Positions 1 through 47,649 of a stretch of 47,649 nt of DNA are shown here, piece after piece. This DNA comes from Verrucomicrobiaceae bacterium UBA2429 (GTDB lineage Bacteria; Verrucomicrobiota; Verrucomicrobiia; Verrucomicrobiales; Verrucomicrobiaceae): assembly GCA_002343505.1 (NCBI GenBank), contig DDQZ01000082.1:13997-61645 (forward strand), in the 5' to 3' direction. The notes beneath the pieces are model-generated. The model was not told the origin of the DNA, did no database searches, and saw only the letters and a list, made by a program, of their open reading frames with translations. Position numbers and translations under genes: made by a program. Positions within the stretch are counted from its first letter, which is position 1. The number at the start of each line of letters is the position of its first letter.

Positions 1-255
1 CACGCGGGCGAGCGCGGCGGCGAGATCCTGGTTGCCGTGGAGGGCGCGCTCGACGTGGCGGTTGAGTGCGGGATCACGAAAGAGGGTCCACCAGGCGCCG
101 GGGGGGTGCTCCTGGGGCGCGTCTGCGGCGCCCTGCTTCCAGCGGCCGGGCCACTTCCACTCCGGCAGGGCGAAGTCGGGGCCGGCTGTGCAGGAGCTGA
201 GCGTGGTGATGGCAATGACGGCTGCGCAAGACGCGCGAGACACAGAAAAGGGCAT
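1..255 (-). CDS. NodT-family outer membrane efflux lipoprotein, N-terminal fragment
   Basis: This is the first 85 codons of a gene running off the left edge. The residues begin with a lipoprotein signal whose lipobox LSSC is at about residues 20-23, followed by CTAGPDF. A segment WWTLFRDPALNRHVERAL then leads into NQDLAAALARV. The C-x-x-GPD-F start and the 'WW..F.DP.L......AL..N.DL..A.ARV' block are typical of the NodT/OprM outer membrane factor family, the outer channel of RND or MFS tripartite efflux pumps. The ATG at 255 follows accA by 24 bases on the same strand, so the two are probably co-transcribed. No inner membrane pump is visible because the window ends, and the substrate cannot be inferred. 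Family assignment is fairly firm for such a short fragment. Confidence 0.8.
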   Translation of the reverse strand, partial: MPFSVSRASCAAVIAITTLSSCTAGPDFALPEWKWPGRWKQGAADAPQEHPPGAWWTLFRDPALNRHVERALHGNQDLAAALARV

Positions 256-279
256 GATGAAAAACACGGCGCCGCCCCG

Positions 280-1239
280 TCAATTCTCCGTGAATTTTCC
301 CAGAGCGCGAAACTTTTGATACCTGGCCTCGAGCAAGTCGGTGACGGGTGTTTTCCCGATGCCGGCGATGGCGGCAGAGACAGCTTCTTTGAGCGCGGCG
401 GCGGCCTCCTCGTGGTTGTTGTGCGCGCCGCCGGGGGGCTCGGGCACAATGCCGTCTATGATGCCGAGCTTGGAGAGATCCTGGGCGCTGAGCTTGAGGG
501 CGGAGGCGGCCTCGGGAGCATGCTCGCGGTGCTTCCAAAGAATGGCGGCGCAGCCTTCGGGGCTGATGACGGAGTAGTAGGCGTTTTCCATCATGAGCAC
601 CTTGTCGGCGATGCCGATGCCGAGGGCGCCGCCACTGCCGCCCTCGCCGATGACGACGGCGATGACGGGGGTGCGCAGGGTCATCATTTCCTTGAGGTTG
701 AAGGCGATGGCCTCGGCGATGTTGCGCTCCTCGGCGCCGACGCCGGGGAAGGCGCCGGGGGTGTCAATGAGGCTGACGACGGGCAGGCCGAACTTCTCCG
801 CCAGGCGCATGGCGCGCAGGGCCTTGCGGTAGCCCTCGGGATGCGCGCTGCCGAAGTTGCGCAGCAGGTTTTCCTTGGTGTCGCGGCCTTTCTGGTGGCC
901 GATGAGAACGATCTTGCGCCCGTCCCAGGTTGCAAAGCCGGCGGGCATGGCGGCGTCGTCGCCGATGTGGCGGTCGCCATGGATTTCGACGAAGTCGGAG
1001 CAGCAGTGCCGCACATAGTCGAGCATGAAGGGCCGGTTGATGTGGCGGGAGATTTGCACGCGCTGCCAGGGGTTGAGGTTGTTGTGGATGTCCCGGAGCA
1101 GGGCGTCGGCTTTTTTTTCCATTTCGGCGATCTGGGCGGCGAGCTTGTCGCTGGGTTTGGACTCCAGCTTTTTGCGCGCGTCCTCAATATCCTGGCGGAG
1201 TTTGGCGACGGGTTTTTCAAAGTCGAGGATTGGCTTCAT
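280..1239 (-). CDS. accA: Acetyl-CoA carboxylase carboxyltransferase subunit alpha
   Basis: AccA is the alpha half of the carboxyltransferase that moves the carboxyl group from biotin-BCCP to acetyl-CoA, giving malonyl-CoA for fatty acid synthesis; it acts in the cytoplasm with AccD. The protein is 319 residues from the ATG at 1239, the same length as E. coli AccA. It begins MKPILDFEKPVAKL, as the family does. Visible family blocks include WQRVQISRHINRP, the EIHGDR segment, LIDTPGAFPGVGAEERN and the crotonase-fold glycine-rich loop IGEGGSGGALGIG. The open frame extends upstream, but that extension overlaps the LysM gene in another frame and is not family-like. It lies 16 bases after the LysM gene and 24 before the NodT gene. 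accD, accB and accC are not in the window. Confidence 0.96.
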   Translation of the reverse strand: MKPILDFEKPVAKLRQDIEDARKKLESKPSDKLAAQIAEMEKKADALLRDIHNNLNPWQRVQISRHINRPFMLDYVRHCCSDFVEIHGDRHIGDDAAMPAGFATWDGRKIVLIGHQKGRDTKENLLRNFGSAHPEGYRKALRAMRLAEKFGLPVVSLIDTPGAFPGVGAEERNIAEAIAFNLKEMMTLRTPVIAVVIGEGGSGGALGIGIADKVLMMENAYYSVISPEGCAAILWKHREHAPEAASALKLSAQDLSKLGIIDGIVPEPPGGAHNNHEEAAAALKEAVSAAIAGIGKTPVTDLLEARYQKFRALGKFTEN

Positions 1240-1255
1240 GGGAAAGTGTGGCGGA

Positions 1256-2197
1256 TCAGCGGATGATGTAGAGCTTGGAGCCGTTGCGCACCAGGATGAA
1301 TATTTCCTCCAGGTCCTCGCGGGCGAGGAAGACCCCCGTCTCCGCCGGGGGCTGGGGCATGGGGGCGGGAGCGCTCGATGCCGCCTGCGGCTGCGGGGCG
1401 GAACCGGGCGCGGGCGGCGCGGTGACGGGGATGGCGCGCACGGGCGGCGGAGTGCGCAGGACGACGCCCGAGCGGCTGCCGGGAAGCCATTTGTCCGCCT
1501 CCATATAGCGGGCGTCGGCGGGCAGCAGGGAGCGCCCGTCGAGCACGGCGGATTTGCCTCTGACCTCCATCTCGGCGGGCGGCTTGACTCCCGCGGGCAG
1601 GCGCATGTCCAGCGCCTTGTATTCCTTGAAGAAGAATTCCCTGCCGCCCAGCACGCGCCTGAGGGTGACGGTTTTTTCCGAGGCGTCCACCACCACATTG
1701 AACTCCAGCGGCATGAGGGTGAGGTGGTCGCCGGGATGGAGGGTGGTGCTCATGAGGCCGTTGAGGCGGATGAGCATGTCGGTGGTGGTGCCCTGGCGGC
1801 TGGCGATGAGGGCCAGGGAATCTCCCGGCTGCACGATGTAGTCGCGCTTCCCCGGAATGGGCTCGGGTGAGAAAAGCTCGTCCATGTTGATCTCGCCGAT
1901 GATGCGCTTGGCCTCGCCGCATGAGGCCGAGTCCGGGAACTGCTGGATGAGCCGGAACATTGCCTCGCGCGCCTCCGGGACGCGGCCCTCATTGAGCATG
2001 TCCGCCGCCGCTTCGAAACGCTTCATGCCCGGATCAATGCGGGGCATGTCGGACCGTTTGATCTCGCTCATCTCCTGGCGGAGGCGCCGCTCCGGGGCCA
2101 GCACCTTGATGTAGATGTACCAGGCCACCGCCATGCAGCCCAGCGTGACGCCGAGAACGATGAGGTAGAGCAGGAGTTTGAGCTGGGCCTTGGCCAT
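1256..2197 (-). CDS. Membrane-anchored LysM-domain protein
   Basis: A 313-residue envelope protein of unknown exact role. Residues 7-31 form one hydrophobic segment (signal anchor). Residues about 55-105 look like a TPR-type helical pair (FEAAADMLNEGRVPEAREAM). Residues 119-162 are a LysM domain (YIVQPGDSLALIA...NGL...LHPGDHL), which binds peptidoglycan N-acetylglucosamine. The next stretch, EFNVVVDASEKTVTLRR, resembles the first strands of a YkuD L,D-transpeptidase, but no HG...S.GC catalytic motif follows. Instead there is a Pro/Ala-rich linker (about 230-285) and a short tail. It could be a non-catalytic relative or remnant of LysM-YkuD proteins. The gene sits between an unknown gene and accA with gaps of 25 and 16 bases, suggesting one transcript. 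Confidence 0.8.
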   Translation of the reverse strand: MAKAQLKLLLYLIVLGVTLGCMAVAWYIYIKVLAPERRLRQEMSEIKRSDMPRIDPGMKRFEAAADMLNEGRVPEAREAMFRLIQQFPDSASCGEAKRIIGEINMDELFSPEPIPGKRDYIVQPGDSLALIASRQGTTTDMLIRLNGLMSTTLHPGDHLTLMPLEFNVVVDASEKTVTLRRVLGGREFFFKEYKALDMRLPAGVKPPAEMEVRGKSAVLDGRSLLPADARYMEADKWLPGSRSGVVLRTPPPVRAIPVTAPPAPGSAPQPQAASSAPAPMPQPPAETGVFLAREDLEEIFILVRNGSKLYIIR

Positions 2198-2222
2198 GTC
2201 TTGTCTTGCGGCGGGAGGCGCT

Positions 2223-2753
2223 TCACAGCAGGCCGCGCCTCTTGAAGTCGAACAAATTGATCTTCTGGGACTTCTCGATCATCTCGACGGTGAACTTCAA
2301 AAGGCATATCTCCCAGGTGTCGTCCACTCCGGCAATGACGGCGCGCATGGGATTGCCGGTGGCTCGGATGTCCTCCAGCAGCTTGCCGCAGACATCGTCC
2401 ATGGACTCGTGGACGACCTCCTCGTTCATGTCGTTCATGCGGAATTTGAAGCCGTATTTCAGCACCGCCAGCTTGTGCAGGTTCTCCTTGAGGAAGTTGC
2501 CAAAAGCCGCGCCCTGGGGGCCGAAGCCGTCGAAATCAAAATCCGCCATCGCGGACGGATCCGGGCGGAGGATGAGCGGCCTTTCCGCCGTCAGCACCCC
2601 CTGGCGCACGCGCGTGGCATTGACCTGGTCCATGAGTTCGGAGACTAGCTGGAACTCGAACTGCGTGCTGCCAAAGGTGTCAATGCGCCGGTCCGGCTCA
2701 TGCAGGACCCGCGTCATCTCCAGCGCGTATTGAATGTCATACTCCGTGTGCAT
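2223..2753 (-). CDS. Unrecognised 176-residue cytoplasmic protein
   Basis: I do not recognise this protein. It begins MHTEYDIQYALEMTRVLHEP and has no signal peptide, membrane segment or low-complexity region. It is acidic in the middle and has helix-like periodicity, with a distinctive DFDFDGFGPQG segment near residues 70-80 and a C-terminal block with DDTWEICLLKF. Codon use matches the neighbouring genes and the reading frame is clean, which supports real coding. It is the first gene of a minus-strand run into LysM and accA (gap 25 bases). The start at 2753 is the first ATG in the frame; a TAGGAT box 12 bases upstream could be a -10 element giving a very short leader, but this is weak. Confidence 0.7.
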   Translation of the reverse strand: MHTEYDIQYALEMTRVLHEPDRRIDTFGSTQFEFQLVSELMDQVNATRVRQGVLTAERPLILRPDPSAMADFDFDGFGPQGAAFGNFLKENLHKLAVLKYGFKFRMNDMNEEVVHESMDDVCGKLLEDIRATGNPMRAVIAGVDDTWEICLLKFTVEMIEKSQKINLFDFKRRGLL

Positions 2754-2890
2754 GGGGGATGAGGCATCCTAGCAGCCGCCGCGTCTTTGCAAAGCGGTCA
2801 ATTTACCCGTCCGCGCCTTTTCATCCGGTGTCTTGCGAGTGTTTCAGTCAGGTTGTCGAAAAAGGGGTGAGGGGCGGCAATAAAGGGGGG

Positions 2891-2930
2891 CATCATTCAG
2901 GAAGCGGTGATTCATAAAATATGAATGATG
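2891..2930. promoter_or_regulatory. 9-bp inverted repeat upstream of the 3D-domain gene, possible operator
   Basis: CATCATTCA at 2891-2899 is matched exactly by its reverse complement TGAATGATG at 2922-2930. A nested pair ATTCAT (2910-2915) and ATGAAT (2921-2926) shares the same core. It lies in the AT-rich 240-base gap between divergent genes, just upstream of a candidate promoter for the plus-strand gene. There is no T-tract, so a terminator is less likely than a regulator site. Confidence 0.4.
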
Positions 2931-2941
2931 TGGAAATTATT

Positions 2942-2970
2942 TTGATAATATGTGGTTTTTATGGTTAATT
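2942..2970 (+). promoter_or_regulatory. Weak sigma70-like promoter candidate for the 3D-domain lipoprotein
   Basis: TTGATA (2942-2947) is one mismatch from the -35 consensus, followed by a 17-base spacer and TTAATT (2965-2970), a poor -10. The predicted transcript start near 2977 would exclude the upstream in-frame ATG at 2952 and favour the start at 2994. The surroundings are the most AT-rich part of the first 5 kb. Confidence 0.35.
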
Positions 2971-2993
2971 TTAAACAAATCAAAACAATCACC

Positions 2994-3707
2994 ATGAAAG
3001 TCACTCTCCTTCTCTGCTGGGTTTCGTCCATTTCAATGGCTTTGAGCGTGCTTTCCTCCTGCGCTTTGCCCCAGGGCGGGTTTTTGAAAAAAGGCGGAGT
3101 GACAGCAGCGAAGGGCAGTCCGCTGCAGCCGGGAGTCCGTTACGAGGTGCGGAAGGCTCTGCAGGCCGGCGTTCCTTTCCGCCCGCAGGAAATGAAGCGC
3201 TACTTTTTTGTGATCGAGACACCGCGCCCGCCGATGATGGCGGCGGCCAATGCCAAAGCCGGGCAGATGACGGTGCGCACGACGGCCTACTGCCACGACG
3301 AGTCGGACCACATCGTCTATGGGCGCAAGAACGCCCTCGGCACGGACCTGAAGTTCGGCAGCGTGCGCAGCGCGGCGGCGGACTGGTCGCGCTATCCTGT
3401 GGGGACGCGCTTCCGCATCGCCGGGCAGCCGGACGTGGTCTATGAGGTGGACGATTATGGCAGCGCCCTGGTGGGCACAGGCACCATTGATTTGTACAAG
3501 CCGACCCAGGGCATGATGAACCAGTGGGGAGTGCGCCATGTGGACATTGAGGTGCTGCAATGGGGCTCCTATGAGCGCAGCATGGAGATCATGCGCGACC
3601 GCGTGCGCTGGCCGCATGTGCGCAGAATGGTCAGCGACATCGAGTCGAATGTCATGCAGGCGACGATGAAAAGCCTCAAGCCGCAGCCTCTGGCCGCCGC
3701 GCTTTGA
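2994..3707 (+). CDS. Secreted lipoprotein with a C-terminal 3D (double-psi beta-barrel) domain
   Basis: From the ATG at 2994 the protein has 237 residues; a longer form from 2952 adds 14 residues without improving the signal peptide. The N-terminus MKVTLLLCW... ends in a lipobox LSSC, so it is probably lipid-anchored outside the cytoplasmic membrane. The domain begins around VRTTAYCHDESDH, continues with GRKNALGTDLKFG and YPVGTRFRI, and ends with VDDYGSALVGTGTIDLY and the VRHVDIEVLQWG strand. That is the 3D domain (three conserved aspartates) found at the end of MltA lytic transglycosylases and in YuiC/RlpA-like wall proteins. Only the 3D part is present, so the likely role is peptidoglycan binding or cleavage, with no substrate shown. 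It is followed on the same strand by an esterase gene. Confidence 0.8.
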   Translation: MKVTLLLCWVSSISMALSVLSSCALPQGGFLKKGGVTAAKGSPLQPGVRYEVRKALQAGVPFRPQEMKRYFFVIETPRPPMMAAANAKAGQMTVRTTAYCHDESDHIVYGRKNALGTDLKFGSVRSAAADWSRYPVGTRFRIAGQPDVVYEVDDYGSALVGTGTIDLYKPTQGMMNQWGVRHVDIEVLQWGSYERSMEIMRDRVRWPHVRRMVSDIESNVMQATMKSLKPQPLAAAL

Positions 3708-3756
3708 GGGCAATGAGAGCGGCTTTGGCAGGCGCGCGGCAAGTTTGGCGAAAGCC

Positions 3757-4992
3757 ATGCGGCGCGGGATCGTTCGTCACGGGGTCATGCGCGTCCTCAT
3801 CCTGCTTATCGCCTTTCTCCTTCCCTGCCACGCCCAGAATTCCGCCCAGTCAGGTCCGTTGAAAAAGCTGCAGTCCGTTTTGCAGGCACCGCCCGACCCC
3901 ACCTCAGCGACCGCGCTGCACGGCCAGGTGACGCGGCTTTTCGGACGCCAAAATCTCATGCAGGGCAAGCCTGGCGCCAAAGTGGAGGGCACCACCGTGG
4001 CCTGGGCCTTCATGGACATGCAGCCCGCGCGCGTGGTGCGCGGGGACGGCGAACTGATCGGTGAAATGACACGCCTCGGCGAGGATGGCCTGCAGGTGCT
4101 GGTGCGGGAGATGCCGAATTTCCACGAATTCCAATACCGCATCGAGGTGGACGGCAGCCCGCGCGTGGCGGGCATGGTGCGCGTCGAGCATTACGAGTAC
4201 GGCGCCGACAGCGAGCGCCGGGCCGGCGTGCCTCAGGGAGCACTGGAAAAGTTCGCCTGGAACGGCAGCAAGGTGTTCCCCGGAACCGAGCGGGATGTCA
4301 CTGTTTACATACCCCGGCAATACCGGCGCGGGGAAGAGGCGTGCCTGATGGTCTGGCAGGACGGCACCCGCCACGCGGACCCCCACGGGCCGATGCGCGC
4401 GGGTGTCGTCTTTGACAATCTCATCCACAAAAAAGAGATGCCCGTGACTGTCGGCGTCTTTGTGGACCCCGGCCGCAAACCCGGCCAGAAAGCGGGTGAT
4501 AAAGCGGCCAACAGAGGCTTTGAATACGACAGCCTGGGAGACGCGTACGTCCGTTTCCTGCTCACCGAGATCCTGCCGGAAGTGGAGAAGCGCTTTCAGG
4601 TGAAATTCCGCCCCGGCCCGGAAGCGCGCGCCATCGCGGGCGGCTCATCGGGCTGCATCTGCGCCTTCACGGCGGCCTGGGAGCGGCCGGACCAGTTTCA
4701 CAAGGTGCTCGGCTGGGTGGGCACCTTTGTGGACATCCGAGGCGGCAATGCCTACCCTTACCTGCTGCGCGTCACCGAGCGCAAACCCATCCGCGTTTAC
4801 CTGCTCGACGGGGTAAACGACCTCGACAACCAGTTCGGCAACTGGCCCCTGGCCAACCGCATGATGGAGGCCAGCCTCAAATTCATGGGCTACGACCACC
4901 GCGTGGACTGGAACGAGTGCTTTCACGGCAGCAAGGGCATGGGCCCCAGCCTGCCCGACGCACTGCGCTGGCTCTGGCGCGATGTGCGCTGA
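3757..4992 (+). CDS. Secreted esterase of the Fes / esterase D type
   Basis: A 411-residue alpha/beta-hydrolase with a signal peptide (MRVLILLIAFLLPCHA, cleaved near HA-Q). The ATG at 3757 gives a basic n-region; an internal ATG at 3787 gives a shorter leader and is nearly as good. An N-terminal beta-sandwich-like part (about residues 45-150, VAWAFMDMQPARVV...FHEFQYRIEVDG) precedes the catalytic domain, as in enterochelin esterase and related xylanase esterases. The nucleophile motif GGSSG is at residues 295-299 (Ser297). A likely acid lies in YLLDGVNDLDNQFGNWP and the histidine in ECFHGSKG. Family members cleave siderophore or carbohydrate esters; the substrate here is not evident. It lies 49 bases after the 3D lipoprotein. 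Confidence 0.82.
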   Translation: MRRGIVRHGVMRVLILLIAFLLPCHAQNSAQSGPLKKLQSVLQAPPDPTSATALHGQVTRLFGRQNLMQGKPGAKVEGTTVAWAFMDMQPARVVRGDGELIGEMTRLGEDGLQVLVREMPNFHEFQYRIEVDGSPRVAGMVRVEHYEYGADSERRAGVPQGALEKFAWNGSKVFPGTERDVTVYIPRQYRRGEEACLMVWQDGTRHADPHGPMRAGVVFDNLIHKKEMPVTVGVFVDPGRKPGQKAGDKAANRGFEYDSLGDAYVRFLLTEILPEVEKRFQVKFRPGPEARAIAGGSSGCICAFTAAWERPDQFHKVLGWVGTFVDIRGGNAYPYLLRVTERKPIRVYLLDGVNDLDNQFGNWPLANRMMEASLKFMGYDHRVDWNECFHGSKGMGPSLPDALRWLWRDVR

Positions 4993-5076
4993 GCGCGCGA
5001 ACCATGCCCCGACCGCCTGAAAAATGCGGATGGAAACTGCCCGCCCCATGAAATGGATGCGGGATGCCCGCGCTCA

Positions 5077-6201
5077 TCAGCGCTCGTCAATCGGCGCCAC
5101 TTTCTGCCCGTAAGGCCGGCCCACATAGGAGCTCAGCGGGCGGAAGAGACGGTTCTCGCTCCACTGCTCCAGCACATGCGCGGTCCAGCCGCTCATGCGG
5201 GCGATGGCAAAGATGGGAGTGAACAGATCCGTCGGAATGTCCAGGCTGTAATAGACCGTGGCGGAGTAGAAATCCACGTTGGCGTTCAGGTTCTTGCGCT
5301 CGCGCATGATCTCCGCGATGCGCTCCGACATCTGGATCCACTTAGGCTCGCCTAGCTGGGCGGTGAGCTGGATGGCCATCTCCCTCAGGTGCGGCGCGCG
5401 CGGATCCAGCACCTTGTAAACACGGTGGCCGATGCCCATGATCTTCTTCTTCTGCGCCAGCGCGTCCTCCACCCATGCGTCCACCTTGTCCGGGCTGCCG
5501 ATCTCCTCCAGCATGTGGATGACGCCCTCGTTGGCGCCGCCGTGCAGCGGGCCTTTCAGCGCGCCGATGGCCGCGCTGATCGCGGAGTACATGTCGCTCA
5601 GGGTGGAGGCAACGACGCGCGCGGTGAAGGTCGACGCGTTGAAGCCATGCTCGGCGTGCAGCACATAGGCCACATCCAGCGTCTTCTCAGCCTCCTTGGA
5701 AGGCGCCTCGCCGTTCATGAGGTAAAGAAAGTGCGCCGCCTCGCTCAAGTCCTTGCGCACCGGCGGCAGTTCCTTGCCCTGGCGCGCGCGGTGGAAATAC
5801 GCTGCGATGACGCCGATCTGCGAGACCAGGCGGATGGCCGTGGCCAGGTTGTCACTCATGTCCACGTCATGCCGCGCCATGTCATAGCAGCCGAGCATCG
5901 AGACCGCCGTGCGCATCACATCAATCGGGCGCGCCTTCTTCGGCGCGTGCCGGAGAAAGTCTATGACACCCTGCGGCAGCTCGCGCTCGGCGCGCAGCGC
6001 CGTGGTGATCCGGTCGAGCTCCGCGCGGTTCGGCAGCTTGTTGTAGAAAAGCAGATGCACCACTTCCTCATAAGAGACCTTGCCGGCCAGTTCGTTGATG
6101 TCGTAGCCGCAATAATAGAGGATGCCCTCCGCTCCATTGACCTCGCCGAGGCGGGTTTCTGCTGCGACGATGCCTTCGAGACCTTTGGAGACGACTGCCA
6201 T
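5077..6201 (-). CDS. gltA: Citrate synthase (short, 374-residue type)
   Basis: Condenses oxaloacetate and acetyl-CoA to citrate at the entry of the TCA cycle, in the cytoplasm. The length matches the short Bacillus/archaeal-type enzyme rather than the longer E. coli form, so the protein may be a non-allosteric dimer; that is inferred from length. Catalytic residues are visible: His220 in GPLHGGANE, His259 in GIGHRVYKVLDPRA and Asp310 in VDFYSATVYY. The tail ARMSGWTAHVLEQ...RPLSSYVG is typical of the family. A 2-methylcitrate synthase cannot be fully excluded, but no prp genes are nearby. The gene is convergent with the esterase gene (84-base gap) and downstream of the NHL gene on the same strand (135-base gap). 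Confidence 0.95.
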   Translation of the reverse strand: MAVVSKGLEGIVAAETRLGEVNGAEGILYYCGYDINELAGKVSYEEVVHLLFYNKLPNRAELDRITTALRAERELPQGVIDFLRHAPKKARPIDVMRTAVSMLGCYDMARHDVDMSDNLATAIRLVSQIGVIAAYFHRARQGKELPPVRKDLSEAAHFLYLMNGEAPSKEAEKTLDVAYVLHAEHGFNASTFTARVVASTLSDMYSAISAAIGALKGPLHGGANEGVIHMLEEIGSPDKVDAWVEDALAQKKKIMGIGHRVYKVLDPRAPHLREMAIQLTAQLGEPKWIQMSERIAEIMRERKNLNANVDFYSATVYYSLDIPTDLFTPIFAIARMSGWTAHVLEQWSENRLFRPLSSYVGRPYGQKVAPIDER

Positions 6202-6336
6202 GATGTTCGGTGGAGAGTGGGGGGGTTGAACTGGGGAAAGGGAAGTTTGGCGTGAGCGCGCGCAAAGCGCGTTTTTGTGGTAGCCTCAAGCGTGCCGAGG
6301 CTCAACTAAAATACGCCCGCAGGCGCCGGATTGCGC

Positions 6337-7419
6337 TCATTTCCTGCGCATCACGCGCACCCGGTGCGCCTCGCTGTCGCCGATGAAGACGGAGCCGTCC
6401 GCGTCCACATAAATGCCGTGCAGCCGCGCCATTTTGCACTGGAGGGGGTCCCCGTCCGGGCCGTCGCCCTTCTCGCCGGTGCCCGCCATCAGCAGCAGCC
6501 TGCCGGTCTTCGCCTCCACCATGCGCACGCTGTGGCTCTCGGTGTCCGCCAGCCAGGCATTGCCCTCCGCGTCTATGGCGATGCCCTTCGGCCCTTTGAG
6601 CGTGGCCTTCCTGGCCGGGCCGCCGTTGCCGGTGAAGCCGTTTTTGCCCGTGCCCGCGATGTGCAGGATTTTGCCCGCCTTCACATCGAACTTGAAGACC
6701 TGGTTCCCCTCCCGCGTGCAGAGCCAGAGATTGCCCTCCTTGTCGAAGTCAATCGAGCGCGGCCCCTTCAGCGGCGTGCCCTCGATCGGGGAGCCGTCCG
6801 GCGTCGGACCGGCCTCGCCCGTGCCAGCGTAGCGCGTGATGATGCCCGTGGCCAGGTCCACGCGGCGGATCACATGATTGCCGATGTCGCAGATGTAAAG
6901 ATGCCCGTCCGGGCCGAACTGGATGCTGTGCGGCTTGTTCATCTCCGCCCGGACCGCCGGACCGCCGTCGCCGCTGTGGCCGGGCTTGCCCGTGCCGGCG
7001 ATGGTGCTGATGACACCCGTCCTCATGTCCACCTTGCGCACCGCGTGGTTGGCCATGTCCACGATGTAAAGGTCCCCCTTCGCATCAAAGCGGATCTCAT
7101 GCGGCAAATTGAATGCCGCCTCCAAGGCCGGACCGCCATCCCCGCTGTAACCCTTCTGCCCGCTGCCCGCGACACTGTGGATGACGCCGTCCGGCGTGAT
7201 CTTGCGGATGCGCTGGCCGGTGTATTCGCAGTACCAAATGGCTCCGTCGGGGCCGCGAATGACGCCAAACGGATTGTCCATCCGCGCCTGGGTTGCCGGG
7301 CCGCCGTCACCGCTGAAACCTTTTTCCCCTGTGCCGGCAAAGGTCTCGATGGTCCATTCGGCGGCATGAGTCTGGAGAGCGAGCGCGAACGCGCAGATGA
7401 GCAGGGAGGTGGTCTTCAT
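6337..7419 (-). CDS. Secreted NHL-repeat beta-propeller protein
   Basis: A 360-residue protein starting MKTTSLLICAFALALQTHA, a signal peptide cleaved before AEWTIETFAG. The rest consists of about six NHL repeats, each marked by AGTGxxGxSGDGGPA followed by LxxPxxIxxDxxGxLYIxDxxNHxIRKV. It therefore probably folds as a six-bladed propeller with no extra catalytic domain. Family members act as binding or scaffold modules; some planctomycete and verrucomicrobial versions sit next to glycan-degrading enzymes. Here the neighbours are citrate synthase and pgi, which say little. The ATG at 7419 was chosen because it gives the signal peptide; the open frame upstream has no family features. Function remains unknown. 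Confidence 0.88.
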   Translation of the reverse strand: MKTTSLLICAFALALQTHAAEWTIETFAGTGEKGFSGDGGPATQARMDNPFGVIRGPDGAIWYCEYTGQRIRKITPDGVIHSVAGSGQKGYSGDGGPALEAAFNLPHEIRFDAKGDLYIVDMANHAVRKVDMRTGVISTIAGTGKPGHSGDGGPAVRAEMNKPHSIQFGPDGHLYICDIGNHVIRRVDLATGIITRYAGTGEAGPTPDGSPIEGTPLKGPRSIDFDKEGNLWLCTREGNQVFKFDVKAGKILHIAGTGKNGFTGNGGPARKATLKGPKGIAIDAEGNAWLADTESHSVRMVEAKTGRLLLMAGTGEKGDGPDGDPLQCKMARLHGIYVDADGSVFIGDSEAHRVRVMRRK

Positions 7420-7761
7420 GGTGGTGGATGAGTGCCAGGACAAAACGCGCCCCGGCGCGGAAAGCAATCGGACGATGCAAGCGCCGCCTTTCGCCATGCA
7501 TTTTTGGGGAGCCCCATCGTTTCGCCAAAAGTATTCCCGCGCCGCAGTGTGAGCTGTCAATGGATGCCCCGGCGGAGCCTGAGTGTTTTTCCTGGAACAG
7601 CACGAATCCGTGACGGGGGGCGAAATGGCCTTGCATGCCGGGATTTTGCCGGAGCGTTCCGGCGCCGCGCAAAACATTCATCGCGGTCATGGATTCTTTT
7701 CATCGGAGCCGTGATGACATGGGGCTTGCGCGCTGGCAGGCAAGATGCTTCTTGGCGGCTC
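7420..7761. other. Divergent intergenic region between the NHL gene and pgi
   Basis: 342 bases without a supported gene. It must contain the promoters of both flanking genes, but I find no convincing -35/-10 pair. The only structure seen is a 6-bp inverted repeat GCCGGA / TCCGGC separated by GCGT at 7648-7663, without a T-tract. An in-frame upstream extension of pgi through this region has no Pgi-like residues. Confidence 0.5.
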
Positions 7762-9345
7762 ATGAGCACGCCAAACAGCCTCTGGACCCGCTTCCACAAA
7801 CACTTCCTCAGACATCCGCAGACCGGTTTCTCCATGGACGTGAGCCGGATGAATTTCGACGAGGCGCTCTTTGATCAAATGGAGCCGGCCATCACCCGGG
7901 CTTTCACCGCCATGCGTGAGCTTGAGGCGGGAGCCATCGCCAATCCCGACGAGGGCCGCATGGTCGGCCATTACTGGCTGCGCAATCCGGACCTGGCGCC
8001 CAATGAGGACATCAAGGCCGAGATCATCCGCACCCTGGACGCCACACTGGCCTTCGCCGCGGATGTCCATGCCGGGAAAATCCTCGCGGCGAACGGCCAA
8101 AAATTCACCCGCGTGCTCGTCGCCGGCATCGGCGGCTCCGCGCTCGGCCCGCAGCTCGTGGCGGACGCGCTCACGCCCGCGAACCCGCCGCTGGCGATTG
8201 ATTTCTTCGACAACACGGACCCGGACGGCATGGACCGCGTCACCAAGCGCATCGGCGCGGAGATCGCCACCACTCTGACACTGGTGATTTCGAAATCCGG
8301 CGGCACCAAGGAAACGCGCAACGGCATGCTGGAAGCCGCCGCAGCCTATGCGGCGCGGGGCGTGGACTTCGCCAGGCACGCCGTGGCGATCACGGGTGAC
8401 GGTAGCGAGCTGGACAAGCACGCCATCTCGCAGGGCTGGCTGGCCCGTTTTCCCATGTGGGACTGGGTGGGCGGCCGCACCAGCGTGATGAGCGCCGTGG
8501 GCACCCTGGCAGCCGCGCTCCAGGGCGTGGATGTGCGCCAGTTCCTGGCCGGCGCCGCCGCAATGGATGCCGAGACGCGCAAGCGCCCCGCGCGCGAAAA
8601 CGCCGCCATGCTGCTCGCCCTCATGTGGCACCACGCCGGCGGCGGACGCGGCGCCAAGGACATGGTCGTGCTGCCCTACAAGGACCGGCTCGTGCTTTTC
8701 AGCAAATACCTCCAGCAGCTCGTCATGGAGAGCCTGGGCAAGGAGCTGGACCTCGACGGCAGGGTGGTCAATCAAGGCATCGCCGTCTATGGCAACAAAG
8801 GCTCCACCGACCAGCACGCCTATGTGCAGCAGCTCCGGGATGGTGTGAACAATTTCTTCGCCGTCTTCATCCAGGTGGGCCGCGCGCGCGACACGGCGGG
8901 CATGGAGGTGGAGCCCGGCTACACGAGCGGCGACTATCTCCAGGGCTTCCTGCGCGGCACGCGCAAGGCGCTGGCGCAGAGCGGGCGCGAGTCCATCACG
9001 CTCGGCATCAGCGAGCTGAACGCCTTCAGCCTCGGCATGCTCGTCGCCCTCTTCGAGCGCGCGGTGGGCTTTTACGCCACGCTGGTGAATGTGAACGCCT
9101 ACCACCAGCCCGGCGTCGAGGCCGGCAAAAAAGCCGCCACCGAATTCCTCGCGCAGCTCGGCCAGGTGCGCGCCGCCCTGCCCGCCGCGGGCGCGGGCGC
9201 CACGGCGGATGAGATCGCCGGCAGCCTGGGCATTGATGCCGAGGACGCCTGGCACATGCTCTCCCATCTGGCCGCCAATGCCGGGGCCAAAATCACAGTC
9301 GCTGGAGACACACCGGCTGGCGACCGCTTCACAGCAGCAGGCTGA
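7762..9345 (+). CDS. pgi: Glucose-6-phosphate isomerase
   Basis: Interconverts glucose 6-phosphate and fructose 6-phosphate in glycolysis and gluconeogenesis, in the cytoplasm. From the ATG at 7762 the protein has 527 residues, usual for the family. Visible blocks include [16 protein letters not shown], the phosphate-binding [10 protein letters not shown] (about residues 176-185), [14 protein letters not shown] (from about 234) and [15 protein letters not shown] (from about 344) with the conserved His. The classic signature after GGR is F/Y then S; here it is Thr-Ser, a modest deviation. The C-terminal [14 protein letters not shown]...[14 protein letters not shown] is typical. A start at 7714 would add 16 residues. 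The gene stands alone on plus and converges with ppk1. Confidence 0.95.
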
Positions 9346-9347
9346 GT

Positions 9348-9361
9348 CCGCCGAATGGCGG
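9348..9361 (+). terminator. Short hairpin after pgi, weak terminator candidate
   Basis: CCGCC and GGCGG separated by GAAT form a perfect 5-bp stem with a tetraloop two bases after the pgi stop codon. There is no T-tract, so factor-independent termination is doubtful. Confidence 0.3.
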
Positions 9362-9410
9362 TGAAGGTTGCGGAGTCCGCGCATGAGGGACTTTTGCCGC
9401 TGGGCCGGGA

Positions 9411-11540
9411 TCAGTCCTTCGGCACATGCGGGACGAGGAGGTCGGGGGCTTGATTGCGGGCGCGGGCGCGGCGGGCTGCCTCCTGGGTAAAGGAGAGCTG
9501 GGAGCGGACGGCCCTGGCTGCGGGAACGGCGGGCTGGATCCATGCGCCATCGGCGCGGAGATGGCGTCCGCGCGAGGTGTCGGCAAAGTGGGTTTCGAGG
9601 ATGTGGGTGAGGCGCTTTTTGGCGTCCTTGTCCTCGACGGGCACGAGCAGCTCGACGCGCTTGGAGAGGTTCCGGTTCATGAAGTCGGCGCTGGAGATGA
9701 AGACGACCGGCCTGCCGCCCTGGCGGAACCAGTAGATGCGGGCGTGCTCAAGGTAGCGGTCTATGATGCTGACGACGGTGATGTTGTCGCTCACGCCTTT
9801 GACGCCGGGGCGCAGGCAGCAGATGCCGCGCACGTTGAGGCGCACCTTCACACCGGCCTGGGAAGCCTCGTAGAGGGCCTCGATCATGCGGCGGTCCTCA
9901 AGGGCGTTCATCTTCAGCATGATGGCGGCGGACTCGCCCTGGCGGGCGCGCTCGGTCTCGCTGCGGATCATGGTGAGCAGACGCTCGCGCAGGCCGAAGG
10001 GGGCCATGCTGATGCGCTCAAAGTGGACGAAGCGGGAGCGGCCGGTGACGGTGTTGAAAAAGGCGGAGGCGTCTGCGCCGAAACCGGGCCGCGCGGTGAG
10101 CAGGCTGATGTCGGTGTAAAGTCGCGCGGTGGACTCGTTGTAGTTGCCTGTGCCGAAGTGCGTGTAACGCACGAGATGCCCGGCCTCCCGGCGCATGACG
10201 AGACATATTTTGGCGTGGGTCTTCAGCCCGCGCACACCATAGATGATCTGGGCTCCGGCATTGAGCAGGTCCTCGGCGCGCTCCAGGTTCCGCGCCTCGT
10301 CGAAGCGCGCTTTGAGCTCGACGAGGACGGTGACATGCTTGCCGGCCTGTGCCGCGCGGATGAGCGCGCTGATGATGCGGCTGTTCTTGGCGGTGCGGTA
10401 GAGGATCTGCTTGATGGCGATGACGTTTTCATCGGCGGCAGCCTCCTCGATGAGCTGGAGCACTGGATCAAAGCTCTCGAAGGGATGGTGCAGGAGGATG
10501 TCGCCGGCTTTGACCGCCTCGAAGATGCTCTGGCCGGGTTCGATCTGGTGGGACGGATGGGTTTCCCATGTCTCGACCTTCAACTCGTCGAAGCCGGAGA
10601 GGGAGGCGATCTGAAAACAGGCCCTCAAATCGAGCTCGCCTGGAATGGTGAAAACCTGGGCGGTGCGCGCCCCGCAGAGGTCGCGGATGATTTTGACCAG
10701 GTCGCGCGGGGCGCCCTGCTCGATTTCAATGCGGATGGCGGGGCTCAGCAGGCGGGCCTGGAGGACGTCCTCCATCTCGCTGGCAAGGTCGAAGGCGCTC
10801 TCATCGTCCACGGCGATGTCGCTGTTCCGGCTGATGCGGAAACGGGCGCAGTCGGTGACTTTCTCGGAGGGGAAATAGTGCTGGAGAAAGAGTTCGATGA
10901 GGTCCTCCAGATTCACATAGCAATGCGCGGCGGTCTCGGCATCGGGGACGGTGACATGGCGTGGGAGGTTCGAGGGCAGGGTGAACAGAACGTGGCGGCG
11001 GCTGGCCCGCCCGTCCTGCTCTGAGAGCACAGCGCAGAGGAGGGCGATCTGGAGCGCTGGCACGGTGATGCGCGGAGCGTCCTCGTCGAGCGCGATGGGC
11101 GAGAGCACGGGGAAAATGTGCTCGTTGAAGTGGTCCTCAAGGTGCGCGCGCTGCGCGGGAGTGAGGTCGCTGACGCGCAGGCGGCGGATGTTTCCCTGCC
11201 AGAGAAGCGGACGCAACTGCCCTTCAAGGATTTCATACTGGCGGGCGACGAAGGCGGTCGCCCGCTCGTGGATGCGCTCCCATTGCTGGGTGGGAGTAAG
11301 GCCGGCGGCGTCCTTGTGGCGCACGCCCTGCTCGCGCAGAAGCTGGAGCGCGCCGACGCGGACCATGAAGAACTCGTCGAGATTCGAGGCGGTGATGGCG
11401 AGGAATTTCAGCCGTTCGAGCACGGGCAGATCACGCCGCGCAGCCTCCTCAAGCACGCGCTCGTTGAAGGCCAGCCAGCTCAACTCGCGGTTGAAAAAAT
11501 GCTCCTCGGTGACGGGAACAGGCGGTGTGGGTGTGGGCAT
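9411..11540 (-). CDS. ppk1: Polyphosphate kinase 1
   Basis: Reversibly transfers the ATP gamma-phosphate onto inorganic polyphosphate, typically at the inner face of the membrane. From MPTPTPPVPVTEEHFFNRELSW the protein has 709 residues, close to the usual 690-700. The N domain motif FNRELSWLAFNERVL, the head domain and the tandem PLD-like C domains are present. The autophosphorylated histidine is in THAKICLVMR (about residue 442) and the second essential histidine in EHARIYWF (about 600), both spaced as in E. coli Ppk (His435, His592). HHPFESFDPV (near 350) is also conserved. The tail after the last domain is an Ala/Arg-rich extension. It follows guaA by 48 bases on the same strand, so it may be part of a guaB-guaA-ppk1 transcript. 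Confidence 0.96.
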   Translation of the reverse strand: MPTPTPPVPVTEEHFFNRELSWLAFNERVLEEAARRDLPVLERLKFLAITASNLDEFFMVRVGALQLLREQGVRHKDAAGLTPTQQWERIHERATAFVARQYEILEGQLRPLLWQGNIRRLRVSDLTPAQRAHLEDHFNEHIFPVLSPIALDEDAPRITVPALQIALLCAVLSEQDGRASRRHVLFTLPSNLPRHVTVPDAETAAHCYVNLEDLIELFLQHYFPSEKVTDCARFRISRNSDIAVDDESAFDLASEMEDVLQARLLSPAIRIEIEQGAPRDLVKIIRDLCGARTAQVFTIPGELDLRACFQIASLSGFDELKVETWETHPSHQIEPGQSIFEAVKAGDILLHHPFESFDPVLQLIEEAAADENVIAIKQILYRTAKNSRIISALIRAAQAGKHVTVLVELKARFDEARNLERAEDLLNAGAQIIYGVRGLKTHAKICLVMRREAGHLVRYTHFGTGNYNESTARLYTDISLLTARPGFGADASAFFNTVTGRSRFVHFERISMAPFGLRERLLTMIRSETERARQGESAAIMLKMNALEDRRMIEALYEASQAGVKVRLNVRGICCLRPGVKGVSDNITVVSIIDRYLEHARIYWFRQGGRPVVFISSADFMNRNLSKRVELLVPVEDKDAKKRLTHILETHFADTSRGRHLRADGAWIQPAVPAARAVRSQLSFTQEAARRARARNQAPDLLVPHVPKD

Positions 11541-11588
11541 TGGGCATGATTGCCCGCGCGCCTGCGCGCGCAAGTGACGTTGCGCGCG

Positions 11589-13109
11589 TCACTCCCATTC
11601 GATGCTCGCAGGCGGCTTGGTGCTGATGTCGTAGAGCACACGGTTCACGCCTTTGACGCTGTTGAGGATCTTGTTGGAGGTGCTGGCGAGCACTTCGTAG
11701 GGCAGGCGGACCCATTCGGCGGTCATGGCGTCTTCGCTGATGACGGCGCGGAGGCTGATAGCCTGCTCGTAGCTGCGTTCGTCGCCTTTGACGCCCACCG
11801 TTTTCACGGGAAGCAGCGCGGCGTAAGCCTGCCAGGTCTGCTCATACCATCCGCTGCGGCGGAGTTCGCCGATGAAGATGGCATCGGCCTGCTGCGTGAT
11901 GGCGACGCGTTCGGCGGTGATTTCGCCGGGAATACGCACGGCAAGACCAGGGCCGGGGAATGGATGACGCCACAGGGCGCGGTGCGGGATGCCAAGGCTG
12001 GCACCGAGGGCGCGGACCTCGTCTTTGAAGAGCTCGGCGAGCGGTTCGAGCACCTTGCCCTGCTCTTTGAGCTCCATGATCTTATCGACGCGGTTGTGAT
12101 GTGTTTTGATCTTGCTGGCAATGCTGCCGCTGGTGGCGCTTTCGATCACGTCGGGATACAAGGTGCCCTGCGCGAGGAGTTCGACGTTGTCGGCCACCTT
12201 CCAGAACTCCTCGACGAAGAGCGTGCCGATGATGCGGCGCTTTTGCTCGGGATCGGTGACGCCTTTCAATGCGCCGAGGAAGATGGCGCTGGCGTCGATC
12301 TGCTCGATGGGCACGCCGACTTCATCAAACAGCGTTTTGACCTCCGCGGCCTCGTTCAGGCGCATCATGCCGGTGTCGATGAAGATGCAGCGCACCTTCA
12401 CGCCCGCCTTGGCGAGCAACACAGCAAGCACCGTGCTGTCCACGCCGCCGGAGACGCCGCAGATGACCTCGCGATTGCCGACCTCGGCCTTGATGCGCTC
12501 GAGCATCTGCGCCTTGAAGGCATTGATGTCGAACTTGGCGAGCTGCGCGCCGCTCTTGGTGAGGAAGTTCTTCAGGATGGCGGTGCCTTCGTGCGAATGC
12601 GTGACCTCCGGGTGAAACTGGATGCCCCAGCAACGATCGGACCATTTCAGGGCCACCGGTACGGCGTCCTCATTCGTGGCGATGACTTTGGTGGTGCTGG
12701 CCAGATTTGCGCAGGTGTCGCTGTGGCTCATCCAGACCTGCGATTCGTGCGAGATGCTACTGAAAAGGTCCTCATGGTCAGTGACGACGAGTTTGGCGGG
12801 TCCGTACTCGCGGGTGACGCCGGGCTTCACCGTGCCGCCGTGCTTGATGTTGAGGAGCTGCATGCCGTAGCACACGCCGAGCACCGGCACGCCGAAGGAC
12901 ATCAGTTTGTCGTAATCGACATCGGGCGCGTCTTTTTCGGAAGTGCTGCGCGGGCCGCCGGAAAGGATGATCGCTCCAGGGTTCTGGAGGTTCGGCAGTT
13001 CGGCGGGCGGATACAGGTGCGAGGCAAAACCCAGCTCGCGCACGCGGCGGACGATGAGGTGAGAATACTGGGAGCCGTAATCAAGGACGGCGACTTCGTT
13101 TTCAGTCAT
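11589..13109 (-). CDS. guaA: GMP synthase (glutamine-hydrolysing)
   Basis: Converts XMP to GMP using glutamine and ATP, the last step of de novo GMP synthesis. The 506-residue protein has the class I glutamine amidotransferase domain first, with Cys80 in VLGVCYGMQ and FHPEVTHSHEG completing the triad. It is followed by the ATP-pyrophosphatase domain with SGGVDST near residues 217-225, then the dimerisation domain ending KPPASIEWE, the canonical C-terminus. Length and domain order are complete. guaB ends 36 bases upstream on the same strand, the classic guaBA pair. No SD sequence precedes the ATG (the leader ends cccgccc). Confidence 0.97.
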   Translation of the reverse strand: MTENEVAVLDYGSQYSHLIVRRVRELGFASHLYPPAELPNLQNPGAIILSGGPRSTSEKDAPDVDYDKLMSFGVPVLGVCYGMQLLNIKHGGTVKPGVTREYGPAKLVVTDHEDLFSSISHESQVWMSHSDTCANLASTTKVIATNEDAVPVALKWSDRCWGIQFHPEVTHSHEGTAILKNFLTKSGAQLAKFDINAFKAQMLERIKAEVGNREVICGVSGGVDSTVLAVLLAKAGVKVRCIFIDTGMMRLNEAAEVKTLFDEVGVPIEQIDASAIFLGALKGVTDPEQKRRIIGTLFVEEFWKVADNVELLAQGTLYPDVIESATSGSIASKIKTHHNRVDKIMELKEQGKVLEPLAELFKDEVRALGASLGIPHRALWRHPFPGPGLAVRIPGEITAERVAITQQADAIFIGELRRSGWYEQTWQAYAALLPVKTVGVKGDERSYEQAISLRAVISEDAMTAEWVRLPYEVLASTSNKILNSVKGVNRVLYDISTKPPASIEWE

Positions 13110-13145
13110 GGGCGGGACAGCATGGAAATGGCAAAGGAGGCTGGG

Positions 13146-14606
13146 TCAGGAGGGCTCGTAGTTCACCGGTTCCTCGGTGATGACCACATCATGCGGATGG
13201 CTTTCCTTGAGTCCGCCGGCGGTGATGCGGACAAACCGAGCCTTGGCGCGCAGCTCGTCGAGATTGTTCGCGCCGACGTAGCCCATCCCGCTGCGCAGAC
13301 CGCCCATGAGCTGGAAGACGACATCCGAAAGCGGCCCCTTGAACGGCACGCGCGCTTCGACCCCCTCCGGCACCAGCTTGCCGGAACTGTTCTGCCCGTA
13401 GCGGTCGCCAGCCCCTTTGCGCATGGCCTTGAGGCTGCCCATGCCGCGGTATTCCTTGAAGGTGCGCCCCTGCCATTTGACCATGTTTCCCGGACTCTCG
13501 GCGGTGCCGGCTAGCAACGAGCCAAGCATGACGCAGTCCGCGCCGCCGGCGATGGCTTTGACTATGTCGCCCGAATAGCGGATGCCGCCGTCGGCAATGA
13601 CGGAAACACCGCGCGGACGGCAGACAGCGGCCACTTCGGTGATGGCGCTGAACTGCGCCATGCCGACGCCGGAGATCACGCGCGTGGTGCAGATCGAGCC
13701 GGGACCGACGCCGACCTTCACAGCCGACGCGCCGGCCTCCATCAAATGCAGGGCGCCGTCGGCGGTGACGACATTGCCGGCGACGACCGGGATGGAGCCG
13801 CCGAGACGCTCGCGCAACCGCCGGACCACTTCGGCCACGCGGGTGGTGTGTCCGGTGGCGGCGTCAATGAACAAAGCATCCGCGCCGGCTGCGGCGAGCG
13901 CCGCGCCGCGCTCCACGCAATCCTCCCCCACGCCCACGGCGGCACCGACACGGAGCTGGCCGTTGGCGTCCTTGGCGGCATGGGTGAAAGTCTGGCGCTT
14001 CACGACATCCTGCTTGGTGATGAGACCAGCCAGCTTTCCGTCCGCGTTTATGAGGGGAAGTTTTTCGATACGGTGGGTGTACAGGATTTTGAGCGCCTCC
14101 TCATAACTTGTGTCGGCTGTGCCGGTGGCGAGCTTGCCGAGAGGTGTCATCATCGCGGACACAGGCGTGGACTCATCCTCTATGTACCACATATCCCGGC
14201 TGGTGACCATGCCGACGAGCCTGCCCTCAGGATCCACGACCGGGAAACCGCTGACGCCTTTGATGTGCATGAGGCGCTGCAATTCGCCAAGCGTCGTGCC
14301 GGGGCTGACAGTGTGCGGATTTTGAATGACGGTGTTCTCCGAGCGCTTCACCCTTGCCACCTGCTCCGCCTGATGGGTGACCGGGCAGTTGCGGTGGATG
14401 ACCCCCATGCCGCCTTCACGCGCAAGAGCGATGGCCAGTTCGGCCTCAGTCACCGTGTCCATGGCCGAGGAAAGCACGGGTATGCGCAGGTGGATCGAAC
14501 CGCCGAAAGGAGTGCCAATTTCCACTTCTCCAGGCAAGACCTCGCTCAGGCCCGGCAGGAGTAGAACATCGTCAAAACTAAGCGCAAGGGAAGGTATGTC
14601 GCCCAT
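13146..14606 (-). CDS. guaB: Inosine-5'-monophosphate dehydrogenase
   Basis: Oxidises IMP to XMP with NAD+, the committed step to guanine nucleotides. From the ATG at 14606 the protein has 486 residues and begins [19 protein letters not shown], aligning well with family N-termini. The catalytic cysteine in GPGSICTTR is then Cys306, almost the E. coli position, supporting this start over the upstream in-frame ATG at 14639. Two CBS domains occupy about residues 90-205. The flap region with [11 protein letters not shown] and GMGYVGANN is present. It starts 56 bases after cassette gene D on the same strand, and I see no good promoter in that gap. It may therefore be read from the cassette or from a promoter inside gene D. 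Confidence 0.96.
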
Positions 14607-14662
14607 GTGCCATAAAAGCGGCACATCCCGTCTTGTCATGCAGAAAGTGCGCCGGAGCTCAG

Positions 14663-15355
14663 TCAGGGCCGGTAAACACGCGTCTTGCCGGTGTAGGAGT
14701 CAATCTGGACGCAAAAATAATTCCGTGGCTGGGCGCTACCGGCATCCTTGCTCTCCACGATGGTCAGAAAACTTTCATCGTAGGGAGGCACGGTGTAATC
14801 CAGGGCCACGGCCTGGGCCTCATCGGTGCTGGAAGATCCTTTCAGCATCTTCATGGAGCCGTCGGGAAAGAATCTCATCGCCGCGTAGCTCACATTTTCA
14901 GGTTCGGTGCTTCCCGGCGGGCGGAAAAGATAATTTCCCGAATCGTCCGGCCTCTGCCGGTTCGTTGTCTGCAAAAGAGGAGACAACTGCTGGGTGCGCG
15001 AGAGGATGATGCCAGACTCCAGGTAATAGGCCTCGGAAAGGGAGCGTTCCACGCCCGATTGCGGACTATGCACCACCTGGTAAGCATAAAACAGATCGTC
15101 CCCCGGCCTGTCGGAACTGCTGTTGATGTAGCTGTAAAAGCGCATCTCTACCTCTGAACCCATGGAAATGGCGCTCTGCTGAGCCAGGCTCAACCGGTTG
15201 ATCAGGGAATCCCCCGAAGAACTGAGACGTGTCGAGCGGATCACATCCAGCAGCGTCGGCGTGACGAGGGCGACGAGAAGCGCGATGATGCCCACCACTG
15301 TGATCATCTCGATCAAAGTGAATGCGGCGGCTTTGTTTCGGCGGAGTGGAGTCAT
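14663..15355 (-). CDS. Verru_Chthon cassette protein D, GspH-like pseudopilin
   Basis: A 230-residue prepilin-like protein. From the ATG at 15355 the leader MTPLRRNKAAA is followed by FTLIEMITVVGIIALLVAL, a type IV prepilin N-terminus. The likely cleavage is after Ala11, with Glu at mature position 5 and a membrane helix at about 12-34. The next stretch, LLDVIRSTRLSSSGDSLINRLSLAQQSAISMGSEVEMRFY, resembles GspH/FimT minor pseudopilins (helix, then 'LA...AI..G..V'). The remaining beta-rich domain is lineage-specific. I recognise it as the D protein of the four-protein Verru_Chthon cassette. It lies 25 bases after gene C and is the last cassette gene before guaB. Role: probable tip or minor subunit of a pseudopilus-like structure (inferred). 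Confidence 0.85.
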   Translation of the reverse strand: MTPLRRNKAAAFTLIEMITVVGIIALLVALVTPTLLDVIRSTRLSSSGDSLINRLSLAQQSAISMGSEVEMRFYSYINSSSDRPGDDLFYAYQVVHSPQSGVERSLSEAYYLESGIILSRTQQLSPLLQTTNRQRPDDSGNYLFRPPGSTEPENVSYAAMRFFPDGSMKMLKGSSSTDEAQAVALDYTVPPYDESFLTIVESKDAGSAQPRNYFCVQIDSYTGKTRVYRP

Positions 15356-15380
15356 GGGAGAGGGCTTGGACGCGCAGGGT

Positions 15381-16520
15381 TCAGGTGCTCCACTTGGCGC
15401 CACGCAGCGCCACCGTGGTGGAAAAGATGCGGTAATTGACGCGAAACTCCTCGCGAAGAACCCTGGCCACTTCCTCAAGCGACTGGTTCAGTTGTGAGGC
15501 GGGGCTGCCGTTGATAATGTCGTGGATCTGGGTTCCGAATGGTGGCGACTGGCCATCCCCGCCGCCATTGGTTTGCACAAGCCTCTCCGCAGAACGCTCG
15601 TCAATCGCCACCAGCACCACCCTCACGAGTGGAGGCAGGAGGTATTGCGTGCCCTGCTGTCCCATGCCCGCCGAGTTCGCCAGCCTCACCTCATCCGAAT
15701 CGTAGGCGAAGTTCTCCGCGATGACCGTGGAGGATGCGCCACCGCCCGCGGAACCAGGATCAAGCATGGGGGATATGACCAGTGCGACAATGTTGTCGGC
15801 GACCGGCCGGTTCATGCCGCGGTTGATCGAAGTTTCGTTGCCGCCGCCTCCGCTTCTGCCTGCGGAATCGGTCAGGCTTCTGCCCGCGTCCTGCATCCAG
15901 GCGTTCCGCTGGTTGGCATAAATGATGCTGCGCTCCGAGGGAGGGGAAAATTCCATGAGCCGATAACGGTACTTCAACGTGCTGGATGTGATGAAACCCG
16001 GCCGGAAAAACTCGTCAGAGCTGTATTGGACATAATAACCGCGTCCGCAAAGCAGCCGGTCCAAACCGGCGAACTGGGGATCATGAGTCACCCCCAGCGG
16101 CGCCTGAAAGAACACGGCACTCCCAGGCAGGACTGACGCGCCCCCCGTGGGAATGAGAGTCGAGGCGGGACCGCAGACAAAACGCAGCTCAGTTTTCCGC
16201 TGGTAGCGCGTCGGAGCCTGGGTGGTGGCCGCCACTGGATCCGCCGAATTCAGATAATTGGTGTCATAGTCCACATAAGTGTTGAGCGTGGCCTGACTGA
16301 TGTTGCGGGTGATGATGTCGAAGGCGGTGCGCGCCTCCCTGAACTGGTTGACACGCGCATTGGTGGCGGTCCAGGTGGTCTGCACAGTACCGATGACCTC
16401 GGCGCTGATGAGCAGCAAAATGGCGAGCACGGCGAGGGAGACGAGAATCTCCACCAGGGTGAAGGCGCCGTAGAAAACACGGAGGATCCTTCCGGAAGGA
16501 AGATTTGGGGATGATTTCAT
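15381..16520 (-). CDS. Verru_Chthon cassette protein C, GspJ-like pseudopilin
   Basis: A 379-residue prepilin-like protein. The ATG at 16520 gives the leader MKSSPNLPSGRILRVFYGA, then FTLVEILVSLAVLAILLLI. The likely cleavage follows Ala19 (Ala rather than the usual Gly), with Glu at mature position 5. After the helix, FREARTAFDIITRNISQATLN matches the GspJ pattern of an amphipathic helix ending in 'R.I.QA'. The distal part includes Gly-rich loops (SGGGGNE) and ends VALRGAKWST. It matches the C protein of the Verru_Chthon cassette. It sits 25 bases after gene A and 25 before gene D, so A-C-D look like one transcript. The long open frame upstream of 16520 runs into gene A and carries no prepilin signal. 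Confidence 0.85.
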   Translation of the reverse strand: MKSSPNLPSGRILRVFYGAFTLVEILVSLAVLAILLLISAEVIGTVQTTWTATNARVNQFREARTAFDIITRNISQATLNTYVDYDTNYLNSADPVAATTQAPTRYQRKTELRFVCGPASTLIPTGGASVLPGSAVFFQAPLGVTHDPQFAGLDRLLCGRGYYVQYSSDEFFRPGFITSSTLKYRYRLMEFSPPSERSIIYANQRNAWMQDAGRSLTDSAGRSGGGGNETSINRGMNRPVADNIVALVISPMLDPGSAGGGASSTVIAENFAYDSDEVRLANSAGMGQQGTQYLLPPLVRVVLVAIDERSAERLVQTNGGGDGQSPPFGTQIHDIINGSPASQLNQSLEEVARVLREEFRVNYRIFSTTVALRGAKWST

Positions 16521-16545
16521 GGGGGGGCTTGTCTGAGTTGTGGCT

Positions 16546-19500
16546 TCAGGGAGCGAAGCGCTTGGATTCGATGACCCTGAACCGGTAATAATCTTCCAGC
16601 GGCCTGAGCGAGAACGGATCGGAAGCGTTGGCATAATCCACCGCGTTGCCAGCCCTCTGCAGGTCACCCTGGTCAATGTAACGCTCGACCAGGAAAGAAC
16701 CGCGAAACTCGCCGGTCATCACATCGCGGTCAGGATCAAACTGCGCGGGGTCCACGGAACGCAAAGACTTGCGGATGGACTGGGCGCGCACATGCACACG
16801 GAAGGTGTTGGAGCGCGTGGTGAGGCGCGCATAGAGGTTTGAATACGGACGTTCGCGGGTGTTGTCACCGGTGGAGCAATGCTCCGCCCAGAAGCGCCCC
16901 ATCGCATTGTCCCTGGCATTGACGTCCGTGACATCTCCGGGCGACACGTTCACAGCAGCCCCGCCGGGAGTGGGATTGGGGATCAAATGCAATTCGCAAA
17001 TCTGGGAGGCCGTGCGGAACAGCCCTCCCCGCATTCCCTCGGGCAGAGTGGAGTTGTTCTGGCTGAGACCAAAATTGAAGCGTTCCTCAAATTGGCGCAA
17101 AGTTCCCTGCACACGCTGGCCGATGGCAAGCTGCCACCAGCGCTGGTCAGCGCCACTGGTCGGCTTGAAACGGTCAATGGCAATGGTGCGGTGCCAGTAG
17201 GCGTTGCGGTTCGCCCCGGCTCCAGTCGCGGTAAGCGGAAGGGACTCGTTGCGCATGACCGGCGCCGTGCTGCCATTGGTCCCCCAGCCTGTTCGAACAT
17301 CCTTGGACAAGTCATAATCCGTGTTGGGCAAGGCTGCGAAGACCTCACCTTTCATGACCGCATGCAGGGCGGTGGCCCTGCGGATGTGGGTGAAGGGCAT
17401 CATCTGGTAGTTCATGTTGATTTTGCCCGCGGTGGATAGCGACTCGCTGATGGCGTAAGGCTCCACCACAGGCATCCAGAAGAGGTCGAGCAAATAATGG
17501 TCCGGAGGAGTCGTCTCGCCTGGGTGCGTGGCATCCGAAGTCACCCCGCCTGTAATACCGTTCGGCAATTGAACATGAGGCCGGAACAGGAGATTCGTCC
17601 ATGCTCCTTCGCCATTGTTATCCCACATCCTCGTCGGCAGGGAGCCGAACATCACCGGCGAGGAGATCATGCGGTTGGGAGTGAAATAACTGCCCTGTCC
17701 GGCCGCCACACGCGACCCCTGGCCATTCGAGCGGAAGTATGTGGCGCGCCACTTCTTCGGCTGGCCGGGTGTCCAGCCAGAAATCCAGAAATCTCCGACC
17801 GCGTAATTGCCCTCATCCGGTTTATTGATGAAGGAACCGACACGCCCGCCGGGATCACTGTCGTCAAAGTCATAATAACGCTGGACGAACGCATGAGCAG
17901 CCCTGCTGGTCGGCGCCAATGTGCTGCGACCGTGGGGTGCATCGGGGCTGCGGGCTGCGGAAACCGTCACATCCGGAGGCAGCGCGCGGACGGTGTTGTC
18001 CACCAAATTCGAGAAACTGCTGGTGCCGCGGTCAAAGCCCGGCTCACCACCCGCCGTGTAGGAGGAGAAATTGTGCGCCATGTACTCATTGGCATCATTC
18101 CAGAAACGGTGCGGGGTCCAATCGGCAGGCTCAACCACCCTTTTCACAAAGAGGATGCGCGCGTCACCATGCGCGGGTTGCATTGCCCGGACCACATCCG
18201 AGCCAAAATGCCAGGGGCGGTCCCACGAAGAAAGCGGGTCACCAGGCCGGGGGCCATACTTGATGCGGTCCGCGATGAACGAAGGGTCCAAAAGCCTGAC
18301 ACCCACATAATTGCCGGAGTCTCTGGCGTAGATCAAAGCCCTGGCGCCAGGCACGCTTTGGGCATTCGCATTGGCAATTCCAGAGCCTGGATCAATCGCC
18401 TGGGGATTGTAAGCACGGGTTTCGGTATCAACACGCTGGCCAGCAAAATCCCTGTTGAACCTTCCTTTTTCAGAATCCTGAGCAATTCCAATAGACCTGC
18501 CGAGCACACCGTCACGGTGGAAACCCCACCAGCGTGGCGCCTGAAGGAGAGGATGATTGTATTCCGTGCCGTCGGGTCGGATGTAATTCACCTGATAAGA
18601 ACCCGCGCAGACAAGATCCGGAGTCGGAGCCTGTCCCGCCGACAGGCGGAAACGGACGACCTGAACCGGCGCGGCGCTCTGCCAGTCGTGAGTGTCGTAA
18701 ATATTGACCGTGATCGGCGGCGAGGAGAATTGAAGCGCGCGATTCCTGTTCACAGTAAAGAAACTCGACACCAAATCCATGTTGAGCACACCAGAGTGGA
18801 CGTTCGAGGTCGCACTCGTGTCATAGCCCGTGTCATCCGGCACCCGCCCCATGCCCTTCACGCGCCGTCCCAATGAAATTTTGCGGAAGCTGGCAAATCC
18901 TCCCACCTCGGGAGTTCCATCCGTCTCAAACAAAGGCCTCTCGGTGCGAATGACCACATTCTGTGTGGTGCTGAAAATGGCCTTTCCATCCACTTCAATG
19001 TTGCTGATGTCATTGGCAGAGATGACAAAGGTCATGTCGGGGATGATTTCCCCATAACCCACGGACGGGCAGAAAAACTCCAAATGCAGCAGCGCCTGGA
19101 CGCGCTTTTCATCCACCTTGAGCGGGGTGTCCTCCTCCAGGGAATGGTTCCAGTTTTCCGCCCTGTATCCCGGGTGTCTGGCGGGCTGGCGCGTGAAATT
19201 CTTGGTGCCTGGCCCGTTTGGCGGCAGGTTGGTGGTATTGTACAACCCGCCGCTCGCATAGGTGTTGAGGGGCGGAAAGTTGGAATAATAGCGGTCCTTG
19301 ATGGATCTGTCCCCACGCCCGGCCCAGCGTACCCCGTCCAGGTTGGTGATTGCGATCTCGTCCATCGCGATATTGCCGAGAGGCAGATCCCTGATCGTGT
19401 AGGTGTTTTGGAAGGCCACATTTTCATCCAATTTCAGGGCTGTGCGTCCGCCGCTCACGTTCGGCACATCCGGGCTGCTCGCGAAGTAATCCACATAATT

Positions 19501-21798
19501 GACCAAATCCTCATCCGCGATCACCGGAATTTGATAATCAGTCGCGGCGGCCCCGCCCTCGGTGGATTTCATCGGAATGCGCCAGCTATACATGTCCGGC
19601 TGCCCATCCGCCGTGCAAATGAATTGAAGGCCGATTTCGCTAATGGAGACAAAACGTCCGAAGCCTCGATAGGTTTTGCCTCCGACAGACCACTCCGCAG
19701 GTGTGACCTGGCCGTGACCGGGCAGAAAGCGGTCTTCGAACGGGTCGTTGATCCGGGCTTGCGAGCGGTTGCTGTCCCGAGTGGAGTTGGGATTGCGCGC
19801 AACACCATCCGTATAAGTCCTGGTTTGCCCCACCAGCCTGTCCCGCTCGCGATAAGTCTGTGTCCAGTCCACCGTGCTGGCAGTGCCGGATGTGACAAAA
19901 GTGGGCCAGTTATTACGGTTCTGCGGAATCAAATAGCTGTCGTACAGGTTGGTGGAACGAATGTAGTCGAAGATTTGCACCAGCACTTGGCGGGTGTTGT
20001 CCTGACCGTATTTTTGCACATAGGATCTTGCCACGGCCCCGCCAGCGCCATCCACTGCGGCGGGAAAGGATTTGTTCATGAGGGCGTCCAGCATCGCCAT
20101 GAGTCTCTGATTGCGCTGAATGTTGATGTCATAACTCGCGCCGCTGGAGCTTGGCGGAATGGTGCGCGCAAAAGTGCGCTGGAAGATGTAATTGTTGCCG
20201 GCCGATCCCAGGCGGGTGCAGAACTCGATCAAATTGTCAAAACCAGTCCTGCGGTCCTGCCTCTCCGCCACCGGCCACATGGCGACGCGCGGCAGGCCGA
20301 ACATGTTCACCTCGCTGGCGCGGCTGTGAGCGGTAAGGAAAGCGGAAGAGCGCTCCAGGCTCTGGCGGTTGAAGAGAGTAGTGCTGCCCGCGACCGCGTT
20401 GTTCAAAACCCTGCGCCTGTCGGAATCTCTCTGGGAGAAGAGCAGTTCATCAACACTGGCGTAGAGACGCTCGCCCGCCGCCTGCTGAATGGCAACCGCT
20501 GTGGCATTGGTCGAGTCTCCAGAAAGGGTGCGATAAGCGTCCTGTTCGAAGCTGCGCGTTCCGGACAGGCTGCCACCAGTATGAATGCGCGGAATCAAAT
20601 CATAGAGCCTCTCTTTGACGGCGAGCGCGTTGGAAAGCGCTGTGCCAGTAATACGGCCCCTGGGACCGTAGGTGTCGAGGCTGCGGTTGTCAGCGAGAGT
20701 CGGATTGGGATAGAGAACGCTGCTGAGGGCAACCGTGGCCGGGTGGCCGGGAAAGCGCTGGTACTCGCTGCGGGCCGGGGGAAAGTCCGCCCAGGACTGG
20801 TCGCGCTCGTGATAGTAGATGGGCTGGCCGGTGTAGGTCGGCTCGGAAGCTGTGTTGATGTTGACTTTGCAGCTCTCGTCATCCGTCCAGAATGCAACAC
20901 GACCCACGATGGGGTTGGTCTCTGAAGGCACTCCATACTGGTCCTGCGGCGAACTGGATTCCCCGCTGCCCAAAGCTCCCGAACTGCCCGCCAAAACCTG
21001 AAAACGCAAAGTTTCATCCAGAAAACCGACAGCGCCATCCCGAAGTATATAGAGCCATTGAACCGGCATGGCGAGCCGGAGCGAGTCCACCGAGCCGCCG
21101 GCCGCGCCTGGCAGGACAATCGCCCTCTGCTCCGGGTTGATATCGGAGGCCCCGGAAAGATCCTGGTTTCTCAGCGCAGTCGCAGTGTTGTAAGAGAAGC
21201 CTTCCACCGGAAATTCATCCCCTGGATTGGGGTCAATGTCCTGCGCGGCACGGGGATCCAGGACCGGGAAGAACGTCAGCGTCGTGGTTGAATTTCCCGA
21301 TGCATCAAGCTGACCCTTGACGACAGGCTCGTTGATGTCCACAAAACGCGCGATGTTGACATCCCGGTTCCAATTCGCAGGGGGTTCGGAATTGGCCACA
21401 AACTGCTGCTCGAATTCATTGGGATTGCTGGCACTGGCCGGCGGCGAGCGGAAAATCATGTCCTTGTCGGAAAAGAGCTTGTATCCGGCGATGAAGATTC
21501 CGGTCTGGCTGTATTTTCTCACCGCCCCCGGCTGCGTGGCGTGAATCACCGGGGCAGCCGCAGTTTCCCGTTCACTGCCCGCGCGGATTTGCGAGACAAC
21601 CATGTTGACGGCTGTGTCCGCAAGCCGCCGGGCAGTCTGCGATGATGAATAAGTGATCGTGGCTTTGTGCTCTGTGTCAGCGACACTGAGGAAGGCCAGG
21701 ATGACAATGGTCGCCAGGGCGAGCATTGACAGCACGATGATCAAGGCGAGACCCTGATGGCGCCGAGCGTCGGCGAGGATGGAGCGGAGCTGTTTCAT
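16546..21798 (-). CDS. Verru_Chthon cassette protein A, very large GspK/PilX-like protein
   Basis: A 1750-residue protein. MKQLRSILADARRHQG is followed by LALIIVLSMLALATIVILAFL: a prepilin-like cleavage site after Gly16 and a membrane helix, but with Ile instead of Glu at mature position 5, as in GspK. The next segment, TITYSSSQTARRLADTAVNMVVSQI, is PilX/GspK-like. Around residues 311-318, DDESCKVNINTAS recalls the conserved 'K.NINTA' segment of GspK. The remaining roughly 1400 residues are beta-rich, with many aromatic and Asn/Gly turns and no enzyme motif I recognise. It matches cassette protein A, the large member. A promoter candidate lies 35-63 bases upstream of the start, separating A-C-D from the 17-kb gene before it. 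Confidence 0.85.
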   Translation of the reverse strand: MKQLRSILADARRHQGLALIIVLSMLALATIVILAFLSVADTEHKATITYSSSQTARRLADTAVNMVVSQIRAGSERETAAAPVIHATQPGAVRKYSQTGIFIAGYKLFSDKDMIFRSPPASASNPNEFEQQFVANSEPPANWNRDVNIARFVDINEPVVKGQLDASGNSTTTLTFFPVLDPRAAQDIDPNPGDEFPVEGFSYNTATALRNQDLSGASDINPEQRAIVLPGAAGGSVDSLRLAMPVQWLYILRDGAVGFLDETLRFQVLAGSSGALGSGESSSPQDQYGVPSETNPIVGRVAFWTDDESCKVNINTASEPTYTGQPIYYHERDQSWADFPPARSEYQRFPGHPATVALSSVLYPNPTLADNRSLDTYGPRGRITGTALSNALAVKERLYDLIPRIHTGGSLSGTRSFEQDAYRTLSGDSTNATAVAIQQAAGERLYASVDELLFSQRDSDRRRVLNNAVAGSTTLFNRQSLERSSAFLTAHSRASEVNMFGLPRVAMWPVAERQDRRTGFDNLIEFCTRLGSAGNNYIFQRTFARTIPPSSSGASYDINIQRNQRLMAMLDALMNKSFPAAVDGAGGAVARSYVQKYGQDNTRQVLVQIFDYIRSTNLYDSYLIPQNRNNWPTFVTSGTASTVDWTQTYRERDRLVGQTRTYTDGVARNPNSTRDSNRSQARINDPFEDRFLPGHGQVTPAEWSVGGKTYRGFGRFVSISEIGLQFICTADGQPDMYSWRIPMKSTEGGAAATDYQIPVIADEDLVNYVDYFASSPDVPNVSGGRTALKLDENVAFQNTYTIRDLPLGNIAMDEIAITNLDGVRWAGRGDRSIKDRYYSNFPPLNTYASGGLYNTTNLPPNGPGTKNFTRQPARHPGYRAENWNHSLEEDTPLKVDEKRVQALLHLEFFCPSVGYGEIIPDMTFVISANDISNIEVDGKAIFSTTQNVVIRTERPLFETDGTPEVGGFASFRKISLGRRVKGMGRVPDDTGYDTSATSNVHSGVLNMDLVSSFFTVNRNRALQFSSPPITVNIYDTHDWQSAAPVQVVRFRLSAGQAPTPDLVCAGSYQVNYIRPDGTEYNHPLLQAPRWWGFHRDGVLGRSIGIAQDSEKGRFNRDFAGQRVDTETRAYNPQAIDPGSGIANANAQSVPGARALIYARDSGNYVGVRLLDPSFIADRIKYGPRPGDPLSSWDRPWHFGSDVVRAMQPAHGDARILFVKRVVEPADWTPHRFWNDANEYMAHNFSSYTAGGEPGFDRGTSSFSNLVDNTVRALPPDVTVSAARSPDAPHGRSTLAPTSRAAHAFVQRYYDFDDSDPGGRVGSFINKPDEGNYAVGDFWISGWTPGQPKKWRATYFRSNGQGSRVAAGQGSYFTPNRMISSPVMFGSLPTRMWDNNGEGAWTNLLFRPHVQLPNGITGGVTSDATHPGETTPPDHYLLDLFWMPVVEPYAISESLSTAGKINMNYQMMPFTHIRRATALHAVMKGEVFAALPNTDYDLSKDVRTGWGTNGSTAPVMRNESLPLTATGAGANRNAYWHRTIAIDRFKPTSGADQRWWQLAIGQRVQGTLRQFEERFNFGLSQNNSTLPEGMRGGLFRTASQICELHLIPNPTPGGAAVNVSPGDVTDVNARDNAMGRFWAEHCSTGDNTRERPYSNLYARLTTRSNTFRVHVRAQSIRKSLRSVDPAQFDPDRDVMTGEFRGSFLVERYIDQGDLQRAGNAVDYANASDPFSLRPLEDYYRFRVIESKRFAP

Positions 21799-21832
21799 GG
21801 CGGTGATTTCAGCGAATTATTGGTTTTTTTCG

Positions 21833-21861
21833 ATTAAACCGGAAAGCGAAACGCATTTCAA
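21833..21861 (-). promoter_or_regulatory. Sigma70-like promoter for cassette genes A-C-D
   Basis: On the minus strand TTGAAA (21856-21861) and TTTAAT (21833-21838) are each one mismatch from consensus and are separated by exactly 17 bases. It sits in the 146-base gap between the giant gene and gene A, 35 bases before the ATG of A. The gap is clearly AT-richer than the flanking genes. No clear terminator follows the giant gene. Confidence 0.6.
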
Positions 21862-21944
21862 GTCAATGCAGAGTATTTACTTGGTTATTACAGAAGATTT
21901 TTTTGACCCGGATCGGTTCCCATAGCGACCTGGGGAATGACAAT

Positions 21945-24900
21945 TCATCGTGGCTCAAAGATCACCTGACCGGAGAGGAGCGGCGCGGTTTTCAAAGTGG
22001 TGGGCGGATTGGTGACCGGCAGATCGTTCGGATGCTGGCGCAGGAGGAAATGTCCACTGCCTGTCCACATCCTGCCGGCGGTGGCGCCGTCATCCTCGTC
22101 CACAATGACGCCGATGAAGGGTGTCTTGCGGACATCAGGCTTGATGCCTCCGGCTGGGAAATCCTTGAGCGTGAAATCACCTTTGAAAACGCCGGTCTTG
22201 GACACAATGCTGATTTTGACAAGGCCGTTGTTGGCGATTTCTGCGGCAGGCGTGAGCAGTTTGTTGCCTGTGGTCACAGAAACCCAGCCCTGCTGCGGCC
22301 TCTGAAGATCGGGACCGTCGAGGTTGGGGTTGGTTTCGGAATCCTCGACTCCTCCATTCTCAAACGTGAGCACGGCATTGTCCGCGCCGGTTTGCAAGCC
22401 GAGAACAAGATTGGGGTCAACAGGAGCGGCGTAATGGCCGCCGACCGCAGTCACCACCACAGGCGTCGCATTGCCGAAACCTTCGCGATAAGTGAAGTTG
22501 GTTTTGGCGTCATTCGGCGGGCAGTTCCATTCCAAAGTCCCTCCGATTTTGTTGTCGGTCAGTTCGGACGGCACCGCGCTGGTGAGGGAGACATTGCCCA
22601 ACAGGGAGCCTTTGACCTTGGTCTTGTAGAGAACCTGATAGACCAGAATCTGACCCTGCGGACCGAGGAACTGCGCTCCGGTGATGGTCTGGCCGTCTGC
22701 GGTGCGTCCTGCCAGGGTCAGGCGTCCGTCCGCTCCCACAGTAAAGGATGCGTAGCCGCTGCCGCGCGGGATGTCCTCGGCCCCGGGCACTGGAGACAAC
22801 AGCGCAAGGGTGTAGTAGGCGTTGTCCTTGCTCGGAGCGAATTCGGCGGGTGTCACTGGAGGCAGCGCCTTCGGCGCCCAGATGCTTCTCCAGGCATTGA
22901 AGGCAATCGTGTTTTGCAGCGTTCCATCCCCGATGCTGGCCGAGGCGAGCCTGTTGGCAGTGTTCGCAGGAGCGGCCGCTGTGTTGATGGTGAATGTCAA
23001 AATGAGAGGCGGCGGCAGAGGCTTGCCTTTGCGCGGAATTTCCACTGTGGCCGTGGGCAGTGCCGCCCCCACAAGAGCGGGATCAAGCTCCAGCACTCCC
23101 TTGAAGGAATAGGCGACGGCACCGAGTGTGACCCTGCCACTGAAGGCGCCGGCGGTGGTCACAGTCATGTCAAAGCGCCCCCCCATGAACCCGTTCAATT
23201 CCTGGTGGCGCGGCAGCCAGCCCGCGAAAACTCCAACCGCGCGCTCAGGCACAGGGCGGATCGTCAGGAGCCTGGTGTCTGAAACCGGCGGCTTGCTAAA
23301 GCTGTTGGTCACGGTGATGACGACCGGAAGATTTTCGACCGCCACCTTGGGCCAGCCGGTGATCCGACCGGTCTTCGTGTCGAGTTTGAGACCGGAGGGA
23401 AGGGGTTTGGCCGCGTAGGACACCGGAGCTTTGGCGGGATCGTTGTCCACTTTAATCTGGTATTTAAATTCAGCACCAACCATCGCATCCGGAAATTCCT
23501 CCAGGGCCAGGGCAGGCTTATCGGAGAAGACGCGCACATCGAATTGCCCCCCAGGCTGCTGCTCGGTCAAGGCAGGTGAAGGTCCAGGCCCGGTAACGAC
23601 GCAAGTGTAGATGCCGGAGTCTGTGACTGCCCCGGTGTTGGACTTTTTGACCACGAGCTTCGGCAGGTTGTCGGGCGAGATGCGGTCATCCACAGGCAGG
23701 TCCGCCCCGTCCTTCTGCCATTTGAATTGGGGAGTCACACCTTTGGCGGCGGCAAAGGCCAGAGTCAGGGTGAAATCCTTGCCAGTCTGCACCGGAATGA
23801 CCGTTCCAGGAGCGGCCACCACGGTCACAAAAGCCGTGGCGCTCTGGCGAGTGCCGAAGTTGTTTTTGATTTCGCAGGAATAATCACCGGCCTGCTTGAG
23901 ATCAATCGAGCTGAATTCAAGCGTGGGGGTGTTGACGCCGGTGATGCCGCCGCCGTTTTTCAAAGCAGTCTTGCCGCGCCTCCACTGGAAGGTGCGCCCC
24001 GCCGAGGAACCACCTGGGGTGATCTGAAGCGTGACCGGCGTGCCCGCGATCACCGTCCTGGATTCGGGCTGCGCTTGGAAGCTCGGCGTGCCCTCGGTGA
24101 CCGTAAGCGTGGTGGTGCGGGTGTCCGTGCTGAAGCTGTTGGAGACTGTGACACGGATTTGGTGACCGTTGTCCGCCAGCGCGACGGGGGGCAGCGTCAA
24201 CTGGCTGCTGTTCGGGGCGCCCGCTATCGGAGTGAAGCCCGATCCTTCATTGCGCTCCCAGAGATAGGTGAAGGCCGGATCGCCGGGGTTCGGCATGTCA
24301 GGCGTGCCGGTGCCGGTGTGGCCGGCGGTGAGGTTGACGGGATCGCCATTGCTGGCCTCGGTGGTGGCGGGGAAGCTGGTGATGACCACAGGATCACGCA
24401 CCGTGAGTGTGGCAGTCGCGCTGATGGTCGGGCCGGTGACGACACTGGCGCCGTTGCTGACGAGCACGCGGTAGTTGCCTTCGTTGGCATCCTGGGCGTT
24501 GGCGATTTCGAGAGTGTCCGTCGTGGCCGAGGGGGAGGTCAGGTTCACAAAGTTGCGCTGCCATTGGTAGGTGATCGGCCCAGGCCCGGTGGCAGCCACG
24601 GTGAAGATGGCCGTCTGGCCGGGGTTCACGACAATCGAATCGGGCTCATCCGTGATGGTGGGAGGGTCATTCACGATCAGAGTGACCGGATTACTGATGG
24701 CAGTGAATGTGCCGCTGCCATTGGTGGCCACGAGGCGGTAATCCGCCTCGTCCGACTCAAGGATTCCGGTGAGGGTGAAAGTGGCCGTCGTCGAGATGGT
24801 GAAGACAGCCGCGCCGACATTGACGAACTGGTTCAAGCCCACCGGACTCTTCTGCCATTGAAAGCCGAACTCCGGCGTGCCGGTCACCGTGGCGGAGAAG

Positions 24901-27900
24901 GTGACAACGACCGAACCGCCCGGATTCACAGGGCTGCCGCCCGCGGGCACAGTGATGACTGGATGAGTGTTAATCTGCACCGGCGTGGTCAGGCCGGTGG
25001 ATCTGATGGTGCCCTGGCTGAGGAACTGGGAAGTGTCCCATGAGACATGGCCGGGCAGGACGAGGTGATCGCGCGCGTTCGCCCCTCCTGGCAGATTGAT
25101 GGTGCCATCCACCAGATCAAACACCGTGTCCACCGCCGGAATGAAGCCGTCAAGCAACTGCACAAGGAACTGCCCGGTGCCGGTGACCGTGACCGAATTG
25201 GCGACCAGCCGGGTGATGTTCGCGGCTCCGATGGCGAACTCGACCACGGATTCCGGCCCCACAGTGAGAGGAGCGTTGATCGTCAGGGTTTCCACAGCGG
25301 AAACCATGGTGGGGTCTCCCGGACGAAGGATGGCCTTGTTGCCGGCCGCCCCCGTCAAAGTCACCGCGCCGCCGATGAAACCCGTGCCGCCAAGAACCGC
25401 CCCCGCATTAACCGCGACCGCCCCCGAACCCGTGGCGGAACCAGTGGTGTTCATGGCCAGAAGGGTGCCCTGCTGCACTGTGACGCCGCCAAAGAAAGTG
25501 TTGGCATTCGTGAGGCTGGCGGTCCCCGCGCCAGTCTTGCGCAGAGACATGGAGTCCTGGCTGGCGCCATTGCCGCCATTGGACTCGGAGAACAGGCCGG
25601 AGAAGGTGATGCCATACCCCGTGTTGGTGAAGGACTGCAGGCCCACCGTCTTGGTCTCCCTGACACCTGGCAGACGGTTTTGCAGCAAGACCGCCCCGCT
25701 GAAAGTGGTGTTGCCGGTGGTGAAGTCAGCCATGCCGCCCAGGACCGCCAGTCCGGAGCCGTTGCCTGCATTGACATCAATGCTGTTGGAGATGGTGAGG
25801 CCGCCGGTGCTGGCAAGCAGCGCCGCATTGGAGTCCGCATAGTCGCGAATCCACTGCACGGCGGAGACGTTCAGCTCAAGCACCTTGCTGGCGATGAAGA
25901 ACGACTGGCCGGCATGGGTGCCGTTGAGCACGCGCACCTGGGTGCCGTAGGCCAGTTCGGCCACGCTGTCCATCTGCGGCACACGCGCGAGGTTCATGGT
26001 GCCGTCCGGCTGGAGGTCGCCATTGAAGATGATCTGATAAACACCGTTCCACTGGGGATTCTCCCGCTCGTCCTTAACCAGGATGAGCGTGCCCTGGTCA
26101 TCCTCGGCATAAGTGCGCCCGTCAATCGTGATGTCCACTTCGACGAAGGCACCCGGCCCCCCCGCGTTGTCAAAGATGCCATTGTGGTCCGCGTCAAAGC
26201 GGCCCTTCAGCGCGGCCAGGCTGGCGAAAGTGGAAGCTCGCTCGACGGTGATGATTTGCGGGGTCGCGTCGCCAAGTTCGACAGTTCCCTGGCCGATCGC
26301 TCCATTCGCTCCCACAGCAAGAGTGCCGGCGCGCACGATCATCGCCGAGTTCACATCGGGTCCGGGTCCGGGCAAAGAGTCGCCAAAATTGTTCCCTGCG
26401 TTGGTTAGCAGCAAAGTGCCCTGAGCTGACAGAGTAATGCCGGCATCTCCCTGAACCAGACCGGAGATGGTGGCGAGCGCGGCAGCCTCCACATCAAAGA
26501 AAGCCCGGCCTTGCAGGTTCATCCCGCCCTGCCAGAGGGTGCCGTCTCCGAGCACAATCCGGGAGTAGCCTGTGGAGTCCGCCAGATGCAGGAATTTCAC
26601 ATCTCCCTCGGTGGCGTCGTGATAAGCGATTCCCGGCACGCCGTCGGTGAGGACCAGCCCCGCGCTCATGCCCACATCCCCTTCCGAGGCCACCGTCTGA
26701 GGCGTGCCCCAAGGGAAGCTGCCGGTGACGTTAAGAGCGCGCACATACTTGAGGTTTTTGGTCCCGGGCGCGGCATCGTAATAGGCGATGGCCGGCCGGC
26801 CCTGAGCCGATGTGCCGTCCGTGATGATTTCCAGACTCGGATACATGCCAACATCGCCGCCACTGTCCACCACACCTGGAGCGCCCCAGGCGGGATCAAA
26901 CACGAGAGCGTTGATGGCGCGCGTGAGGATGTTGCCCTGGGCGTCGCGCAAGTTGTTGGTGACACCGCCAACATTCGTGGCGCGCACATAACGCAGGGAT
27001 TTGGCAGTGGCGTCGTAGTAGGCGATGGCCGGGAAGCCGTCCACGACGTTCAAAGAAAGGTGACTGCCCACATCGTTCGCGCTCTCAACCACCACCGGGG
27101 CGCTCCAGTCCGAGCCGGCCGGATTGTTGGCCAGCACATACTTGAGATTGCCGTTGGTGACATCGTAATAAGCCACGGCCGGCGTGCCGTTGGCGGCCAC
27201 ACCTGTGATGGTCACGTTGTTCTGCGTGGTGTTCTTGGTGATGAGGTCGCCACCAATGTTCACCATCTTGAGTGATGTCCCCGCGCCAACGTTGGCCGAG
27301 CTGTCCAACACCAGCGAGACAGCCCAGGAGGCGCCGTTGGCGTCCAGCGCGCGCGAATAGCGGAGGCGGGCTCCGAGCGTGTCGTAGTAGGCGATGGCTG
27401 GCGCCTCAAGGCCGTTGTTGGCCTGCTGGCGGACCACAGCCAGGGAAGTGTAGCAACCGCGGTCCACCGTCTGGCGGTCAAACGCCGCGTCCGCGGAACT
27501 GTCCAGTTCAAGCCTGGCCAGGAAGTGGCATGTGGCGCCGCCAATGTTGCTGAACTCGCCGCCCACGAGCAGCTTGCCGCTGGCGACCTGAACGACGGCC
27601 CTGACTTCCTCATTGGCATCCGCATTGAAGGCCGAATCCACAGGATCCACCGCAGACTCAGGACTGCCCTCGGCATGAAGCCGGGCGATGCTCCTGCGAG
27701 CGTGATCGCCAAAGGTGGTGAAAGCGCCGACCGCCAGCACTTTGCCATCCGCCTGGAGGACCAGGTCGCGAACTTCCGCGTTGGCGATTACGGAGAATGA
27801 CTGGTCGAGAGTTCCATCGGTGTTCAGCCTTGCCAGACGCTCGCGGCGGCGGCCTGCTCCGTCAATGGTCGTGAAGACCCCGCCAGTGAGGGCCTTGCCA

Positions 27901-30900
27901 TTGGGCAGCATGAGGATGCAGGAAACCGTGTTGTTGTAGTTTGGATTGTAGCCGGCATCAAGAGCACCGGCGGTGGTGACACGGGCGATGCGATTGCGGG
28001 TGGTGCCCCCGATCGTGGTGAAGGCTCCGCCGAGGATCAGATTGCCGTCCGTCTGGCGTGCCACGGCGCGCACCTCGCCGTTGGCATTCGGGTTGAAGCC
28101 GGTGTCCAGCGTGCCGTTGGTGTTCAGACGCGCGATGCGGTTGCGGCCCGTGCCGCTGGTGCCACCTGTGCCGACAATGCTGGTGAAGGAACCCCAGACC
28201 AAGATGCGACCGTCCGGCTCGATCAAAAGCCCGCGGACGACGCCGTTGGCGTTGGGATTGAAGCCTGTGTCGAGCGTTCCGTCGGCGTTAAGCCGAGCGA
28301 TGCGGTTGCGCGCGGTGTCATTGATTTCGGTGAAACTTCCCACCACGAGAATCTTGTCATCCGATTGAATGACGATGCCAAGCACCTCGCCATTGGCGGT
28401 GGAGGTGAAGGTATTGTCAATGCTGCCATCCGTGTTGACACGCGCCAGACGGGTTTTTTCCACGCCGTCCAACTCGGCAAAGGTGCCGCCGATGACCGCT
28501 TTGCCGTCGGACTGCACGCCGATGGCATTGACGGGGGCAGAGTCCACGATGACCTGGCCGCCCCAGAACACCCCGCTAATGTCCGTGGACCGGACAAACA
28601 TGAGCAGCTTGTTGGTGGCGTCATAATAGCTGATGGCGGGATTGCCGTTGACCACGGCGAGTGACGGGAACTGGCCCACATCACCACGGGAGGCGACGGT
28701 GACGGGCGGCAGCCAGGAGGCGCCGCGCGGATCAGCCGCGCGCACATACTTCAAGTCGCCGTTGGTGGAATCGTAATAAGCGATGGCGGGATGTCCGTTG
28801 ACCACGGCGGTGGAGGCATGGGTGCCGACAATATCTCCCGACTCCTCCACAGAACCGCGCTCCAGCCAGTCCGCGCCGCGGCTGTTGACCAGGCCGACCC
28901 GGAGATTTTTTTCAATCGTGCCCCCTTCGACCACCAGTTCAAGGGCCGCGTCTTTGCGCGTGTTGGTGGAGTTTACCCCCATTCTGACAGTCGTTCCAGT
29001 GCCGGTCCCGACGCCAAACACATTCTCAACATCCGCCGCAATCAGGCGACCAGCGGCGATTTCGATGCCTCCGGAATGCGAGCTGGAGCCGCTCAAACGC
29101 AGGGTGCCATCCCCAAACTTGACCAGCCTGCCCAGGCCGGTGAAACCGCCCGCCAGCTCGCCTTCGATCAGCGCAGGGCCGTCATTGACGCGCACCGCCT
29201 GGCTGAAGCTGCCCAGGTCCAGCGTGTTGAGCACGATCGTTTTGTGGGTGGCGTCATGCGCGCCGAGAATAAAGGAGGAACCATCCGGCACAAAACCGTT
29301 GTTGCCATAGCGCAGCGCCTCAGGCACCGCCTGTCCGCCGATGTTGACCGTGCGGTCCGCCCCGTAAGCGGCAAAGCCGCCGGCACCCTGGAAATCAATC
29401 TGGCCGGCGCCAGTGCCGATGTCGCGCGTGAAATCTCCGTGCCCCAGGCCCAGGACGCCGCCTTTGACAACTATCCCGCCCGTGCCGCCTGTGTTGCCGA
29501 TGCCTCCCGGCACCGCGTTGGCCGAGTCCAGGCGCAGAACGCCGCCGTGAACGAAAGTCCTGCCGGTGAAAGTGTTCGCGCCGGAAAGGATGGTGGTGCC
29601 CGTGCCGGACTGCACAAAACTGGTCACGTCCAGAAAAGTGTAGGTTTTGTTGCTTTGAGCGCTGACGGCATTGGCGCTCATGTAAACGAGGTCGAAATTC
29701 AGATCCGTGCCGATGACCGTCGTGCCACCGGGGATGCCGGGGCCGGAGATAATCATGCCCGGCTTGAGCCTGACCAGGGCGGTTTTGCCGAGAGGAGAGA
29801 CGATCAAAATGTTGCTGCCCACACTGGTCGTGCCGGAGTTGACCATGCTGAGAACATTGTCCACCACGTTCGCCCCGATGCTAAAGGATGCCACCGGGTT
29901 GTGGTTGTGGATCACCAGGTCTCCGCCATCCACGGCACCCGCCGCGCCGGAGATGCTGCCGCCGCCGACGATGGCCTTTTCACCACCGCGCACATTGGCG
30001 GCAGCAAGAATGGCCCCGGAAAGAAGCTGCAGCGTCCTGCCTGCGGGGACGGTAATGGTGCTGTCCACAGGGGTAAAGTAACGCAGGGTGTTCAAAGCGC
30101 GGTCAGCCGTGAGCGTGCCGAAGTAGGCGCGGTCGCGGATGAAACTGTAGGTGGCGTTGAAGTTGGAGCTGGTGGCGTTTTTACTGAGCACGACTCGCAG
30201 GGGATTGGTCAGCAGGGACACGACCTTGGTGTTCGAGGGGATGCCCGGGCCAAAGACACTCATGTCCGGGATCAGGTTGCCGAACTCGACTTGCAGCAAA
30301 TCAGTGACGACTAGCACATTGCTTCCGGCCGTGGATTCCACGCCATTGTCCAAAGATATTTCGATGCGCCCGCCCTCGGAAGCGTCAATCGTGGCCGAAC
30401 CTTCCTGGGTGCCCCAGTTGTCGGCATTCATGAAAAAGGAACCGAGGTCGTAAAGCGAAGCCGCGTCGGCGGATATCACCGCGCCATTGGACAGGGCGAC
30501 AGTGGCGAAATTGTTGACGCCAGGCTGGGCGATGTTCGTCACGTCCTGATAAACCGCCCAAGGCATCACCCTGGCCCTGTCTGTCTCCGGAATGTTCAGC
30601 AGAATGTTCGCCACCGAACCGCCAACCTGAGGTTCCTCGACAAAGAGCACGGTGCCGCCGACATTTCTCAGAACGGAAGTGATCTCCTCAGCCCCCATGA
30701 GGCTGATTTGAGTGGTGCGGGAGATGGCGCCGCTGATCAGGCTGTTCGGGTTGAAGCCAGACACACCCACCGCGCGCACCTCGGACGCGCCCGCGTCCAC
30801 ATACATCTGCCCGCCCAAGGTCAACGTCATGTTGCCTTCGCGCGCGCCGCGCAATTCCAGGGAGCCGCCTGCGAGCCTCAACTCGCCAATGCCCGTCTGG

Positions 30901-33900
30901 CCGAAATTGTTCTGGGCAAATGTGTTGGGGGCCAGATTGGTGTCCAAACCCTGGACAACCAGCTTGCCCTCAAGCAACCGTATCTCCGCAAGGCCGGCGT
31001 TGCCGCGCATTTCCAGCGTGCCTGATCCGGATTTGGCAAAAATATCGGCGCCGGAAATGTTGCCTGTGAAGACGGAGGTGGTGCGCTCATGGCCGATATT
31101 GATCTCCGCAAGTTCAGACAGTGTGATGTTGCGGTTTGAAGACGAGGTCATCCCCACATACTGAAGCGTGCCTCCGTTGAATGTGAGATTGGCCGCCGCG
31201 TTGCTTGATGCGCCTAGGCTGCCGGGCACGCCGCCGTCCGTAAGCTGTTGCGCTCGAAGAGTCCCGGCACCGATGAAAGTACTGCCCGTGTAATTGCTGT
31301 CGGCATTCAAGACCAGGGTACCGGCACCCAGTTTCTCCAATCCAACAGAGGGAGTGAAGGTAAGCGGGGACACGATGCCCGTGTACACATGGTTCGCCGT
31401 GTCCACGGTGATTCCGTTGGCATTGAGGACGCCAATGGTGATGTCGGACTCGTTGACAATGGTCTGCACGCGGTAATTGGCGGGAATTCCAGGTCCGCTG
31501 ACGGGCATGCCGATGTAAAGATCATGCGTGGCAAGATTGCCCTGCGCGTCCACCACGCCGGTGATGCGGTTCTGGGCGAACTGGCGGATGGAGCCGCGCA
31601 TCTGGATGCTGCCGTCAAAGGTGTAAACATTGCGCGTGTTGTCCCCGGTGGTGATGTCGGCGCTGACAATGACCGTGCGGCTGTCAATGATCTGCGCGAT
31701 AGTCGTGCCACCCGGCATGCCGGTGCCCGTGACCGTCATACCGACATTGAGCTGGCTGGTGTCACTGTTGTCGCTGACCCCGATGAGACCGGTGATGATG
31801 CGGTTCTGTGTCGAGGCGGCGACGCTGGGCGCGGCCAGGCGGCCGGTCCTGTTGAACGACTGGCGCTGGGTCAAAGGCACGTTGACGACAAGATCGCCGA
31901 GGTCGTTGTACTGGTGGAAGACAAAGTTTTGCAGGGCGCCCTCGTTTCCGGCCATCAGAGTGCCGCCGCCGGAAATGATGGAGTCATTGGCACCGACGGT
32001 GGGGGACACCAGCACGGCTCCGGTCTGGAGCAACTGCCCCGATGCGCCGGCCAGCAAATTCAAAGTCGCGGGCAGCCCGGTGGCAAAACGCAGCGTGTAA
32101 GTGGAGGCGCCGTCATTGACCGGAATCGGAGCGCCGCCTCCCAGGACATCGGTGTTCAAGTTCAAGCCCCACTCCGTCGAGTAATCGAGAAAACCGTCCA
32201 CCGGGCCGTCATTGAAACTCGTGGCAGTCGCGGTCGCATTACGCGCCCAGGAATAAGTCTGGCCGCCGTTGTCGTCCACGCCGTGGGCGAGAAGCTCGCC
32301 GGGAGCTGCATAATAAACGTTGGTGTCAGAGCTGGCATCAGGCGCGCTGCTGAACACCTTGACGATGCCAAGGGCGTTTGCATTGCCCGCAAGCGCGGCC
32401 ACGATGGCGTCCGCGGAGTTGTTGGCAGCCGTGGTGGTGATGGTGATTCGCCACGGACTTTCCACTGTTCCCGATCCACCTCTGCCGACCGAGATGGCGC
32501 CATTGCTGCCGCCGTTATAAGCGATGCGCACCCGGATGGTGCCATTGCCCTTGGAGCCGGAGAAACCGGTGGGCGAGGTCTCGGCGGGGTTCGGGTTGGG
32601 ATCCGCCTGGAAAATCAGGGAGGCCGGACCTGGGCGCTTCACCGCGCCGAATGTTTCCACCGTGTGAGTCCCCGTGCCAAAAGTCACGGTTTGCACCGCA
32701 GGCCCGAAAGGCGTGACCGAAACACGGAAGCTGCGGGAGGTGGCCTCGGTCACATAATAGGTCGTGTCCGCCGCCAAACCGTCAGGCAATTGGCCGGTGG
32801 TGGTAAAGCGCACAGGGACTCCGGCTGCCAGATAGTGGACCGGCTCAACGTCCGGCACTTTCAACATGCCCGTGGTCTCATCCACAGAGAAAGTGCGGCT
32901 GACCGTGCCAGGGATCACCAAGAAGGCCTGAACGCGCGCGTCGCGAACAACCGCCCAGCCGCCGAGGATGCCGTTGATGTTTGGCATGTCCACCTTGGCC
33001 AAGCCAGGGCCGTCAAAGTAAATCGAAGACCCCGTCTGGCGCGAGATGGTATTGAAACGAACGACACTTGCCCCGCTGTCCCGGAAGACCTGGCTCGCGC
33101 CCGCCTGGAGGCTTAATGTGCTGACAATTTCCTCATGAGTGCCCCCCACAAGACGCAGGATGCCGCCGCGTCTGCCACCACCCATGACGAAGGTGGAGTT
33201 GTCCGTCAGTTTGCTGTTGTTGTTGGAACTGTAATCCAGCACCAGGGTGCCCGCCTGAAGAGTGTAGCTGGAGCGGGAGTGGTCCATGACATCGGTCCTC
33301 ACGGCGGGATTGGCCGTCGCCACGGTGGGGTTGATGCGCTCCCCTTTCAGCACGACGGTCCCTTCACCAAGCTGCGTGATCGTGCGGTTGCCCAGGATAT
33401 TGCCTGTGAGAGTCAAGCTGGCATCCAGACCAATGGTCCAACTGCTGTTGGCCTGGGTGTCCACGTTGCCAGCCCATGCGGCCTGGGCGCGGATCGGCAC
33501 ACCAAGTCCGCCACCATTGAAAATGATGGTCTCGGGGGCCGAATAGTCCACGTTGCCCAGATCAAGCCTGCCGCCCATGACATAGATGCCCTCGGAGGTG
33601 TTGCCGGCGACTGTCGCCGTGTAATAGACATGAATACCCGTCGTGGAAAAATTGACCGGCGCGCCGCCCGGCGTGGTTGACACCTGGAAGTTCGGGCCAC
33701 TGACTCCTGTCGCGGCGTTGACGACAAAGTAGGTGATGTTTTCGGAAATTCCGACTGGCAGCAGAGGCGGGTCAATGGCAGTGGCGCCAAACACCAGGCG
33801 CGTGCCAAACATCACGGGCGTGCCATTGGGCAGGTTGCCCGTGAACCTGTCAGTATCGGGATTGGCCGTCGTGGCGGCCACCGAGCTGATATTCGGCACA

Positions 33901-36900
33901 TAGGTGACATTGGCTCCATCAGACAGCAGGTCCACCGCCTGACCACCGAGGGTCGTTGACACTTTAAATGTGCCGGCCACCGTGTTGGCCTCGACCACAT
34001 AATAACGCTGCCCGCCAGTAATGCCTCCTGGCAGTGTCGTCTGATTGAACTGCGGAAAAGTGAGTTCCGTGCCGTTGAGCAGGTTGCCGGTGAATGTGTC
34101 TGCCGCGAAAGAGGCCGTGGTGGCGACGCTGGAGGTTCCGGCCGCGTAGTTGCTCTCAAGCCTGAGCACGCCCTCAAGGACCGAAGTCTGGCCGCTGTAG
34201 TCCGCAGCCTTGCCGAGCAGCCACCACCCCGAACCGGTTTTTTGCAAGCCCGTTGGCTCCATCGCGGATTTGTCACCCAGTTGCAGGGCGAGTGTGTTCA
34301 AACCTGTGTTCACACCACTGAGTGTCAGCAGGCGGGCGCCGTTGCCCTCAAATCCGATCGTGTCAGACGCCACCAACTCGTCAAAGAGGATGAAGTTCAC
34401 ACCCATGGTGACACTCGCGGCGCGATTAGCGCCATTCGCCACCAGCGTGCCGCCGTTCGGACCTGCTCCAAGAGTAAAAGAACGGTCCGTGCGCTGCTGC
34501 ACGGTGGGGCTGAAAGAGAGCGCTCCACCATTGAGGATCAAACGCGACGCCGCCCCGTTGCCGCCCGTCCCCAGGGATGAAACCACGCCCGAAAAAGGCA
34601 TGTTTCGCACATCAATGACGCCGTCATCTATGCGCACGACCCCAGAAAAGCCGCTTTGCGTGCCGGTGAGCGTTAGCCGGCCCGGTCCGCTTTTGGTCAG
34701 ATTCAGCAAACCGCCGCCACCACCGTTGTCGAGTTGGCCGGCGAAAGTCTGGTTCTGCTCCAGGTCCAGGGTCAATGTCGCTGAGGAGGCGGCCGCATTG
34801 ACAACACGGGAGAGGGCGTTGCCGCTCAACTGGGTGAAACGGTGGTTGATGCCCTCAAGCTGCACCTGTCCATTGTTGCCCAAGGCGACCTTGATCCCGT
34901 TGGTGCCGAGAGCGGCGGGATTCAGCAGCCTCAGGATGCCTGAAGCCATGGTGACACTTGGGAAATCCTGCCCGCCCTTGAAAGTGTTGGCACCGGTGAT
35001 GTTGAGCGTGCCTCCCAAAACGCGGATTTCCTCGGTGAAATTGTTGTTGCCGGTCAGATTGAAAGTCGAGCCTTCCATCAGCAGTCCGCCGATCGTGTTG
35101 TTTCCGTGGATGTTGATCAACCCCTCGAAACTGCCCTCTGTTTTAATGCCTGAAAGGAAGGAATTGGAGCCTCCGGGTGTTCCAATGGTGATGCTGTTGC
35201 TCTGGCCATTGTTGGCATTGGCTCGCACAGCCAGCTCCAGGGGCCCCTCGGCATGAAGGGGGTTGGTGATGTTCACATGCACGATGGGCTCGCCGGCGCC
35301 TGTGGTGGGGGCGTTGTTAGGATTGGCAAAACCCACTTCGAAACGCCCTCCCGCCGGGCCGATGGAAAAACCCCGGTTTCCATCCGTGAAGTCAAACACA
35401 TTGTCCGGCGCGGGATTAGGATGAGTGATGTCCGTGCGCCGTCCAAAAATCATGGCCGATCCGCCATCCAGGCGGAAATGATCCGCCCTCGGCGCGGAGG
35501 GGATGGCCCCCAGCGCGCCGATGCCGCCCACCATCAAGGTGCCGTTGCTCACCACAGTCGGCCCGGAATAAGTGTTGCCGAGGTTGTTCAAGCGCAGAAA
35601 GCCCGGCCCCGCCTTGACCAGGCTCAAACTGCGAGGATCGCCAAAGTCGCGCGCCTGGTTGGTGAAGCCGGGGGAGATGGGCTTGCTGACGACAAATTGC
35701 GTGGAACTGTTGAAGGCGGTGATGACCGTTCCATCAGGGATGCCGGCGCCAATAAAGACCATGCCAATCTCCAAGCCAGCCGTGGTCTGGCCCGCGCCGA
35801 CAATGTTGACCGTTGTGCTCTGATTCGTAACCGTGACATTGCGGGAAATGGTGTAGTCACGAATGGCCGCGTTGAAAGTCAGCGTGCGCGCCGCGGCCGC
35901 TTTGCCGGTGGTGCCGACGATGGTGATCAACTCGCGGTCCCCCAGCGCCTCCGTGCCTGCGGTGACGAATCCCAGAGCCTGGGAGTTGATGGTGTGGTCG
36001 CCATGATTGGAGAGCAGCCCGCCAGTGACGATGTCCAAACGCTGCTGATTCAAAGTAAGCGCCCGGTTCTGGGCGGCGGCCTCCAGGTCAGGCTGGATGT
36101 TCAAGGAGTTGATGGTGCGCCGCGCGGTGAGAGTCTGCGCGACGCTCATCTTGACATTATTGGCAGCGATCCAACCCACATCCTGATTGGAGTTGTTGTA
36201 GTCCGCAGCCAAAAGCTGCGTCACGCCGTTGGCGCCATACTTCACCCACTCATTGTTGGAGTATGCCCAGCCACCGATGATGCCATTGACCAGGGCGGGC
36301 GCGGCATTGAACATGATCCGGTTTCTCGTGTCCGTGCCAAGGGTGTTGTTTTCAACGGTGGTCACACCGCCGACGAGCTGCTTGGCCTCGAAGTCCACCA
36401 CACCGCCCGGGTTGCGCTGAAGACCCGCAAAAGTCAGGGTGGAGGTGCGTCCATTCGCCGCCCGGTAGCCTATCACCTGGAGGGAACCGCCGTTCAATAC
36501 CAGGGTGCCCGCCGTCTCGGAGAAGCTGGCAGCGCTGGCGTCATTGATGAACTCAAAAACCCCGCCGTTGCTGATGATCGGGGTGGAGTCCGGCAGGCGG
36601 TTGGTGTTGTTCGAAAGATTGGTGTTGGACAAAATCAAAGCCGAGCCGCTGGCCCCGGCGTGAATGGCCAGGGAACGACCGCTGATGGTGATGTCCGTGG
36701 GTGTGCCGGTGATGCGTCCATCCGTGTTGTTGGAGAAACTGAATGTCAGCGCCGTTGCATTCGAAATGGAGGCATTGTTGCTCAAAGTCACCCTGCGGTT
36801 GACCGCGTCAATGGCGGTCACCGTGGTTCCGCCCGGCACGCCGCCGCCCGTCACCCTCATGCCCACCACCATGTTCGAACTGTCGGTGATGGTCACGATG

Positions 36901-38807
36901 TTGGAATTACTCGTGGTGCCCGTGCTCGTTTTGCCGATGGAGAAATCGCTCTCCAAAACCAAATTGGCCTGCTTGATGTGGATGGAGCCGGCGACATTGA
37001 CGGCTGTGTTTACCCAAGTACCCAACTCCTGGTCGCCCAGACCGAGCACCGCGCCAGAAATGTTCATGGTGCTTCCCGTGTTGTTGAAGCGTCCGGAAAA
37101 CTCGATGTCTCCGCCGATGGAAATGTTGCCGCGCAGATTGATGTTCCTGTTCAAAGCCACGTCACCGACGCTGATCAAGTCACCTCCGATGCTGATGCCC
37201 GCGGCACTGGCGTTGAGATTGAGCGTGCCATTGTTCATGGTGAGCGAGCCGCCGATGTTCTGCGTGCCGAAGATTCCCAGCGTCCCCGCTCCCGTCTTGT
37301 TCACCGAGCCCGAACCGCTTACCGAAAGATACTGGTCCGGGTAATCCTTGGTTGGAACCGAGCCGGGTATGGCGGGAAAACTTTTCCGCATGTTGACCGT
37401 GCCAGTGACGTCGAAGTTGAGCTGCGAATTGTTCGTGATGTTGCTGCGAAAGTTGGTGGTGTTGAACAGGGTGAGCGAACCTCCGGAAACCAGCGTGTCA
37501 CCCGTGTAGATGATGTTGCCGCCCGCGAGGGTCAGATTTCCGGTTCCCTGCTTGGTGATGCCCAACCGCGCGCCGCCGCTCACGGCCCCGTTGGAATCCG
37601 CCTGCTGGAGGTTGTTGCCGGTGTTGTCGCGGAGAAACCCGTTGACCCTCGAATTCAAACTCCCGGCAATTGTCAAAACCGCCGCAGTTCCGACGGCCTC
37701 GCCCTCGCGGTTCTGAATCACGGCGCGGTCACCCACATCCAGAATACGGCCGACCGTCTCATTGCCGCCCATGAGCTTGAAGTAGGCGTTGCGCCCAACT
37801 CCGCTGATGGAGTCAAAAATCAGCGAGGCCGAATCGCTGATCTGGTCCAGGTTTGTCCGGCCTTGCAAGAGCTGCAGGACCGCATGACCGTTGGTGCCGC
37901 GGGTCGTGTTGCCGATGATGATGTCGCCACCCGTGGCGTTGCCGGTCGTGGCGCCAAGCTCAACCTGGGCGCCCGTGCCTGTGCCGTTTCGATTCCACAG
38001 CCAGAGATTGACATTGTTCCCCGTGTTGTTGCCTGTGAGAGCCAGCGTGCCATTGCCCACGGATGTGAGAGTTCCAGGGCCTGAAATCGTGCTGGTGACT
38101 GTGACGCGGTTGCTGATGATTCGGGCGACGAGATTGCTGTTCAGGGTGACGGGGGCGTTGATCACATCCGCGCCGCCCTGGAATTTGTTGAGGTAGGCGT
38201 TGCCGCCCGAAAAACTGGCATTGTCGAAAACAAAAGAGCCGCCCGTGCCGCTGTTGAAGGTGTAGATTTGCGTGCTTGAAAGATCGCCCAGGATCATCCG
38301 CCCATAGGTGCGGTTCCCGTCCAGGGTCAAGACACGGTCGGCGGTGATGTCCGTGTTGAAAGTCACCGTGGAGCCCACTCCTCCGGGCGAGGGCGGCGGG
38401 GCGATGGTCACGGTGGGGTTCGCCGTGTAACCGGAACCTCCGGTGTTGACCGTGATGCTGGCCACGGAACCGCTTGCGTTCAAGTTCGCGGTCGCCGTCG
38501 CACCACTGCCGGTGCCGGTGATCGTGACCGTGGGAGGCGTGATGTAGCCCGAACCCGCGTTGGTGACCGTGATGCTGACAACCACCTGGGCAGTGCCGCC
38601 GGTTCCGCGGGCGGCAGTCGCCGTGGCGGTGCTGCCGATGGTTCTGTAAAACGCCGCCGGATTGGCAAGCGAGCCGTTGGCGTTTGAAAGCCAGGAGCCG
38701 TCCCGCCTGAAACTCTGGGCGGCGGCCCCGCCAATGAGAACGGTCCACAGCAAAGATGTCAAAAGGCGCGCTGCCAGGGTTCTCGAAAATGGTTGAATCC
38801 TTTTCAT
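21945..38807 (-). CDS. Giant secreted beta-helix protein with PATR repeats, nested propellers and Ig domains
   Basis: An uninterrupted 5620-codon gene. Residues 1-30 are a signal peptide ending GGAAA before QSFRRDG. Residues 76-137 hold two GSGY-x-x-x-P-x-V-x-I repeats. About residues 150-3300 and 4090-4600 carry roughly 13 autotransporter-associated beta-strand (PATR) repeats of the form 'KxGxGTLxLxGxNxYxGxTxVxxGxL'. Modules with GMxVxGxGIP and LPxGL...TTYYV are interspersed. About residues 3300-4083 form one propeller interrupted by another. Five Ig-like domains (W...Y.C/V) span about 4606-5083, then a putative-Ig (He_PIG) domain at 5100-5183 and a two-part C-terminal domain ending LSGQVIFEPR. 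No C-terminal autotransporter barrel, PEP-CTERM or LPXTG motif is seen. Likely a cell-surface adhesin or matrix protein; its place between cassette genes B and A suggests they export or display it (inferred). Confidence 0.85.
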   Translation of the reverse strand: MKRIQPFSRTLAARLLTSLLWTVLIGGAAAQSFRRDGSWLSNANGSLANPAAFYRTIGSTATATAARGTGGTAQVVVSITVTNAGSGYITPPTVTITGTGSGATATANLNASGSVASITVNTGGSGYTANPTVTIAPPPSPGGVGSTVTFNTDITADRVLTLDGNRTYGRMILGDLSSTQIYTFNSGTGGSFVFDNASFSGGNAYLNKFQGGADVINAPVTLNSNLVARIISNRVTVTSTISGPGTLTSVGNGTLALTGNNTGNNVNLWLWNRNGTGTGAQVELGATTGNATGGDIIIGNTTRGTNGHAVLQLLQGRTNLDQISDSASLIFDSISGVGRNAYFKLMGGNETVGRILDVGDRAVIQNREGEAVGTAAVLTIAGSLNSRVNGFLRDNTGNNLQQADSNGAVSGGARLGITKQGTGNLTLAGGNIIYTGDTLVSGGSLTLFNTTNFRSNITNNSQLNFDVTGTVNMRKSFPAIPGSVPTKDYPDQYLSVSGSGSVNKTGAGTLGIFGTQNIGGSLTMNNGTLNLNASAAGISIGGDLISVGDVALNRNINLRGNISIGGDIEFSGRFNNTGSTMNISGAVLGLGDQELGTWVNTAVNVAGSIHIKQANLVLESDFSIGKTSTGTTSNSNIVTITDSSNMVVGMRVTGGGVPGGTTVTAIDAVNRRVTLSNNASISNATALTFSFSNNTDGRITGTPTDITISGRSLAIHAGASGSALILSNTNLSNNTNRLPDSTPIISNGGVFEFINDASAASFSETAGTLVLNGGSLQVIGYRAANGRTSTLTFAGLQRNPGGVVDFEAKQLVGGVTTVENNTLGTDTRNRIMFNAAPALVNGIIGGWAYSNNEWVKYGANGVTQLLAADYNNSNQDVGWIAANNVKMSVAQTLTARRTINSLNIQPDLEAAAQNRALTLNQQRLDIVTGGLLSNHGDHTINSQALGFVTAGTEALGDRELITIVGTTGKAAAARTLTFNAAIRDYTISRNVTVTNQSTTVNIVGAGQTTAGLEIGMVFIGAGIPDGTVITAFNSSTQFVVSKPISPGFTNQARDFGDPRSLSLVKAGPGFLRLNNLGNTYSGPTVVSNGTLMVGGIGALGAIPSAPRADHFRLDGGSAMIFGRRTDITHPNPAPDNVFDFTDGNRGFSIGPAGGRFEVGFANPNNAPTTGAGEPIVHVNITNPLHAEGPLELAVRANANNGQSNSITIGTPGGSNSFLSGIKTEGSFEGLINIHGNNTIGGLLMEGSTFNLTGNNNFTEEIRVLGGTLNITGANTFKGGQDFPSVTMASGILRLLNPAALGTNGIKVALGNNGQVQLEGINHRFTQLSGNALSRVVNAAASSATLTLDLEQNQTFAGQLDNGGGGGLLNLTKSGPGRLTLTGTQSGFSGVVRIDDGVIDVRNMPFSGVVSSLGTGGNGAASRLILNGGALSFSPTVQQRTDRSFTLGAGPNGGTLVANGANRAASVTMGVNFILFDELVASDTIGFEGNGARLLTLSGVNTGLNTLALQLGDKSAMEPTGLQKTGSGWWLLGKAADYSGQTSVLEGVLRLESNYAAGTSSVATTASFAADTFTGNLLNGTELTFPQFNQTTLPGGITGGQRYYVVEANTVAGTFKVSTTLGGQAVDLLSDGANVTYVPNISSVAATTANPDTDRFTGNLPNGTPVMFGTRLVFGATAIDPPLLPVGISENITYFVVNAATGVSGPNFQVSTTPGGAPVNFSTTGIHVYYTATVAGNTSEGIYVMGGRLDLGNVDYSAPETIIFNGGGLGVPIRAQAAWAGNVDTQANSSWTIGLDASLTLTGNILGNRTITQLGEGTVVLKGERINPTVATANPAVRTDVMDHSRSSYTLQAGTLVLDYSSNNNSKLTDNSTFVMGGGRRGGILRLVGGTHEEIVSTLSLQAGASQVFRDSGASVVRFNTISRQTGSSIYFDGPGLAKVDMPNINGILGGWAVVRDARVQAFLVIPGTVSRTFSVDETTGMLKVPDVEPVHYLAAGVPVRFTTTGQLPDGLAADTTYYVTEATSRSFRVSVTPFGPAVQTVTFGTGTHTVETFGAVKRPGPASLIFQADPNPNPAETSPTGFSGSKGNGTIRVRIAYNGGSNGAISVGRGGSGTVESPWRITITTTAANNSADAIVAALAGNANALGIVKVFSSAPDASSDTNVYYAAPGELLAHGVDDNGGQTYSWARNATATATSFNDGPVDGFLDYSTEWGLNLNTDVLGGGAPIPVNDGASTYTLRFATGLPATLNLLAGASGQLLQTGAVLVSPTVGANDSIISGGGTLMAGNEGALQNFVFHQYNDLGDLVVNVPLTQRQSFNRTGRLAAPSVAASTQNRIITGLIGVSDNSDTSQLNVGMTVTGTGMPGGTTIAQIIDSRTVIVSADITTGDNTRNVYTFDGSIQMRGSIRQFAQNRITGVVDAQGNLATHDLYIGMPVSGPGIPANYRVQTIVNESDITIGVLNANGITVDTANHVYTGIVSPLTFTPSVGLEKLGAGTLVLNADSNYTGSTFIGAGTLRAQQLTDGGVPGSLGASSNAAANLTFNGGTLQYVGMTSSSNRNITLSELAEINIGHERTTSVFTGNISGADIFAKSGSGTLEMRGNAGLAEIRLLEGKLVVQGLDTNLAPNTFAQNNFGQTGIGELRLAGGSLELRGAREGNMTLTLGGQMYVDAGASEVRAVGVSGFNPNSLISGAISRTTQISLMGAEEITSVLRNVGGTVLFVEEPQVGGSVANILLNIPETDRARVMPWAVYQDVTNIAQPGVNNFATVALSNGAVISADAASLYDLGSFFMNADNWGTQEGSATIDASEGGRIEISLDNGVESTAGSNVLVVTDLLQVEFGNLIPDMSVFGPGIPSNTKVVSLLTNPLRVVLSKNATSSNFNATYSFIRDRAYFGTLTADRALNTLRYFTPVDSTITVPAGRTLQLLSGAILAAANVRGGEKAIVGGGSISGAAGAVDGGDLVIHNHNPVASFSIGANVVDNVLSMVNSGTTSVGSNILIVSPLGKTALVRLKPGMIISGPGIPGGTTVIGTDLNFDLVYMSANAVSAQSNKTYTFLDVTSFVQSGTGTTILSGANTFTGRTFVHGGVLRLDSANAVPGGIGNTGGTGGIVVKGGVLGLGHGDFTRDIGTGAGQIDFQGAGGFAAYGADRTVNIGGQAVPEALRYGNNGFVPDGSSFILGAHDATHKTIVLNTLDLGSFSQAVRVNDGPALIEGELAGGFTGLGRLVKFGDGTLRLSGSSSHSGGIEIAAGRLIAADVENVFGVGTGTGTTVRMGVNSTNTRKDAALELVVEGGTIEKNLRVGLVNSRGADWLERGSVEESGDIVGTHASTAVVNGHPAIAYYDSTNGDLKYVRAADPRGASWLPPVTVASRGDVGQFPSLAVVNGNPAISYYDATNKLLMFVRSTDISGVFWGGQVIVDSAPVNAIGVQSDGKAVIGGTFAELDGVEKTRLARVNTDGSIDNTFTSTANGEVLGIVIQSDDKILVVGSFTEINDTARNRIARLNADGTLDTGFNPNANGVVRGLLIEPDGRILVWGSFTSIVGTGGTSGTGRNRIARLNTNGTLDTGFNPNANGEVRAVARQTDGNLILGGAFTTIGGTTRNRIARVTTAGALDAGYNPNYNNTVSCILMLPNGKALTGGVFTTIDGAGRRRERLARLNTDGTLDQSFSVIANAEVRDLVLQADGKVLAVGAFTTFGDHARRSIARLHAEGSPESAVDPVDSAFNADANEEVRAVVQVASGKLLVGGEFSNIGGATCHFLARLELDSSADAAFDRQTVDRGCYTSLAVVRQQANNGLEAPAIAYYDTLGARLRYSRALDANGASWAVSLVLDSSANVGAGTSLKMVNIGGDLITKNTTQNNVTITGVAANGTPAVAYYDVTNGNLKYVLANNPAGSDWSAPVVVESANDVGSHLSLNVVDGFPAIAYYDATAKSLRYVRATNVGGVTNNLRDAQGNILTRAINALVFDPAWGAPGVVDSGGDVGMYPSLEIITDGTSAQGRPAIAYYDAAPGTKNLKYVRALNVTGSFPWGTPQTVASEGDVGMSAGLVLTDGVPGIAYHDATEGDVKFLHLADSTGYSRIVLGDGTLWQGGMNLQGRAFFDVEAAALATISGLVQGDAGITLSAQGTLLLTNAGNNFGDSLPGPGPDVNSAMIVRAGTLAVGANGAIGQGTVELGDATPQIITVERASTFASLAALKGRFDADHNGIFDNAGGPGAFVEVDITIDGRTYAEDDQGTLILVKDERENPQWNGVYQIIFNGDLQPDGTMNLARVPQMDSVAELAYGTQVRVLNGTHAGQSFFIASKVLELNVSAVQWIRDYADSNAALLASTGGLTISNSIDVNAGNGSGLAVLGGMADFTTGNTTFSGAVLLQNRLPGVRETKTVGLQSFTNTGYGITFSGLFSESNGGNGASQDSMSLRKTGAGTASLTNANTFFGGVTVQQGTLLAMNTTGSATGSGAVAVNAGAVLGGTGFIGGAVTLTGAAGNKAILRPGDPTMVSAVETLTINAPLTVGPESVVEFAIGAANITRLVANSVTVTGTGQFLVQLLDGFIPAVDTVFDLVDGTINLPGGANARDHLVLPGHVSWDTSQFLSQGTIRSTGLTTPVQINTHPVITVPAGGSPVNPGGSVVVTFSATVTGTPEFGFQWQKSPVGLNQFVNVGAAVFTISTTATFTLTGILESDEADYRLVATNGSGTFTAISNPVTLIVNDPPTITDEPDSIVVNPGQTAIFTVAATGPGPITYQWQRNFVNLTSPSATTDTLEIANAQDANEGNYRVLVSNGASVVTGPTISATATLTVRDPVVITSFPATTEASNGDPVNLTAGHTGTGTPDMPNPGDPAFTYLWERNEGSGFTPIAGAPNSSQLTLPPVALADNGHQIRVTVSNSFSTDTRTTTLTVTEGTPSFQAQPESRTVIAGTPVTLQITPGGSSAGRTFQWRRGKTALKNGGGITGVNTPTLEFSSIDLKQAGDYSCEIKNNFGTRQSATAFVTVVAAPGTVIPVQTGKDFTLTLAFAAAKGVTPQFKWQKDGADLPVDDRISPDNLPKLVVKKSNTGAVTDSGIYTCVVTGPGPSPALTEQQPGGQFDVRVFSDKPALALEEFPDAMVGAEFKYQIKVDNDPAKAPVSYAAKPLPSGLKLDTKTGRITGWPKVAVENLPVVITVTNSFSKPPVSDTRLLTIRPVPERAVGVFAGWLPRHQELNGFMGGRFDMTVTTAGAFSGRVTLGAVAYSFKGVLELDPALVGAALPTATVEIPRKGKPLPPPLILTFTINTAAAPANTANRLASASIGDGTLQNTIAFNAWRSIWAPKALPPVTPAEFAPSKDNAYYTLALLSPVPGAEDIPRGSGYASFTVGADGRLTLAGRTADGQTITGAQFLGPQGQILVYQVLYKTKVKGSLLGNVSLTSAVPSELTDNKIGGTLEWNCPPNDAKTNFTYREGFGNATPVVVTAVGGHYAAPVDPNLVLGLQTGADNAVLTFENGGVEDSETNPNLDGPDLQRPQQGWVSVTTGNKLLTPAAEIANNGLVKISIVSKTGVFKGDFTLKDFPAGGIKPDVRKTPFIGVIVDEDDGATAGRMWTGSGHFLLRQHPNDLPVTNPPTTLKTAPLLSGQVIFEPR
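23560..24990 (-). repeat. Five tandem Ig-like domains in the giant protein
   Basis: Five units of about 85-100 residues, each with a central tryptophan strand (FQWQKS, YQWQRN, YLWERN, FQWRRG, FKWQKD) and a later D/G-Y-x-C/V strand (ADYRLVA, GNYRVLV, HQIRVTV, GDYSCEI, GIYTCVV). They follow the PATR region and precede the He_PIG and C-terminal domains. The same kind of unit makes up the protein at 39614-43078. Confidence 0.8.
26560..28915 (-). repeat. AYYD-type seven-repeat propeller, split by an inserted propeller
   Basis: Repeats of the form 'W...VVxSxGDVGxxxSLxxVxGxPAIAYYDxTxxxLxYVRAxDxxGxxW' occur seven times by their AYYD-type motif. Two lie upstream and five downstream of a delta-60 array. 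The third repeat is divided: its first strand VIVDSA comes before the insert and CYTSLAVV...PAIAYYD after it. Flanking sequence returns to PATR-like repeats on both sides. Confidence 0.7.
27480..28525 (-). repeat. Seven delta-60 repeats (second, nested propeller)
   Basis: About 50-residue repeats, each with 'xxDGKxLxxGxFTxIxGxxRxRIARLNxDGTLDxxFNPNANxxVxxxxx', occur seven times in a row at about residues 3427-3776. This is the delta-60 repeat family. At DNA level the units are about 150 bases and diverged, so they are old duplications rather than a recent expansion. Confidence 0.8.
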
Positions 38808-38867
38808 AGGGGTCGCGATTGGATGATGACCGGTCCGCCAGACGGGTTGGCGGGGTTGAAAGAGTTC

Positions 38868-39398
38868 TCAGGGGATGTTCGCCAGAGTCGCCATGTTGGC
38901 GATCAACTGGGTGTGAACCTTGACGGGGACGCCCGATGAGGGGCTGTCGAAATTGAAGTCAGGCAGTGGCGCGGCCACCAGACGAATCGTGACCCGGCGC
39001 AGATGGTTGCTGGGCTGCAGACTGGCGTTGTTGGTGGGCAGGCGCACATCCGGCTGGGGGATTTCCACGCGCGCCACATAGCTCAGGGCAAAACGGTCCT
39101 GACTGCTGGCAATGCTGACGAGCTCAAGTCCTTGATCATCAAAGTAGCGCACCTTCTTGCCATAGGTGTCAAGAATGGACCAGTTTGTGTTCTGAAGCTC
39201 CCCGACGATGTGCTCGATGATGCGCGCCTCGGCCATCTCGTTGGCCGTTTTCCGGGACATTTCCAACCCGTGCGGCAGCAACCCCAGGATGGTGACCACC
39301 CCCAGGGCCATGATTCCCACCGCCAAAACGACCTCGACGAGGGAAAATCCGGCGGATTTGTGAAACGGCGTTGTCACGGTTTGAAGGGGCGTTTTCAT
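38868..39398 (-). CDS. Verru_Chthon cassette protein B, GspI-like pseudopilin
   Basis: A 176-residue prepilin-like protein and the first gene of the cassette transcript. The leader MKTPLQTVTTPFHKSAG is followed by FSLVEVVLAVGIMALGVVTIL: cleavage after Gly17, Glu at mature position 5 and one membrane helix. The helix continues into EMSRKTANEMAEARIIEHIVGELQNTNW, which parallels the 'A..IA...L..L' of GspI/PulI. The rest is a small beta-rich domain. It matches the B protein of the Verru_Chthon cassette. It has a promoter candidate 57 bases upstream and ends 60 bases before the giant gene, so it is probably co-transcribed with it. Inferred role: minor pseudopilin in a complex with A, C and D. Confidence 0.85.
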   Translation of the reverse strand: MKTPLQTVTTPFHKSAGFSLVEVVLAVGIMALGVVTILGLLPHGLEMSRKTANEMAEARIIEHIVGELQNTNWSILDTYGKKVRYFDDQGLELVSIASSQDRFALSYVARVEIPQPDVRLPTNNASLQPSNHLRRVTIRLVAAPLPDFNFDSPSSGVPVKVHTQLIANMATLANIP

Positions 39399-39454
39399 TG
39401 GAGCGGGAGCCTGTTGGAGTTGGAATTTCGGACCGATTTTTCGATATTTTGTTC

Positions 39455-39484
39455 AGATTAACCCGAATGCCCATGTACCGTCAA
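39455..39484 (-). promoter_or_regulatory. Sigma70-like promoter at the head of the cassette (gene B)
   Basis: On the minus strand TTGACG (39479-39484) and TAATCT (39455-39460) are separated by 18 bases, in an AT-rich stretch. The predicted leader to the ATG of gene B is about 50 bases. It lies just downstream of the terminator of the Ig-protein gene, so it would start an independent transcript. Confidence 0.55.
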
Positions 39485-39520
39485 TTTAAATACATGGTAA
39501 ATACCGACCCAAAATCCTGC

Positions 39521-39574
39521 TTGGGGCTTTCAGGCCCCAAAAACGATCCGCCGGGCCTTGTTTTGGCCCGGCGG
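39521..39574 (-). terminator. Factor-independent terminator of the Ig-domain gene, with a second hairpin
   Basis: CCGCCGGGCC (39548-39557) pairs perfectly with GGCCCGGCGG (39565-39574) across a 7-base loop. On the minus strand the stem is followed, four bases later, by five T at 39543-39539. A second perfect 7-bp hairpin (TTGGGGC / GCCCCAA, 39521-39540) follows at once. It is about 40 bases past the stop codon of the Ig-domain gene. Confidence 0.8.
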
Positions 39575-39613
39575 GAAAGTGTGGAGGTTGGATTGACTTG
39601 GATTCAGCCGGAT

Positions 39614-42600
39614 TTACTCCGAGCGGATGCCGACACGGTCGAATGTCATGCTCGAAACGGGACCGTTGCCTCCCGCAGGATACCAAACTGCTGAGAGATC
39701 GCCAAAAACCGCGTTTACCGGCAGAGGCAGTGCCTCTCCAAGAGCCACCCCGTTCATCCTGGCAGACCAGGAACCCAGGACCAAATCCAGCGTGACTTCG
39801 AAATACTGGAGGGAATCCGCAACCAAAATGGGCGCGGCGGCCCGGCTGGAGCCATCCGGCTGAACAAGCTCCACGCTTCCATCCGAGCTGTTGAGCCGGA
39901 CTTGAAAAAGCGGCGCGCCATCCGCACCGGTGGCCTGCCAGGCAAACACATCGCCCAAGCCATCTCCAATCTTGTCCAAGCCCGCGTGGAATGAGCAGAC
40001 CACCTTGGAAGCGGACGCAGCGGGCGCCGTTTCACTCCACAAGACGGTTGGCTCCACCGCAGAAGCGACTCCACCAAGCCGGACAAGCTGCTCGCCATCC
40101 ATGTTTTCTACGAGTTTGAAGGAACCGGAGGAAGACGACTCCGACTTCATTGAAAGGTCTTCGGCTAGTATTGGAGAATCGCCACCGTTATCGGAAGGTG
40201 AGGGATCGAATGCGGGACTGTATCGAATATCGAAGACAAAAGGTCCCTCTGAAGGCAGGCCAGTCTGCAAAAATGCGCCAATCGCGAAAAAATGCTGCCG
40301 ATTGACATTGGCATCCGTGATAGTGAATTGATAAATTTCCTGCGTCGAATAAACGGGAGTATCCCAATAAGTGTCCTGAAAAGCTGTTCCTGCCGCATTC
40401 AGCCGACGAAAAATAATAATCGGATCGTAGACCACCGTGGTAGAATCCGCCACAATCGCATATGATCCTGCGATAGGCGGTCTCCAGCTATACCAAGCCA
40501 AATTATGGGGATATATGGTATGCGGAACGCCTGTGCCGTCCGACGTGTCAGGAAGGCCAGTGTTGTCACCAAGTATCTTGGTTTCCACGGATTTGGTCAA
40601 AATGCGCGGATTGGTCCGGTCATTTTTAAACAAGGTCGTGCGCGTGTAATTCGTCGCCGATGTCGTCGGCACGTTTGACCCGCGGTTGGTGATGCGGATC
40701 GGTGATGGCGCCGCCGGCGCCGCATTGGCCACAGTGACCAGGAGAGAAGTGTTGGATTCGACAACGAAGGTGGCGGTCACTGGATTGCCGACCGCAGGCA
40801 CATGCGCAACCGTCTTTGCGTAATTGAAATGGTTGCCGGTCACCCGGATGAACTCGCCGCCGCGTCCAATGGATGGCGTAAAGCCGGAGATTATTGGGGA
40901 CGGAATCATATTCACCTTGAGTTCCAGTGGATCACTGGTGTCAGGCTCATTGAGCGAATTGTTCACCACACAGCGATAAAAGGCGTCGTCCGCCAGGGTG
41001 ACTTTGGCGATCACCAACTGAGCCGCGGTTTTGCCGGGCATGTCAACCCATGTTCCACCCGCTCCGACACGCATCTGCCACTGGTATTTAAGCGGGGGAG
41101 TGCCGCCTCCAACAATAGAGATGGTGACACGGTCCTCCTCGACAACGGGCGAGACGGGTGAAGACTGGGTCTCACGCGTAACGGTGGGCGGCATGATGAC
41201 TTTGACGGCTGCGGTCTTGGATTTGGCATTGACGAGATACTTGGGCACACCAGGACCTGGAATCTTGGCGTTGCGCACAATGCACTGATAACTGCCCTGC
41301 AGGCCACTCTGAATGTTCGTGATGGTGAGGCTGGCGGTGTCCGCGCCGGAAATGGTGGCGGAGCCGAGCGGGCCGTTGGCGAGCTTGATTTTGCCAAACC
41401 ACCATTCGAAAACCATCGGGGTGTCGCCCGTGACACCAACGGTCAACGTGACCGGATTGTTGACCCGCACGGACTGAGCGGCGGGATGAGTGGTGATCTT
41501 GGCGGGATCATAGACCACCAGGTTGCAGTCATTCGTCGGGGTTGGCACCCCGCCGCCAAGAGTCGCGGTGAAGGCGTTGGTGATCTCGCAGTAGTAATCC
41601 TCACCCGCAGGGAGAGTTTTGGCCAGCTTAGTCAGACTCAGCTTGTTGCTGGTGGCTTTGTCAACAGGCGCAGGCGCTCCCCCGGTCTTTCTGAACCATT
41701 GGAAAGAAGGTTTGCCCGTGCCTCCCACAACCACGGATGTGGCGGCGCTGCCTCCGGTGATGCCAACCAGTTCCGACGCCGGCTGGCTGATGATTACGGG
41801 AGGCGAGTTGACCTCCACTTTGAAGGTTTTGGAGGTGATGACACTGACTTGGTTTTTCACAATGCAGCGGTACACGCCGCGGTCCTGCCAGCGAATGCTC
41901 GTGAATGTGAGATCACGCATGTTGGTGCCGGTCATTGTGGCGGTGTCGGAGATGTTTTTGCCGTCCTTCTGCCATTGGTACATCAGGGTGCCTGTGTTGA
42001 CCATGCTGGCCTGGACGGTCAGCACGGGAGCAGTGCCGGCATCAAAAGTGGCGCCTTTGGTGAAGTTGTTGACGCCAAGCGCTGCCGTGACCTCAGGCGC
42101 GGCAACCTTGTCAATGACCTTGATCTCGACCCAGCCGCTGACATCCGCCGGATGTGTCGCGTTGTTGAGCGCGTTGGAGACGGTGACGCGGTATTTTTTG
42201 CCGTCATTGGCCGCCACTCCGGGGATGGAAATGGCCGCCGCATTGCCGCCCTTGGCCACATTGCCCTCGCCTTCGATCTCCCACTGGTAGAGCAGCTTGG
42301 GAGTTCCCCCAGCCTTCACGGCCAGTTTCCCGGTGGTTTTCGTGGCAATGAAAAACTGCGCTGGCAGCGGCTCCAGAATGAGCGCGGCAGAGTTGATTTT
42401 GACGAGCGCGGTCTTGCTGAAAACGGAGATGCCGGAAAGGTTGGTGACCTTGACCCGGTAGTTGCCCGCATTGGGGAGCTGCAATCCGGGCACATTGACA
42501 GCGTCCATCGGGTCGCGCGCGGGAATGACAAAGTTTGCCGTTCCAGCGGACGGGTTGGCCATTGGGTCAATGGGCACATTGTTCAACTGCCACTCATATT

Positions 42601-43078
42601 GCAGGGTCTGCTCGCTGAGCGGACTGACAGCCACGGAAAGCATCAAACCGTCATCCTGATTTTTGTTCTGCGGCAGGGGATGCGTGGTGATGACCGGCCT
42701 CAAATGAACGGTCAAATCGAAGGGATCGCTGATCTCGGGATCCCCCACGCCGCCGCCGAGAATGATCTCGCGCACCTGCACCCGGTAGGAGCCGGTATGC
42801 GTGTTTTTCGCGGGCTTGATGACCAGTTTGTTGGTGGTGACACCACTGATGCCGTTGCCGTTGGCAAGGGGCATGCCGTCTTTGAGCCATTGAAAAATGG
42901 CGAGGCCACTGTCCGTGGTCACTGAGGCGTTCATCGTGACGGTTGTGCCATCAGCCACCACGGCGCCCGGTGTCGTGGTGATGTGCGGGGCGCCAAAGAT
43001 CACCGCCGCTTTGGCCTCGGTCGCTAGAAACATGCCCAGTCCGAGGGCGCAAAGGATCGAATAATGGAGGATTTTCAT
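39614..43078 (-). CDS. Secreted multi-Ig-domain protein with IPT/TIG and lectin-like C-terminal parts
   Basis: An 1154-residue protein. MKILHYSILCALGLGMFLATEAKA is a signal peptide. Seven Ig-like domains follow to about residue 720, each with a Trp strand (FQWLKDG, YEWQLNN, YQWEIEG, YQWQKDG, FQWFRKT, FEWWFGK, YQWQMRV) and a later Y-x-C/V strand. About residues 722-810 form an IPT/TIG domain (ISGFTPSIGRGGEFIRVTGNHF). About 820-960 resemble a pre-peptidase C-terminal-like domain (NLAWYSWRPPIAGSYAIV), encoded by AT-richer DNA. The last 150 residues look like a LamG/concanavalin-type fold (FEVTLDLVLGSWSARMNGV). No anchor motif is present at the C-terminus. It has its own promoter candidate and terminator, so it is a single-gene unit just upstream of the cassette. 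Likely an extracellular binding protein; ligand unknown. Confidence 0.8.
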   Translation of the reverse strand: MKILHYSILCALGLGMFLATEAKAAVIFGAPHITTTPGAVVADGTTVTMNASVTTDSGLAIFQWLKDGMPLANGNGISGVTTNKLVIKPAKNTHTGSYRVQVREIILGGGVGDPEISDPFDLTVHLRPVITTHPLPQNKNQDDGLMLSVAVSPLSEQTLQYEWQLNNVPIDPMANPSAGTANFVIPARDPMDAVNVPGLQLPNAGNYRVKVTNLSGISVFSKTALVKINSAALILEPLPAQFFIATKTTGKLAVKAGGTPKLLYQWEIEGEGNVAKGGNAAAISIPGVAANDGKKYRVTVSNALNNATHPADVSGWVEIKVIDKVAAPEVTAALGVNNFTKGATFDAGTAPVLTVQASMVNTGTLMYQWQKDGKNISDTATMTGTNMRDLTFTSIRWQDRGVYRCIVKNQVSVITSKTFKVEVNSPPVIISQPASELVGITGGSAATSVVVGGTGKPSFQWFRKTGGAPAPVDKATSNKLSLTKLAKTLPAGEDYYCEITNAFTATLGGGVPTPTNDCNLVVYDPAKITTHPAAQSVRVNNPVTLTVGVTGDTPMVFEWWFGKIKLANGPLGSATISGADTASLTITNIQSGLQGSYQCIVRNAKIPGPGVPKYLVNAKSKTAAVKVIMPPTVTRETQSSPVSPVVEEDRVTISIVGGGTPPLKYQWQMRVGAGGTWVDMPGKTAAQLVIAKVTLADDAFYRCVVNNSLNEPDTSDPLELKVNMIPSPIISGFTPSIGRGGEFIRVTGNHFNYAKTVAHVPAVGNPVTATFVVESNTSLLVTVANAAPAAPSPIRITNRGSNVPTTSATNYTRTTLFKNDRTNPRILTKSVETKILGDNTGLPDTSDGTGVPHTIYPHNLAWYSWRPPIAGSYAIVADSTTVVYDPIIIFRRLNAAGTAFQDTYWDTPVYSTQEIYQFTITDANVNRQHFFAIGAFLQTGLPSEGPFVFDIRYSPAFDPSPSDNGGDSPILAEDLSMKSESSSSGSFKLVENMDGEQLVRLGGVASAVEPTVLWSETAPAASASKVVCSFHAGLDKIGDGLGDVFAWQATGADGAPLFQVRLNSSDGSVELVQPDGSSRAAAPILVADSLQYFEVTLDLVLGSWSARMNGVALGEALPLPVNAVFGDLSAVWYPAGGNGPVSSMTFDRVGIRSE

Positions 43079-43124
43079 AAACTAGCTGGGGGGTTAAGTC
43101 CGATTTTCTCTGACTTTCTGCCTC

Positions 43125-43153
43125 GTATAAACGGATAGCGCATACAATGACAA
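43125..43153 (-). promoter_or_regulatory. Promoter candidate for the Ig-domain gene
   Basis: On the minus strand TTGTCA (43148-43153) and TTATAC (43125-43130) are separated by 17 bases, in the AT-rich 110-base gap before the gene. The -35 is one mismatch from consensus; the -10 is weaker. The predicted leader is about 40 bases. Confidence 0.45.
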
Positions 43154-43188
43154 TACAAAAATTCAGAAGAATCCGGGAAGCGCCGAAT

Positions 43189-44781
43189 TCACACCGCCGG
43201 GTCACGGCTCAATGAGCCGTCCAGCAGGCGCATGATGCCGCGCGGGTTGGCGTTTTGCAGCGCCTCAGGCAGGCAGTCGTCCGGGAAACCCTGGTAGCAG
43301 ACGGGGCGGACAAAGCGGTAAATGCTGCCGGTGCCGATGCTGGTGAAAAAGCTGTGGCTGGCGGCGGGATAGGGTCCGCCGTGATGCATGGAGGGGCAGG
43401 GTTCGATGCCTGTGCCGAAGCCGTTGAAAATGATGCGGCCCGCTTTGCGCTCCAGGATGCGGATGAGCGCGGCGTGCTCGCGCAGGTCATCTGGCGTGCC
43501 GTGAATGGCGGCGGTGAGCTGGCCTTCCAGTCCGCGCGCGAAGTCGAGGATGGACTCCATGTCATCACTCTCGGCGACGATGGAGCACGGGCCGAAAACC
43601 TCGCGCTGAAGTTCCTCGTTGGCCTGCAGCACATCCAGGCGGGTGTGGAAAATGCGGCAGGCGGCCTGGGTGGCGTCGTGGTCGGGCGCAGCGGCGGACT
43701 GGCCGGCGAGTTTAATGCCCGAAACGGTGTGCCAGACGGCGGTGCCAGCCTCGTAGGTCTCGCAGATGCCGCGGTGGAGCATGGTCTGAGGGGCGACTTT
43801 GGCGGCCAGTTCTCCGGCAGTTTTGACGAACTCTCCCAATTCCGGGCTTTTCACGCCGAGGACCATCGCGGGGTTCGTGCAGAACTGCCCCACGCCCATC
43901 GTCACCGAACCGATGTAGGCCTCGGCCATTTTGGCGGCGCGCTCTTTCAGCGCGCCGGGTAGAACAAAGACGGGATTCACCGAGCCCATCTCGGCATAGA
44001 CCGGGATGGGATGCGGACGCGCGGCGGCCACATCCATCAGCGCGCGTCCGCCGCGCAGGCTGCCGGTGAAGGCCACCGCCTGGGTGAGCGGGTGCCTCAC
44101 CAGTTCCGTGCCGATCTCATGCCCGCGCCCGTGCAGCATGGAGAAGCAGCCCTGCGGCAGGCCGTTTTTTTGCAGCGCGGTCAAGACAGCGCGGGAAAGC
44201 ATCTCGCAGGTGCCGGGGTGCGCGGGGTGCGCCTTCACCACCACCGGGCAGCCCGCCGCCAGGGCGCACACCGAGTCGGTGCCCACCACGCCGATGGCGA
44301 AGGGGAAATTGCTGGCGCCAAAGACCACCACCGGGCCGATGGGCTGCAACACGCGGCGCACGTCCGGCTTCGGCAGCGGCTGGCGGTCGGGCAGAGCGCG
44401 GTCAATCGCAGCCTCGGCCCACGATCCCTCGCGGATGAGCTGGGCGAACATTTTGCACTGGTTCACAGCGCGGCCGCGCTCGCCGGTCAGGCGCGCCATC
44501 GGCAGCGCGGTCTCGGCATGGGCGCGCTCCAGCAGGGCGTCTCCGAGGGTCAGGATTTCCTCCGCCAGAGTCTCCAAAAATGCCGCCCGTGTCTCCACAG
44601 GAGCGGTGCGCAGCGCGTCGAAGGCGCCATCCGCCGCGCGCAGCGCCTCATCCGCCTCGGCGGCGGTGGCCTCGGAAAAGTGCGGCTCCATGAGCTGGTT
44701 GGCCGCCGGATTCACGGCTTGAAAAGGCGAGTGCCGCGTGGTGGTCTCGCGACCCGCGATGAGGTGGTGTCCTGTGAGCAT
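43189..44781 (-). CDS. 2,5-dioxovalerate (alpha-ketoglutaric semialdehyde) dehydrogenase
   Basis: An aldehyde dehydrogenase of 530 residues that oxidises alpha-ketoglutaric semialdehyde to 2-oxoglutarate with NAD(P)+, the last step of several sugar-acid pathways. The catalytic cysteine is Cys301 in GVGQFCTNPA and the general base Glu264 in AEMGSVNPV, spaced as in the superfamily. VVVFGASNFPFAIGVVGTDS and the C-terminal GIEPCPSMHHGGPYPA...IGTGSIYRFVRPVCYQ mark the ketoglutaric semialdehyde dehydrogenase branch rather than generic aldehyde dehydrogenases. The next upstream gene on the strand, 42 bases away, is an FAH-family enzyme, which fits the preceding dehydration step. The substrate is inferred from family and neighbour; the sugar feeding the pathway is not shown. 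Confidence 0.88.
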   Translation of the reverse strand: MLTGHHLIAGRETTTRHSPFQAVNPAANQLMEPHFSEATAAEADEALRAADGAFDALRTAPVETRAAFLETLAEEILTLGDALLERAHAETALPMARLTGERGRAVNQCKMFAQLIREGSWAEAAIDRALPDRQPLPKPDVRRVLQPIGPVVVFGASNFPFAIGVVGTDSVCALAAGCPVVVKAHPAHPGTCEMLSRAVLTALQKNGLPQGCFSMLHGRGHEIGTELVRHPLTQAVAFTGSLRGGRALMDVAAARPHPIPVYAEMGSVNPVFVLPGALKERAAKMAEAYIGSVTMGVGQFCTNPAMVLGVKSPELGEFVKTAGELAAKVAPQTMLHRGICETYEAGTAVWHTVSGIKLAGQSAAAPDHDATQAACRIFHTRLDVLQANEELQREVFGPCSIVAESDDMESILDFARGLEGQLTAAIHGTPDDLREHAALIRILERKAGRIIFNGFGTGIEPCPSMHHGGPYPAASHSFFTSIGTGSIYRFVRPVCYQGFPDDCLPEALQNANPRGIMRLLDGSLSRDPAV

Positions 44782-44823
44782 GATGGGAAAAAGAAAAGGG
44801 GGAGTGGAAAGCTGCCGCGCGGC

Positions 44824-45651
44824 TCAGGCCGCCGGGTTCACCAGCGTGCCGATGCCGTCAATGGAGATGCGCATCTCATCGCCGGACTGGAGGGTGAAAT
44901 CATCCCCCGGCACGATGCCGGTGCCGGTCATGAGGTAGGCGCCTGCGGGGAAAGTGTTGTCGCGGTATAAAAAGCCCGCCAATTCACGCGGAGTGCGCTT
45001 GAGCTGGGCCAGCGTCGTCTCCCCCTCGAAGGCGGGCGCGCCGGCGCGCAGGATTTGCAAGCGGATGGCCGTCTCCGGCGGCGGCGGCTCCGGCGCCACC
45101 CGCAAGCAGGGGCCGAGGGCGGCGCAGAGCTTGAAGCACTTCGCCTGCGGCAGGTAGAGCGGATTTTCACCCTCGATGTCCCGGCAGGAGAGGTCATTGC
45201 CCGCAGTGAAGCCGATGATCTGGCCGTCCGCGTTGATGGCCAGCGTCAACTCCGGCTCAGGCACCATCCATTTCGAGTCTGAGCGCAGGTGCATGGGCTG
45301 GCCGGGGCGCGCCACGCGCTGCGGTGTGGCTTTGAAAAAAATCTCCGGCCTCTCCGCCTCGTACACCCGGTCGTAAAAGCTGCCCCCGCCCGCGTCCCGG
45401 CTCTCCTCCATGCGCGCCGTGCGGCTGCGGAAATACGTCACCCCCGCCGCCCACACCTCCTGGCTGCCGATGGGCGCCAGGAGGTCCCCCGGCCCCGGCC
45501 CTTTCACGGCGGTGAGCTGCGCCGCCGCGCCCGCCAGATGCGCGTGCAAATCCGCGCGGTTGAAGAGCGCGTCCCAGTCCTCCTCATCCAGCCGGTGCCA
45601 GGTGCTGGCCGTGTGGAGATAGAAGCCTTGGCGGGTGCGGTAGAGCTGCAT
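44824..45651 (-). CDS. Fumarylacetoacetate hydrolase-family protein, probable 2-keto-3-deoxypentonate dehydratase
   Basis: A 275-residue member of the FAH fold family. The metal-binding residues are visible: Glu-x-Glu in [10 protein letters not shown] and Asp in the block [44 protein letters not shown] is the usual C-terminal strand pair. In the family, 2-keto-3-deoxy-D-arabinonate dehydratases produce 2,5-dioxopentanoate, the substrate of the enzyme encoded 42 bases downstream. That pairing is the main reason for this call. A diketo-acid hydrolase, as in L-fucose or L-rhamnose breakdown, is the chief alternative. The N-terminal part (about 1-65) is less conserved, as in KdaD-type enzymes. 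The ATG at 45651 starts only about nine bases from a possible -10 box. Confidence 0.75.
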
Positions 45652-45660
45652 GAGGGCGCG

Positions 45661-45688
45661 AGACTATCGGGTGCGGCGCGGCTGTCAA
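45661..45688 (-). promoter_or_regulatory. Promoter candidate for the dehydratase-dehydrogenase pair
   Basis: On the minus strand a perfect TTGACA (45683-45688) is followed after 16 bases by TAGTCT (45661-45666), a poor -10. If used, transcription would start within a few bases of the ATG at 45651, giving an almost leaderless mRNA. Confidence 0.4.
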
Positions 45689-45702
45689 AACAAGATGCGC
45701 GT

Positions 45703-45734
45703 GTGCGGAAAGAATAGGCCCTGGTGCGGAAAGA
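45703..45734. repeat. 11-bp direct repeat spaced 21 bp in the divergent intergenic region
   Basis: GTGCGGAAAGA occurs at 45703-45713 and again at 45724-45734, an exact copy two helical turns away. It lies between the divergent dehydratase and sulfatase genes, upstream of both. The spacing suits a regulator dimer contacting one face of the DNA; the regulator is not identifiable. Confidence 0.4.
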
Positions 45735-45793
45735 CATGATGACTTGCCGCCGCGCCCGGCGTTGTCACCGCCGCCCCATTCCATGCCCAGACC

Positions 45794-47518
45794 ATGAAAC
45801 GACTCCTGCTCGCCTCCCTGCTCCTGGCCCCGGCCCTCCCCGCCGTCCCGCCGAACATCATCCTCATCATGTCAGACGACATGGGCTACTCCGACCTCGG
45901 CTGCTACGGCGGCGAGATCGAGACCCCGAACCTCGACGCCCTCGCCGCCGGCGGAGTCCGCTTCACCCAGTTTTACAACACCGCCCGCTGCTGCCCCACC
46001 CGCGCCGCCCTGCTCACCGGCCTCTACCCGCACCAGGCCGGCATCGGCCACATGATGGACGACCGCGGCCTCTATGGCTACCGGGGCGAGCTCAGCCGCC
46101 GCGCCGTCACCATCGCCGAGGCCCTCCGCCCCGCAGGCTACCGCTCCTACATGGCCGGCAAATGGCACGTCACCCAAAAAGTGAGGCCCGAGGGCGACTC
46201 CGACAAAAACAACTGGCCGCTCCAGCGCGGCTTCCACCGCTTTTACGGCACCATCCACGGCGCGGGCAGCTTCTTTGATCCGAACTCCCTCACCCGCGAC
46301 AACACGCTCATCTCCCCCTTTGCCGACCCTGAATACCAGCCCGCAGAGTTTTACTACACCGACGCCATCAACGACCACGCCGCCCGCTTCGTCACCGAGC
46401 ACGCCCGCCAGCACCCGGACCAGCCCTTTTTCATGTACATGGCCCACACCGCCGCCCACTGGCCCATGCACGCGAAGGAAAAAGACACCGCCAAATACAA
46501 AGGCCGCTATGACGCCGGCTATGACGCCATCCGCGCCGCGCGGGTGGAAAAAATGAAGCGCCTCGGCCTCATTGACCCCCGCTGGCAGACCGCCCCCCAG
46601 GCCGGCGGCGCGTGGGCGGACGTGAAGGACCGCGAGTTCGAACTGCGCTGCATGGAGGTCTATGCCGCCATGGTGGACTGCATGGACCAGGGCATCGGCC
46701 GCCTCGTCCAGCAGCTCAAAGACAACGGCCAGTATGACAACACCCTCATCCTCTTCCTCCAGGACAACGGCGGCTGCGCCGAAGGCATGGGCCGCAAAGT
46801 CGAAGGCGCCGCCCCCCGCCACCGCGCCGCCTCCCCTTCCCTGACCCCGCTCGCGGCGGACTACCTCCAGCCCGACATGATCCCCAGGCAGACCCGCGAC
46901 GGCCACCCCATGCGCCAGGGCCACGGCGTCCTCCCCGGCGCCGCCGACACCTACCACGGCTACGGCGAGGCCTGGGCCAACGTCAGCAACACCCCCTTCC
47001 GCGAATACAAGCACTGGGTCCACGAAGGCGGCATCAGCACCCCGCTCATCGCCCACTGGCCCGCCGGCATCCCCGCCGCCCGCCGCGGCAGCCTGGAGCC
47101 GCAGCCCGCCCACCTCATAGACCTCATGGCCACCTGCCTCGACCTCGCCGCCGCCGCCTACCCCGAACAACACGCCGGCAACGCCATCACCCCCATGCAG
47201 GGCGTCAGCCTCCGCCCCGCACTCGCCGGCCAGCCCCTCCAGCGCGGCCGCCCCATCTTCTGGGAGCACGAGGGCAACCGCGCCGTGCGGGACGGCGCGT
47301 GGAAACTCACCGCCAAAGGCCCGCGCGGCCCCTGGGAACTCTACGACATGGACGCCGACCGCACCGAGCAGCACGACCTCGCCGCCCGCCACCCCGACCG
47401 CGTCCGCGCCATGGCCGCGCAATGGGAGACCTGGGCCAGGGACGCCAAAGTCATCCCCTGGATCTGGGGTCCACCCTACGGCGACGCCGCCCCGAAGAAG
47501 AAAAAAGCCCAAAAATGA
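45794..47518 (+). CDS. Secreted arylsulfatase-type sulfatase
   Basis: A 574-residue S1-type sulfatase that hydrolyses sulfate esters. MKRLLLASLLLAPALPAVP is a signal peptide, so the enzyme acts outside the cytoplasm. NIILIMSDDMGYSDLGCYGG carries metal ligands (Asp28, Asp29). The formylglycine signature C-x-P-x-R is C66-C67-P68-T69-R70, followed by AALLTG; Cys66 would be converted to formylglycine by a maturase not seen in this window. MAGKWH and LQDNGG are the other active-site blocks. A Lys-rich tail ends the protein. The substrate is unknown. The divergent neighbours for sugar-acid catabolism suggest sulfated-glycan use (inferred). Codon third positions are strikingly C-rich even for this window. 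Confidence 0.92.
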   Translation: MKRLLLASLLLAPALPAVPPNIILIMSDDMGYSDLGCYGGEIETPNLDALAAGGVRFTQFYNTARCCPTRAALLTGLYPHQAGIGHMMDDRGLYGYRGELSRRAVTIAEALRPAGYRSYMAGKWHVTQKVRPEGDSDKNNWPLQRGFHRFYGTIHGAGSFFDPNSLTRDNTLISPFADPEYQPAEFYYTDAINDHAARFVTEHARQHPDQPFFMYMAHTAAHWPMHAKEKDTAKYKGRYDAGYDAIRAARVEKMKRLGLIDPRWQTAPQAGGAWADVKDREFELRCMEVYAAMVDCMDQGIGRLVQQLKDNGQYDNTLILFLQDNGGCAEGMGRKVEGAAPRHRAASPSLTPLAADYLQPDMIPRQTRDGHPMRQGHGVLPGAADTYHGYGEAWANVSNTPFREYKHWVHEGGISTPLIAHWPAGIPAARRGSLEPQPAHLIDLMATCLDLAAAAYPEQHAGNAITPMQGVSLRPALAGQPLQRGRPIFWEHEGNRAVRDGAWKLTAKGPRGPWELYDMDADRTEQHDLAARHPDRVRAMAAQWETWARDAKVIPWIWGPPYGDAAPKKKKAQK

Positions 47519-47549
47519 CCCGCAAAACGGCTTCCCCCTCATGGAAATA

Positions 47550-47649
47550 GGGGCACCGCCGGGCGAAAAAGGGTGCCACCAAACAAAATAAGGCCGCCCC
47601 CGGGCCAAATGGGGGTGCCCCCGGACCAAATGGGGGCGACCCCGGGCCA
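47550..47649. repeat. About 21-bp degenerate tandem repeat at the window edge
   Basis: Roughly five units with period 20-22 bases, two of them close to GGTGCCCCCGGGCCAAATGGG, begin about 30 bases after the sulfatase stop and run into the edge. Units differ at several bases; the last three are the most alike. The array probably continues beyond the window. Stop codons and the lack of a start make a coding role unlikely here. Confidence 0.65.

Follow-up and report, generated by a model that had tools for sequence, protein, structure and literature searches.

In Verrucomicrobiaceae bacterium UBA2429, four genes for prepilin-like proteins surround the gene of a giant exported protein. Sequence comparisons together with predicted structures suggest that they encode a tip of the type II secretion system (T2SS) type, with a hugely enlarged GspK-like subunit and an operon-like giant partner. 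The locus lies in a 47,649-nt stretch of one contig, referred to below as the window. Its four proteins belong to Verru_Chthon cassette families A to D, which are named in NCBIfam without a stated function and would thus gain a structural identity, that of a T2SS-type tip in which GspK has grown several-fold. The name Verru_Chthon was not found in the literature searched, and our searches there turned up no description of A as tied to GspK or C to GspJ, of how often a giant is linked, or of the two types of giant tail. According to the accessible part of PMC6211770, the four minor pseudopilins of the T2SS form a pseudopilus tip, with GspK on top, that is important for substrate binding. We lean slightly towards the reading that the cassette is a dedicated minor-pseudopilin tip, which would use a platform encoded elsewhere to carry the giant through a secretin; more broadly, export or display of the giant is the probable function of the set.

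Gene order and the four prepilin-like proteins

The order B, giant, A, C, D, all on the minus strand, agrees with that of the initial annotation (Table 1); guaB and then a GMP synthase gene follow 3′ of D. Intergenic gaps measure 60 bp between B and the giant gene and 146 bp between the giant gene and A. The listed ORFs of C and D begin too early; with their likely starts (16520 and 15355, respectively), that is, the Met just before the prepilin motif, the A-C and C-D gaps are 25 bp each. Scanning positions 38700-39800 for terminators gave two sites against 1.4 expected, namely the hairpin upstream of B and a weak one on the plus strand, and no terminator-like hairpin was found in positions 21600-22100, a span covering the giant-A gap. 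This pattern suggests that B-giant-A-C-D may be a single transcription unit. The upstream neighbour (39614-43078) encodes a 1154-aa Ig-repeat protein, apparently exported as judged by eye and a surface protein in its own right, and this gene terminates ahead of a strong terminator-like site.

Table 1. Features of the cassette locus, in window positions
Feature	Position	Strand	Basis
Cassette protein B, 176 aa, GspI/PilV-like putative minor pseudopilin	38868..39398	(-)	TIGR02598, profile matches
Giant exported protein, 5620 aa	21945..38807	(-)	Single ORF; Pfam/NCBIfam; orthologue in genome G199
Unnamed domain (~420 aa) at the C-terminus of the giant	21945..23237	(-)	Common to 15 cassette-linked giants and the unlinked giants on contigs C83 and C12
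Cassette protein A, 1750 aa, prepilin-like helix without Glu5, predicted GspK core	16546..21798	(-)	
Cassette protein C, 379 aa, predicted GspJ-type fold	15381..16520	(-)	TIGR02599; AlphaFold2; structure searches
Cassette protein D, 230 aa, GspH/ComGD-like putative minor pseudopilin	14663..15355	(-)	TIGR02596, GspH profile matches
Between Ig-repeat gene and B, a terminator-like hairpin with 10 G-C pairs and a T-rich tail	39548..39574	(-)	

As the initial annotation had recognised, the cassette families are known by name: all four proteins exceed the curated cut-offs, with 944.7 bits for A (TIGR02600, cut-off 332.3), 93.5 for B (TIGR02598, 51.4), 339.8-340.5 for C (TIGR02599, 256.5) and 101.9-102.9 for D (TIGR02596, 70). 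The prepilin sites of B (SAG/FSLVE; mature start F18), C (YGA/FTLVE; cleavage A19/F20) and D (AAA/FTLIE; cleavage A11/F12) place Glu22, Glu24 and Glu16, respectively, at position +5. Glu at +5 was scored in 55/55 B, 66/66 C and 62/62 D orthologues, figures to be taken as upper counts since the site-picking script gave Glu a bonus; the prepilin N-termini proposed earlier for these three proteins are thereby upheld. The residue before the cut is Gly in B and A and Ala in C and D at this locus, and Gly or Ala in every B, C and D orthologue scored. Ala at this position is frequent among orthologues (29/66 for C, 36/62 for D) and, by eye, in the other pseudopilin-like genes of this genome.

The likeness to GspI, GspJ and GspH that had been noted for B, C and D, respectively, stands best for C. 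All three proteins fall below the curated T2SS cut-offs, with 13.7 bits against the GspI model for B (cut-off 44.35), 29.5 against the GspJ model TIGR01711 for C (64.85) and 29.0 against the GspH model for D (80). At E <= 0.01, TIGR01711 matched 42 of 45 C proteins, and structure searches with the AlphaFold2 model of C (pLDDT 85.3) recovered the GspJ fold, so that the tie of C to GspJ is supported at the level of predicted structure. At the same threshold the GspH model matched 32 of 33 D orthologues, and 29 B orthologues gave 18 matches to XpsI, 13 to PilV and 8 to GspI; B thus weakly resembles the PilV/XpsI/GspI models and D, likewise weakly, the GspH/ComGD models.

Protein A differs in having Glu at +5 in none of 69 ORFs (site HQG/LALII), in line with the earlier description of a prepilin-like helix without Glu5, as in GspK. 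Its motif FWTDDESCKVNINTA is conserved at residues 303-317. The predicted structure of an A orthologue (1197 residues, 189 of them with pLDDT under 50) contains a GspK core with very large insertions, which supports the proposed resemblance to GspK by predicted fold; a Foldseek search with this whole model gave no significant match (3ci0_K at rank 44, E 0.56). Since A misses the cut-off of the curated GspK model NF037980 (22.6 bits against 130), and the Pfam T2SSK families gave no match in 31 A proteins at E <= 1, it is classed as GspK-like and not as a GspK. Pfam PilX_N matched 4 of these 31 proteins weakly (best E 0.0058). A proteins are some 1200-1800 aa long, compared with 340 aa for the GspK of this genome, and exceed a normal GspK by some 900 to 1500 residues.

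Only 8 of 387 genomes of the phylum hold an A above the curated cut-off. A larger number, 207 of 387, match A at E <= 0.001, mostly weakly and over its first 60 or so positions, and these weak matches often lie where an ORF of 700-1700 aa begins. Large GspK-like proteins may be widespread in the phylum, not confined to the family that carries a name. Three loci (L200, L202, L205) carry a cassette with two or more A-like ORFs in tandem.

The giant protein and its linkage to A

According to Pfam and NCBIfam, the giant is built of PATR/TIGR02601 repeats, DUF5122 (delta-60) repeats and Ig domains. A same-genus genome (G199) encodes an orthologue of 5876 aa, which matches at 45% across 4468 aligned columns and at 40% across 1525, also in the order B-giant-A, with C and D outside the stretch examined. 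A signal peptide (GGAAAQ at its end) was judged by eye, and Pfam/NCBIfam assigned this giant to no autotransporter barrel, PilY1 or PEP-CTERM family. A Pfam scan of two overlapping pieces spanning the whole protein did not find the PilY1 domain PF05567, and the last 451 aa had no Pfam match at E <= 10, PilY1 and barrel families included. The C-terminus lacks the PEP motif, helix and Arg cluster, and its ~420-aa domain looks beta-rich by eye. The same domain occurs within a still larger open frame of 7650 aa in another genome (G234:C7:106983-108158).

A search of species genomes with an A profile gave 340 relatives. The best of these, 76 distinct loci, were kept with flanks of up to 10 kb on each side, a sample that leans to the lineage of this locus; A lay at a contig edge in 10 of the 76, leaving 66 assessable. 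A giant was called linked if it was a same-strand ORF of at least 2500 aa whose end lay no more than 1.6 kb upstream of A. Within this sample of the best 76 of 340, 33 of the 66 loci satisfied the rule and seven more had a truncated or split giant with a tail of the same family (L134, L140, L142, L144, L153, L171, L190), giving 40/66 with a giant directly upstream of A; in three others (L155, L157, L160) the large ORF, of at least 2243 aa, lies downstream of A, and 23/66 have no ORF of at least 2200 aa within the sequence surveyed around A. A giant was the upstream neighbour of none of 612 other genes of these loci, and a stricter rule demanding at least 7.8 kb of visible upstream sequence gave 34/59 A ORFs versus 0/404 other genes. 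In seven further genomes, with the two best A copies taken from each, 7 of 14 copies had a neighbouring upstream protein of at least 800 aa with a PEP-CTERM or ~420-aa-like tail (one of them, G199b, judged by eye). A giant adjoins A far more often than it does other genes.

The linkage of each cassette to one giant, as first envisaged, is seen at 40 of the 66 loci but not, within the sequence surveyed, at the 23 without a giant. Cassettes commonly without a large partner had been named beforehand as evidence against the proposal, and this now applies in part: 13 of the 23 have at least 8 kb of sequence on both sides, the rest shorter flanks. Most giant-less loci belong to deeper Verrucomicrobiales; the cassettes at L199 and L201 follow aroA, and those at L137 (scanned) and L176 (by eye), which are close to the A of this locus, follow an oxidoreductase gene.

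Compared over their last 450 residues, 51 giants separated into two tail families that are unconnected at E < 1e-8: 32 tails are of the PEP-CTERM kind and 19 of the ~420-aa domain kind (25 and 15, respectively, among the 40 linked giants). The earlier description of a giant with no known anchor suits this protein but not the 25 linked giants bearing PEP-CTERM. On the A tree (FastTree, with long-branch warnings), the clade of this locus (13 rows, local support 100) has the ~420-aa kind wherever a giant was seen; with the state of the giant scored in four classes, the tree implies at least 10 changes. In five genomes with two cassette-giant pairs, chosen by contig-name prefix, each giant keeps to its own cassette type: its tail resembles those of the same cassette clade in other genomes (73% and 61%) more than that of the other giant in its genome (31%), and A shows the same pattern (79% and 66% versus 38%). 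At the sequence level this shows the blocks to be an old and stable partnership; it does not prove contact between A and the giant, and inheritance as a block, or regulation in common, can account for both linkage and co-inheritance. Of 387 phylum genomes, 5 have strong matches (over 200 bits) to the ~420-aa domain, all 5 being among the 8 with A above the cut-off, and 16 more have weak ones (best 98 bits). As the five belong to one family, ancestry alone may explain this co-occurrence.

The same data would also fit a PilY1-like role, in which a type IV filament keeps the giant as an adhesin on its A-B-C-D tip and cassette exchange amounts to tip exchange on a shared machine; we hold this display role to be rather unlikely, although it comes close to the reading we favour. 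In the accessible text of PMC7541494, Myxococcus xanthus has three clusters, each of four minor pilins and one PilY1 and thought to share one machine, PilX lacks Glu5 as A does, and PilY1.3 is called an analogue of T2SS substrates by the authors. Moreover, the giant gene abuts that of the K-type, tip-most subunit, and Ig domains and beta-strand repeats suit an adhesin. The predicted GspK core of A speaks against such a role, despite the weak PilX_N matches and the lack of T2SSK ones, as does the lack of a PilY1 domain in the giant. That no PilY1 domain was seen in the 8 cassette genomes weighs little, as the control gave no match either. The PEP-CTERM ends of many linked giants also suggest an envelope anchor and not a filament tip.

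Decidedly unlikely, in our view, is that the giant leaves by another route, whether through a general machine or through its own C-terminal domain, while the cassette does something else, for example building an adhesive pseudopilus, and their adjacency reflects shared regulation or block inheritance: giant-less cassettes are frequent in deeper lineages, no cassette adjoins the six other PATR giants of this genome, PATR (passenger-associated transport repeat, the Pfam name) is a term from autotransporters and the beta-rich-looking terminal domain matches no Pfam family, but linkage recurs in several A clades with two dissimilar C-terminal types, no barrel family matched even at the permissive threshold used, and the last residues of the giant depart, by eye, from the usual barrel signal.

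Other giants and secretion platforms in the genome

Against a single intact A, the genome encodes seven PATR giants longer than 2500 aa (on contigs C48, C71, C83, C50, C97, C31 and C12), four with PEP-CTERM tails and three with the ~420-aa domain; the idea of one cassette per giant is therefore false here. An 84-aa stretch on C65 (L004 10001-10225; C65:126334-126558) matches A (67.8 bits) in its C-terminal part only and is perhaps the remnant of a second cassette. On C100 (L005 7760-13104), three prepilin-like genes followed by that of a 1044-aa protein with an A-like start are probably another orphan minor-pseudopilin set, and two prepilin-like genes on C73 (L098 5810-7053), near a gene that looks sigma-factor-like by eye, are perhaps a third.

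A secretin and a prepilin peptidase occur in all eight cassette genomes, as the proposal requires, but both are widespread (6/14 and 12/14 control genomes, respectively); exosortase is also present in 8/8. This genome has seven secretins and 13 T2SSE matches, seven of them nearly full length, with no match to either on the contig of the cassette. Contig C113 carries an apparently near-complete T2SS with its own GspK (other genes by eye). On C59, one pilin and a T2SSF protein are encoded together with two T2SSE ATPases in a compact cluster (L099, 3140-8591), where neither minor pilins nor any further prepilin match were seen; by inference, orphan tip sets might use this cluster as their platform.

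Possible role and relation to known systems

Returning to the dedicated tip, B, C, D and A would make up a complete GspI/GspJ/GspH/GspK-type set, probably produced in one unit with the giant, an exported beta-rich protein. Once processed as prepilins, the four would assemble as a tip and prime a short pseudopilus; the secretin/ATPase platform that carries it would be encoded elsewhere in the genome, and the outsized GspK-like A would be the part most likely to dock the client. The giant might then be held at the surface via its C-terminal domain, or via PEP-CTERM in the case of many partners in relatives. If the tip does serve the linked giant, the locus illustrates how a tip of its own can be provided for one client in a bacterium that has several secretion platforms, and also offers a direct test of how PEP-CTERM proteins cross the outer membrane. 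These proteins were first noticed in Verrucomicrobium spinosum (PMC1569441, accessible part), and the available portions of PMC1569441, PMC3237569 and PMC9850573 leave the outer-membrane step open or speculative. A further idea, which we regard as doubtful, is that A-B-C-D tips read their clients, the client C-terminus (PEP-CTERM or ~420-aa domain) being the address for outer-membrane passage, acting in cis on the linked giant and in trans on those unlinked giants that share its tail. If true, exosortase/PEP-CTERM proteins would gain an outer-membrane route.

With the Verru_Chthon families the locus shares its four proteins; what is added to model names without function is the predicted GspK and GspJ folds of A and C and the giant partner. 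The FimU-PilV-PilW-PilX-PilY1 sets of M. xanthus, as far as described in the portion of PMC7541494 available, likewise combine minor pilins with one large exported protein and occur several per genome, but A has a predicted GspK-type core and the giant no detected PilY1 domain. GlyGly-CTERM and MYXO-CTERM sorting also leads from a C-terminal tag through the T2SS to the surface: the accessible text of PMC11980579 states that such tagged Vibrio and Myxococcus proteins need the T2SS to cross the outer membrane, and the PEP-CTERM of linked giants is built similarly. In contrast, the parts available of PMC11980579 and PMC3237569 describe no dedicated tip set for them. The minor pseudopilins GspK-GspI-GspJ-GspH of the T2SS (3ci0, 5vtm, 9a1f) have the same four-protein set, prepilin signals and Glu5 pattern and folds like those predicted for A and C. 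From these the cassette differs in its sub-threshold scores against the curated models, in lacking linked platform genes, in an A that is several-fold longer and in its operon-like arrangement with a giant.
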